A stretch of 64,000 bases of DNA from Bryoerythrophyllum caledonicum (taxonomy: Eukaryota > Streptophyta > Bryopsida > Pottiales > Pottiaceae), in assembly GCA_963971425.1 (NCBI GenBank), contig OZ020524.1:6620417-6684416 (forward strand), given 5' to 3'. Shown one piece after another: positions 1-64,000 of the stretch. The translations under genes were made by a program, and so were the position numbers. Below the pieces are notes generated by a model that had not been told where the DNA came from, did no database searches, and saw nothing but the letters and a program-made list of their open reading frames with translations. Position 1 is the first letter of the stretch; every line of letters begins with the position of its first letter.

Positions 1-3000
1 CTTCGCCGTCCGCGAGGAAAAGCTCCTTCAAGGCGTACATATCATCCTTCACTAAATCAGCGTCGTCTTCCTTGAACGCACGTGAAGGTCCACCTGCGAG
101 AAGGACGCGGAGGAGGCAATCGAAGCAGGCTCGCATGAGCGCGCCTGCAATCCTGTTGCGCATGGAATCCGCACTTGTTTGAGCGATCTCTCCTAGTTTC
201 ACCTCCACTTGCTCCAGCACCGCTGAAGCTCTGGCGCCTGAGACGTCTCCAGCGTAGAGCCCTTCGTAGAAAACGGAGCTGAGGTCTACGAAGATCGCTC
301 TGTACGCAGCGGAGTTGATGAGCTGCGTCGTGCCGGAGTCGATTGCGGCGCGGGTTCTTTGGAAGGAGGTGTCGGCTGGCTCCGCTGCGGCTGGTGGAGG
401 CGTGACTTTCTTCTTGGAGAACATGCGGCCGATTTTGGAAGGGGGTGTGGTGGTCTCCTCCTCCTTCCAGCCAAACTTAATTCGCTTCTCCAGGAATTGG
501 AGCTGGGAGCCGATGTGCGCGAGGGTGTTAATTCGAACGCAGGTGAAGGGGAGGCTGTATGTGAGGTCTGCTGAGGAATGGGACGATCTCCGGTTTTGTT
601 GGTAGCGCTGGATTTCTACCTTGGATTTGCTCTTGGACGAGCCTAGCCATGATTTGTGGACCTTGCAGCGTGTGAGGGGCGGCATCGGAGGGACGTGGTC
701 TTCTTTGGTTCCTGCAACAGGAGAGTGTGGAGAGTGAGAAATCGGCAAGACAGTAAATATTGCTTCAGGTGCGAGAGTTATTTGTAAAATCACCCAAAGT
801 TCTGAATGAGACAACCCCCCCTTTTCTGTTAAAATCAGCTCGAAGGAGAGAGAAAGGCGGCTACTATCATCCGGGCTGATCTCATGCAAACTCTTTTCTT
901 CCCTATCAAAGACGGCTAAAACCACTTTTAACTTCAGTTTAGAGAACATCAAGCTCTTCCATAGTTATAATTGAAAGACCACCTAGCATGTATAATAACT
1001 AATAACTACTTAGAGTGAGAAAAGAGTAATTAAAAGAGAGGTATCTTATTCAAACTTAGGGCGACTTTAAAAAGCACTGTAATAAGACTGAGCTGATGTG
1101 AGAATGAACTACTTTGTCCAGGGATTGTCTTTTTCCAGGGAGCCTACCGTTGAGGAAAGGGAAGTTGATACTCACCACAAGGGCTGACTGTTTGGTTGAC
1201 ATAGCGCTCTAACGCCCTGTCCAGTCCTGCGACTAACTGCTCAAGTAACTCGGGGAATTGCTCCGCAGGCATTGCAAAGAACGCGTCCAGCGATTCCTCC
1301 ATGAAGCGGAGCACTTCAACGCCTGATGGCGCATAATGCTCAGTGTTGGCTCCTGGAGTCCATTTCTACATATCCACCACATTAGATGATCAGAAAATCA
1401 TAAACCCTGAACCCTGAACATCCATCACATTTGTTGATCCTAAACCCTAGACATCCACCACTTTTGAAGATCAGAAAATCCGTAACCCTGAACCCTATAC
1501 ATTAACTACATTTGTTTATTACACAGTTATACTTCTATCTACTGTCGAAGTCTTGCACCTCCCTAAGAAACTCTACCATCACAGCGTATTATTGCTGCAC
1601 ACCAAATTGTTAAATGTTTCAATCAAGAAATTTCTTAGGCATTAGAGAGCACCATGAAACTATTACCTCTTGTTGGATGTTGCGATCAACCCACTGCATC
1701 AGTTTGCCCACATTATCCTCGACCCACTTCCTCGTCAACTCTCCCATGGCCTGGTCAGCTTCAAACGGGGGCATTTCTCGAATCAGGCTCTTCCCTCCAT
1801 CATCACACTCGGCCCCATCCTCAACTGCAATCGAGACGAGCCGCTTCTCGAGGTCGTCTGCAGCTTTCAGTACTGCAACCGTGTCCAGAGTCATAGTGGA
1901 GAGGCTTGACAGGTACTGCTTGAACTCTCGACTGAAGCACGAATGCAGCGTGGCGGCCGCGACTCCCCCTGCGAAGGGATGCCATCTCTTCAGCACAGGG
2001 CTGAAGATGTCTACTTCGCTCATGGCGAACGCCATTGTGTCTTGGGCTAGGACTGCTAGCGCGGGAGGAGGCGCGGCGGCGGCCTTGAATGACCTCCGTC
2101 TCGTGTCAACCGTCTCCATCAACTGAAAAATGTCACAAAATAATGCTCAATGGATGTAAGACTCCGGAGGAAAGATATTGTATACTATCGTTAGAGTTAT
2201 TCGTGAAGTCACCTGAAGTTTGTATAAGATAACCCCTTCACTTTTCCAGTTAAAAGCAGCTCTAAAAAGTATTGATAAATCTAAAATCAGCTCAGAGGAG
2301 AGAAAGGTGGATGAGTTCAGCAGGGCTGATCTCATGCAAACTGTTTCTTTACTCTTAAAGACGGCTACAACTACTCTGGCTTAAATTAGAGACCACCAAC
2401 TCTTCCATTGACTGAATTGAAGGATTAGACCACCGAGCTCTTCTATTGCTCGAACAACTATTTAGAGGGACGAAAGAGTAGTGAAAAGAGGGAGTATTTT
2501 ACTGAAACTTTGGCCGACTTACAGACTCTATTATCCTGCGCTAATCGACTTCTGCAAATACTCGCTCTAGAGCAAGATGTTCGTGACAAAAACCGAAAAA
2601 TTCAACAGTACCTGAGCGAAGGCGGTCCTCACGGAAGACCGAACATAGACATCAACGCGGCTCAGAGGCACATTAACCTCCTCTTTGACCCTCCCCCGGT
2701 GCTCTCTTGCGACGTGCTCCTGCAAGATTTGTGCACATCCAACCGCCACAGCCAACAACCCCGCCATAACATCACTCGCGCCTCCAGGAAACGAGTCATG
2801 GTACGCCAGGAGCCTCCTCTCCACCCAGAACTGCATGGTGCTGAGAGTGGACTTCAAAAACGGCAGCTGCTCCGCTTTCAGGTTCCCTCTCAAGTCACTC
2901 ATGACCTCGTCCAGCTGACGCTCACAGAGGTGGAGCAGCTTCACTCCAGATTGCCCAGTGGTGACGAACTGGCGGAAGTACACCCAGGCGAGGAGCATGT

Positions 3001-4950
3001 CATGCGTTGTCTGATCAATTCCCAGCACGCCCCACGTCTTCTTCACCATCTCAAGGAGATCATCCGCTTCAGGTATCACCTCTGCTCCATCAAAACATGC
3101 AGAAAGGAGAGGGACGTAGAGATGTGCGTTGAAAGGGTAACCGTCAGCCCAGTGCAGGAAGTCGCCATACTCGCTGTTGTGTGCACGAGTTGCTCTGCTC
3201 ATGGCTGCGCTGCGAAGCACCTGCATTATTTCACTGTTTTTCCCTTGTACTACTGTTTTGTGGCCATCGGCCATCTCGCGGAGGGTTTGTCTTAAGCGGT
3301 GCGCGTCCATCCCTCCTTCTCCGGGGACTAGAGGGTGCGCGAGGAGACCGGCTTCTAAGGTTAGCAGCTGGCGCATCAGCCAGCTTCGGTACTCTGCTTC
3401 AGTCCCGAAACTTGAGGATACTATGTTTTGCAGGAGTTCCAGTGGGACTATCATCGATCCACTCCGTTTACTAGCCTGCATTCAAAGAAAACAAAGCACG
3501 AAAAATTTTAAGCATGATACCCAAATACACAGTTGAAATATCTGATGCGCACACACACACACACATATACCTGTCCTGCAGTGGCACGGGAGAGAGCTCG
3601 CCGAGTCCTGGTTTCGCTGGTCTCAGAGACGCGCATCTGCACCCTAACGGTATCCGCGACGTTAGGGCTCTTCTTGGACTTGAAGGAGGAGGAGCGCTGC
3701 ATGTCGCTGGAGCCTCCGGACGACGGCAGCCCAAACGCCCGCTTCATCTGGCTGGCGGCGGAGGAGGTTAGGGACTTGTTGGCCGGGGGCGCGGGCTTCA
3801 ACGGGTCCTGCTTCTGCATGCTCATGCTTCGGAAGGTGATGGGCGCGTTCCCGCACGCTGCTACTAGGATCTCGTAGGCTGATTCCCGGAGGTCATCCTC
3901 TGTGAAAATCTCTGGTGTTAGAAAATCTTGGGAAAACAGGTCTCCAACGCTGGTGATTTCACAACATGAAAAACTGGCCTTGGGTGAAAAGAATAAATTA
4001 ACCCCGTTCTCAATAGTGATGATCTCATCAATCACAAAACGTTCAAAACTGGACTTCATTACAAACATAAAGAAAATAAGTTAACCCTCTTCTGATGGAC
4101 ACAACGCACTCATACATGAAAAGTTGGACTTCGTTAAAAACACAACATAAAATCTTGGAAAAATTAGGTTAACCGTCTTCATCACAAAACACACGAAAAA
4201 CTGGGCTTCACCTCCAGATTACATTAAGCAACTTGAGTACACTGCCATTGACATACATTTAAAGTACACCTTCATTGTAACCATCACTAATAAACTTGCA
4301 GTCACAAAACATATCAAAACCAGTGTTAATGTTAGGACAACCTTCTAAACTTGCGAGAACTATTCCTAACTGAGGTTTAAGCTTCTTGAACCAACTAATC
4401 AAGTGACCATCAAAAGAGGAGAAATGGCTGTTCATCACTAGCCACGAAGGGGAAGAATTAAGTACAACTGAGATTCAAAAGCGATTTGCAACAATTACAA
4501 CACTAGTTCAAGAATAAGAAGCTAGATTCCAATCAAGGCCAAAAATACTGAAACCTAAATACATAACTTTCTCAAAGGAATGCAAAGACAACCCTCTCTT
4601 CCTGAATAACCTCAGAACTGAACCAAACTGGAAGAGGATAATGACATGAGACAAAAGAAAGTGTGTCACGAAACGGAATAAAGCACTATTGCGACACACC
4701 AGCGGCATTGCTACAGAAGCCCGGTTCTACACTAGCTCTAGTATGTTATCCTGGAATTTCAATCACCTTTAGTGACTTACTGCCAAATACACAGCTCTAC
4801 AGGTACAAAGCATTTCCTTAGGGTTAAAACTGAAATTGAGACCGTCGCACCTGACAAGTCGACTTTGAGAGGCGGAAGCGGCGACGCCAGGCGATCGCTG
4901 TCGGAGCCTGACTCGCCATTCTCCCCATTCGCTTTCACGCCAGGCGCCAT
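1..4950 (-). CDS. PATROL1-like / UNC-13 homolog (DUF810, MUN domain), 3' end outside window
   Basis: Plant Munc13-like protein; the Arabidopsis relative PATROL1 acts in membrane traffic, delivering the proton ATPase to the plasma membrane. I read six exons on the minus strand: 4950-4851 (ATG at 4950), 3911-3571, 3475-2612, 2122-1667, 1365-1176 and 711 to beyond 1. All five introns are GT-AG and the phases join (1,0,0,0,1), giving about 887 residues before the window ends. Family hallmarks are the segment EDDLRESAYEIL after a short leader, HWADGYPFNAHLY with KKTWGVLGI in the third exon, VERRLLAYHDSF, VYVRSSVRTAFAQ at an exon end, a segment around NTEHYAPSGVEVLR in exon 5, and LLRVLLAGGPSRAF near the window edge. 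The leader before EDDL is only about 36 residues, shorter than in Arabidopsis PATROL1. Intron 2 contains a short CA repeat near 3551. No frameshift or stop is seen. The family call is from recognised similarity; function is inferred from the family. Confidence 0.93.
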
Positions 4951-5935
4951 GATCTCTCCTACCTCAAAGAATTTCCCTCACCATAAACCCCCTCCCTCAC
5001 GTCTCTTCCTCGCCTCGCACGCAAGATTCAACTCCACTCGGGAGAGCTACGGGATGAGGCCTTGCCTGATGAGGTGCAGGAGCTCCATAGCGGCCATGGC
5101 GACGGCGACGGCGATGGCGATGGCGGTGGCGGTGGCGATGGGCGAGTGCGTGTGTTTGATTTCGGTGTTTGCGAAGAACCACGTTTGTGACGCAATGTGG
5201 ACGAAGTCTCGAGCGCAGTGGATGGATGAAGTGACGGTTGTGGATGGATGTGGATGAGATTCGTCGGTGGAGGGAGCATTTTTGAATTAGTGTAAATGCT
5301 TGAAACCTACATTTTTGAAGTAGTTAAGTAAGCTATTTAGGCGCACATGTGTGGAGATACCTAGGCCATATCCTGCAATATCCTTCATATGCCTACATGA
5401 TACCCATGATATACCCATGTTATACCCGTGGATATCATCTCAAAAGGTGGCTAAATACTTATTATGTTGGTTAGCATTCTGGTTGAATTTCATTATTTTT
5501 TTCAAATTTTAACAGTGTGGTAGACCAATTTTTCTTGTAGCATCGTTGCATTTGAATTTCTCTCTGTAGACATCATCCACTAAATATGGATGGTGCCTAC
5601 TCATTTTTGTTTTTGGATTGACTTGGGTTAGCGTTGATGATTGTAGGTTGATAGGAAGGTTGTTCATTTTTTTAATTTTTTTAAAAAAAAATTTAGGAAA
5701 TGAATGTGTGATGTGTTGTTTTTTTTTTTTTAAGAGCTTTAGTTATCTTTAAGTCATTTTAGACTATAATTGATGATTTCTTCAAATAGGAAACTGAAAA
5801 ATTAAAAGATTCATTTCTGGGAGTTAAGTCTTTTTTTTCAAAAATATTATATGTGTGATTAACCCCTAAAGGACCAAAGTCCCCTTGTTGGTTATGGGGA
5901 GGCTTTCCTTATGTCAAGGAGGAGAGGAGAAAGTT
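4951..5935. other. Upstream flank of the PATROL1-like gene; no gene seen
   Basis: The stretch 4951-5279 is GC-rich with a run of GGCGATGGC-type triplets near 5100-5140 and probably holds the 5' leader and promoter of the minus-strand gene. From about 5280 the sequence becomes AT-rich with poly-T and poly-A runs (5640-5740). I see no coding potential or RNA gene here. Confidence 0.5.
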
Positions 5936-7752
5936 TAGACCTTCTTCCATGTTCGGTTTTGAATGACTTAGTGTACAAGCAAGATATTTGAGTGAGAAGC
6001 GGCAGATTTGCTAGAAGTGGGTGGAACTTGAAGCTCGTGGTGATGTTTAACAAGTTGATCATGTTCCCATAAACTTGAATTCAACCATAAGACTTGATGT
6101 TTTGGGGGAATTTGTATGATAATGGGATTGCATATGAAGCTATTTGTGATGTATTTGACATTTGCTACCAATTCATTCATGCTATGAATTTTGGACTAAA
6201 CCCTTTAAGTCCGATCGACCATGTATATGTCGATACAGGAAAAAACCTTTGTAGAAAGCGCTACAGGCCACCTCAAAGGAAAAAGTTGACCATGACTTAG
6301 AGGTGGAGGGAGATGGGCATCTTTTGAGACCATTGCCACCGCAATCGCTGCAAGCATCGACGAGCTACAGTGATTTCCGTAAAACAAGCTTGTAGATTTT
6401 TGTTATGAAATGTAACCATTGCCTACATGCCATTCTGCATGATCTAGAACACTTGTAGATCCTCACAGGTCAAAAAAGCTCATTGGCCTTAAAGGGTTAG
6501 CATCCCAATTGAACCCTACTAATCTTACCTCCAAATTTCTCTATAGAAATCCAGTACAGAGATTAGATATAATTCAAAGTTTTTACTTCACTTGTTACTG
6601 ACGTGAGGGTGCACATTGATTGATGAGAATTGCAAAACATGTACTCCACACTACTGCAACACTTAATATTTCAAGTAAATCATAAGTTGGTGAGTGAGTC
6701 GAGTCACAAAAATCAAGAAAAAGCACCCTTTTCAACATTTCATGTAAGTAAAGGGCGACATTTTTTGAGTGAGGAGTGATAGGGTTGCTTGTAGTGCCAT
6801 AGCCAAAATATTACCAATGTCTCAGTCCCTTATTGGGCACATAAAGCTGGTTTAGTAGCAACATTTGTCAACAGGTATTTATGGGTAGAATTCATCCCAA
6901 TCATATCTTTATTGGGAATAAGTGCGTCTTTCAAACCGACGTACTACAAGGATCCCTATTATTTTTCATTCCAAAGTGTCGCTCTTCACTCACTGAAAAT
7001 GTGGAAAGCGCTTTTTTTTGTCCTTTGTGACCCAACTGACTCACTTGCTTATAAAATCCTCAAAATTGCAAATGAAAACGACAGGGTTTGTTGTAGTGAG
7101 GTACGTAGGCATACTCAATTGTTCCACCAACTTATGACTTAGCCCCTCTACATCACTCTCATGTGCTACATACACTTGCCCTCACAAATTATGAGCCCCC
7201 AATTAAACCTCATTAGCATCCAAATCTAGTGTAGAAACAAGTAGAACCACGATCGAATGCTCTAGTTCGTAAACCATGACACAATACAACGCCATAGTAA
7301 ACACGAGCCAAATGGGGATTTGCCTAAATACCCCGGTCAAGCGTTGCAGCAAGCCTCAGGTTTGGAAGGATGGGGGAGGGTTGGGACAAAACCGGCCCCT
7401 ATTTTTATGTTGGAGGGCGGCCCTATTTGATCAAAGGGAGGGCCATCGAGGGTAATTTGTGGCCGCAGGCCTTTAATTTGGCAAAACAAATTCCCAAAAC
7501 AAAACCAAAAAAAAAAAAAAAAAAACCCTCTAGAATCCCGAAGCTAAAAGACCTTCGTGTTTATTTATGAAACCCAGCAGATGCCCGAATGAACCTCAAT
7601 CCAACTCAAAGTCTTACACTCCGTGAATTATTCCTTACATTCAAGTTGTTGATTTGGTCTTGTAAAATTGATACTTAAACAAATCACGAATTGTAGAAGT
7701 CATAGCAGAAGAGGGAAGAGACGTTACAAATCTGTAAAACTGGGTTAAACCT
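5936..7752 (+). repeat. Block R1, copy A
   Basis: About 1.7 kb repeated at 43215-45310 and 49975-51690. It begins with a module (AGACCTTCTTC ... GACTTAGTG ... TTTGAGTGAGA) that also follows each 194-codon ORF, so the left edge looks like the 3' flank of a lost family member. Shared landmarks are the AAGTTGATCATGTTCCC stretch, a 153-bp MITE-like piece (6944-7096), and a poly-A tract near 7507. The small ORFs inside are not kept as coding sequence among copies, so I do not call a gene. The block is cut at 7752, where the 10.8-kb TTAA-flanked insert starts; copies B and C continue directly into R2 at the matching point. Confidence 0.85.
6944..7096. mobile_element. CTACAA-ended MITE-like piece inside R1 copy A
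   Basis: Begins CTACAAGGATCCC and ends GGGTTTGTTGTAG, an imperfect terminal inverted repeat of about 15-18 bp. Related copies occur at about 44124-44280, 50882-51037 and 47893-48052. The last one sits at a site that is empty in the paralogous units, which shows the piece can move as a unit. It has no coding capacity. The superfamily is uncertain; CACTACAA-type ends resemble CACTA elements. Confidence 0.55.
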
Positions 7753-7756
7753 TTAA

Positions 7757-10700
7757 GCGTCGGACCTAAAGTTGTCCTTGTAATCAGAGTAAGAGGCCTT
7801 TTACCGTTGGCGTTGTTACAAACATCTTTGGTAGTGTAGATATCAAAGAAATTTCTAAAAGTATTTCGTAACGCAATAGAAGGGAGAGTCAGGAATGTGA
7901 AAAGTAGTTCACCAGTAGAAAAAGACCCAATGAAGACGACGAAATTCACAATTTCAGTGGAGAAAGGGCATTTTATGTACTACGGGTAGGTTATGAAAAG
8001 ATGAACTATTGGCATTTCAATGTCCGGAACTTCACTAACAAAACTTCATGTACAGAAGTTCACGTCAACGGCAAAAAAACCACGAACTTCACATCACAAT
8101 AGAAGGAGCAACAAGAACAACACGGATGATCACAGTTAAGGTTCCAAGAACACCATATCTTGAAGACTTCACAGCAAACTCAACAGATCACTCCAACAAA
8201 AACCATCAACCAAGCCATACCTGATAAAAATAGGTGGACTCTCGAGCCTCTCCAGCAAAAAAAACTTGTGTGCCACAGTACACGAGCTCTGCAGCGCATC
8301 CTTCCTTTTGAGGTCTGCGGGACTGAAGTTACAACCCTACAGGGCCACAAATTTGCAACTCAATTTTGTCTAAAAAATGCAACGGGTTCCCTGCAAACCA
8401 AACCTAACCTCAATTCAAACTCTAACTTTAGCAACTCAAACAAATCAAACAACTCAACATCCCGAGAATGTCAATCTAAAATAAAAACCACAGAACTTGA
8501 CAGCCCACCTGAGGTTACAAACAACAGTGCCTGAACCACGGCCACGACGCGAACCTGGAGCGCTCCGCAATCCATCAACAGGCTTGAACCACAGGATATT
8601 AGGATAAGGTGGCGAGTACAAAAAATGAGGTCCGGTGGGATTGCACAAGCTCGCCTCATGGTGCGCACTAGTTTCATCCCTGATCTTACGTGCATGAGCA
8701 CGATAATTCTATCCCTGCATCATACATGCATGTTGCACAATAAACTGCATCCCTGGATCTTACAATTTTGTCACTGAGTTCCCAAAGATTTCCAAATGCT
8801 ATTTCAACAAGTTTCCAAAATTGAATGTGCATAGTTCATGTCCGTGTATTATTTGTCCTAACATCCATATGTATCGAGGGTATCTGAGTATCACATCCAG
8901 TTTTAGCCCCTAAAGTTCCTGGTCAATTTTAAACTGCCGTTTCTAGTGCAATTAGTAAAGAAGGAAAAAAACACTTTTATTTCCAAATTTACCCGTAGGA
9001 TCTCAAATAAGACTTACCAAATAACCTACTCAGAAAATTTCATTGACATTGACCGCACGGATGGAAAGATTATAGTGTTTGAAGTAGGAAAAACCGTTCA
9101 TTTCTTCCGTGCGTTTAGTGGATCAGCAAACTTTGACTACACTTGGTGTTAAATATTTGCACTACACATGGTCTAAATACATTACCATTATGTTTAGCTT
9201 GCTAATAGTTCCTTGTACACTAATTTTTAGAGGTAAAGAAGGGGTGTAGCATATTCAAAAAAATTGTGCAAAGAGTGGAGGTTCAAAAAAGGTCAATTCA
9301 CGTTTTATGTTTTTGTGAACTAAATATGTTTTAGAATGTTGATCCACATTGTAAATAAGAAGGTTTACATCACATCTTGTAGTAGAAAAAATAAAAAGTG
9401 AAAAATATGAAGATCTATAAGTTTGATGAGGAAAAGAAGAAGTTTTTGGGTACCTTGCCCGGAAATGTGTGAAATTGTTTCACTTGGGTTAAAATGGATT
9501 TTTTAAACTAAAGACAATAAATTTTTTTTACATTTTCAAAGAAGGAAATATTCTTATTGTGTATGTTAAATCTCAATGTCAATAGAAACTTCTAGCAAAA
9601 TTTTGGAGCTGCTTGGAGGCCCCATTTTTTTTACTTTGAGTGGTACTAACTTTCAAACCACAAATCCAAAAAAATTATTAGAAATTACCTCCAAAAAGTT
9701 CTTACGAGGGACGATCTAGTATAAAAGTTTAAAAAAAAAAAAAAAAAATTCCAAATTTTAGGTACGTGCCCAAACTATAGAAATCCCAACCAAGGAGATT
9801 TGGGCCTTCAGAGGTTAATGGGAATACAAGGCACTCATTGGGAACTTCATGGGAACATAAAGGAATCATGTGTGATTGCACTTGGAACGCAACTTGAATA
9901 TATTGAAAATGAATCTGGGTAGGTGCTGGGATTAAAGTGAAAATTTCTCTGGAACGTCATAAGAACGCATTGTGACCTTATCGGGGACGCAATCGAATTT
10001 CGGAGTGAACGGGGATATGGTTGGATAAGTTTACCAAAACGGTTAAAAAGGTGAATTTGGTGGGGTAATAGGGGGCTTGCAAATGATTTGCTCTCAAATC
10101 CAATAATTTATGGATACAAGCACGGCGGGACCGGTTTGAGTCAATGCGAGCCCTATGATCACGAGTTGCATTCCAAATGCTTCTCATACGCATGCTTGTG
10201 CGCTGCCCTTGTAATTGGCATTGCTTTCGCCTACATAACAACACATAACCGGGTGACGCCAAACGCTTGCGTTTTGGTAGATCCGGGGTAGGATTTGGTG
10301 GATTGGAATGATATGGCCATTGATTCGGGGTTGCTGGATGCAGGTGGAATTTCTACCTGAGCATTGTAGTGGTGCCTCACTACCTCCTCAACCATGTCCA
10401 GGCCTCTATTCTGGCTCGCCTCTCATTGCTTCGTCCCCAATTTGTTCTTCATCCATGTCGTCAGGAGGATTTATCGATGGATTGAAGTTGGTTGGTGGCG
10501 TCTTGCTGGTGGCGGTTTGCTGCTGTTTTTTTTTCCAGGACAAGCCTTCCAACTCCAGCAATCCCAAATTCCATTTATGAATTTAAGACCAAGTTTTTAA
10601 TCCTATCTTATTTGTATCCGTTATGATTTGTAAAGAACATTCAGATATTAAAAAAATAAAAAATTACAAATTCGTTCAAAGAATTTTATTTTCATTTATT

Positions 10701-12722
10701 TATCTTCATTGATAAATCTTTATTTTAATTTATCAAGAGCCTCCATGGAGATTATAAAACAAGGAATGTTATTTTTTATTCTTTATTTCACTTTAGAGAG
10801 TTCATTTTCCTTACTTCTGGTTGAATTAAAAAATCTTGTCATGATGGAACCCATTGACAATCAAAAACATGATGCTTTTTATTCTGTTGTTGTCTTGAAG
10901 AACCACTATTGGCCACAATATTCTACATGCATGGTGTTCTATCAAACATGATAAGGTTAGATATTGAAATAACCTCCAATTAGAAAATGTTTGTTTAAAA
11001 AGTCTCCATCCAAATGTATAAGCGTTGCAAAAATCTATTATTTTTTTGTATTCTACATGATTAACATCCATGCTTGTATATTCATTCCCAACTTACGTTT
11101 AAAGATGCCGAAACAATATTTGATTTTTTATAAATTCATTTTTGTGAAACTAGAATGTCCAAACAACATCACACAAGAAGTTTCATGCTTATTTTAAGTA
11201 GACAAATCAAATGAGAAAAAACTACACACTTAGAATATGATGACTTAAAACATTTCCATTGCAGCTTGCCAAAACATAATGGGAAAATATTGACTTGTCT
11301 TGGAGCAATAATTTTTCAATACGGAAGGATACGTTTTTAACACTTTCAAATAAAGCAATGTTACTTTCTTATATTAAAAATTTTATATTATATAGAGGAT
11401 CATAGCAAAGACTTTTGGAGGTGCTCGGCATACCTCTCCCTATATGAGTTTCTATGATTGCATACATGCTTTTTTATTTTCCAATAGAGAATAAAGAAAA
11501 ACATTTCCAAATCACTCTTAACTACTTCCATCTTTGTACAAAACTCAAAGGATTCAAGATATAGATTGTAGTCATGCAATATTAGCCAGGATTTAGAATA
11601 TCACACCTTAACTCTTTTGATGTTTAGGGATTAAATTTCATGTGTGTTGTACCATATGCTCCAACTTTGTTTAATGCTTTCATTTGAGGTAATATGACAT
11701 AATATACTTTCTGATTTTTTCATATAGTAAACCACTTCAAAGTCCTAGGCTCTACTAAACATGCAAATCAGCGTATATTTTTATGATTGGAATTTATATT
11801 GCCAATCCTTTATATCTTGTACAAAATGCTAAAAGAGAAGACCTCTAGTAAAATGATTTATATTCTTAATCTTTAGAAGAATGTTAAGCCATCTAGAATC
11901 AATATTGTCAAAGGCGGGCCCTTTAGAAAGCTTTGATTTTTTTGCTCCTGTCTTCTATTACATATCACATTTGTCATACATGTATATAAAATTGTTGTAT
12001 TTAAGATTGGAAAAAAAGCCTTCCATATTGCAAGACATTAATTACAAAACAAGTCAAACTTTGCCCACCTTTCTAAGGTTATTTGCACATAACACATATT
12101 ATATTTTCATATAAGTTGGAAATCTTCATTTTCCTTGTTTATTTTTTTGTCTTTGAATAATCATGAATGATTGAATAATGAAACTGTGCATTAGTGACTT
12201 CTGAAGCTTTCTTTATTCCTTAATTTCTTTGAATATGCTTGACTTCTCCAAAATATATTACAAGAAAGAAGTAGTGAATAAAAACCATATCACATACATA
12301 GTATTGGTATGAAACTTGGACTTCTATAGTGCAAAATTTTGACACCTTGAAGTTTTTGTCAAAGTCTATAGATCATTTAAATACAAGGAAAAACAATATC
12401 ATTATGACATTCACTTTGTATTGTATAAAATTTAAATTCGTGCACTCAAAGGTTATGATGATGAGTGAATATGTTGTTCTTATCGTGCATATTAAGATTT
12501 TTTGGTTAGAGTTGGAAATGATGACTTTATTCTTTTCATTACTCTAAATAATTTTAATGTATTTTTTGTGAGAAGAAACAAGATAATGTAGAGGCTACTA
12601 AATAATACAATACTATTGATATTCCATTTTCATTTTGATCAACAGTAACAAAACATTGACACCATTCTACTCCTTTGATTCTCCTAAGGTACAAAGTATA
12701 ATCTATGAATTTACATATGGCC
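7757..12722. other. Left interior of the TTAA-flanked insert; no gene recognised
   Basis: AT-rich DNA with many short ORFs and no recognisable domain. An open frame at 8160-8534 (124 codons, Asn/Ser/Lys/Thr-rich) has no family I recognise and no copy elsewhere in the window. Poly-A and poly-T runs occur near 9500-9750. I see no RNA gene. Confidence 0.4.
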
Positions 12723-14470
12723 CTATAATTTACAATCTTGTCCAAAGTGATTGTCCCAATAGCAAGGACTATTGCACATAAAAATGTCACCACAACTAAG
12801 ACACATTTGATTGGTCCGTTTTCGACAAAATCTACACACTTTACGCATATTTCCCATGTTTTTGCTTCCATGCACCTTAGTTGTTTTTGGCTTTACTCTC
12901 GAATAGCCGATTTTTCTGCCTTTCCACTTGGTAGATAATTCCTTTGCAAGTTGCAAATGGAAATTAAAATGAGATATTGGTTCTACTCTCATTTTAAAAC
13001 TTACATCTTTGTGAATTATCCATGCATTCACTATAACCGTATCTAATAGGAAAAAAAATAGCCTATGCCATCACTTGTGACTTTTTGTCAAGCAAGAATA
13101 ATATCCCCTCAACTGACTAGCCACATCCACGCCTCTCATATTCCTCGTGTATTGTAGATGCATCGGACCTATAGAAACTTTTTTCTATTCTCCTCCAATC
13201 CTTCTGTACACATATAAATTTTCTCCACTTTGTGCAATTGGTTTCGCATGTGTTGATAACAATAAAACATGGTTTTTGTCTTTCCATACCATACAACAAA
13301 TTTCCCTACATTCATGCATCCTATAATCCACCCAACCAATTTCTTTGTTCTTTGTAATGCCATTTGCAAACATGGATTTTGGCAAATATTTTCTGTCCGA
13401 TCTACATGTGCCAGTTGCCATGATGCCATTCTCCAAAAGCTCCATAAATAATGGCACAGATGTAAAAAAGTTGTCTGTTGTTACAATATGGCCTCTTCCT
13501 ACTAAATCAGACAACACATCAATCACCACGTTTTTGCCTTGAAACCCTTCACCTTTCCTTGACTTCACACCATGTTGTACATCACCTCCTCTGCTTTCGC
13601 TCTCACATACTTCTATTTGAGTGATAGGTGCAACATTAAAAGAAATACCACCTTTTCCAATATAGACTCGGAAGCTCCAAACGTATTTGGAAATTGAGTG
13701 TGAAACCTCCCATACTTCCAATCCAAACCGAACTGGTTTTTTAGGCATGTAAACTCAAATCGGTGCGTATTTTCCCTTGTATCTGACCATTGTCTCATCA
13801 ACCGTAACTTGCTGATTAGGATTCCACATTTTTTTACACCGATCCCTAACTTCATCCAACATCCACCGTACTTTGTGAAGCTTGTCATAAGTTGGGCTCT
13901 TGCGGTTTGATAAGGCTGGTGCGGCATATGCTACGTGTAAACACCTAGTGATAGATTAAAATCTTTCCCAAGTCATAATTTGAGATATGATAGGGCAATG
14001 CAAAAGTGGCTCATCCCTAGCCCAATAAAGTCTTCTAGAAGGTAGAATTTTTAGTCCCATGTATAAGCAGATTGATAAATAAGCTTGAAACTCTTCAATG
14101 CATAAAGGAACCCAAAATAATCCCCCTCTTGTTTTTTGCAACTTGTCATCTATAACTTCAGATGCATACCGATTGGTCTCAGCTACAATTCGCCTTTGTA
14201 ACCTTTGAGACCAATTTTTTTCAAATATCCCCATAGGTGATGGAAGTCGTCATATGGGTGCACACATCCTGGTTTGGGCCCAGTGAACGGCAATGGAGGA
14301 TTTTTATAAGATTGTGTGTCTTTATTCTATGTTGATGCCCCATATTTTATATCCATATCATTCAATCTTTTCCCCTTTCTTTTGCGACTCCTCTCTTGAT
14401 CAAGACTAGGATGTATTTCTTGCCTTGCATTTCCTTTCCCTCTCTTTCGTTGCCCAGAAAGTCTTCCATG
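12723..14470 (-). pseudogene. Decayed piggyBac-type transposase (DDE_Tnp_1_7)
   Basis: Read right to left, the frames together give a near-complete plant-type piggyBac transposase. Segments in order: an N-terminal FTGPKPGCVHPYDDF stretch (about 14235-14285), YASEVIDDKL and YMGLKILP, the first catalytic Asp in VDETMVRYKGKY (about 13765-13802), the second in HIVTTDNFFTS (about 13455-13490), a third candidate Asp in VWKDKNHVLLLST, then MRGVDVASQLRGYYS, and a Cys-rich C-terminus CRFCRKRTNQMCLSCGD ending at 12723. Damage includes a one-base loss after YDDF near 14240, a TGA at 13755-13757 that fits a CGA-to-TGA transition, and a TGA in place of Trp after KSHK. The protein cuts and joins DNA at TTAA, agreeing with the TTAA flanks of the host interval. 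It is not functional as it stands. Confidence 0.88.
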
Positions 14471-15727
14471 ACCTTTGTTTATGCCCCTCAATTGACTATT
14501 ACATATAGCATTTTCATTTGGGACATGGGAAGAGGGTGTGTACCAGAAAGTGGAGCCCTCTCCACGTTGTCTAAGATTTGAAGTGTGAGCAACCTCCTGA
14601 ACGTGAATGCAATTTCTAGGCTCACAACGTTCTCCAGAATCTCGAAGCTCCTGATGCTGTGGACGCTCATAACTCCGTGGATGCTTCCCATGTTAGCTAG
14701 TATAGTTGGCAACAATTCCTGAACTAGCTAGAATTAGTTCAAAAAGTACCCAAAGAAATTATTTGAATGTTGCTAGTACAATTGGAAAAAAATATAATGA
14801 AATTAAGCCAGTGCCACCTTCATTTAATAAAATGGGTAGCAATTTAACCATGCATAGTAAATGGCGTTTATTTAAATTAGAATAGATGGAAGTGATTAAG
14901 AACAGAATATTTTGTAATATGACTAAATTGTAGCACCTAATAAAAAGTTTTTCAGTGGCCGTAAAGTTCAAAAGTTCGAAAGTGGTTGTATTACTTACTT
15001 ACAAAGAAAGTTTGAAAGTGGTTGTATTACTTACCTATAGTAAGAACTTTCTTTGATCTATAATAAGAGCCACTTTGATATTTCTAAGAAAGTTCGAAAG
15101 TGGTTGTAAAGGGTATGGCAGTTTACATACCTTGTTGAAATTTGTCCGTCTCTGTGGTCTCTCCAGGGTCAGGGTTGTCATCCGTTCCCCTTTCGAAGTT
15201 GACGTGTTCTTGAGCTCCACTTATCGCGTTCTCGAGGTTCCCACGTTCACTAATTTCAGAGTTCCTGCGTTGTAATTCCAGAGTTCCTGCGTTCATGCGT
15301 TCTAGAGTTCCTGCGTTGCCTAGTCCGAGGACTCCGAAAGTCCTGGATCCGCTTTGTCTTCTGCTTGCTTGTGCGCGCCTCCACAGACGTCGATTGGAAG
15401 AGTCTCGAGCATTTCTTGAGAAAGGTGGTGGGGATTCAAAGGAGCGACGCTGGGATGTAGGTCTTGAGCGAAGTGGCTGCAGAGAAGAGGCATTGGCGCG
15501 TCCTACAGAGGTGGGCCTAGTCGCGTTTGCAACTCTTGTGTCTGCAAAATATCAGAAGTATTGTAAGTATGTGAGATATACTCAGGCCAAGTTTGTGAAA
15601 TCATTCAGACCATATCGCTGTTCGATATGCTGCTGTAGATCCACCAATGAGACGAGTGGACGAGAGAGACGAGGAGCTAGTTGCGAGCGAGTTATACGAG
15701 GAGCCGGTTGGAGACGGAGCTGGTTGG

Positions 15728-16460
15728 AGACGAGGAGTTGGTTGCAAGACGAGGAGTTGGTTGCGAGACAAGGAGTTGGTTGCGATTGAACCCAATGGAC
15801 GAGCAGTGCAAGGAGTGCGAAGACCGCCGTCTGCAAGGAGTGCTGCTTCAAGGTCTGGAAGGAGCGTCGCTTCAACGTCTTTGATCTGAGACTGGGTCGA
15901 CAAGGTCTACAAGGAGCGACGAGGTGGTAAGAGATCTGATCATGAGAGTCGGCCTTCGTCAACCCAGATCACAAGAGTCGGCGTCATCAACCTGGCGTCA
16001 CAAGAGTTGTCATCAACATCGACTTAACGTTGTCATCAACATCGACTTATGCTCAACAATGTTGACTCATCCACGTCAACTTGTCAACAACGTCGACTCA
16101 TCAACGTCAACTTGTCAACAACGTCGTCATAACATCGGCTTATGACAACTCCTGTCAACAACGTCAACTCATCGACGAGATGACGACTTATGCATTGATG
16201 ACAACGTCATCAATCCAGATCACAAGAGTTGGCGTCGGTGTCACAAGACTCGACAACTTATGACATCGGCGACCATAAGAGTCAACCAAGAGTACACTAG
16301 CCACATGTACACCAGTGACATCACATTCAGAGTACGAGAGTACATTAGGGACATCACATTCTTATGTCGAGAGTACCAGAGAATACATTCAGAGTACGAG
16401 AGTACCAGTGCCGGTGTACGAGAGTACGAGAGTACCATTGCTAGTGTGCAAGAGTACGAG
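15728..16460. repeat. Short tandem repeat tracts
   Basis: Three separate simple tandem tracts lie close together. At 15728-15790 a unit near GACGAGGAGTTGGTTGC recurs about three to four times. At 15990-16130 units near TCAACATCGACTTA and ACGTCAACTTGTCAACA alternate. At 16310-16460 AGAGTACGAGAGTACCA-type units recur. They are non-coding in appearance and may be minisatellite expansions inside the TTAA-flanked insert. Confidence 0.65.
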
Positions 16461-16941
16461 AGTACATCAGCGATCATAAGAGGCAGAATGCCACACTCGT
16501 TATCCCCTGACGATGCGATGGTGATGGTCTCAAGTGCTTCGCTCCAGGTAAGGTAATTTTTGTATGTGTGGATTCTGTTATGGTTTTTCACCGTCCATGT
16601 GTTGACGTGAAGTTTTTTTATTGGAGCTGTCCATGATCGCGTTGCACCATGAGACTCGTTCGTGCACCATGAGATTTGTACACCAGCGACATCACATTCA
16701 GTACATGGACATCCATCATCACTCAACACCATGAGACTTCCTTAGTTGGTCCTCGACCTCTGAACCTTGACCCTTTCAGAACAGGTGCGTGACCTTCCAC
16801 GTCTTTGAAAAATCATAGACGGAACAAATGTATGATAATTGGGTTCAATTTTCTATTATATTGTAGAGAGCATAAAACAATTACAGTACTAGAACCATTT
16901 GAACCAACGTATACAAAATATGAGTTGTACAATCTTTTCTA

Positions 16942-17391
16942 CTAGAACTTAACAAGTAGAGATAGTAATGTATCGTGTGGTGGGTTGCTGATGGTAGGGA
17001 GATGAAGCTGTGGAGAAGTGCTCATGGCTTCAGTTGATGACGGTTCTGCATTTTGCTCTAAATAAGTTTCTATGTTTGTTTCAGTGTCCTCAGAGTCTAT
17101 GTTTGATCTTCTACTTCTGAAGCCTATATGAGTCATTGTATCCTCTGGATCTACAATTAAAGTTCTCCTATGGTTGATGTCAATCATTGTGTCATCAATG
17201 TCCTTTTTGGTTAAGTTTCTATTCTCTGAATTTGAGTCACTGTTATCGGTTCTACTATTCGCTAATCCATCAAAACTGGAAGTATATCTGTCGCTACTAG
17301 AACTAGACTCTGCTGATGGATCAACACTAGATGCATTACAGTGAATTACTTGTGGATGAGTTAGTGGTCTCTGATCCTCTTGGTCCGTCAT
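16942..17391 (-). CDS. Acidic Ser/Asn/Asp-rich hypothetical frame
   Basis: An open frame of 149 codons on the minus strand, rich in Ser, Asp, Asn and Thr, with the repeat-like phrases DPEDTMTHIGF and DSEDTETNIE. No domain, signal peptide or membrane segment is visible. It lies upstream, on the same strand, of the piggyBac transposase relic but about 2.5 kb away. It could be a disordered N-terminal exon, an unrelated gene, or chance. Low confidence. Confidence 0.25.
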   Translation of the reverse strand: MTDQEDQRPLTHPQVIHCNASSVDPSAESSSSSDRYTSSFDGLANSRTDNSDSNSENRNLTKKDIDDTMIDINHRRTLIVDPEDTMTHIGFRSRRSNIDSEDTETNIETYLEQNAEPSSTEAMSTSPQLHLPTISNPPHDTLLSLLVKF

Positions 17392-18918
17392 TGTTTGTGC
17401 TGCTTGGTATGTTGGTGTTTGGCTTCTTCCATTTGTTGCACTTCAGTCAAGTGAGAAATCTGACCTTCGTGGTTGCAATTTTGGTCGTGCAATGTTGTTG
17501 TTGCTGCTGCGTTCTACTTTTGGAAAAGGAAAGATGACTGTACGGAGAGCTACATGTATTGTTGTGGAGAAACCAGATGGATGGCCTTCCGGGCGGTGTT
17601 GAGACTAGCCTAAGAATTTGGCTGCCCACGTAAACCACAACCACTAAAGGTGATCTGGTGAGTGATCACTAGTTAGATATGTGTCTTTTTAAAATCTAGG
17701 AAGACTTACTATATAACTCTCAGTGAGCATGCCTAATATATATTGGACTTGCCATTTCCTAGCTCTATGGTGTGGGTGTAAATGGATGGCAATGGTGCTT
17801 GCTTCACTAGAACACCATTGTGGAGCAGGGGTGGAGATGGAAGATCCCAGTACTGTGATCTAAGCCTCTTCTTCATGGTAAACCGCTCCAAAGAATTCTT
17901 CTACCTCTCACATACACTTGAAGTCACCTTCCTCTCATAGTCATTTCCATTGCTCTTCCTCTTGTGAATGTGGTCTGACCTTTGTTGGTTGTGATAAAAG
18001 GATGGCCTTTGTCTTGAATGTTGTGTGGTTGCCACTTGATTTTATGATGTGCTTTATTTATGTGAGGTAGAGTGTTGTTGTGCATTATTCATTTTTGAAT
18101 GTTGTGTGGCCGCCACTTGAATTTATGGTAAGAGTGTTTATTTGGAGGTAGAGTATGGAGGTAAAAGTGTTTTTTTTGAATGGCCAACCACCAAGCTTTC
18201 CCACCATGGGGAACTGCCCTACTCTGACAAGGCAGTATGCCCAAGACCCCAAATACAATGTTTTCGAAGTCAACCCATTCCTCCTTCCAACACCCAATGT
18301 ACTAAAACAGGTGTTGCCCCTACATGAAATATTGTCCCTAGGCATTTAGCTTCTAAAGCCGCCGCACCCGTTTTTATTGCAATCTTAGCTATACACTCAA
18401 GTTGCACACCTCAATGACGCATTTTTTAACTACATGTGGTACACATACACCTTCACAACATCTTCACAAAAAATTGGATGAAAATCATCATGTGGGAGGA
18501 TTTTACATTCTTCATCGACCAGATTATGGTCGCCCGGACGCTTAAGGCAAAGGTTTGATGGTGGCTCTCTTTCAAGCTAAAATAAGATGTATAGTACCTT
18601 TGTTAGGGAGTAAAGCCTTGTGGATACCCAATAAGTTCTATGGTTTCTAACCAACTCTCATGCATCATGTTTGTGATTTGACCAGAACGTGAAAGGCACA
18701 AGTTCAAATATCAGGCTGGTAGAGAAAGCAGAGCACCTCAAGTCCAGAAGAGAGCAAGTTAAGTGGCAAACTTTAGAGCAATCATCAGTTGCAAGAATCT
18801 TATTTACTACCTCATTGGAGGGAGATCAAATTTACTATCTCATTGAACTAGAGCGATCTCAGACGAGTCGTCAATACCGACATAATATTGCGAATTAATT
18901 AATGTCAAAACATAAACC

Positions 18919-19040
18919 TTACCTCCATTGTTCCGTGCAATAATCTGGCCGTGTGAATCATCTTCAGAGCAAAGCCAAGAGTTTAGTTTTCTGGATCGCC
19001 GAACTAGCTTCGACGAAGTGCCATAGAACACTCGAGAATA
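18919..19040 (-). other. Possible captured exon with a splice donor (weak)
   Basis: On the minus strand a stretch reading LCSEDDSHGQIIARNNG ends at AACAATGGAG followed by GTAAGG, a good donor sequence. The same stretch is present in copies B (about 45500-45570) and C (about 52075-52145), but the upstream part is frameshifted between copies. It may be an exon fragment of a host gene carried by the unit. I do not recognise the protein. Confidence 0.25.
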
Positions 19041-19197
19041 CTCTACACTTTGTCGGTAAGCAATTGACGGAGTCATCGAAGACCCAGATGCACGTCGATG
19101 TAGAACCTGGAAGGATCAAGTTCTAAAAAACACAGGCAGTCTGAGAAAGCAGAGAGAGCAAGTTCAGTGGCACTCGAGGTGTAGACAGAATTCTAGA

Positions 19198-19782
19198 ATG
19201 GAGTGCACTCGCAAGAAATCAGGCCCTCCACATCAAACATACGAAATTCATGTATCATTCACCAACTCGGGGCACGACCGCCTCCGCTTCGCTCTTCTGG
19301 GCAGCAAGTGGTTCCCCAAGGTGCCTTTAGGAATCCTGCTATGGAGTGCACTCCATGTGCTGCTCGTTGTGGGTTATGCTTCTCTCATGCTCCTCAATTT
19401 GGGTTCGCCTTTGCTGATATCGATTGCGCTTGGAGTGACGGGGGACTGCTTCGCTGTCTCGGTTTGGGTGATGATCATTCTGATGTCTAGTCTCGTGTGG
19501 GGACCGTGTTCCTTGATTTGGCTGTTGATGAGGCTGAGCTGGGTGCGGATGCGTGGCGGAGGCGAGCGTGACTTGCAAATCAGAGTGGCGTGGAAGTGCC
19601 TTGTGGAGAACTGGAACCATCGGTTGGGTTTTCAAGGAAGTATGATTTTGGCCCAGCTTAAGGGCCCAATTACTCGGGACATTGTCAATGAGACCTTCCC
19701 GGAGGAGTCGCGCCCTGATTGGATATTGGTGGGCAGGTGGTGTGAGGAGGTTGTGCACTTGCACGACACCTTTGTCATGTAG
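19198..19782 (+). CDS. Small multi-pass membrane protein, unit copy A (hypervariable family)
   Basis: Intact 194-residue ORF starting MECTRKKSGPPHQ. A soluble N-terminal part (residues 1-43) is followed by about three hydrophobic segments (roughly 44-66, 68-86, 88-115) and a soluble C-terminal part ending CEEVVHLHDTFVM. I do not recognise the family. Two intact paralogues lie at 45762 and 52345. The first 43 codons and the last 27 or so are identical to copy B, while residues 44-120 and 133-167 differ at 32 codons, every one non-synonymous. The absence of stops or frameshifts in three copies, plus silent sites that barely change, argues for a translated protein under diversifying selection. 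The start is chosen because sequence identity among copies includes this ATG and the 5' leader. Location in the cell is inferred from hydrophobicity only. Confidence 0.6.
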   Translation: MECTRKKSGPPHQTYEIHVSFTNSGHDRLRFALLGSKWFPKVPLGILLWSALHVLLVVGYASLMLLNLGSPLLISIALGVTGDCFAVSVWVMIILMSSLVWGPCSLIWLLMRLSWVRMRGGGERDLQIRVAWKCLVENWNHRLGFQGSMILAQLKGPITRDIVNETFPEESRPDWILVGRWCEEVVHLHDTFVM

Positions 19783-20523
19783 TTGTTTGCACTTGACATT
19801 GACTTAGGTCACGGGGGACAGGAGAACATCTAGACCTTCTTCTACGTTCCATTCACAACGAGTTAGTGACAAGCAACATGTTTGAGTGAGACGAGAAGCA
19901 GGTTCTCTAGAAGTGGGTCACCTCCGAAGCTCATGTTGACCTGCAACAAGTTGATCATGTTCCAATAAACTTGATATCAATCGTAAGAGTGAATGTTTTG
20001 GGGAAATTGTTATCCATTTTCTTTAAGGGATGGGAGCACTTTGAGTAGCGAACTTGTATGATGATGGGATCGCATGTGGAGCATTTCATCCAGGGTTTTC
20101 AGATTTCCTTGCAATCTCATAGCCGGAGCTTTGTCGTTTTCATGATATTGAATTCCGAGTGGGAAAAACATCCGCGGGAAGAAGTCGGACACGAATTTCG
20201 CACAAGGGAGCGTCACGAGACTGGATTCAGATATTTAGATAACCTCTTCAGTTCAAAGTCGAAGAAATACACCTTAGTGTCTCGGAAATTAGGGGATTAC
20301 ACTAGAAATTTGGCGCTACTGATCAAGGATGCCAGGTGACGGAGCCGCTCCAACAGAAGCGGACTCCGATTCCGACGGTTAGAGGCTGCTCGGTGGCGTG
20401 TGAGAGGGGCCCCGGAGTCTCTCCCTCATTCGGCAGACGAAGATGAAGCGGGTAGACTCCTCACAGAAAAATTCATTCTTTTCTTCCCTCTCTCAATACT
20501 TATTTTGTGTATTTGCATTGCAG

Positions 20524-20591
20524 GTGTACGTGATGCTCATTGGTTTCCCAGCTTTGTACAAATTGCTAATGTTGCGTACCTTCTCATGAAG
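20524..20591 (+). other. Conserved 68-nt stretch with splice-site borders
   Basis: Preceded by TTTGCATTGCAG (acceptor-like) and followed by GTATTA (donor-like). It is identical in copy B (47085-47152) and has one change in copy C (53684-53751), although bases just outside differ. One frame reads VRDAHWFPSFVQIANVAYLL without a stop. It may be a captured or functional internal exon. The protein is not recognised. Confidence 0.35.
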
Positions 20592-20800
20592 GTATTACCA
20601 CGGTAGGATAATGCGCTGCAGTCGTAGTGCACAAGCTGCATTCCTGTTAGGTTATCAAACAGAGCATCCTCACTGATATCTTAAGATCTCAGATGTTCCG
20701 TTCAGTGGTCGGGTTATGGTGTTTTTTTTGGAAATGTGAAACGAGGTTGTAAATGGGTGTCAGCGTGCAACTCTGAGAATGGGAATCGTGCTCATGACTC

Positions 20801-21004
20801 ATGAAAATTAGAGGACTGGCACTTTTCTCTTCAGTGATGGAATTCGACTCACAACTGGCTGGTACACTAACCGAAGAAAACGAGAGATGCTTCAGCTTTC
20901 TTATGGATGCTCGTCTTGATAATAATGTCTATGTTCGGAATGGTGCATCAAGTTTTGGACTCAAGGCTTTAGACTGGACCACGATTTCCTTTGAGGATTT
21001 ATGA
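20801..21004 (+). CDS. 67-codon hypothetical ORF shared with copy C
   Basis: Encodes a 67-residue acidic peptide beginning MKIRGLALFSSVMEFD; the copy at 53961-54164 is also open with about six amino-acid changes. In copy B the corresponding first part is found inverted at about 47728-47795 and is broken. No domain, signal peptide or membrane segment is visible. It could be part of a spliced gene rather than a free ORF. Confidence 0.3.
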   Translation: MKIRGLALFSSVMEFDSQLAGTLTEENERCFSFLMDARLDNNVYVRNGASSFGLKALDWTTISFEDL

Positions 21005-21094
21005 AAACGAATGAAAATAGAACTCATCTCATTCAATAAAAAATCATTTTACCCCGACTGATATTTTATTCTAGTAGCACGTCTAGGCTGTGGA

Positions 21095-21320
21095 GTGCAC
21101 TCGCAAGATATCAGTCCCTCAACATCAAAAATATAAGATTCATGTATCATTCACCAACTCGGGCGACGCAACCTAAGAAAGCTTAGACCTTCTTCTACAT
21201 CCCGTTCTGAAGGACTTAGTGATAAGCAACATATTTGATTGAAAACATCTACTCTTACGATTGAAAGCAATTTGCGGCATCACGGCGGCCATGTTGTCGC
21301 CCGTCACAACGACCCTGGAC
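21095..21320 (+). pseudogene. Truncated second family member plus exonuclease remnant, copy A
   Basis: GTGGAGTGCACTCGCAAGATATCAG and the following bases to about 21168 match the first 25 codons of the 194-codon ORF, with ATG changed to GTG and then a deletion. The downstream 3' module follows directly. At 21282-21320 the sequence CATGTTGTCGCCCGTCACAACG matches the first bases of the exonuclease fragment in copy B and then breaks off. Copy C has the same truncated state (about 54251-54480). Confidence 0.65.
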
Positions 21321-23282
21321 TGTTTGCATCACTCTTTTGAACTTGTTCGAGCCTTTGATGCTCAGCGCTAGATTGGATTTTCGATTAAGTTCTCATGGTG
21401 AGAGTTATTTGTAGAGTCGATAAGAGACCCCTCATTTTATTCTAATACTATTCTTTCCTCACTCTCAATAGCTATCCGGTCTAAGAGAATTTGGTGGTCT
21501 CTAAACTCAAGTTACGAAGAAATAGTAACAACATGTCCTAATCATAACATGAATACAGTCAAAAATGTAAAGTCATAGATACAAAACGGATTGGTGATGG
21601 CATTGGCTGGTAGTTAGATATAGTATTAGTCGCCTTTGAGAAGGAAGATGGAGGAATTGTGGTGTATCATGAATCTTTGCCATCTTTTTTGACCGACTCA
21701 CAACATTCATGAAAATGCGACATGGTACATGAAAATGCCATAAATGATGTTGTCATAAAGGTTTTTAATGCGGACTTGAAAAGCACGTATCAATGTGCAA
21801 AATGGAGACCATAGAGGGGAGTACGTTGCACTATCCATTGGACAACTATTCACATTGTGAGCTGGAGACACCAACATGATTGATATTGATTGATACCATG
21901 TTTCTAAAAATGTCACATACAAAATTGACATTTTCACAAACACTTTGTAGTTTCCTCGAACTTTAAGCACATGGGCGATGTGGGCCAAAGCTCCATGTTG
22001 GAAACCATTTTTGAAGAGGCAAAGTATGAGAAGAAGCCACATCATCTCATGTTAGCTTAGAAGAAGATCCCATGGTTATATTCTCAAAAAAAAAATCATC
22101 ATGGAGTAAAGATTCTTCGGGTTCTTTAGGGGTTAAAGATGAGTACATGGGAGGTGGAGGGTTGAGGACCGGAGACTGGGGAGGGAAAAAAAAGAAAGTT
22201 GCTACGTTGCCCTGTTGGAGATAATGGGTTAGTACACTCATATTAAAATACATTTTATCATATTCTGTAAAGTAAAATACATGCATGGAGATACCATTTT
22301 TGACTTACTTTTAAGGATTAAGGTATGTCAAGGACTACCCTTGCCCATTGGGAACTACAAGTCAATACATAATGTGGCATATGTATTGATTGTGGGTAGG
22401 CAATTTTGAGTGAGACCGTATAAATAGTAGGCTCTACACGTAATCTCATAAAGGGGGAAATAGTTCCATACTATTAAACCTTTGTCCAGTGGGCATTGAT
22501 TTAGCGGTGGAACAAGTAGCCACTTTAATCACGCCAGCATACTTTGGAGACCGGAGTTTTATTTCTTCTTCTCTTCTTAGCTTATTGAGAGTTTTTTTTT
22601 AAAAACATGGATGGAAGTAATGGTGGCGACGAACTTGACTTTCTCAGAACGAGTGAGAGAGCCATGAACATGCAAACGTCAAAGATTGGCTGCTCCACAA
22701 TAGATGAGTTCTTGCCACAACCTATACTAATTTACATCAAACACGAAGGAATGTACACAAAATATGGGTCTCTGAGACCTCCGCATTTCTAGGTGAGGGG
22801 AGCTCCGGAAGTTAGTCTGTAGAGTATGCAGTAAGATCTTCAAGTGCCGCTGGAGCTTGAAAGAGTGTCCTGCTTAGTATATACTCTTCTGTGATATGTG
22901 TTCTAGGGTACTGATTAGTGTTCGAGAGGACGCAAACAAGTCAGATTTGAACCTTGAAGGTGCAATTTGGTGCAAAGAGAGTAGATCTAGTAAGGTAATC
23001 TGAGAGTTGGGAACCTTGACTTGTTGGAAAACTAGATCTACACTCACTAAGCCAAACCCCACCATTCTAGTTGAGATCTACTTGAGAGGGTTGTGTACAT
23101 TGCACCGTAGTCACAAAACTCCGGGAGCGACCCAAACCTAGAAACGTCTTATCAACGGAATGGAGAATTTGAGTGAGCCATTAGAATGCCACCTTAGAAA
23201 TAGTAAAGTATCAGATCTAGCAAACAGATCGCACCATACACCACACCGAGACACACAGAGAAGCAAAGACGCAACTTTAGAC

Positions 23283-26200
23283 CAGAGACTCAAGATCGCG
23301 CCACGACAGGAGATACATTCAGAGACATACACAACTCAAGGAAGCTGGACACACCACATTTTGACACTGAAGAGCAGAATCCAACGCACCTGCAGCAACA
23401 TTCACAACACTACAAGACCATCGCAGGACTCAAGATTGGATTGCAACCTTGTGGATTCACATCATCGGACCCGCATGCCCATCACCACCAACAACCAACC
23501 ATAGCTACACTCTCTACCATAACTTTTTCTTTCATGTTTTCCTTCATGATTGGAACTTTGTTTACTGCTTTACTTTTGGATCACTACAGAAACTGTGTAA
23601 ATACTAAGGCATATAAATGCATAGTAACTGTAAATGCCTCCAAAACACATGAATCTGCTGATTTGATATGGGAAAGATGCTAGAGGTTGGAAAAGCGCCG
23701 AAGGTGGTGCAGATTGACCTTCAATACAGGTGTCGCATCCCGCGCACAGAGGCAAAACATTAGGACAACACAACCAGCCGAGAAACACGCAACAACATAT
23801 GCAAGTACGAAGCTCCGAATACAGATGCACCAAAAGAAGGAGCTTGCCTTTCGACTACATCCACACGGGGACATACCTGAATGCGGCAGCAGAGGCAGCA
23901 GGGCGTGTGTCCCTGGACACAGAAGAAACCGACACCAAGAACTCCTACAGCATACAATTGGTAAGCAGAAAAAAAGTCACATAAAAAATCGGCTCTTCAC
24001 AAACCAAGACCCACAGCAATACCCGAGGAAGCAAGCAACATCGACCAGGGGACGACGACAAGAAGCAACGAACAGCACCACCACCAACAAGGTTAGTTCT
24101 CTAACCCTCCCAGACTCTCACTCATGCAATGCAATGCTATCAGGAATGATGTATGCAGAAAAGCCCACAAGAACATGAACACCAACGTCCTTCCACGAGG
24201 AAGCATTCACGCGCAAACGACCAACAAGGTAAGCTCTTTAACCCTCCCAAATTCTCACTTCTGCAAAGTAGTGTTATCAGGAAGGATTTGTGCAGAAAAA
24301 ACCAAGTCGAATCACAAGAAAATGAACCACGACGCCCACACACGGAGAAACAGCCAAGCACAAACAACCAACAAGGTAAATCCCCTATCCCTCGCAAAGT
24401 TTCACTTCCGTAATACAATATTACCGAGCAGAATATGTGCAGAAAGAGCCAAGTTCAACTGCAAAAAAAGGAACTCCAACGTCCACCCAAGAAAAAGCAG
24501 CCAAGTGCAAACGTTCAACAACGTAAGTTCCCTAATCCTCCGAGATTTTCACTTCCGCAGTGCAATATTACCAGGAAGAATATGTGCAGAAAAAGCCAAG
24601 CTGAATTACAAAGAAAGGAATTCCAGCGACTACAAACGAAGAAACAGCCTAGGACAAGAAGACAAGCACGACCTCAAAAAGCTTCGATCCAAGTGGTCCC
24701 ACTCAACGGGCAATTTTTCACAAGACGCCACACTTGTAAGATCCCAAAATTGGGGCAAATTTTCCTGGCAGCAGAGATGCCCCCCAATCTCAAGCAAAGA
24801 CACCTCACCAAACCCTAGATCGGCAGAAGAAGACGAGCGGCGCCTTGATGGCCTGCACGACCCTTTCAACTAAATCCTATGCTCGGCAGGTGAGCTTAAA
24901 CACCCTCACTACAAATGCCACCGTTCATTCTCTTCCCTCACCCCTCATTATCTAGATCCCCAGTGTTGTTATGGTCATGTTCGAGTTGAGCGCCTAGAGG
25001 GAGAGAGTTCCTATGTAAGTAAGCAAGTAGATGCGTACCTTAGCCGGCCATGGGCCACATTGAGCGGAAGTTGTCGACGCCGCACCTTATTGCCCTGCGC
25101 CACAATATCGAGGAGCTGCTCCTTGACTTCACAGCGACAAAATCGAGCCTTCCTGTGCTACATCGAGCCACCTAGTATCAGCCCCTAGACGCGCCACGAG
25201 GGCCCCACACCTCACTGCCCTACATCGACATTAGGAGAAGCCCCTGGACAGGACATCGCCGCCAATTGTGCAAGACAGCACGCCCAAGGCCCATTTGTGC
25301 GAATCCACCAAGCCCCCGTGTGAAGCTAAAGTGGAGAGGAGGGTGGAATTGTAGCAAATCCACACGCTACAACCCTCGAGCGGAGCGACAATATAGAAGG
25401 AGGAGGGCTTGGGAAGAGGAGCTACCCAGAGGTTTGCACGGAGCAGAGCCGCAGCACAAAGTCCAGTGGACCTGCGGAGAGAAGCCACGGAGAAACACAA
25501 GGAGGAATCGAGGAGCGGAGCTGTAGGACAGGGCCAAGCGGTCCCACGGAGCAGAGCCGCAGCCCAGCGAAGGAGAGTACCGTGGAGCAAGACTGCCGTA
25601 CGCAGGTAAGTGGTTCGGACGCGAGCACTGTGTATGTGCTTGGAAGAAAGTGGACGAGGAAGCGCGAGACCAGGCCAGGCTTGATCACTCGAGGACTTCG
25701 TTTGAAAACTACAAACGGCGGAAGCTTGCGCTGGAGCGTTGGAGGATAGAAGACAAGCTCTGGAGACGGTGTACGAGAAGCAACAGTAGCAGTGTGAGAA
25801 CCCAAATCCGTACATAAGCACTGGGAGATTCATTGCGAGAATTGGTGGTCTCAATACGACTACGGGAGGTCTGTATGCGAGCAAAGGGAGCACTTAGGGT
25901 ATGCTCGCAACGATTGGAGGTCTAGTGGAAACTACAGGAGGCCTGAGTGCCAGCAATGGACACTGAAAAAGAATAGACATCAGAAGATGTCACAAGGTAA
26001 TTTAGCTAACTACCTGAAGGCACGAGTTGAAGCCATACAACCGGGTCAAAACTTTTTCTCACTCCCCCCACTATTTGTTAGTCTCTATCATCATTGGGTT
26101 TATTTTGCAAACCCATGGACATTCGCACAACTCTTATATAAATATCCATTTACTTAGGGAGGTGACCTCTTTTCAGGCACCTCCCATGTGTGTGTATGTG

Positions 26201-26466
26201 TTGTAAATATTAGGCTACACAACATCTCTCCATTTAACACCTTCTTCTTCCATAAGATGGTGCAAATGGTCAGGAATGTATGGTGTATATTGTATGCAAA
26301 TTGTGTAGTTAGAGATGTTGCAAGGAAACACTTCTTCTTAACTACAAACTTTCAAACAGGCCCACAACTTAATTTGTGGAAGGAGGTTTTAGTTAAGGTG
26401 ATAAGTAATCATTTGAATGGCAAAAACAAATATAAACTCCAATAGATTTCTCCTCTGATATACAGA
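23283..26466. other. Region between unit copy A and the LINE ORFs; probable LINE leader
   Basis: Begins where homology between unit copies A and C ends. It contains a 137-147-bp tandem repeat (24085-24660) and a GC-rich stretch (25020-25800) with repeated GGAGCAGAGCCGCAGC. The long minus-strand frame at 25231-25893 is Leu/Ser/Pro-rich and looks like a by-product of this composition, so it is not called a gene. By position it may be the 5' untranslated region of the LINE, possibly with promoter-like repeats; that is an inference. Confidence 0.4.
24085..24660 (+). repeat. Four-copy tandem repeat, 137-147 bp, each with a splice-donor-like motif
   Basis: The motif CAACAAGGTWAG recurs at 24085, 24222, 24369 and (as CAACAACGTAAG) 24516. 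Each unit continues with a CCTCCCARATTCTCACTTC-like stretch and a TGTGCAGAAAAAGCCAAG-like stretch. The last two spacings are 147 bp (49 codons), so a 249-codon frame (24124-24873) reads through as a 49-residue peptide repeat containing GRICAEKAK-type phrases. Whether this is translated is unknown. Each AACAAG-GTAAG junction matches a splice donor. Confidence 0.75.
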
Positions 26467-28122
26467 ATGGCCTCATCTCCAAGTGTTGCATCTGCCTCCA
26501 AAAAGCTTTTTTCTGAAAGTCAAATGATTGAAGTAGAAGTATTGAGTCAAAAAAGGTCTAGTGGGGCCCAAATCCTTTCTAGCCAGAAGAAGGTTAAGGG
26601 CAAAGAAATTCATGAATTTCAACGTCCTCCCTTTTGGCTAGGATTTCATGCACAAAACCTACTTGCCAAAGACCAAAACCTCCCTATGGAACCTCAACAT
26701 TCAGTGAGCCAAATGGTTAGAATAGGTATGAGCCATGAGGAAGCACTGGAATGTAATGTGTCCAACCCCGCCTTCCCATATGCCGTTTAGGAAGAATGGC
26801 CTTCCTAAAGAAATGACAGGGATGGTGGGAACCATTACAATGTAACACAACTTCCCCATGAACTTGAGATTGATGAAAATGGGTTTGCACTAGATTATCA
26901 TGTTGCCATCTTCTTTGAGCTAGGGGAACTTGTGATATTAAAAGATGATGTTATGGCAATGGCCATTGCAAGATTGAAACACATGAACATTCAAGTGGGG
27001 GATATACTCGGTGAATCCATTGCAATCATGTGTTATCATGGATCAAAAAGATGGAGTGGAGCAATCAAAATACACCTTAAGGATCCCAAAACGGATGGGA
27101 CGGGGCTCTTACAAGGTCTTCGTCCGTTCATCCTTAAGTTGGATGAACATCAAATTTGTAGGGGGAAAGTATGTAAGCCCTTTGACTTTATTGCCATCGC
27201 TAGTCTACTCTCTATAAGAGTGAATAGTGCAAATTTGAAAGGGAAGAAGTGGTATAATATGTTTGAAGAAGTTGTCATGGATGGTTTTTCTAGAGGCCTA
27301 GATTTTGAAGTAACCAATATCCAGAAAAATGAAGGGGCGGACTTTGCTTAGATCAAAGCACCGTCACCGGATGAAGCAAAAAGGATAAGATCACTCAAAA
27401 TATCCTTTTCCAATGAGCTTATGGAAGCATCATTTGCATGCAAGGAAAAGATGTCAGAAGATGACAAAGCTAAGAAAAACGCCGTAGTCTTGATTGTCAA
27501 GAATTTAAACAAAACCAAATCCATTGCATCACTAGAAGAGGGCATCAAAGCATATATGGGTGAAATAAATGTGGTAGGTGTCTTCTTTCGGTTGGAAAAT
27601 AGTAAGCATGTAGGGTCTTGTAATATCCAATGTCTCAATGCGGCCGTATACAAAAAGGTTGTTCAACGAAATGCAAAAATATTAGGAAAATATGTCGAGT
27701 TTTTCCCCCATCCAAAAAGTTTGGATGGAATAAACGCACCAACATCCGAGGAGCTTGCACGGCTTGGCTTCACTGATGTGAACACTACCCTAGCCAATAC
27801 CGTGCAAGCTTTGGAAAATGCACCATCACAAAACTTCACTAAAACAGACCTCAACCGAATGGTTGAGGAAGCTGTAAACAAGGGTGTAAACAAGGGTGCA
27901 GTAACAACATTGGGGGAAATAAGGAAAGTGATGAGTTTGCTCAAAGAGGAGATTGTGGAGGAAGCAAGGGTATATGCGGATAAGGTCCAAGCCGAATCGA
28001 ATAGAAACTCAAGAGTCCAAATAGCCCTCCTTCAAAAACAAATGAGAATTACCTTGGAAACCCTTCAAGCCGACCATCCCGATACACTCGAAATTGAAGG
28101 CAATATGGACATGTCAAACTAG
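26467..28122 (+). pseudogene. LINE ORF1 (RNA-binding / gag-like role presumed)
   Basis: A single frame of 551 codons starting MASSPSVASASKK, broken by in-frame stops TAG 26788-26790, TAA about 26806, and TAG 27349-27351. The C-terminal third (27421-28122) has a compact domain (AVVLIVKNLNKTKSIASLEEGI ... VGVFFRLENS), which could be an RRM-like or other nucleic-acid-binding fold, followed by a Glu/Lys-rich helical tail with coiled-coil character. No zinc knuckle is seen. ORF1 overlaps ORF2 by 29 bases. The role is inferred from position. Confidence 0.6.
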
Positions 28123-29480
28123 TATTGACCAATGTAGCGGCGGAAAAAACACCACTTCAAGTATATATATATATACTAAAAAAAAATCAAAAACAAAAAA
28201 AAACAAAGTATCCCTAGATACTATAATACTAAAATCCACAATTAATAACAAAACATCAAATAGAAACCACAAAACCAAAATAATTGTATTTATAAATACA
28301 AACAGTAAAAAAAAACAACGGACCAAAATCCAAACTCAAATACACCCCTATACCCTAATGAAATACATAATAAAAACAACGAACCTTAAACACCTTAAAC
28401 AATTAAAACCTACAAACAAATACCAATATAAAACCTACAAACCTACACACGCCTTCATCCCCTACTCACCAAAACCATACAACCACCCTAAATTGTTTTT
28501 CCCAAACACTCATCTTCTAAAAGACAAACCCTACACAACTACATCTAACAAAGGACTAACCAAACAAACGACCTTTAATGCCTACCAACCAAGGCAACAT
28601 ATTAAAACATCAAACAAAACTCAAATGACGATACATATAACCAAAACCACGTCCACAACTACTAACCACTCAACATATGAAACAGACAAAATAAGTCAGA
28701 AACAACACCACTACTGTATATTAGTTAATATATTCAGAAACACATCTACACCAAACATTCTATTAGGAGGTGATATTGAAACAAACCGAGGACCTATGCC
28801 AAACATATTAAACACTCACCCCCCCGATCATAGAAGGAAAGCAAAAACATAATTCATTAGAAATACAATAAAATTCCATCTAGAATACCAACATCTAGCT
28901 ACAACATTTACACCTCTACTAAAACTCCACCACCCACTACATAATACTAATAGTACAATGTTTCCACACCTACATAATTTCATACAAAATAAAATAGCTA
29001 ATCACCCAACCTCTCACATACTATATGCAATAATCACTACAACACATCCGGACATAAACACATGTAACACTATACTTGCAGACTCTAATACACAAACATA
29101 CTGGACAAACACTCTTCTATTACAACTAGCCAACTTGAGCAACCCGCCGGAAAGACATATCTCAACAACACATCCATACACAAAGTTCCTTGAAACAAAT
29201 CAAGAAATAATAAAAGATAAACAATTCATACGCAACGACCTCTATAACTTTATACACCTAGGAAACGAACCTCCATCCTCTACTAAAATTCAAGATAGAC
29301 TCCCATTTTTACCTGCACAATTAATTACCGAATCGCTATGATGTCTTGAACCTATCCCAAAATACTCACACCCCCCACCACTACTTGACATACCTAATCC
29401 CCTAGCCCGAATCACACCAAACACAAATAACAAAACACATATTATTACATGGAATGCTTCATCACTAAATATAGGTCTAC
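28094..29480 (+). pseudogene. LINE ORF2, N-terminal extension with 2A-like motif and start of endonuclease
   Basis: A Lys/Thr/Asn-rich N-terminal region of about 225 residues precedes the segment LLGGDIETNRGP (28763-28795), which matches the 2A ribosome-skipping consensus D-x-E-x-N-P-G-P except that the essential first Pro is Arg (CGA instead of CCN). In-frame stops follow at 28850 and 29339. The frame then reads THIITWNASSLNIG, the usual beginning of an APE endonuclease, and is cut by an insertion at about 29481. Confidence 0.75.
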
Positions 29481-30841
29481 TGTCGTAGTACGTGTTGGCA
29501 ACTATTCACATCTTAACACAAAGATACCCTTAAGATAATCGTTCCCACAGAGAATCACCGAGAACTACAACGACTAACAACTCATCTATATGTACACCAA
29601 GTTAACTATATCACAATAATTACATCAAAGGAAAGGAAGGAAAAGGGTTAGATTACAACGCCTAAGCGTTATCTACATCCCCCACCTCGCTCTCCGTACG
29701 AGGGCTTTCCCCGGGTAGGGACCTACCTCGCCCTAACGTAGGGACCTTCGGGTAAGGACCTACCTCGTCGGAAGGTAGGGACCTTCGGGTAAGGACCTAC
29801 CTCGACTTAGTCTCGGTTAGAGAAGGGGGGGTTATCTTTACAGCTATACACACTATGGACATCCGGGGTACACAAGTACCCGGGTACAGATTATATCACC
29901 ACGGATGGTAGTCCGTGGACTCGTAGAGATTTTAGTGGTTGACACAAGTAACAGCTACTCTACCTCCCATTCTCTCCTTCTAACTCTACTCACTCCTTGG
30001 ATGGTTATGGTGTCACTGAGATCTCCCTGAAGGGATGTTAGACCCGTGTTTCCAAGGCTGAGAGCGGCGTAATGTAAGTGAGCAAGAGGCCTACCCGCCC
30101 ACTATCCGTCCTCCTCCCAGTCTCCTTTTACCTCCGATGCAGCTGGAGGTGGGATGTTTCAGGGAGTGATATGAGTCTTCACAACCGACACCAACCGGTA
30201 AGCCGGAAGGTCACTCAAGACTCACTTATGACCCTCATACATCCGTCACTCCCCCCTCGTCCTTCCCTAGATACGTACAATCTCACCTGTTATTCCCATC
30301 CACCCAACTAATCTACTTGATGGAACAAGGAAACGACTGTAACGGTTAGAGTTGGAGTCACGCCCCTACTAACTATCTTCTTACCTCACCTGTTATTCCC
30401 ACCCACCCGGATTAATCTACTTTGATGGAACAAGGAAACAATGATTAGATAGTTAGTATGGACTCCAGGAGTGGACTACTTGAAATGGCACTCACAATCA
30501 TGTTTGCAATCCGAGCTCTCCAACCATCGAAGGTCTTCTCAGAGCGTAGGTTTAGAATTAAACTGAAAGCAAATACACACATCAAACAGTGAAGAGAGAG
30601 GCCACGGGACTCCTCTCTTATACCGCTAAGGACTCACACAAGAGTCCAAACTCCAAGATACCTTCTAACTAAAAACGGTGACCTTAACTACTCTTGACGG
30701 CGGTGGTTACCACTCCACACGACGTGCACCGTCAGAGGTCACTTATTACACAAAACCCAAGGCAAAACCAAGTCAAAATCCAAAGTCAACGCGGGGCCTA
30801 GTCTGCGAATGAACAGTGACCTATCAACTAAGATTCTGACC

Positions 30842-32794
30842 CTACTTCCGGGCCAACTCCTCAAGTCTTCTCTTCTCTTCCCTCCTCTTCCGCTTCTTCG
30901 AACTCTTGCTGGAAGTCGGGTGTGCTGCAGCCTTCGCGAGTGTCACAAGTGGTGATAACAGATCCGTTGATGAAGAGGGTGCCGATGCGGCCATGGATGA
31001 CCGAGGCAATGCCTCCATCGAAGTCACGGAGGCATCCGGACCACCCGGAGTGAGTGGCACGGAAGGTGTGCTTCGGTGGGGCTCGGTTTGGGGCGGAAGG
31101 GTCGGTGTGAGACTCGGAGTCCCAGTGAAGACCTCCGGCCGTACTGGAAGGTGTAAGTAGGCCGAACTCTCACTCGTGGTCTTCCCAAAAGGAGACATAC
31201 CCGGCAAAGGAGTAACCGTTGGTATTGCGCAGACGGGGTCACCAAGGGAAAACCGTCGAAGGAGAGTCTCGCTCGGAGGCTCCATCGTGGCACCCAAGCT
31301 ATCCTTCCTTCCACTTTGTACCTGCGTGGTGAGATCTGAAGGAGAAGGACAAACGGTAACGTCCATAGGGGGAATTCGAGAAAGAAGGACATGACTATCG
31401 AGGTCAATCACGCCTTTGCCCGGCTGAAGTCCTTGGTCACCCTTCTCCAAATCCGCATCCGAACCCGAGTCACCATCCTTGTCCGAATCCTCCACAAACT
31501 TGGGTAGGATATGGGTGAGGTTGCTTACCAACAACCTCATGTTGGCATAGGCCTCCTTGATCTTCACGGTTTGCTCCATCATGAAAGCAATCACCTTCTT
31601 GCTGGAAATGTGGCCATCCCTCTCCAACCTCGCGTCAAACATCTTCGCCTTCATCACTGCATCCGCCGGGACGTGTAAGGCCTCCTCCACTCGTTGTAAT
31701 GCCGCGGTCGAGGTATTGGCTTGGAGGAGAGCCTCCTTGCAACTCCTTTCTGCCTCCAACGCCCGACTCTTCATCTTGGTCACCTCCAAAGCGAGTCGGT
31801 TCACTTTCTGTTCCATAAGGCGGAGGTCACCAACTCCTCCCATCTTCTCCTTGGCCGCCGCGACCAATCCTTGGTAAGAGGTATTGCCGAGTAGACTGCC
31901 CAACTGACCCAAGGTCTTGTCTACATCATCCACATACACTCTAAGAGCCTCTACCAACTCGGAGGCAGGGTAAGACTTTCCTCCGAGTTGAGCCAATCCA
32001 GTAGCGGCTGCCCGGGCAGCAGCTCGAGTTCGGGTGGAAGGTGCTCCTCCTAGGCTCGGTCGTTGTCGCTTGGGAGGTGGGGGTGCTTCTCCCTCTGACT
32101 GCGAAGAGCTACTTCCTCCTTCTGATCCCGACTCGGGCTCCGACTCCGTCCCTTCGAACTTCTTCATCATCAATTGTGTGCCATACGCCATGGCCTCCTC
32201 AGGGGTGGTCTCCTTGAAGTGGTGATAGAGGTGGATGAGGTAAGGGCAAATGGGAGAACGCCTTGTGCTATTGACGCTCTTCGTCAACCTCATCACTACC
32301 TCCTTCATAATAAGAGCCCAATTCACCATTCGCTCTCCCAAATAAGCACCATACAAGGTGTTAGCCATAGTGATCGTGACTCGGGTGGGCTTCTCCGGGT
32401 GAAATATGGGTACGAGGAACGCGAATACCCTCTTCGCCCGAGGATCTTGGCAATCTTGCAATGCATAACCATTCTTGGCATCCTTGGTACCAAAGAGTCC
32501 CTTCACGTATTCTTCCTTCTTCAAACTCGTGAAACCCGCCCCCTGTCGCGGGAAATCGTACACCTCCTACCACCTTCCCATGGTCCAACGATCCGGGCAA
32601 GCTCGGATGCTACTCCCCTCTGGCTCGGGTAGCGGGTCTTGTCGTAGCTCCTAGACCGTAGAGTCCACACAAAAACTCCAGCAGAAATCGAGGAGTGAGA
32701 GACACCCCATCCGAAGAAGGTCTTCCTTCAATTCGGTGAGTTCAAGTGGATCCCTCGGGATGGTGGGGGAGACATCCTTCGTTGTAGAGGTCAT
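30842..32794 (-). pseudogene. Transposon-associated protein of unknown type, 651 codons with two stops
   Basis: Starts with ATG at 32794 (MTSTTKDVSPT) and stays in one frame to 30842, interrupted by TAG at 32651-32653 and 32567-32569. The last 573 codons are open. In order: an N-terminal region with LTELKEDLLRMG, a folded region containing YGAYLGERMVNWALIMKEVV and CPYLIHLYHHF, an acidic Ser/Glu tract, a long helical coiled-coil region (LMEQKVNRLALEVTKMKSR...), a Pro/Ser/Thr-rich stretch, and a basic tail KSSKKRKRREEKRRLEE that looks like a nuclear localisation signal. It resembles plant retroelement accessory or gag-like proteins in layout, but I cannot name the family. No enzyme motif is visible. 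Confidence 0.5.
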
Positions 32795-32929
32795 GGTGGT
32801 TATGGCTCTTGCTTATCTCACCGGGGCTCCCTGCCCTTGTCCTCGTCTCGTCCTTACTGTTGGTCACCGTGATTCTGGTGCTCGTCTTGGTTTCTTCGTC
32901 TTTGTGCTCTCGGACCTCCAGTGAGCTCG

Positions 32930-33860
32930 GACCTGCTCCTCGTGTGAGTTCGGACCTACACCTGGTGTGAGCTCGGACCTACACCTCGTCCCTTGCTGGT
33001 CCTCGTGATGTTGGTCTTCGTGCTCGTCTTGCTGGTCACTGTACCCGTCTTGCTAGTCGCCGTGCTCTTCGTCTTCGTGCTCTTGGACCTCCAGTGAGCT
33101 CAGACCTGCTGCTCGTGTGAGCTCGGACCTACACCTGGTGTGAGCTCGGACCTACTGTGAGCTCAGATCTACTGTGAGCTCGGCCCTGCACCTCGTGTGA
33201 GCTCGGACCTACACCTCGTCCCTTGTTGGTCCTCGTGATGTTGGTCTTCGTGCTCGTCTTGCTGGTCACCGTGCTCGTCTTGTTGGTCACCGTACTCTTC
33301 GTCTTCGTGCTCTCGGACTTCTAGTGAGCTCGGACCTGCTGCTCGTGTGAGTTCGGACCTACACCTCGTCCCTTGCTGGTCCTCGTGATGTTGGTCTTCG
33401 TGTTCGTCTTGCTGGTCACCGTGCTCTTCGTCTTCGTGCTCTCGGACCTCCAATGAGCTCGGACCTGCTGCTCGTGTGAGCTCGGACCTGCTGCTCGTGT
33501 GAGCTCGGACCTACACCTCGTCCCTTGCTGGTCCTCGTGATGTTGGTCTTCGTGCTCGTCCTCGTGTCTTCGTGCTCGTCCTGGTGTCTTTGTGCTCGTC
33601 TTGCTGGTCACCGTGCTCCTCCTGCAAGGCACCGTGCTCTTCGTCTTCGTGCTCTCGGACCTCCAGTGAGCTCGGACCTACACCTCGTGTGAGCTCGGAC
33701 CTACACCTCGTCCCTTGTTGGTCCTTGTGATGTTGGTCTTCGTGCTCGTCCTGGTGTCTTCCTGCTCGTCTTGCTGGTCACTGTGCTCCTCCTGCAAGGC
33801 ACCGTGCTCTTCGTCTTCGTGCTCTCGGACCTCCAGTGAGCTCGGATCTGTTGCTCGGAT
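32930..33860 (-). repeat. Coding-type minisatellite: His/Glu/Asp/Gln-rich peptide repeat
   Basis: A unit of roughly 110-160 bp containing TCGTGATGTTGGTCTTCGTG, CTCTTCGTCTTCGTGCTC and TGAGCTCGGACCT recurs about six times with internal deletions. On the minus strand it reads as peptides of the type REHEDEEHGDQQDEHEDQHH followed by GTRCRSELTR, and long frames (for example 33169-33453, 33678-34079) stay open through it. It lies inside the element nested in the LINE, upstream of the 651-codon frame. Confidence 0.75.
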
Positions 33861-33904
33861 ACTCGGACCTACCCGAGGTTCGGGCTTTATACGTGGCTCG
33901 GAGC

Positions 33905-34040
33905 TCTTAGACGTCGCTTCCTTGTCGGTGCCGGTTGACCTTCCTTGTCGGTGCCGGTGGACTTTCCTTGTAGGTGCCGGTGGACTTTCCTTGTCGGTGC
34001 CGGTGGACTTTCCTTGTCGGTGCCGGTGGCCCTTCCTTGG
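33905..34040 (-). repeat. 24-bp tandem repeat (8-codon unit)
   Basis: CTTTCCTTGTCGGTGCCGGTGGA recurs about five times with a 24-bp period. On the minus strand this gives an in-frame basic repeat around PAPTRKVHRHRQGK. Upstream (34125-34050) the same strand reads LKGISGGLTPDPNTFVKRVD, which looks like real coding sequence leading into the repeat. Confidence 0.75.
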
Positions 34041-34254
34041 GTAAGGCCCCTCCGAACTCTCGATCCACCCGTTTAACAAAGGTGTTAGGATCCGGTGTTA
34101 AACCACCACTTATTCCCTTTAGCACCTCCCTAGGGTCCTATTCCTTTCCCATCCTAATTCTCCCTAAGAGCCATTACTAGGTGTCTACTTCTCTCTAAGC
34201 TTAATAAGGAGGTACGGTGATACACTTCCTAAGTAACTAATTAGAAAATTTTTG

Positions 34255-35798
34255 AAATTTGGGGTACGACATCTACCAAGTCTACAAAATCTAATAACTC
34301 AACTCCAGACCCCTCCAGCACTCATCCACATTCAAGAAACCAAATTAACCGCCAAAAAATCAACAAAATATATACAAAACCTCTTCCCTCAATACAAGCT
34401 AATTTTTAACAATTCACATACACTTACTAGATGCATACGACAAAGAATGCCACATACACCAGCTAGAGGTGGTTTATTAACACTCATACACAATAAATAT
34501 GCTTACCCGGGTAACATCACCAAAATTCCTACACCGGCCAACATATCCCCATACCTACAAATAATAAAAATTAACAACCAACCATTACAACCATGGTTAA
34601 ACATACATATATACATGCCTTCCCATCCACAAGACTTACATCTAATCCCTATCATACAACAAAATATCTCTGACCATATCTCAGCATACCCAAACCACAC
34701 TTACATCCTCTGCGGAGACTTTAACTGAGACATTGCCCTTATCGGAAGACATAACTATAATAACATAACCCCACCACAACTAGAAGACATACAATGGCAT
34801 GACTTTACTGACAACATCAACATGACATATATACTGACCAACACACCATTCTCTCGACAAGGAGGCTACAACTACACAAGCACCAGCCTAATCGATGGTT
34901 TTTACATTAACTCACCAAATAACAATAGATATACATCCACAACCACCACTGAAATGATCCTAAACTCGGACCACTTCCCCATACACCTCCACATCCCACA
35001 AAACACTTTACTAGCTAGACCCGTTACACCCCCACAAGTTACACAAATCGGCGTCCTTAATCCCATTCCCCAAGAAAACCTAGAAAAATTTAACATTAAA
35101 TTCTTCGAAGAAAACTCCCTCGAACTAGATAACCTAACTACTACTCTAAGAACAACTAACCACTTCAACCCAGCACAATGGCAAGACAAATGCACAAAAT
35201 TAGACAAACTTATACAAAAAATCTCTAATACCCTTGAAGAAACATGCAAAGCCAAACCCCTGCCTACATTGACAAATAGAACCGCACAACAAGGAGGATT
35301 TCTACCACGAAAATTATCTAAACCCTGGAAAAAACATCTTGAAACTTACCATCTCATCTGGAAAGCCATATATATTGCCAAAACCCGACCAAATTGGCTC
35401 TTACATCCAATCATAAATGAAATCCGCAATCACCAAAACACTCAAATACCAGCCCCACCACCTCCTAACCACTCAAACGATGAATGGATCAACCAAATAC
35501 CTGACATTGCCAAAAATGCAAATAAACAAGCCCGGGATATCACAACAAAACACACCATGGAAAACATTCAAAAAGCCATCTCAAAATATAGAAAACTATA
35601 TGAAACAAGCCCCATGAAAATAAATAGGAAAGTCTTCAAAAATAGTGAAAATGCACCCCTGGACTGTATTTTAGACAGGAGTAACAACAAACTCACTAGC
35701 CCAGAAGATATAGCTAACGAAATCCATACTCAACAATCAACAAGCAATAGACCTACAGTTCCGACATGTTACTATCAACCCCATCATATACCCCAATG
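34255..35798 (+). pseudogene. LINE ORF2, APE-type endonuclease and linker
   Basis: Continues the endonuclease after the 4.8-kb insertion: RHLPSLQNLI, ALIHIQETKL (catalytic Glu of the APE fold), ARGGLLTLIH, YILCGDFN (catalytic Asp and Asn), and LNSDHFPIHLHI (the terminal SDH motif). One in-frame TGA at 34726-34728 follows GDFN. The downstream linker runs to HHIPQC, where the solo-LTR-like element interrupts it at 35799-35803. The endonuclease would nick target DNA to prime reverse transcription. Confidence 0.82.
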
Positions 35799-35803
35799 CA
35801 CGT

Positions 35804-37508
35804 TGTCGTGTAGAGAGGAGCGCGCTTTGAGAATACGCGAGGTATCTGGCTGCGACTTCGTATAGTTTGCTACGGAGTTCTGTCAAATCTTGTAATCTTC
35901 GGTCTTCAGTCTTCAGTCTTCAAACTCCTCCCCGTTGGCCTATCCTGTGGTGGCTCTAAAGGGTTAAGAGTAAAGGTGGGTGATAAGAAACCATGGCCTC
36001 GGACGGGTAAAACGGGACGGCCAGACCACAAGCTGAAACCGTCCGAAAGATTGGCTTCTAAAATTCAAACCCACGGTGACCAGCAAACGTGCCTCACCGG
36101 TGGAAACGACATAAACACGACCGTGTCGGCAATTAACCCCACTTCGCCGCAACAGAGTTTACAAGAACAGAATTGAAATACAACTAGCCTCCAAAGTTGG
36201 CTTGGAATCACAAAAAAAGAAATCGGACCACAAGCCACAACACACTTGTCTCCATCTTCTCTTCTCTTCAAGCCTCAAGTCTTCAATTCTTCCATCCATC
36301 AACTCCAAAGTCTTCAAGATGTGAAAAGAACCTCCAATAAGTGCTTCAATCTAAGCTGTGAGCTTAAAATGAATGCCACAGGCGGTTGAAAGCTTCAAAT
36401 TCAGATTTTATTGTCTCTATGGAAAGCTAATCTAATATACTAATACTCCTGAAAATTTCAAATCATTCCAAAATACTGTCCAAAAGTTATGGACAATCAA
36501 AGTTCTGCCTACCCCTATTCATTCAGATCTCAATAACTTCTTGCTCACAACTCCAAATCTCAATTGTAATATCTTTCCAAAAAGCTAAGATAGAGACGCA
36601 CAGTCCCTCAAAATCTCAAATCAAATTGAGAACTACAGAAAACGTTGTGGCTCCTCAAAACCTCTGCCCCTCAATGGATGGCCTCGGGTTTTCACAGAAT
36701 TAAAACCTCAATAACTTTCTCTCTAAAACTCCGAATTCAAAATTTAAAACGAGTATGAAAAGCTCTTAAAACCAGAAAGAAGATCACAAATTTTCAATTC
36801 CATACAATTCAAGCTCAACGAGTTACACACAGTCAAAGTTCTCCTCCAAACCCTTGCTCTCTCACCCGCACACACACACACACTTCTTAAGGAATCTTCC
36901 TCCTAACCTTTTTCACCTCAAGTGTGCGTGGGCACTCTAGCCCATGTCACCCTATCTAAAGTACCCCACAAGGTACTTCATTACTTTCTTATCCTTTCCA
37001 CTTTCAACCACATAAAATCCCCTAGTCTTTTATTTATTGGAAGACAAAAAACTTAGACCTTCCAACCAACAAGATAAGTAAAATAAAAAATAACTAAATA
37101 AATAAAAATGATTAAAGAAACTTATCGTAAGATAGCTGATGGTACAGACGTATAAAGGTGTTGATTCGCACAACCTGATCGCCAAGTCGTGGACTTGGTT
37201 GGCTGGAAATGTCGTAGTTAGTGGCCGCCGCCGATCCGGGTTCGAATCCGATCGAGCCCGTCGAGTGGTTGGGCGGCCCACGGCTTGGCTCCCTAGTGAG
37301 GAAAGAAAAATACCAATCAACCCGCTACCTACCCCCCTCAACAGTGACAAGAGCGGTGCAACACCTACATGCTAACACTTGCCCAAATCCTCAAATCGTG
37401 GTTCTCACCACGACCTTACCTTTTTACCTCATCTAACCGCTAGCTGAAATCAAAACATATCAACACTGGTATTAATATCTACATGATGGAAGAATTTCCA
37501 TCAGGACA
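35804..37508 (+). mobile_element. Solo-LTR-like element, copy 1, inserted in the LINE at CACGTG
   Basis: The 1705-bp segment starts TGTCGTGTAGAG and ends CATCAGGACA, flanked on both sides by ACGT (35800-35803 and 37509-37512), giving C-ACGT-TG...CA-ACGT-G. A second copy (56100-57858, opposite strand) shares both ends and has the same CACGT / ACGTG flanks in an unrelated host sequence. Removing the element plus one ACGT restores the LINE frame. The best reading is a solo LTR with a 4-bp target duplication at palindromic CACGTG. Alternatives are a TTGTC-ended element with a CG duplication, or a 9-bp inverted repeat CACGTTGTC with no duplication. It contains a tRNA B-box-like GGTTCGAATCC at 37239-37249 and a short CA repeat near 36870, but no ORF that looks coding. 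Confidence 0.75.
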
Positions 37509-37512
37509 ACGT

Positions 37513-38640
37513 GTGGTGTTAGTCATTATCCATGGCATGACCTTGATGGATTCACAATTAATATAAGAGGAGAACCACAAACTCCAATACACACATATGT
37601 AGACCAAGAAACTTATGATATGTGCCTTAAAAACCTTGGAAATAACAAAGCCCCTGGCCTAGACAAAATCCCTAACTCAATTCTAAAAAATATGCCACCA
37701 AGATTCCACAACATGTTATTTTTATTCTTTAAACATTGTTACAAACAAAACCAAATACCTGCATAATGGAAAACGAGTCTCACAGTATTGCTATATAAAA
37801 AAGGTGACCCTTCCCAACTAACTAATCATAGACCTATTGCCCCGGCAAACACAATATACAAACTATTTACAAGCACCTTAACATCTATCCTCTCATCATA
37901 TGGTGAAAAACACCAAATACTATATGACAGCCAAGAAGGTTTTAGAGCTGAAAGAGGGACATCAAGACAACTACAAACACTTATAGTTGCACTAGAAGAT
38001 GCAAAACTCATGAATCAGGACATTTATATACTATATATTGACTTCAAAAATGCCTTTGGATCTATTGATCATGCTAGTCTGTTAGCAATAATGAAAGATC
38101 TAGGTTATCCAATGGATGTCATTGCACTAATAGGAAACATATACTCACAATCTACCACCACATTCACTGGAGAACGTTTTGGAAAAACCAGGCCCATCCC
38201 CATTCAAAGGGGCACCATCCAAGGTGACACACTTAGCCCCTACCTATTTATCATCTTTTTAGAACCGCTCTTAAGATGGTTGCAACAAGGTGACAAATGA
38301 TACATATTTGGTACATCTAAAACAAAAATCTCATCAGCAGCATATGCGGATGATTTAGCCGCAATTGTCAATAAACTAAAATCACATCAAACACAACTAA
38401 ACAAACTAGACAAATTCTGTGAATGGGCAGGGATGGACCTAGGAATATCTAAATGCGCAATTACTGGATGCCCAAATAAATCCAAAATGAATCCATTGAC
38501 ATTCAAAGCTCAAATACAAGCCACTAACATCAACTATAGGAATCAACCAATACCAGTATTACATCAAAACGAATCATACACATACCTTGGTATAAACTTA
38601 GTTCCATCCTTGAAATGGAAAATACAAATACAAACCACTA
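37513..38640 (+). pseudogene. LINE ORF2, reverse transcriptase fingers and palm
   Basis: After the solo-LTR-like insert the frame resumes with PWHDLDGF, then RT motif 0 NKAPGLDKIPNS, motif 1-2 LLYKKGDPSQLTNHRPIA, motif A YIDFKNAFGSID, motif B RGTIQGDTLSPYLF, the catalytic AYADDLAAIV (about 38340-38370) and SYTYLGINL. In-frame stops are TAA near 37764 and TGA 38298-38300. All the active-site Asp residues (one in motif A, two in YADD) are present. The region ends at QTTT, where the TA-flanked MITE inserts. Confidence 0.9.
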
Positions 38641-38873
38641 CCCTACGCTATGGTCAGTTTCGTACATAATTAATTCAAAATGGGGACTTGTCCAAAATTT
38701 TGGAAATTTCAAGAGATTTGGCTAGACGATACCTATCTAATACCAAGGTGACACCCGAGCAAGATCTAGGAAATACTCGTGCAATACCTATGTGATATCC
38801 ATTGTATCGAATCAATGTAACCAAAAACAAAAAGCTTCGGCACTTGCCTGCCGAAACTGACCGTAGCGTACGG
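38641..38873. mobile_element. 233-bp MITE with TA target duplication (Tc1/mariner-like)
   Basis: Left end CCCTACGCTATGGTCAGTTT and the reverse complement of the right end CCGTACGCTACGGTCAGTTT form a 22-bp terminal inverted repeat with two mismatches. TA dinucleotides flank it at 38639-38640 and 38874-38875. Removing the element and one TA rejoins the LINE reverse transcriptase in frame. There is no coding capacity. The TA duplication and CC-starting ends fit the Tc1/mariner superfamily. Confidence 0.85.
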
Positions 38874-38875
38874 TA

Positions 38876-40990
38876 CCACCAAAGTTATAAAACAATGTAA
38901 AGAACTAGCAGCCTGTCCAACAACAATCAAACAAAAAATTAACATGGCGGACACAGTTATAAGAGCAGGTATCGCATACAGCTTTTATGCACTACCATAC
39001 TCCTTCCTTGCCATCAAAAAGCTCGACAAAAAGATAATAGCCCTCCACAAAACAATATGTGGCCTCACTAAAAGTACCTCAAACATAGCTACCCAACTAC
39101 CCCATGACTTATTTGGCATAGGAGCCTTCTCATTAAAAAATGCCTATCTTAGATGTATTGGAGAACAACTTCAAAATGCCCTTAATGACACCGGAAGACT
39201 AGGAAAAATTTACACCGGTTTACTACAATTCATATTAGCTAAATCTAGAGGGTCCAAAGACATCCCATGTATTAAATATCACCACTGTGTTCGATCGCCT
39301 ATCACAAGAACACTATTCCTACTAAAGAAAGAAGCTGGTGTACATCTAAAAAGTACAATAGGAAATTTCTTGTTAGACACCCCACCACTTGAAAATGTAT
39401 GGATGAAAAAACCTGGAAACATTCCCCGACTTGACCCTAAAACATCTCTTAAACTACTACAAAAATTACTACTACACAATATAATAGACATCAAACAAAT
39501 CATACCACCTAATGGATATAACATGATGAGCTCATATGACTTCAAAAATTACCAGTCTACACCCACCAAACTAATAAACAGCACACTACACATTACTGAA
39601 CAACTATTTTGTCACCCAAAATGTACACCGGGATGCCAAATACCATGCCCATACCACCAACCACCGAGAACCTTAAAAGACAACTACATCATCAAAAACC
39701 ACATCATACAACCTAGACAAATCGAACCACCAACCCACCTCGCCACCCAAAAATATTCTCAAAGATCCCCAATAATTTCCTATGAATGTAATATTGGATC
39801 ATAAAAAACGACACTATATAGACTCTAACGGTATAGTAAAAAATGACACATCATATCTATGCCAATGGAGATTACCAAATCATACCACATACAATAAATG
39901 GCAGCCTCATAGAGAACTATTCCCTTGGAATGACCCTAACACTTGTAACCATCATACCGAACTCCTGAACCAACATTACACCAAAACACAACACCGACAC
40001 CTCTCAAACTCAATAAAAGCATACTTTTCCACTCACCAACAAAGAGACACAAGATTTGTTACACCTGCATTAAACATTCCACTTACCCACATATCCATTA
40101 ATGAATGTAACCCCGAATGCGACATAGAAACAAATGTAAACACCATACAAATACAACATGATGTGTCCCACATATATGAAGACAATGGCAGACACCTTAT
40201 CACCATTCCAAAAAAAAAGACTCCACTGGCTATGGAACCAATATCATAAAGCAAAAAACAATCCACACGGACTAGAACCACCTACACAACCATTTGAAAC
40301 TGAAATTGTCTGGTTATATCAAAGATACAAATACCGAATCCCCAAAAATGATCCATTAAAACTTACGCAATACACACTATCAACACCAATATTAGATTAT
40401 CTGACATCAACATTTAATATTAACCACTCATACTTCTTATCACCAATTACATGCCCCACACAACTCGCCCAGTTTTCCTCACCATTCCCATGGGATGTAA
40501 TATTTGGGTCTCTTGGTAAACCTTTGAACACAAATGGAAGGGCATTGGATATGCCCATTCACATAACGAAACAGACACACAACAAGCTATACATTGGGCC
40601 CGATTAGCTGCCAAGCATAATCCAAATAATGTCACAATATTAATCTCTCCTGACACCAATTGGTACCAAAAGCTTAACCCCCACATTGGCCCCTTTCTAG
40701 ATACACACATCATAGCACAGTTTGCCGCGGATACCATCACACATGACGAACCTACAGTGCCTCCAGAACTTAACTTGCCACGAAAAGAACTCTCAACACT
40801 ACGAATTATATGTATACATCATCAAAATAACAACATTGGAACTTATGAACAACTAAACCAACTTACATACATAGCCAATAACCTCTCGATACAACAAATA
40901 CATACACAGATTGCCACAGTTACCCCCCCTAACTGCACTATTAACTACAACAAGAAATGGTCTAAACTCACCTACCCCAATACTCCTACA
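38876..40990 (+). pseudogene. LINE ORF2, thumb and connection region
   Basis: Continues as TKVIKQCKELAACPTTIKQ, then IRAGIAYSFYALPYS, LHKTICGLTKST and LPHDLFGIGAFSLKNAYLRC, typical of the part after the LINE reverse transcriptase palm. The frame is open to about 39804, then shifts near 39790 and again near 40170-40240, with further breaks near 40600 and 40757. A short PWDVIFGSLG-type stretch near 40490 leads to the region before RNase H. Confidence 0.75.
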
Positions 40991-41043
40991 CACAATAATA
41001 CACCCAACCCCAATTCCCAAACTACCACACTAACCTCCCATTA

Positions 41044-42525
41044 AAATTCTTCCCAAAATTCAGTTGTTACACCGATGGCTCGTTCAAAAAACCCAAAGAA
41101 ACAAGCCCTGGAATATGGAGAAGAGAGAGAGCGGGGTATGGCATTTATAGCCCAAAGGGACTTAATATTGCCAAAAGGTTACATGGCCATCAAAATTTCC
41201 TATGAGCAGAGATGATAGCGATACACAAAACTTTGAGAATCATCAACACCCAATACCCAAATGAACCGGCACATATATTCACAGATAGTCTAAACGTTCT
41301 TTATCTACTAAACACACAAATAAAACATCCTACACTACATATTAGTCACCCAGACCAAATCACACTTGCCTCTATGGTGCAATTACTCCAAAGTCGCACA
41401 CAACTAATCACATTACATAAGGTAAGAGCCCATGTCAATATTGATGGAAACGAACAAGTCGATAAACTAGCAAAAGATGGTATTCACCTTGCACACAGAA
41501 ACGCCACACACCCATACGAACACGCCCATGCTACCCCATATTATTATCAAAAAGACGATTGGCCTTCCATGTTTGACACACCAGACAAAGGCCCGGTTCG
41601 GTTTATGGAAAAACAAATCACTAAACATGACAAAAAATACAACCTCGAAACCATGGGCAGACAAAGTGCTAATATCTGTAAATGGACAAGTAATACAGTT
41701 ATTGACAATGAACTCTCTAATGAATTCTGGAACAACCCCACCATATCAGATAAACAGAAAACGTCCCTCATTAAACTCCGCAGTGGATCATATATGAGCC
41801 AGGCCCGAAAACAACTCTGTTTTGGTAGAGAAAGATATCCCTCCATCACTTGCCCCATTTGCAACTCATTAGATCCAGATACATGGCTACACGTACTACT
41901 CACTTGTGGACAACAGCACATACACTCACTTTGTGTTAAAAGGCACAATAGAGCAGTATGGGAAATTAGGAAATTATTAGTCTCCTCCGAAAAATCCAAA
42001 TGCTATATTCTCATGAATGCAGGCACTTTCAACAACAATCCTCAAGAAAATACTATCCCTAACTGGTTACTACCTTGTACATGTAGTACCCATAGATGCC
42101 AGTGTAACCCCAGATTCAGACGTGATATACTTTGTGTCAAAGGTTTACCCTACCAAAATGACCCCCTTGAAAATGTCGAACAAAATCTCACCGTACGATT
42201 TATTGAATTCACGTATTGTAATGAAAGATTCTCCCTGGAAACTTCAGAAGCAAAAATCAACTAATACAGACCACTAACCGAAAATATTGCTGATAGAGGC
42301 TGGAAAATTGACCCTCTTATTGTCATCACAGCTAGTGCTAGAGGAAATACGCACATCCCATCAATGAAATTGATTGAAGACAAATTTAAAATACCCGAAA
42401 CCACCATCCAGAATACCTTCAAAAACATCAACACCATTGCTATACAATATACTGTGCACATCCTCCTCCACAAAAGAAAAATAAAAAATCATCAACCCTT
42501 GCCTCAATTACAAGATCCACCCTAA
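41044..42525 (+). pseudogene. LINE ORF2, RNase H and C-terminal zinc motif
   Basis: RNase H signatures in order: YTDGSF (about 41070), AEMIAIHKT (Glu), IFTDSLNVLYLL, and HVNIDGNEQVDKLAK. An in-frame TGA lies just before AEM at 41205. The C-terminal part has CPICNSLDPDTWLHVLLTC, a C-x2-C-x9-H-x4-C zinc motif like those at the end of many LINE ORF2 proteins. A TAA at 42262-42264 breaks the last about 85 codons, which otherwise run to 42525. RNase H would remove the RNA template during second-strand synthesis. Confidence 0.85.
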
Positions 42526-42538
42526 TCAAAATTTAGAG

Positions 42539-42620
42539 TCTTAAATAGCTAAAGCTACTTTACCTTGATAACAAGTCAAAGCTCTTAATAGCTAAAGCTA
42601 CTTTATTGTGATAGCAAATG
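42539..42620 (+). repeat. Two-copy terminal tandem repeat of the LINE
   Basis: TCTTAAATAGCTAAAGCTAC followed by TTTACCTTGATAAC is repeated once, about 42 bp later, with small changes. It lies about 15 bp after the last LINE codon. Several LINE clades end in short tandem repeats instead of poly-A, so this is the probable 3' end. Confidence 0.55.
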
Positions 42621-42942
42621 ATTGCATTGTCTCAAATCACACATGAAGTGGGCAGTCGGTTGATACAACTCATTTTACTGCCTATGATTAGTCATTGAGC
42701 ACTGCCAAGTCAACACATACCCCACACCTAATCAGATGAGTCCATCAAGGTCCGAACTCAAACCAAACCTAGATCACATCATAGGATGTCAATGACATTA
42801 ATATTTGTCAATGGTCTCTGGCCAATGGTAAATTCTCCAACATAGAATAGGACACATAAACTTATATCCACACCCTGTATAAAAACCTTTTTGTTTAACA
42901 CAACAAAATCCGCACACTCTACAAAGGCGTCACTTCCCTAGT

Positions 42943-43257
42943 TCACATGCTAGATGACCAAATCGCTTCTGGTTCACTGACGATTGTCCAATGTCCGCCA
43001 ACAATCAAGCCCAATTGCGAAGGTCCAAAACTTCTCCACATATGTTGACAGTGTTGGGGGGACATCTTTGCTGCCATCTTGTTGTATATAAGTAACTGTC
43101 TCCCCCTCGTGATGTGGAAATTGGTCATTCTTTCCCTAGATACATTGTACATGCACTTGGTCCATATGGTCTTTGACATCATCTTCCTCATGAGCAGTAG
43201 CCGGTGGTCCATAGACCATATCTTAAAGCTCGTGGTGATGTTTAACAAGTTGATCAT
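42943..43257 (-). pseudogene. piggyBac-like transposase C-terminal relic, copy B
   Basis: On the minus strand the frame reads NVSRERMTNFHITRGRQLLI and MAAKMSPQHCQHMWRSFG, the same as copy C (49585-50001). In copy C the frame continues into a Cys-rich stretch close to that of the piggyBac relic at 12723; in copy B the Cys-rich part (about 42830-42930) is out of frame. This is a decayed remnant, probably of a second piggyBac-type element. Confidence 0.5.
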
Positions 43258-44123
43258 GTTCCCATAAACTTGAATTCAACCATAAGACTTGATGTTTTGG
43301 GGGAATTTGTATGATAATGGGATTGCATATGAAGCCATTCGTGATGTAATTGGTATTTGCTACCAATTGATTCATGCTATGAATTTTGGACTAAACCCTT
43401 TAAGTCCAATCGACCATGTATATGTCGATACTGGACAAAAACCTTTGTAGAAAGCGCTACACGAAAAAGTTGACCATGACTTAGAGGTGGAGGGAGATGG
43501 GCATCTTTTGAGACCATTGCCACCGCAATCAGTGCAAGCATCGACGAGCTACAATGATTTCCGTGAAACAAGCTTGTAGATTTTTGTTGTCAAATGTGAC
43601 TGTTGCATACATGCCATTCTGCATGATCAAGAACACTTATAGATCTTCACAGGCCAAAAAAGCTCATCGGCCTTGAAGGGTTAGTATCCCAATTGAACCC
43701 TACTAATCTTACCTCCAATTTCTCTATAGAAATCCAGTACAGAGATTAGATATAATTCAAAGTTTTTACTTCACTCATTACTAACGTGAGGGTGCACATT
43801 GATTGATGAGAATTGCAAAACATGCACTCCACACTACTGCAACACTTACTATTTCAAGAATATCATAAGTTGGTGAGTGAGTCCGGTGACAAAAAACAAG
43901 AAAAGGCACCCTTTTCAACATTTTATGTGAGTAAAGAGCGACACTATTTGAGTGAGGAGCGATAGGTTGCTTGTAGTGCCATAGCCAAAATATTACCAAT
44001 GTCTTAGTCCCTTATTGGGCACATATAGCTGGTTAAGTAGCAACATTTGTCAACAGGTACTTACGGGTAGAATTCATCCCAATCATATCTTTATTGGGAA
44101 TAACTGCGTCCTTCAAGCCGACG

Positions 44124-44280
44124 TACAACAAGGAACCCTATCGTTTTTTATTCTGAAGTGTCGCTCTTCAGTCACTGAAAATGTGGAAAAGCGCTTTTTT
44201 TTTGTCTTTGGTGACCCAAGTGACTCACCTGCTCATAAAACCCTCAAAATAGCAAATGAAAACGACAAGGTTTGTTGTAG
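44124..44280. mobile_element. CTACAA-ended MITE-like piece inside R1 copy B
   Basis: Homologous to 6944-7096 and 50882-51037, with the left end altered to ACAACAAGGAACCC and the right end GGTTTGTTGTAG kept. No coding capacity. Confidence 0.5.
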
Positions 44281-44894
44281 TGAGGTACTTATGCATACTC
44301 AATTGTTCCACCAATTTATGACTTAGCCCCTCTACATCACTCTCATGTGCTACAAACGCTTGCCTTCACAAATTATGAGCGCCCAATTAAACCTCATTAG
44401 CAACCAAATCAAGTACACAAACGAGTTGAACCACCATGGAATGCTGTAGTTCGTAAATCATGACACAATATAACGCCACAGTAAACACGAGCCAAATGGG
44501 GATTTGCCTAGATATCCCGGTCAAGCGTTGCATCAAGCCTCAGGCTTGGAAGGGTAGGAGAGGGTAGGGACAAAACCGGCCCCTATTTTTATATTGGAGG
44601 GGGTTTCTATTTGATCAAAGGGAGGGCTACCGAGGGTACTTTGAGGGCCACCGAGGGTACTTTGAGGGCCACCGAGGGTACTTTGAGGCCGCAGGCTCCA
44701 AATTCAGCAAAATAAAGTCCCCAAAAAAAAAAACCTCTAGAGCCCCGAAAGCTAAAAGACCTTTGTGTTTATTTATGAAACCCAGCAGATGCCCGAATGA
44801 ATCCTTGCAAGGTCAATCCAACTCAAAGTCTTACACTCCGTGAATTATTCCTTACATTCATGTTGTTGATTTGGTCTTGTAAAATTGATACTTA

Positions 44895-45246
44895 GGGGGG
44901 TTTCACACTAGGGGCCGAGCTTGAGGGGCCAAGCAATTCTAGCAATTTGATTGGCCTAGAGTTGAAAATCGGCCCGTGGGCCTTCACACTAGGGGCCAAG
45001 GGCCAAGGGCCGAAGGGCACCAAAATGCTTACATGGCAACACTTTTTGAGAATTTTGGCGCCAATAGTTTGGCCCCTCGAGGAGAGTTTGGGTGCAACAA
45101 TAATAGAAACCCAAACTCTTGCCGAGGGGCCAAACATTTTCTCATTAAAATAATTTTAATAATTTTTTACAACTCCAAAACTCGGCCCCTCGGCATAGTT
45201 TGGTCTTCAATGGAGTTCGGCCCTTGGGCTTAGTGTGAAACGCCCC
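44895..45246. mobile_element. 352-bp PIF/Harbinger-like MITE with TTA target duplication
   Basis: Ends GGGGGGTTTCACACTAGGGG on the left and, on the opposite strand, GGGGCGTTTCACACTAAGCC on the right, flanked by TTA (44892-44894 and 45247-45249). Paralogous copies A (near 7672) and C (near 51605-51620) lack it; copy A reads GATACTTAAACAAATC straight through. The 3-bp TTA duplication and G-rich ends fit the PIF/Harbinger (Tourist-like) group. It contains repeated GGGGCCAAG-type words and no ORF of note. Confidence 0.88.
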
Positions 45247-45761
45247 TTAAACAAATCACGAATTGTGTACCACGAATTGTAGAAGTCATAGCAGAAGAGG
45301 GAAGAGACGTTACAAATCTATAAAACTGGGTTTGAGGTTCGATGGTGGCTCTCTTTTAAGCTAAAATAAAATTCAAATTCTTTACTACCTCATTGGAGGG
45401 ATATCAAACTTACTATCTCATTGAACTAGAGCGATCTCAGATGAGTCGTCACTACCGACATAATCCAGCGAATTAATTAATGTCAAAACATAAACCTTAC
45501 CTCCATTGTTCCGTGCAATAATCTGGCCGAGTGAATCATCTTCAGAGCAAAGCCAAGAGTTTTGTTTTCTGCCTCGCCGAAGTGCCATAGAACATTCGAG
45601 AATATTCTACACTTTGTCGGCAAGCAACTGACGGAGTCATCGAAGACCCAGATGCACGCTGACGTAGAACCTGAAAGGCTCAAGTTCTAAAAAACACAGG
45701 CAGTCTGAGAAAGCAGAGAGAGCAAGTTCAGTGGCACTCGAGGTGTAGACAGAATTCTAGA

Positions 45762-46346
45762 ATGGAGTGCACTCGCAAGAAATCAGGCCCTCCACATCAA
45801 ACATACGAAATTCATGTATCATTCACCAACTCGGGGCACGACCGCCTCCGCTTCGCTCTTCTGGGCAGCAAGTGGTTCCCCAAGGTGCCTTCAGGAATCC
45901 TGCTATGGAGTGCACTCCATGTGCTGCTCGTTGTGGGTTATACTTCTCTCAGGCTCCTCATTTTGGGTTTGACTTCGGTGCTATCGATTGCGGCTGCAGT
46001 GATGCTGGACTGCTTCGCTCTCTCGGTTTTCGTGATGATCTTTCTGATGTATAGTCTCGTGTGGGGACCGTGTTCCTTGACTTGGCTGTTGCTGAGGCTG
46101 AGCTGGGTGCTGATGCTTGGCGGAGGCGAGCGTGACTTGCAAATCAGAGTGGCGTGGAAGTGCTTTGTGGAGAACTGGAACCATCGGTTGGGTTTTCAAG
46201 GAAGTATGATTTTGGCCCACTTTACTGGCCAAATTACTCGGAGCCTCGTCTGTGAGGGCATCCCGGAGGAGCCGCGCCCTGATTGGATATTGGTGGGCAG
46301 GTGGTGTGAGGAGGTTGTGCACTTGCACGACACCTTTGTCATGTAG
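45762..46346 (+). CDS. Small multi-pass membrane protein, unit copy B (hypervariable family)
   Basis: Intact 194-residue ORF. Its first 43 codons are identical to copies A and C at every base, and so are the final codons from RPDWILVGRWCEEVV onward. Between them it differs from copy A at 32 codons: 21 in the hydrophobic middle (residues about 44-120) and 11 in a second stretch (about 133-168). All are amino-acid changes. By codon position the base changes split about 17 first, 19 second and 4 third, the reverse of a gene under purifying selection. Several codons changed at two bases. The hydrophobic character of the middle is kept. No family is recognised; role unknown. Confidence 0.6.
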   Translation: MECTRKKSGPPHQTYEIHVSFTNSGHDRLRFALLGSKWFPKVPSGILLWSALHVLLVVGYTSLRLLILGLTSVLSIAAAVMLDCFALSVFVMIFLMYSLVWGPCSLTWLLLRLSWVLMLGGGERDLQIRVAWKCFVENWNHRLGFQGSMILAHFTGQITRSLVCEGIPEEPRPDWILVGRWCEEVVHLHDTFVM

Positions 46347-47084
46347 TTGTTTGCACTTGACATTGACTTAGGTCACGGGGGACAGGAGAACATCTAGACC
46401 TTCTTCTACGTTCCATTCATAACGAGTTAGTGACAAGCAACATGTTCGAGTGAGACGAGAAGCAGCTTCGCTAGAAGTGGGTCGAATCCGAAGCTCATGT
46501 TGACCTGCAACAAGTTGATCATGTTCCAATAAACTTGATATCAATCGTAAGAGTGAATGTTTTGGGGAAATTGTTATCCATTTTCTTTAAGGGATGGGAG
46601 CACTTTGAGTAGCGAACTTGTATGATGATGGGATCGCATGTGGAGCATTTCATCCAGGGTTTCAGATTTCCTTGCAATCTCATAGCCGGAGCGTTGTCGT
46701 TTTCATGATATTGAATTCCGAGTGGGAAAAACATCCGCGGGAAGAAGTCGGACACGAATTTCGCTCAAGGGAGCGTCACGAGACTGGATTCAGATATTTA
46801 GATAACCTCTTCAGTTCAAAGTCGAAGAAATACACCTTAGTGTCTCGGAAATTAGGGGATTACACTAGAAATTTGGCGCTACTGATCAAGGATGCCAGGT
46901 GACGGAGCCGCTCCCACAGAGGCGGACTTCGACTCCGACGGCTAGAGGCTGCTCGGGGGCGTGTGAGAGGGGCCCCGGAGTCTCCATCATTCGGTAGAAG
47001 AAGATGAAGCGGGTAGGCTCCTCACAGAGCAATTCATTCTTTTCTTCCCTCTCTCAATACTTATTTTGTGTATTTGCATTGCAG

Positions 47085-47152
47085 GTGTACGTGATGCTCA
47101 TTGGTTTCCCAGCTTTGTACAAATTGCTAATGTTGCGTACCTTCTCATGAAG
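47085..47152 (+). other. Conserved 68-nt stretch with splice-site borders, copy B
   Basis: Same sequence as 20524-20591, preceded by TTTGCATTGCAG and followed by GTTTCACC. See the copy A entry for the possible reading. Confidence 0.35.
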
Positions 47153-47367
47153 GTTTCACCACAGTAGGATAACGCGCTGCAGTCGCAGTGCGCAAGCTGC
47201 ATTCTTATTAGGTAATTATCAAACAGAGTATCCTCACTGATATCTTAAGATCTCAGATGTTCCGTTCAGTGGTCGGGTCATGGTGTTTTTTTTCGGAAGT
47301 GTGAAACAAGGTTGTAAATGGGTGTCAGCGTGCAACTCTGAGAATGGGAATCGTGCTCATGACTCTG

Positions 47368-47800
47368 TGGAGCCTTGACATTCAGCTCTCTTGGTTTTGA
47401 AATGCATTTCGTATGTTGGATGTCAAACAGTATCGGCATATTCAAGGTTGTTTAGTTTTTTGGGATCCAACGGTGGAACGTCCCGCGATATAAACAATGT
47501 CAGACTGTGGATCATATTGATCTGGTGTGGTGGGTTAATGCAGGCTCGATGCTCAGTGCTTTGCCATTCTGTTCGTGGTACGTAACCAAATCCCAGCTCG
47601 TAGTCGCACATACAGAGTACTGTGCAGATATCGTAGCTCCCCATTACATTCTGACTGTGGACACTGTGCATTGACAATACACAGAGTCGTACAGTTGATG
47701 GACCTGGCGCTGTCGTTTTCTTAGGTTAGTGTGCCAGCCAGTTGTGCGTCGAATTCCATCACTGAAGAGAAATAAAAAGTGCCAGTTCTCTAATTTTCCA
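47368..47800 (-). other. Locally inverted segment in unit copy B
   Basis: GGTTAGTGTGCCAGCCAGTT through CTCTAATTTTC (about 47724-47800) is the reverse complement of 20806-20870 in copy A and of the same part of copy C, whereas sequences on both sides are in the normal orientation. The inverted piece also brings about 350 bp (47368-47720) not found in A or C, holding an 84-codon minus-strand frame (47423-47677, with LCMCDYELGFGYVPRTEW). I do not recognise that frame. Confidence 0.7.
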
Positions 47801-47880
47801 GATGCTTCAACTTTCTTGTGGATGCTCGTCTTGATAATAATGTCTATGTTCGGAATGGTTCATCTATTAGTGTCTAGGCT

Positions 47881-48647
47881 GTGGAGTGCACTCTACAAGG
47901 AACCCTGTCGTTTTTCATTCAAAAATGTCGCTCTTCACTCACTGAAAATGTGGAAAAGCTTTTTTCTTTTTTCTTTCCTGTGTGACCCAACTGACTCACC
48001 CGGTCAGAAAATCCTCAAAATTGCAAATGAAAATCGACAGGGTTTGTTGTAGTGGCACTCGCAAGATATCAGTCCCTCGACATTAAAAATATAAGATTCA
48101 TGTATCATTCACCAACTCGGGCGTTGCAACAGTAGCTTCAAGGCACGAGCGCCTCCGCTTCGCCCTTTTAGCGAGCAAGTGGTTCCCCAAGTTGCCTTTA
48201 AGAATTTTCCTGTGGAGCTCCATGTGCTGCTCGTCATGGGTGGCGCTTCTCTCATGCTCTTGCTTTTGGTGACCAAGATTGCCCTTGGACTTGCATTATA
48301 CTGCTCTGTGGTCTCCTTTTTCGGGGTGGTCAGTCTACTATCTTTTCTCGTGTTTGCGTCGTGTTCCTTGATTTGGTTGTTGATGAAGGTGAGCTGGGCG
48401 GTGATGCTTTGCAACGGTGACCGCGACCAGCAAATCAGACTGGCGTGGAAGGGCTTTGAGGAGTGGCGGAATTGATGGTGGTGGGATTTCCCAGTCCTAA
48501 GTGAGTTGAAGGCCGCGCTTGAGGGCAGGTTAACTCGGGAATTTGGCAATTGTTGTTACCTGGACGATGTGTTGCGGCCTGGTTGGAGATTGGTGGGCAG
48601 GTGGTGTGAGGAGGTTGTGCACTTGCACGACACCATTGTTGTATAAT
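47881..48647 (+). pseudogene. Second member of the 194-codon family, full length but broken (copy B)
   Basis: GTGGAGTGCACT matches the first four codons of the intact ORF with ATG changed to GTG; a MITE (47893-48052) interrupts right after, and CGCAAGATATCAG resumes the sequence. Downstream the frame shifts near 48130-48230, then reads HVLLVMGGASLMLLLLVTK and LASCSL-like hydrophobic segments and QQIRLAWKGFEEW, meets a TGA at 48473, and ends RWCEEVVHLHDTIVV before TAA at about 48645. It is more diverged from the three intact ORFs than they are from each other. Copies A and C retain only its first about 25 codons. Confidence 0.72.
47893..48052. mobile_element. 160-bp MITE inserted in the second family member
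   Basis: Left end CTACAAGGAACCCTGTCG and right end (opposite strand) CTACAACAAACCCTGTCG form an 18-bp inverted repeat with two mismatches. It is flanked by TGCACT and TGGCACT. The same site in copies A (near 21107) and C (near 54265) is uninterrupted (GTGCACTCGCAAG). It is closely related to the pieces inside each R1 block. Superfamily uncertain. Confidence 0.75.
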
Positions 48648-48829
48648 TGTTTTCACTTGCAATTGGAAAGTCAATGACTTAGGTCATAGGGGATAGGAGA
48701 AAGCTTAGACCTTCTATTACAACCCATTCTGAATGACTTAGTGATAAGCAACATATTTGACTGAAAACATCCACTCTTACGATTGAAATCAAGTATATGG
48801 GAACATGATCAATTTGCTGCATCACGGCG

Positions 48830-49110
48830 GCCATGTTGTCGCCCGTCACGACGACCCTGGCGCAAGTCCAGGCGCATATCCTTGCTCTGGTGCACGCGAA
48901 CAAGATCCTCGTGGGCCACTCCCTGGCGCCGCTCAAGCTGGTGCATGCGCACGTCATCGACATCTTGGTGCTATACCAGAGGCGCCACAAGCTCGCGCTC
49001 CGGGCGTTCACCTCCCTGCACCTGCAGCGCTCGATCCAGGGCGACGACCACGGCCACGACATCGTCGAGGACGCGCGCACCGCCATGGACCTCTTGAAAA
49101 TTCCGCAACG
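48830..49110 (+). pseudogene. Captured fragment of a DEDDh 3'-5' exonuclease gene (REXO/SDN-like)
   Basis: A GC-rich stretch within AT-rich DNA encodes LSPVTTTLAQVQAHILALV, then ILVGHSLAPLKLVHAHVID, then LQRSIQGDDHGHDIVEDARTA followed by MDLLKI. This matches the C-terminal half of the exonuclease domain of plant small-RNA-degrading nucleases and REXO-type enzymes, which trim RNA 3' ends. The Exo II motif has lost the residues after GHSL, including its catalytic Asp; the Exo III His and Asp (GHDIVED) remain. The N-terminal half with the first DxE motif is missing, so it cannot be active. Copies A and C keep only about 40 bp of its start. It appears to be a host gene piece carried inside the repeat unit. 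Confidence 0.75.
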
Positions 49111-49565
49111 GTCAGGACTTTCCCGCATTTGTGATAATTCTAGTGTGAATTTTTGCGCTTCTGACCTTGTTATCTATTTGAAACTCCCTGATTTTAGGAT
49201 CGGAATGCCACATGAGGACCAAAAATGGGTCTAAAACAATAGAATATTTAATGTACACCATTCTTCCAATACCGAAGTTGTTCTCACTAGCAAACCCTGA
49301 AGAAATGGTACCGGATACCGCAATGTGCAGCAACCCAAACTCTTTTGAAGCCTCCATAGCAAGATAATCCCGGACCCTATCAAAGTCTACAACCAAGGCG
49401 CATCACTACTAGACAACACACCACCGATCTCCTTGTCTCAATAACAAGCACGACCAATATGAAAACTATGTTGAAAACTAGGTAGCAAACATGCAACAAA
49501 GGTCCAAGACTATAGCCATGAGGGGTCTAACAACCTTTCAAAAGTCTGGTACTTACTATTTGCAC
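49111..49565. other. Unique stretch between units B and C; nothing recognised
   Basis: Moderately AT-rich with no long frame, repeat or RNA gene that I can support. It contains no match that I could see to other parts of the window. Confidence 0.4.
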
Positions 49566-49584
49566 CCATAGAATGTCAATGACA

Positions 49585-50001
49585 TTAATATTTGTCAATG
49601 GTCTCTGGCCAATGGTAAATTCTCCAACATAGAATAGGACACATAAACTTATATCCACACCCAGTATAAAAACCTTTTTGCTTAACACAACAAAATCCAC
49701 ATACTCTACAAAGTCGCTTCCAGTTCACTGTCGATTGTCCGCCAACAATCAAGCCCAATCGCCAAGGTCCAAAACTTCTCCACATATGTTGACACTGTTG
49801 GGGGGACATCTTTGCTGCCATCTTGTTGTATATAAGTAACTGTCTCCCCCTCATGATGTGGAAATTGGTCTTTCGTTCCCTAGATACATTGTACATGCAC
49901 CTGGTCAATGTGGTCTTTGACAACATCTTCGTCATGAGCAATAGCCGGTGGTCCATAGACCATATCTTATAGCTCGTGGTGATGTTTAACAAGTTGATCA
50001 T
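49585..50001 (-). pseudogene. piggyBac-like transposase C-terminal relic, copy C
   Basis: A 138-codon frame on the minus strand. Its C-terminal part CRVCGFCCVKQKGFYTGCGY then KFMCPILCWRIYHW shares the Cys/His spacing and the FMC-x3-C-x4-H ending of the piggyBac relic at 12723 (CGDIFMCNSPCYWDNH). Upstream are FHIMRGRQLLIYNKMAAKM and HMWRSFGPWRLGLIVGG. No catalytic region remains. Confidence 0.6.
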
Positions 50002-50881
50002 GTTCCCATAAACTTGAATTCAACCATAAGACTTGGTGTTTTGGGGGAATTTGTATGATAATGGGATTGCATATGAAGCTATTTGTGATGTACTTGACAT
50101 TTGCTACCAATTGATTCATGCTATGAATTTTGGACTAAACCCTGTAAGTCCAATCGACCATGCATATGTCGATACAGGAAAAAACCTTTGTAGAAAGCGC
50201 TACAGGCCACCTCAAAGGAAAAAGTTGACCATGACTTAGAGGTGGAGGGAGATGGGCATCTTTTGAGACCATTGCCACCTCAATCGCTACAAGCATCGAC
50301 GAGCTACAGTGATTTCCGTAAAACAAGCTTGTCGATTTTTGTTGTGAAATGTAACCATTGCATACATGTCATTCTGCATGATCTAGAACACTTGTAGATC
50401 CTCACAGGCCAAAAAAGCTCATCGGCCTTAAAGGGTTAGTATCCCAATTGAACCCTACTAATCTTACCTCCAATTTCTCTATAGAAATCCAGTATAGAGA
50501 TTAGATATAATTCAAAGTTTTTACTTTACTTGTTACTATCGTGAGGGTGCACATTGATTGATGAGAATTGCAAAACATGCACTCCACCCTACTGCAACAC
50601 TTACTATTTGAAGAATATCATAAGTTGGTGAGTGAGTCGGGTCATAAAAAACAAGAAAAAGCACCCTTTTCAACATTTTATGTAAGTGAAGGGCGACACT
50701 TTTTGAGTGAGGAGTGATAGGGTTGCTTGTAGTGCCATAGCCAAAATATTACCAATGTCTCAGTCCCTTATTGGACACATAAAGCTGGTTTAGTAGCAAC
50801 ATTTGTCAACAGGTACTTACGGATAGAATTCATCCCAATCATATCTTTATTGGGAATAAGTGTGTCATTCAAGCCGACGTA

Positions 50882-51037
50882 CTACAAGGGACCCTATTGT
50901 TTTTCATTCCAAAGTGTCGCTCTTCACTCATTGAAAATGTGGAAAAACGCTTTCTTTTAGTCCTTGGTGATCCAACTGACTCACGTGCTGATAAAACCCT
51001 CAAAATAGCAAATGAAAATCGACAAGGTTTGTTGTAG
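50882..51037. mobile_element. CTACAA-ended MITE-like piece inside R1 copy C
   Basis: Left end CTACAAGGGACCC and right end AGGTTTGTTGTAG; homologous to 6944-7096 and 47893-48052. No coding capacity. Confidence 0.5.
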
Positions 51038-52344
51038 TGAGGTACTTATGCATACTCAATTGTTCCACCAATTTATGACTTAGCCCCTCTACATCACTCT
51101 CACGTGCTACAAACGCTTGCCCTTACAAATTATCAACACCCAATTAAATCCATTAGCAACCAAATCAAGGGCACAAACGAGTAGAACCACCATCGAATGC
51201 CCTAGTTAGTAAACCATGACACAGTACAACGCCACAGTAAACACGAGCCAAATGGGGATTTGCCTAAATACCCCGGTCGAGCGTTGCATCAAGCCTCAGG
51301 CTTGGAAGGGTAAGGGAGGGTAGGGACAAAACCGGCCCCTATTTTTATGTTGGAGGGGGTTTCTATTTGATCAAAGGGAGGGCTACCGAGGGAAATTTGT
51401 GGCTGCAGGCTCCAAATTTGACAAAACAAATTCCCCAAAAAAAAAAAAAAAAAAAAGCCTCTAGAGCCCCGAAAGCTAAAAGACCTTCGTGTAGATTTAT
51501 GAAACCGAGCAGATGCCCGAATGAACCTCAATCCAACTCAAAGCCTTACACTCCGTGAATTAATCCTTACATTCATGTTGTTGATTTGGTCTTGTAAAAT
51601 TGATGCAAATGGGATACTTTAACAAATCACGAATTGTGTATCACGAATTGTAGAAGTCAGCAGAAGAGGGAAGAGACGTTACAAATCTGTAAAACTGGGT
51701 TTGAGGTTTGATGGTGGCTCTCTTTCCAAGTTAAAATAAGATGTACCTTTGTTTGGTAGTAGAGCCTTGTGGATGCCCAAAGTTCTATGGTTTCTAAACC
51801 AACTCTCATGCATCATGCTGTGATTTTGACCAGAACGTGAAAGGCACAAGTTCAAATATCAGGCCGTTGGAGAAAAGCAGAGCACCTCAAGACCAGAAAA
51901 GAGCAAGTTAAGTGGCAAACTTTAGAGCAATTATCAGTTGCAAGTATGATATTTACTACCTCATTGCAGGGAGATCAAACTTAGTATCTCATTGAACTAG
52001 AGCGATCTCAGATGAGTCGTCACTACCGACATAATATAGCGAATTAATTAATGTCAAAACATAAACCTTACCTCCATTGTTCCGTGCAATAATCTGGCCG
52101 TGTGAATCATCTTCAGAGCAAAGCCAAGAGTTTTGTTTTCTGCCTCGCCGAACTAGCTTCGACGAAGTACCATAACATTCGAGAATATTCTACACTTTGT
52201 CGGCAAGCAATTGACGGAGTCATCGAAGACCCAGATGCACGTCGACGTAGAACCGGAAAGGCTCAAGTTCTAAAAAACACAGGCAGTCTGAGAAAGCAGA
52301 GAGAGCAAGCTCAGTGGCACTCGAGGTGTAGACAGAATTCTAGA

Positions 52345-52929
52345 ATGGAGTGCACTCGCAAGAAATCAGGCCCTCCACATCAAACATACGAAATTCATGT
52401 ATCATTCACCAACTCGGGGCACGACCGCCTCCGCTTCGCTCTTCTGGGCAGCAAGTGGTTCCCCAAGGTGCCTTTAGGAATCCTGCTATGGAGTGCACTC
52501 CATGTGCTGCTCGTTGTCGGTTATGCTTCTCTCATGCTCCTCATTTTGGGTTTGCCTTTGGTGATATTCATTGCGCTTGGAGTGGCGGGGGACTGCTTTG
52601 CTGTCTCGGTTTTGGTGATGGCCATTCTGATATCTAATCTCGTGTGGGGACCGTGTACCTTGATTTGGCTGTTGATGAGGCTGAGCTGGGTGCTGATGCT
52701 TGGCGGAGGCGAGCGTGACTTGCAAATCAGAGTGGCGTGGAAGTGCTTTGTGGAGAACTGGAACTATCGGTTGGGTTTTCAAGGAAGTATGGTTTTGGTC
52801 CAGCTTAAGGGCCAAATTACTCGGGACCTTGTCGATGAGAACTTCCCGGAGGAGTCGCGCCCTGATTGGATATTGGTGGGCAGGTGGTGTGAGGAGGTTG
52901 TGCACTTGCACGACACCTTTGTCATATAG
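52345..52929 (+). CDS. Small multi-pass membrane protein, unit copy C (hypervariable family)
   Basis: Intact 194-residue ORF. Compared with copy A it shows about 21 to 22 amino-acid-changing codons and only two silent ones (a GTG/GTC and a TTC/TTT); against copy B about 34 changing and three silent. The invariant ends and the two variable stretches fall at the same places as in copies A and B. The frame is also open upstream to 52102, but that extension is frameshifted in the other copies, so I start at the shared ATG at 52345. Hydrophobic segments and C-terminal RWCEEVVHLHDTF are kept. Function unknown. Confidence 0.6.
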   Translation: MECTRKKSGPPHQTYEIHVSFTNSGHDRLRFALLGSKWFPKVPLGILLWSALHVLLVVGYASLMLLILGLPLVIFIALGVAGDCFAVSVLVMAILISNLVWGPCTLIWLLMRLSWVLMLGGGERDLQIRVAWKCFVENWNYRLGFQGSMVLVQLKGQITRDLVDENFPEESRPDWILVGRWCEEVVHLHDTFVI

Positions 52930-53683
52930 TTCTTTCACTTGCAATTGGGAAAACAATGACTTAGGTCACGGGGGACAGGAGAACATCTAGACCTTCTTCT
53001 ACGTTCCATTCACAACGAGTTAGTGATAAGCAACATGTTTGAGTGAGACGAGAAGCAGGTTCGCTAGAAGTGGGTCAAATCCGAAGCTCATGTTGACCTG
53101 CAACAAGTTGATCATGATCCAATAAACTTGATATCAATCGTAAGAGTGAATGGTTTGGGGAAATTGTTCTCCATTTTCTTTTAAGGGATGGGAGCAACTT
53201 GAGCAGCGAAGTTGTATGATGCTGGGATCGCATATGGTGCATTTCATCTAGGGTTTCAGATTTCCTTGCAATCTCATAGCCGGAGCTTTGTCGTTTTCAT
53301 GATATTGAATTCCGAGTGGAAAAAACATCCGCGGGAAGAAGTCGGACACGAATTTCGCACAAGGGAGCATCATGAGACTGGATTCTAATATTAAGATAGC
53401 CTCTTCAGTTCAAAGTCGAAGAAATATACCTTAGTGTCTCGGAAATTAGGGGATTACACTAGAAATTTGGCGCTACTGATCAAGGATGCCAGGTGACGGA
53501 GCCGCTCCCACAGAAGCGGACTCCGACTCCGACGGTTAGAGGCTGCTCGGGGGCGTGTGAGAGGGGCCCCGGAGTCGAGTCTCCCTCATTCGGCAGACGA
53601 AGATGAAGCGGGTAGACTCCTCACAGAACAATTCATTCTTTTCTTCCCTCTCTCAATACTTATTTTTTGTATTTGCATTGCAG

Positions 53684-53751
53684 GTGCACGTGATGCTCAT
53701 TGGTTTCCCAGCTTTGTACAAATTGCTAATGTTGCGTACCTTCTCATGAAG
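53684..53751 (+). other. Conserved 68-nt stretch with splice-site borders, copy C
   Basis: Same as 20524-20591 with one change (GTGCACG for GTGTACG), preceded by TTTGCATTGCAG and followed by GTTTTACC. Confidence 0.35.
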
Positions 53752-53960
53752 GTTTTACCACGGTAGGATAATTTGCTGCAGTCCCAGTGCACAAGCTGCA
53801 GTCCTGTTAGGTTAGCAAACAGAGCATCCTCACTGATATCTTAAGATCTCAGATGTTCCGTTCAGTGGTCGGGTTATGGTGTTTTTTTTGGAAATGTGAA
53901 ACGAGGTTGTAAATGGGTGTCAGCGTGCAACTCTGAGAATCGGAATCGTGCTCATGACTC

Positions 53961-54164
53961 ATGAAAATTAGAGGACTGGCACTTTTCTCTTCAGTGATGG
54001 AGTTCGACGCACAACTGGCTGGTACACTAACCGAAGAAAACGAGAGATGCTTCAGCTTTCTTGTGGATGCTCGTCTTGATAATAATGTCTATGTTCGGAA
54101 TGGTCCATCAAGTTTTGGACTCATGGCTTTAGACTGGACCACGTTTTCCTTTGAGGATTTATGA
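53961..54164 (+). CDS. 67-codon hypothetical ORF, copy C
   Basis: Open counterpart of 20801-21004, starting MKIRGLALFSSVMEFDAQLA and ending FSFEDL. About six amino-acid differences from copy A. No recognised domain. Confidence 0.3.
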   Translation: MKIRGLALFSSVMEFDAQLAGTLTEENERCFSFLVDARLDNNVYVRNGPSSFGLMALDWTTFSFEDL

Positions 54165-54250
54165 AAACGAATGAAAATAGAACTCATCTAATTCAATAAA
54201 AAATCATTTTACCCCGACTGATATTTTATTCTAGTAGCACGTCTAGGCTG

Positions 54251-54480
54251 TGGAGTGCACTCGCAAGATATCAGTCCCTCAACATCAAAAATATAAGATT
54301 CATGTATCATTCACCAACTCGGGCGTCGCAACATAAGAAAGCTTAGACTTTCTTCTACCTCCCATTCTGAAGGACTTAGTGATAAGCAACATATTTGATT
54401 GAAAACATCTACTCTTATGATTGAAAGCAATTTGCGGCATCACGGCGGCCGTGTTGTCGCCCGTCACAACGACCCTGGAC
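54251..54480 (+). pseudogene. Truncated second family member plus exonuclease remnant, copy C
   Basis: Same state as in copy A: the first about 25 codons with GTG for ATG, a deletion, the shared 3' module, then a short stub of the exonuclease fragment ending at CGACCCTGG. The shared breakpoints mean the deletions happened before A and C separated. Confidence 0.65.
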
Positions 54481-55871
54481 TGTTTACATCACTCTTTTGA
54501 ACTTGTTCGAGCCTTTGATGCTCAGCGCTAGATTGGATTTTCGATTAAGTTCTCATGGTGAGAGTTATTTGTAGAGTCGATAAGAGACCCCTCATTTTAT
54601 TCTAATACTTTTCTTTCCTCACTCTCAATAGCTATCCGGTCTAAGAGAATTTGGTGGTTTCTAAACTCAAGTTACGAAGAAATAGTAACAACATGTTCTA
54701 ATCATAACATGAATACAGTCAAAAATGTAAAGTCATAGATACAAAACGGATTGGTGATGGCATTGGCTGGTAGTTAGATATAGTATTAGTCGCCTTTGAG
54801 AAGGAAGATGGAGGAATTGTGGTGTATCATGAATCTTTGCCATCTTTTTTGACCGACTAACAACATTCATGAAAATGCGACATGGTACATGAAAATGCCA
54901 TACATGATGTTGTCATAAAGGTTTTTAATGCGGACTTGAAAAACACGTATCAATGTGCAAAATGGAGACCAAAGAGGGGAGTACGTTGCACTATCCATTG
55001 GACAACTATTCACATTGTGAGCTGGAGACATCAACATGATTGATATTGATTGATACCACGTTTCTAAAAATGTCACATACAAATTTGATATTTTCACAAA
55101 TACTTTGTAATTTCCTCGAACTCTTACATAGGCAATGTGGGCCAAAGCTCCATGTTGGAAACCATTTTTGAAGAGGCAAAGTATGAGAAGAAGCCACATC
55201 ATCTCATGTTAGCTTAGAAGAAGATCCTATGGTTATATTCTCAAAAAAGAAATCATCATGGAATAAAGATTCTTCGGGTTCTTTAGGGGTTAAAGATGAG
55301 TACATGGGAGGTGGAGGGTTGAGGACCGGAGACTGGGGAGGGAGAAAAAAAGAAAGTTGCTACGTTGCCCTGTTGGAGATAATGGGTTAGTACACTCAGA
55401 TTAAAATACATTTTATCATATTTTGTTAAGTAAAATACATGCATGTAGATACTATTTTTGACTTACTTTTAAGGATTAAGGTATGTCAAGGACTACCCTT
55501 GCCCATTGGGAACTACAAGTCAATACATAATGTGGCATATGTATTGATTGTGGGTAGGCAATTTTCAGTGAGACCGTATATATAGTAGGCTCTACACATA
55601 ATCTCATAAAGGGGGAAATAGTTCCATACTATTAAACCTTTGTCCGGTGGGCATTGATTTAGCGGTGGAACAAGTAGCCACTTTAATCACGCCAGCATAC
55701 TTTGGAGACCGGAGTTTTATTTCTTCTTCTCTTCTTAGCTTATTGAGAGTTTTTTTTAAAAAAGATGGATGGAAGTAATGGTGGCGACAAACTTGACTTT
55801 CTCAGAACGAGTGAGAGAGCCATGAACATGCAAACGTCAAAGATTGGCTGCTCCACAATAGATGAGTTCTT

Positions 55872-56058
55872 TGTTGAAACCATGAGACTAAACAGACCTG
55901 CAGTATGGTGAGTGAACAATGTCTTTACTGTAATGATCCGAAGGTTATATACACAGGATTCATCAGAGGATGAATGATGAATGGATGATGAATGAATGAG
56001 ATTAACTAAGCTAATTAGAACAGAGATAGAAGAGGCTGAGGGCGGAATAACATCAACA
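55872..56058 (-). repeat. Copia 3' LTR (187 bp)
   Basis: Begins TGTTGAAACCATGAGAC and ends AACATCAACA in plus-strand order. As the element lies on the minus strand this is its downstream LTR. Six transitions separate it from the other LTR, about 3.2 percent. Confidence 0.95.
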
Positions 56059-56070
56059 CCTTCCCTCGCG
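56059..56070 (-). promoter_or_regulatory. Polypurine tract of the copia element
   Basis: On the minus strand CGCGAGGGAAGG directly precedes the 3' LTR, the position expected for the plus-strand primer. Confidence 0.75.
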
Positions 56071-56099
56071 CTCAGGCTCGACGCTGTAGTCCATCACGT

Positions 56100-57858
56100 T
56101 GTCCTGATGGAAATTCTTCCATCATGTAGATATTAATCATAGTGTGGATATGTTTTGATTACAGCTAGCGGTTAGATGAGGTAAAAATGTTTGGTCGTGG
56201 TGAGAACCACGGTTTGAGGATTTGGGCAAGTGTTAGCATGTAGGTGCTGCACCGTTCTTTTCACTGCTCAGGGGGGTAGGTAGCGGGTTGACTGGTATTT
56301 TTCCTTCCTCACTAGCGAGCCAAGCCGTGGGCCGTCCAACCACTCGACGGACTCGATCGGGTTCGAACCCGGACCGGCGGCGGCCACTGACCACGACATT
56401 TCCAGCCAACCAGGTCCACGACTTGGCGATCAGGTTGTGCGAATCAACACCTTTATACGTCCGTACTATCAGCTATCTTACGATAAGTTTCTTTTTATTT
56501 AGTTATTTTTTTAATTTTAATTATCTTGTTGGTTGGAAGGTCTAAGTTTTTTGTCTTCCAATAAATAAATGACTAGAGAATTTTCTGTGGTTGAAAGTGG
56601 AAAGGATAAGAAAGTAATGAAGTACCTTGTGGGGTACTTTGGGTAGGGTGATATGGGCTGGAGTGCCCATGTCCACTTAAGGTGGAAAAGTTGGAAAAAG
56701 AGATTCTTTAGTGAGTGAGTGAGTGTGTGTGTGTGTGCGGGTGAGAGAGCAAGGGTTTGGAACAGAACTTTGACTGTATGTAGCTCAGCGAATTTTGTTC
56801 GCATGGAATTGAAAATTTGAGGGTTTGTTCTTTGTCTTTAGAGATTTCTATACTCGTTTCAAAAATTGAATTTGGAGTTTTGTAGCAAAAGTTATGAAGG
56901 TTTGTTTTTCTGTGAAAACCCGAGGCCATCCATTGAGAGACAGAGGTTTGACAAGCTATAACTGTTGCTGTAGTTCTTATTTTTCTTTGAGATTTGGAGG
57001 GTATATGCGTCTCTATCTTAGATTTTTAGAAAAATATTACAATTGAAATTCGGAGTTGTGAGCAAGAAGTTATAGAGATCTGAATGAATAGGGGTAGGCA
57101 GAACTTTGATTGTCCATAACTTTCGGACAGTAGTTTAGATTGACTTGAAATTTAGAGGAGTGTTAGTTGTCTGAATTATCTTTCGAGAGAGCTATTACAC
57201 TTAGTATTTAAAGTTTTGAGTCATCTGTGTCACTTGTTTGAAGGTTACAGCCTTGGTGAAACTTTTCCATTGTGTTTTTGAACACTTCTTTTGAGTTTCT
57301 TAGTGTTTTTGAACACTTGAAGACTTTGGAATTGAAGGATGGAGGAATTGAAGACTTGAGGCTTGACTTGAAGAGAAGAGAAGATGGAGACAAGTGTGTT
57401 GTGGCTTGTGGTCGGATTTCTTTTTTTGTGATTCCAAGCCAGCTTTGGAGGCTAGTTGTATTTCAATTCTGTTCTTGTAAACTTTGTTGCGGCGAAGTGG
57501 GGTTAATTGCCCACACGGTCGTGTTTATGTCGTTCCCACCGGTGAGGCACGTTTGCTGGTCACCGTGGGTTTGAATTTTAGGAGCCAATCTTTCGGACGG
57601 TTTCAGCTTGTGGTCTGGCCGTCCCGTTTTACCCGTCTGAGGCCGTGGTTTCTTATCATCCACCTTTACCCTTAACCCTTTTAGAGCCACCACAGGATAG
57701 GCCAACGGGGAGGAGTTTGAAGACTGAAGACTGAAGACTGAAGACTAGAGACTGAAGACCTGAAGATTTGAAGATACGATTGGATTCCCGAGCAAACAAT
57801 CTCCAGTCGCAGCCAGATTCCCTGCGAATTCTCAAGGCGCTCCCCTCTCTACACGACA
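56100..57858 (-). mobile_element. Solo-LTR-like element, copy 2, inserted in the copia element at CACGTG
   Basis: Reverse-complement relative of 35804-37508 with matching ends (TG...CA) and ACGT at both flanks (56096-56099 and 57859-57862) within CACGT ... ACGTG. Size 1759 bp. It lies between the end of pol and the polypurine tract and reads in the same direction as the copia element. The shared middle includes the B-box-like GGGTTCGAACCC (56359-56370) and a TG repeat near 56725. It has no ORF that looks coding; similar frames in both copies follow from nucleotide similarity. Confidence 0.75.
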
Positions 57859-58351
57859 ACGTGAAGAGCGCGATGTCGCAAGAGCGGTTAATGTCGTCAG
57901 AGGCGATGCTTGCGTTACAAGAGTATGTGGAGAGACTGAGTGTGGTAAGAAAGGCGACTCCTGATTGTTGGCAGTGGTGTAATTGAAGCCTTGACATTGG
58001 AGTTGTGTTGATGTGAGCAGGGGAAGATCTTGCTGATGATGTTGTGGTTGCTGCTCGTGGTTGCGCGCCGGATTGTTGATGGAGTCTGGAAGTGGTGCCA
58101 CAGCTGGGTGGTGTTGGCGCTGTGTGGAGCAGCGATGAATGGTGACGAGCTTGTACCCGGGAGGTCAGTTAGGGTTCCTCCGCAGACGGGGTTAGAAGAC
58201 AGTGAAGAGGAGTTATGGGTTCAGTATTTTAGCAACCCTAGTGAGTGGTGGGATAATAGGTCGTCGAAGTTGAATCCTAAAGGTCCAGATTTCAGACATA
58301 AGAAAACTAGGAAGGCATTGTGGAGCAGCGGTTGGAAAACCCCAGAGTGGG

Positions 58352-61300
58352 TTAAAGTGCGTCTACAAGCTGAGGAGATAGAACACCTGCACTAAGGCGA
58401 TTCAAGGCAAATTTTGGGTAGGGTAGAGGTTTGGTCAGAAAGTCCGCGTGTTGATGCTCAGTAGGTGTGTATGTTACCTGAATATCGCCATTTTGTGCGG
58501 CATCTCTAATGAAATGCGCTTGTATGTCAATATGTTTTGTGCGGGAGTGAAGGACTGGGTTTTGAACTAACTTGATGCATGACTGATTGTCACTCTGTAG
58601 CTGTGTTAGTTCGGTGGTGTTGATGTCTAGCTCGTTAAGAAGTCTTCTGAAGTATAAAATGTCTTTTGCTGTGTCAGTTAATACTCTGTATTCTGCTTCA
58701 GTAGACGATAAAGAAACAATGGGCTGCAGTTTGCTAGTCCAGAATATGCTAGATTGACCAACTTTGTGTAAAATGCCTGAAACAGAACGTCTTGTGTCCA
58801 TATTCCTCCCCCAGTCTGCATCAGCATATGTTTGAAGCTTGTTGTCATTGTTGGTAGGGAGGAAGAGGCCGTAATCTATGGTGCCTTGCAAATACCGGAG
58901 GATCTTCTTGGCGGCACTATGGTGGGCTGTTTCAGGGGCGTCCATGTATTTTGCAACGCAGCTAACAGCGTACGAAATGTCAGGCCGGGTGTTGGTGAGA
59001 GAGATGAGACTCCCTACAAGTGATCTGTAAGGCAGGGGATCAATGCTTGGAGTGCCCATGCTTCGGTGGAGTGATATAGTCGGGTCCATAGGTAGTCGGC
59101 ATGGGTTGCAGTTGTGAAGATCAAATTTATGCAGTAATTTGCGAATATATTCCGTTTGAGTTATAAGAATACCACTGCGATATCTTCGAATTTCAGCGCC
59201 AAGGTATAGTTTTGCTGCACCTAGATCCGTCATATCAAAAGCTTGTTTGAGAGCTGCCTTAAGTTGTTTGATGCGTTCTTTGTCATCGCCGGTGAGGAGA
59301 AGATCATCTACATACAGAAGGATGATAATCTTTTTGCCATTTCGTGTTCCAAAGTAGAGATTCGGATCAAACTTACTTCGTCTGAGGCCTTGTGATCGCA
59401 ACCAAGAATCGATGCATTCATACCAGGCCTTTGGGGCTTGCTTAGGACTATAGAGAGCGCGTTTGATTTGACATACTTTGGTGGGATCTCCAGCGCTAGG
59501 GAATCCATCTGGAATTTCCATGATAACGTCTTCTTGTAGATTTCCGTTGAGAAAGGCAGTGATGACGTCAAGCTGGTGTAGCGGCCAACTATTTTTGGCT
59601 GCTAGTGCCATGACAGTGCGGATGGTGGACCAACGCACAACTGGTGCAAAAATATCCTGATAGTCAACACCTTCTTGTTGTTAAAAACCTCTAGCAACAA
59701 TACGGGCTTTCAACTTCTGTGAGTCTCCATGGCGTTTAACTTTGAAAATCCATTTAGCAGTGATTGGCTTCTTGTGTGTAGGTCTGTCAATGATTTCCCA
59801 GGTCTGATTTTTGAGAATAGAGTCCACCTCACTTTGAATTGCATGCCGCCACCCTGTATGTTGTATAGCTTCGTGATAATTGGCAGGTTCATGTTCTACA
59901 GCTTCAGAGACAAGAGTCCAGTGATCTTTGAGGCGAGATGATGGTTGTCGAGAGCGACAGGGGTAGCGCGGAGCATCATTGTTGTTGCGAGCGGCGCATG
60001 CAGGTGATATTGATGGTTCGGCGTCGGGTGGGGGGAAAGATCGGTTGTCGGCGTTTGTCGGAGAAAGCTCGCGACTTTCTGCGTCTGGTGTGGCGGCAGT
60101 CGGCGGCTGCATGGGGTTGAGTGGCCGGGCCGCGGGAGTTGGCGTTTGCATGGGCTGAAGTTCCCGCGCTGCAGTAGGCAGCGTCTCCATGGTGATGTCG
60201 GGTCGACGTGGAAGTCCTGAAGGCGGACCAGTGTTCGTGCCAGCTGGACATGCAAGGTTGGCGGTTGTTCTTGGTCGGTCCAGGATGAGAGGTTGTGGCT
60301 GGTGTACGTTGGTGGTGGTCATCATGGGAGCCGTTGATGAATCAGTGTCTTCAGCTGGGGCGAGTACGGAGGCAGCAGTTGGTTGAGGCGAGTGGAGGCT
60401 ACGGAGGTCGAATGATGATGGCTGGTCGTTTAAAAAATTGTAACCGACCTGGTCCTCGTTAAACACCACGTCTCTGCTAATGATAATGCGGCGCTGGCTT
60501 GGATCATAGACTCTATAGGCCTTGGATTCTCCATCATATCCCATAAATATGCTCTTTCTTGATTTACTCTCGAGTTTTTTTCTGTCAGTGTCTGATACAT
60601 GTACATGTGCGATGCAACCGAAAATTTTTAAATGATCAAGTGAGATGGATTTACCTGAATATTTTGCTTCGGGCGGTGCTCCAGAATTTGCACGAGTTGG
60701 ACTATGATTGATGAGGAAATTTGCCATATTGACAGCTTCCGTCCATAAGAAAGATGGCAGCTTACAATCATAGGCGATGCTTCTTGCTCTTTCCATCAAT
60801 GTGCGATTGCGCCGTTCTGATATGCCATTCTGCTGTGGTGTTTTGGCCTGAGTTAACGCGCGGTGTATTCCAACTTGTGAGCAATAATCACGAAATAAGT
60901 CTGACAAATACTCTCCTCCTCTGTCAGTTCGGAGTATCTTGATTGCATTTCCTGTCTCTGCAGCCAGCTTGGCTTTGAAGGCTCTAAATCTGTCAAAGGT
61001 TTGGCCTTTGTTTTGCATGAAGTAAACCCAGCTTTTTCGCGAAAAATCGTCTGTAAATACAAGTACATATCGCGACTCTCCCAGAGACTGACGGTGCATT
61101 GGACCTATGACATCAGAGTGCACATATTCGCCTGGATTAGATGCTCGAGTTTCAGATTTGCGAGGAAAACGTTCTCTGTGTTGACATCCGGCAAGACAAC
61201 ATTCACACACTCTACTCTTGATGTTGATGTTGGGAAGACCTTGTACAAGATCTGACTTGGATAAGTGGCTCAAATTTGGGTAACTTAAGTGACCCATGCG

Positions 61301-62716
61301 ACGATGCCAGAGAAGTGCGTCATCACTAATTTCAGCTGATAGTGCTTCAGGTGAGTCATGGAAAGAATATAAGCCATTTGTCTTGTTTCTAAAACCAGTT
61401 GCAACTATTTTTTCGCCATCAAGAATCCAACATTGAGTTGAGGAAAACATGACAGTGAAGCCTGTATCTGTGACTGATCCAACTGAGACAAGGTTTTTTG
61501 TCATACTAGGTACATAGCAAACATTCTCAAGCTTTATTTCACCTGCACATGTGCGAAGAGTTGAACTTCCAGTGCCTTTCACAGCATGCGACTCACCTCC
61601 TCCTGTTTTAACACTATGAGTTGCTCCAGATGAACTTGGCTGGTTATCTAGCTTGTTGGGATCTGAGGCTATGTGTGATGTCGCACCACTATCCATGTAC
61701 CATGGGTTACTTCCCTCATAGTATTGCTGATTATAGTAAGGGTCATACTGTGACTCATAGTAGTATTGATCAAGTACTTCAGCTGAATAAGCAAAATCTG
61801 TACCTTCTACAGGTGAGGCGAAACAGTCCCGTGCAATATGTCCAGGTTTGGAACAGTTGTAGCAAATTATTGGATTGCGTGGAGGCCTCTGAGATGTGTA
61901 GCCGGTCGGTCGAGTAGGTGCTGACTGCGGCGATCGAGCTACAGTGCCGGTGAAGCTTCCACGGTGATAGGGCCATGGTAGTGCTAAACCTCTGCCACTG
62001 GGAAAACTCCGCCCTAGCGATCCCCTGGACCACCTTCCCCTTCCTCGCCCACGCTGTGTGAACGAGGCCTGTCGATGAAAACTGGCAGCTAAAGTGTCTT
62101 CTTCTCCGAGCATCTGGTTGCGATGCTGGCGGCGGTGATGTTCCGCCAGTAAATGTGAACATAATTTTTCGAAACTCATCTCCTCATTCAGGTGGGTGAG
62201 AGTTTGAATGGTACCTTCATATGATCGTGGCAGACTGTTGAGCACAATCTGATTGAGGTTACGGTCTTCAACTCTTTCTCCCATGCTGCTCAACCGATTC
62301 CTCAGTTCTCGTGCTTTCTTGATGTGTTCCTCTACTGAACCTCCTTCATGCATCTTGAGAGTTTGGAGTTGTGCCATCAGGGTGAGAATTTGCGATTGTC
62401 CTCCTGACGAGAACTGCTCTATCAACGCTTTCCAGGCCTGCGCAGGGTCGGTGAAACTGGCAACTGAGTCAACTAAGTCATCAGCCACAGATAAGAGAAT
62501 TAACCTGCAGGCTATTGCCTTTTTCTTCCTCCATGCAGCTTCGGTGAACTGCTCTCCTTCAAAGGTGGCTGGAAATGCGATGGGTGTGTGCTCCGCTTCG
62601 GTGATATTCCAGTGTCCTTCCGCACGCAAAATCGCGCGCATCTTCAGGCTCCAAACGTAAAAGTTTTCCATCCCCTTCAGTTTGTCGCCTTCTTTCACCA
62701 TGTTTGTGTCCGTCAT
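58352..62716 (-). pseudogene. Copia gag-pol polyprotein with one in-frame stop
   Basis: One frame of about 1454 codons from ATG at 62716, interrupted only by TAA at 59681-59683. Order of domains: gag (UBN2-like, residues 1-250), zinc knuckle CYNCSKPGHIARDC (about 285-298), protease active site WYMDSGATSH (about 340), pre-integrase zinc region HRRMGHL ... CECCLAGCQHRERF, integrase (VHSDVIGPM, FTDDFSRKSWVYF, TPQQNGISERRNRTL), reverse transcriptase (WIFKVKRHGDSQKLKARIVARGF, then after the stop QQEGVDYQDIFAPVVRWSTI, and YVDDLLLTG), and RNase H (TEAEYR, TKHIDIQAHFIRD). The stop replaces the residue before QQEG in the reverse transcriptase. Otherwise the frame is intact, which together with the low LTR divergence points to a fairly young insertion. 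Confidence 0.95.
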
Positions 62717-63027
62717 GTTGAAGGCTTATGTTCGTCAGTGCTAAGCGGCGCTTTCCGAGTTATCAAAGCTATCCGAGATACAGGAGCTTGGCTGCACTGA
62801 TCACTAGGGACTGTTGACAACAACTCTATTTTGAACTAACTCAATGTTTTAACAGTCCCTCTCTCGGACCTTCTTCCTCGCGATTCCCTCTCTCGGACCT
62901 TCTTACATATCTCCTCCTCTGAGCTTCTCTGAGCTTACTCTCATCCTCTTCTCGGCTCTATCTCTCTCTCTTCTTCACATCATTCTTTCTCTCATACGTG
63001 TCTCTACTTCTAATCTAACTTAAGAAC

Positions 63028-63039
63028 GCTCTGATACCA
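63028..63039 (-). promoter_or_regulatory. Primer-binding site (initiator tRNA-Met) of the copia element
   Basis: On the minus strand TGGTATCAGAGC follows the 5' LTR immediately. It is the usual copia primer-binding sequence complementary to the 3' end of initiator tRNA-Met. Confidence 0.93.
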
Positions 63040-63226
63040 TGTTGAAACCATGAGACTAAACAGACCTGCAGTATGGTGAGTGAACAGTGTCTTTACTGTA
63101 ATGATCCGAAGGTTATATACACAGGATTCATCAGAGGATGAATGATAAATGGATGATGAATGAATGAGACTAACTAAGCTAACTAGAACAGAGATAGAAG
63201 AGGCTGAGGGTGGAATAACGTCAACA
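63040..63226 (-). repeat. Copia 5' LTR (187 bp)
   Basis: Upstream LTR of the minus-strand element, with TG...CA ends, carrying the promoter by analogy with the family. It is followed inside by the primer-binding site and outside by the TTCTT duplication. Confidence 0.95.
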
Positions 63227-63800
63227 TTCTTGCCACAACCTATACTAATTTATATCAAACACGAAGGAATGTACACAAAATATGGGTCTCTGAGACCTCC
63301 GCGTTTCTAGGTGAGGGGAGCTCCGGAAGTTAGTCTGTAGAGTATGCACTAAGATCTTCAAGTGCCGCTGGAGCTTGAAAGAGCGTCCTGCTTAGTATAT
63401 ACTCTTCTGTGATATGTGTTCTAGGGTACTGATTAGTGTTCGAGAGGACACAAACAAGTCAGATTTGAACCTTGAAGGTGCAATTTGGTGCAAAGAGAGT
63501 AGATCTAGTAAGGTAATCTGAGAGTTGGGAACCTTGTCTTGTTGGAAAACTAGATCTACACTCACTAAGCCAAACCCCACCATTCTAGTTGAGATCTACT
63601 TGAGAGGGTTGTGTACATAGCACCGTAGTCACAAAACTCCGGAAGCGACCCAAACCTAGAAACGTCTTATCAACGGAATGGAGAATTTGAGTGAGCCATT
63701 AGAATGCCACTTTAGAAATAGTACAGTACTAAATCTAGCAAACATATCGTACCATACACCACACCGAGACATACAGAGAAGCAAAGACGCAACTTTAGAC

Positions 63801-64000
63801 AGGGTTGTTCGGCCGTCCGTCCGTCTGGTAGTGTCTGTCCGTCCGGATGTCCGTCCGAATGTCCGTCCGATAGAGGCTGCTGTCCGTCTGATAAGGGTCA
63901 ATCCTAGTTTGACCATGACTCGAGGTAAATCAATTTACCCACTGCCACGAAGGCGACTACGTGGCTCGCACGTCGTCAACAGGGTCGCGCGCGTGCGGAC
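63801..64000. repeat. GTCCGTCCG-type simple repeat and window end
   Basis: After homology to copy A ends, GTCCGTCCGTCTG, GTCCGTCCGGATGTCC and related words recur between about 63815 and 63890. The remaining bases to 64000 show nothing I can name. Confidence 0.6.

Follow-up and report, generated by a model that had tools for sequence, protein, structure and literature searches.

A moss family of small hydrophobic proteins with constant ends, a hypervariable core and signs of strong diversifying selection

The moss Bryoerythrophyllum caledonicum carries a family of small hydrophobic proteins that has been amplified in tandem. Each protein is encoded in one open frame and is multi-pass by hydropathy, and its constant ends enclose a hypervariable core. 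Strong diversifying selection on the core is well supported in one of the two main clusters of the family (cluster 1), and we consider the evolutionary account, i.e., diversifying selection together with exchange of cores in a family with constant ends, to be almost certain. The initial annotation had proposed strong diversifying selection from three copies; the proposal held for the six cluster-1 copies (five distinct ones tested) and for two of three cluster-2 sets.

Gene copies, duplicated units and family members

In the window, which is the whole 64,000-nucleotide stretch of DNA that was analyzed, three copies of the gene lie on the + strand, A at 19198..19782, B at 45762..46346 and C at 52345..52929. 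Each is an intact open reading frame of 194 codons plus stop, that of A having no intron. The open frame of C continues upstream and was listed from a GTG at 52102, and shorter extensions of this kind occur in other cluster-1 copies. In copy A, a constant N-terminal part (codons 1-43, 19198..19326, + strand) is followed by a hydrophobic variable stretch, V1 (codons 44-120, 19327..19557, +), a second variable stretch, V2 (codons 133-168, 19594..19701, +), and a constant C-terminal part (codons 169-194 plus stop, 19702..19782, +) with the end CEEVVHLHDTFVM. The earlier description of three intact 194-codon paralogues with identical first 43 codons was reproduced to the base, as codons 1-43 of A, B and C are without any base difference. 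A and B, said to differ almost only at non-silent positions, show 40 base differences (17:19:4 over the codon positions) in 32 codons, none of them silent. Between A and C, for which about 21 changed and two silent codons had been given, we counted 25 base differences in 23 codons, 2 of them silent, and between B and C 45 base differences in 36 codons, 3 of them silent.

That the family is carried in a duplicating unit was also borne out. A unit of ~4 kb is common to A, C, E and F, and ~2 kb of it is shared with B. Within the window, the unit around A (18551..22713, +) has 95.7% identity to that around C (51704..55871, +), and the ~2 kb unit around B (45378..47365, +) has 94.3% identity to A. 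A broken family member with one internal TAA and one internal TGA lies in two pieces at 48057..48640 (+; C12:6668473-6668643 and 6668631-6669056), and orphan fragments of the family are found downstream of A (N-terminal, 21090..21170, +) and, similarly, downstream of C (54250..54345, +). Retroelement-like ORFs, recognized by eye, are present near family copies. A block downstream of the cluster-2 genes shows 97% identity among four units, and no Pfam domain was found in the three pieces of it that were checked.

The moss's own 437 Mb genome, whose PsaB is closest to moss chains, has at least 42 places scored as family members, most of them in the two clusters of contig C12. The more distant members (C3, C14, C774 and C12:4.38 Mb) all have recognizable N-terminal motifs, and all but the one on C3 have recognizable C-terminal motifs as well. 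Among 13 members, the invariant columns fall within residues 1-65 or 175-193, with the exception of L95, L106, E123 and I128. In TM1, pS was 0.15-0.52 vs pN of 0.03-0.12 in 11 between-subgroup comparisons made without p4384 and p4522. A separate proposal, that the C-terminal tail is conserved in DNA beyond the protein, proved weak and is not relied on (Fisher 0.017 for 7 sequences, 0.24 for 8 and 0.23 for 18). The earlier statement that no stop or frameshift arises stands for the six full-length cluster-1 copies, but not for other members, many of which are truncated and among which stops and frameshifts occur, including the broken member in the window.

In all 12 of the 12 members examined, 19-residue hydropathy windows above 1.6 start at residues 39-48 and extend to residues 86-125. 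Because structure prediction for three window proteins was poor (mean pLDDT 43.7), the topology is taken from hydropathy alone. No relative of copy A was found among PDB sequences, and none of 25 pattern matches in IMG/VR viral contigs or of 27 in bacterial and archaeal genome contigs was confirmed. A literature search of titles and opening lines of abstracts found no moss family of this kind.

Selection on the variable core

Among the six full-length copies of cluster 1, 79 sites in 59 codons are variable, and only 3 of these codons have silent variation alone. Copy F, which is nearly identical to A, was omitted from the maximum likelihood, M2a, flank-comparison and frame tests, leaving five distinct copies (A-E). 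Among these, the variable sites in the two core stretches are distributed 28:31:14 over the codon positions, whereas those in the 400-base flanks (68/776) fall evenly into phases 23:23:22, so that the claim of a pattern beyond neutral expectation was upheld against a flank standard. Variable sites make up 26% of core codon positions 1 and 2, 12% of core position 3 and 8.8% of the flank (core positions 1 and 2 vs flank, Fisher 1.2e-10, cluster 1 only), and only 2/129 of the first 129 coding bases are variable in the five copies. The middle of the protein changes approximately 3 times faster than neutral DNA.

Codon models, implemented in custom Python code and not in PAML, gave omega values of 9.0 for V1 and 10.4 for V2, with 2dlnL vs omega=1 of 41.7 and 37.2, respectively; for these estimates all 15 topologies of the five copies were tried briefly and the region limits were taken from the original finding. 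The constant ends had omega values of 0.58 and 1.61, not significantly below 1 (2dlnL of 0.5 each). A codon-based site test, which is independent of the choice of regions, gave M2a gains of 72-85 in cluster 1: for the three topologies used out of 15, 2dlnL over M1a was 73.3, 71.8 and 77.7, and a star tree gave 85.3. The likelihood tests omit F, G, p4384, p4429, p4442, p4491, p4522 and p4665. Among core codons with a single variable site, 3/34 were silent (binomial 0.009 at 27%); in a further 19 core codons two or more sites are variable, and mutations of several bases at once could inflate the omega estimates. Pooled NG86 counts re-use copies and are not independent.

In cluster 2, the M2a gain was 18.8 and 11.8 in two trios and 3.7, not significant, for p4515/p4663. 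Furthermore, some cluster-2 pairs show little or no core excess: core pS and pN were 0.05 and 0.05 for p4426/p4474, 0.10 and 0.12 for p4426/p4437, and 0.03 and 0.02 for p4440/p4622. Of the damaged members, p4474, which has lost its start and stop, was used in its trio from codon 5, and the core of p4522 was compared only as far as its frameshift.

Relaxed constraint, or the decay of a mobile or duplicated ORF, might be proposed in place of selection, given that many family members are truncated, that pN is close to pS in some cluster-2 pairs and that the V1 changes look chemically random. Charged residues make up 6/46 of the derived states in V1 vs 7.5 expected at random, so that the changes were not kept hydrophobic, which is odd for packed helices. 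However, relaxation predicts a ratio of 1 and an even codon phase, as in the flanks, and not an omega of 9-10. It also does not account for the lack of premature stops (0 observed vs 3.7 expected among 70 derived core states) or for the distribution of gap intervals, of which there are 0 in the ORF of the six copies vs 10 and 6 in the 400-base flanks. Neutral decay is rejected for cluster 1 by the phase skew of the core against the even flank, by these omega values and by the missing stops, and we hold relaxation to be very improbable.

The pattern might also be due to coding in another frame or on the opposite strand, since antisense ORFs of 141 and 156 codons lie over A and C. This explanation is contradicted by the finding that only frame +0 is stop-free in all five copies, the other five frames having 3-13 stops per copy, and by the pN/pS ratio, which is highest in frame +0 (3.55 vs 0.58-1.92 in the others). 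We regard its probability as negligible.

Exchange of core segments between copies

A segment of 575 bases, from +81 to +655, is the same in copies A and F, which have many differences outside it, and 119 of 2278 biallelic pairs of sites violate the four-gamete condition. The ORFs of p4426 and p4515 diverge by 16-37% per 150-base bin, whereas their DNA from +750 to +2700 differs by only ~3%. Ectopic recombination or gene conversion has thus swapped core segments between copies. The 'local diversification mechanism' offered earlier as an alternative to selection can be retained in the sense of this exchange, but a mutation-generating process is not needed.

Possible roles of the family

We put at about an even chance that the family acts in recognition or conflict, as a variable protein of the membrane. 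Every copy would engage one common cellular machinery through its first 43 residues, which are basic, and through the CEEVVHLHDTFV tail at its C terminus. The core, embedded in the membrane, and the loop next to it would contact an ever-changing partner, which may be a molecule from a microbe, a selfish counterpart, or a partner in mating or self-recognition. Each plant would then carry a repertoire of specificities, with duplication, point changes and swaps of cores as possible sources of renewal.

Plant resistance clusters evolve by tandem birth and death, with diversifying selection on part of the protein, features that RPW8/HR genes and NLR clusters are generally known to show. An immune protein of this kind, locked in an arms race against microbes or herbivores, is possible though doubtful; the tandem array, the decayed copies, the exchange and the omega of well over 1 for part of the protein all fit it. 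On the other side, 9 of 10 family proteins had no Pfam match at E<=1, and the 0.17 match of the tenth to MIB_HERC2 was below the cut-off of that profile and at chance level. Therefore, the scanned family proteins contain no NB-ARC, LRR, RPW8 or kinase domain, in which they differ from RPW8 and NLR proteins.

A family of killer meiotic drivers or poison-antidote genes resembling wtf of fission yeast, in which multi-pass proteins have variable parts that match antidote to poison, appears unlikely. The wtf antidote requires an extra N-terminal exon. In the moss, 8 of the 20 loci examined (L007, L008, L009, L014, L015, L017, L018 and L020) have an in-frame stop one codon upstream of the start, and no conserved unspliced in-frame upstream extension was found among the 20 loci. 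In favor of such drivers are the many hydrophobic copies, with no relatives found, the decayed copies, the non-allelic exchange and the retroelement-like ORFs recognized by eye nearby. The wtf genes of S. pombe, of which a genome has more than 20, are described as encoding predicted transmembrane proteins, as undergoing non-allelic gene conversion and as often being flanked by transposons, namely Tf elements (PMC6526906). They differ from the moss family, which reads as a single open frame, in having mostly five or six exons, with alternate transcripts in the drivers.

Equally unlikely is a gamete or self/non-self recognition determinant like PrpS of Papaver, SE of Ipomoea or DUF247 of grasses, even though the moss proteins share with the atypical receptors described in PMC13033167 their small size, hydrophobicity, extreme diversity and lack of known relatives. 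That source presents PrpS, SE1, SE2, SEA and DUF247 as highly polymorphic and without known receptor domains, PrpS as small, hydrophobic and multi-pass, SE proteins as having four predicted spans, and both as lineage-specific, with no homologues of PrpS outside Papaveraceae (PMC13033167). With 194 aa in the cluster-1 copies and hydropathy windows in 12/12 members, the moss proteins match the PrpS type in size and hydrophobicity (~20 kDa, several predicted spans), the span number being a prediction. The DUF247 Pfam profile was unmatched by the family proteins scanned. In self-incompatibility, the receptors are alleles of the self-incompatibility locus and a secreted ligand is linked to them, whereas the moss family has dozens of paralogues in one genome, with constant ends around a variable core. 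Secreted Cys-rich ORFs were sought in 184 kb of cluster 1 and in eight 10-kb cluster-2 stretches by a crude screen, which intron-containing genes would escape, and no linked secreted ligand or partner gene was found: 2 of the 7 candidates had at least 3 matches, one being a repeat-rich ORF and the other a piece of the family itself. The moss proteins resemble the atypical self-incompatibility receptors in style and would be, at most, candidates for that class.

A protein middle that outpaces neutral DNA between nearly constant ends is a signature of self-recognition or of an evolutionary arms race. Our more specific proposal, which is tentative, is a bryophyte recognition repertoire, in which a haploid moss would hold hypervariable membrane receptors (or killers) with constant coupling ends and with specificity within the membrane-spanning core, the near-identical ends serving as homology anchors for cassette-like core swaps. 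If this is true, the hypervariable part would lie within or beside membrane helices rather than in a classical ectodomain. To our knowledge, bryophyte self/non-self, mating and conflict genes of such a kind are hardly known, and the omega of ~9-10 in defined stretches, with a neutral flank as yardstick, provides a direct entry to them.

Family members and protein architecture

Re-examination of the sequence showed that the initial annotation had described the three intact 194-codon paralogues of the window, A (19198-19782), B (45762-46346) and C (52345-52929), exactly. The window itself spans 6620417-6684416 of contig C12. We searched the genome (437 Mb in 894 contigs) by six-frame protein comparison and found at least 42 family places at E<=0.001 with A as query, likewise at least 42 with the family locus L007, and at least 31 at E<=0.1 with the distant member p4384; these counts are lower bounds in which certain genes were scored as two places. 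Cluster 1, which holds A and the further copies to F, lies at 6.60-6.77 Mb of contig C12, and cluster 2 at 4.38-4.67 Mb; the remaining places are at 19.57 Mb of the same contig and on contigs C3, C4, C14 and C774. Fourteen full-length members (A-F, G, p4426, p4437, p4442, p4515, p4663, p4665 and p4384; 180-198 aa) each have one open frame, three shorter members have 126 aa (p4440, p4519 and p4622, the last with a TTG start codon), and the rest of the family is disrupted by stops, frameshifts or missing ends.

Residues 1-43 of A are basic and near-invariant inside cluster 1. Hydropathy places a hydrophobic stretch at about 39-111; beyond it, the few residues at 121-132 are conserved, those at 133-168 vary, and the tail is constant. 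When 13 members were aligned, invariant columns fell in 1-65 and 175-193, and between them solely at L95, L106, E123 and I128. A motif resembling RLRFALxASxWxPRPLGxLLW is kept in distant members, and a tail resembling CEExxxxHD in p4384 and the C14 and C774 members. Nine of the 10 members scanned had no Pfam match at E<=1, nothing in the PDB matched copy A, and bacterial and archaeal genomes and IMG/VR yielded no confirmed relative.

The start-codon sequence of A, ATGGAGTGCACTC (window 19198-19210), reappears in the membrane stretch inside a 16-base palindrome, ATGGAGTGCACTCCAT (19341-19356). Minus-strand open frames lie over copy A (19632-19799 and 19339-19764); antisense coding was considered and rejected, as none of five copies has an antisense frame open across the whole gene.

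Selection on the variable core

Pooled pairwise comparisons in cluster 1 gave pS 0.029 and pN 0.116 for V1 (codons 44-120 of A), pS 0.036 and pN 0.120 for V2 (codons 133-168), and pS 0 and pN 0.011-0.020 for the other parts. The flanks served as the neutral yardstick: of their 776 columns, 68 vary, at 23:23:22 by phase. Variable shares in the core, i.e., V1 and V2, were 26% at codon positions 1 and 2 and 12% at position 3, and only 2 of the first 129 coding bases varied; thus, core positions 1 and 2 vary about threefold more than neutral DNA, position 3 about neutrally, and the ends less. Changes were silent in 3 of 40 codons with a single variable site (27% expected; binomial 0.002). Likelihood estimates of omega (dN/dS) were 9.0 for V1 and 10.4 for V2; those for the constant ends (0.58 and 1.61) rest on few changes and neither is distinguishable from 1. 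The initial annotation had proposed diversifying selection or a local diversification mechanism, and a codon-based site test agreed with selection: a class with omega >1 was favoured in cluster 1, with 2dlnL for M2a (with this class) versus M1a (without) of 71.8-85.3 (73.3, 71.8 and 77.7 under three topologies, and 85.3 under a star tree, which matters because recombination falsifies any single tree).

In cluster 2, the same test supported selection for the trios p4426/p4437/p4474 (18.8) and p4440/p4519/p4622 (11.8), but not for the pair p4515/p4663 (3.7, not significant), whose core counts were 1 silent change in 72 sites and 25 non-silent in 249. By counts, the core excess was slight or absent for p4426/p4474, p4426/p4437 and p4440/p4622. 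Between subgroups (11 comparisons), core pN was 0.32-0.42 and pS 0.29-0.47, and therefore any excess is masked at such distance. For the hydropathy-defined TM1, pS was 0.15-0.52 and pN 0.03-0.12 in these 11 comparisons, and TM1 is under purifying selection between subgroups.

No stop arose among the core's 70 derived amino-acid states (3.7 expected). Charged derived states in V1 (6 of 46) were near the random expectation of 7.5, and therefore no protection of hydrophobicity is visible; in V2 there were none in 24 (5.2 expected), and the derived states there shift towards hydrophobic residues. The pattern of core changes speaks against a simple model of tightly packed helices.

Exchange between copies and surrounding sequence

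Between +81 and +655, A matches F at every base, whereas just beyond these limits the two differ frequently; both N-terminal differences of F also occur in E. One core was thus copied from one duplicated unit to another. In cluster 2, divergence between p4426 and p4515 is 16-37% per bin within the ORF, yet ~3% over +750 to +2700. p4515 and p4663 are near-identical from -3000 to -750, 2-5% different until the first coding bin, and 7-8% different in the two bins after it. These contrasts in divergence indicate that genes and flanks have different histories. The constant ends would act as homology anchors.

A block 3' of the cluster-2 genes is 97% identical among four units (L033:7561-9300, L034:8501-9945, L036:6881-8525 and L040:6951-8680). 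It has long open frames on both strands, three pieces of it had no Pfam match, and it resembles a fragment of a gene that the unit has captured and carries along. By eye, we recognized a Copia-like polyprotein of two long ORFs near copy C (window 58352-62716, minus strand) and a LINE-like ORF series between A and B (34252-42264, plus strand). The window also has a dense nest of tandem repeats whose units measure 15-23 and 150-230 bases (32893-33711), and a 249-codon ORF (24124-24873) over three copies of a 147-base tandem repeat (24211-24649).

Elsewhere in the assembly, two plastid contigs (C894:44676-49041 and C821:55046-59411) each have full psaA/psaB-type genes. Their PsaB proteins differ at several residues, with the same PDB chains closest to both; the top chains for C894 are 7ksq, 6l35 and 8htu (1666 bits each, none identical; next rows 1633 and 1599), which we take to be from the moss Physcomitrium patens. 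As the C894 protein is not identical to these chains, the genome is probably that of a different moss. The pair of contigs may be due to an old copy or to the presence of another plant in the sample. An additional match (C572:355-2466) has 39 stops.

Possible role of the family

Tandem, hypervariable, diversifying families are already known as a kind. The nearest system in style is that of the atypical self-incompatibility receptors (PMC13033167) and the nearest in genome behaviour that of the wtf drivers (PMC6526906); the family is classed as a member of neither. The family itself was found in none of the sequence libraries searched and in none of the titles and abstract openings screened, and what looks new is that a short gene read in a single frame, constant ends and a variable predicted-membrane core occur together in a probable bryophyte host. 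The protein would be of a recognition or conflict type, in which a constant coupling frame holds a variable core; we consider the chances of this role to be about even, and the other party may be a microbe, a mate or a selfish element.
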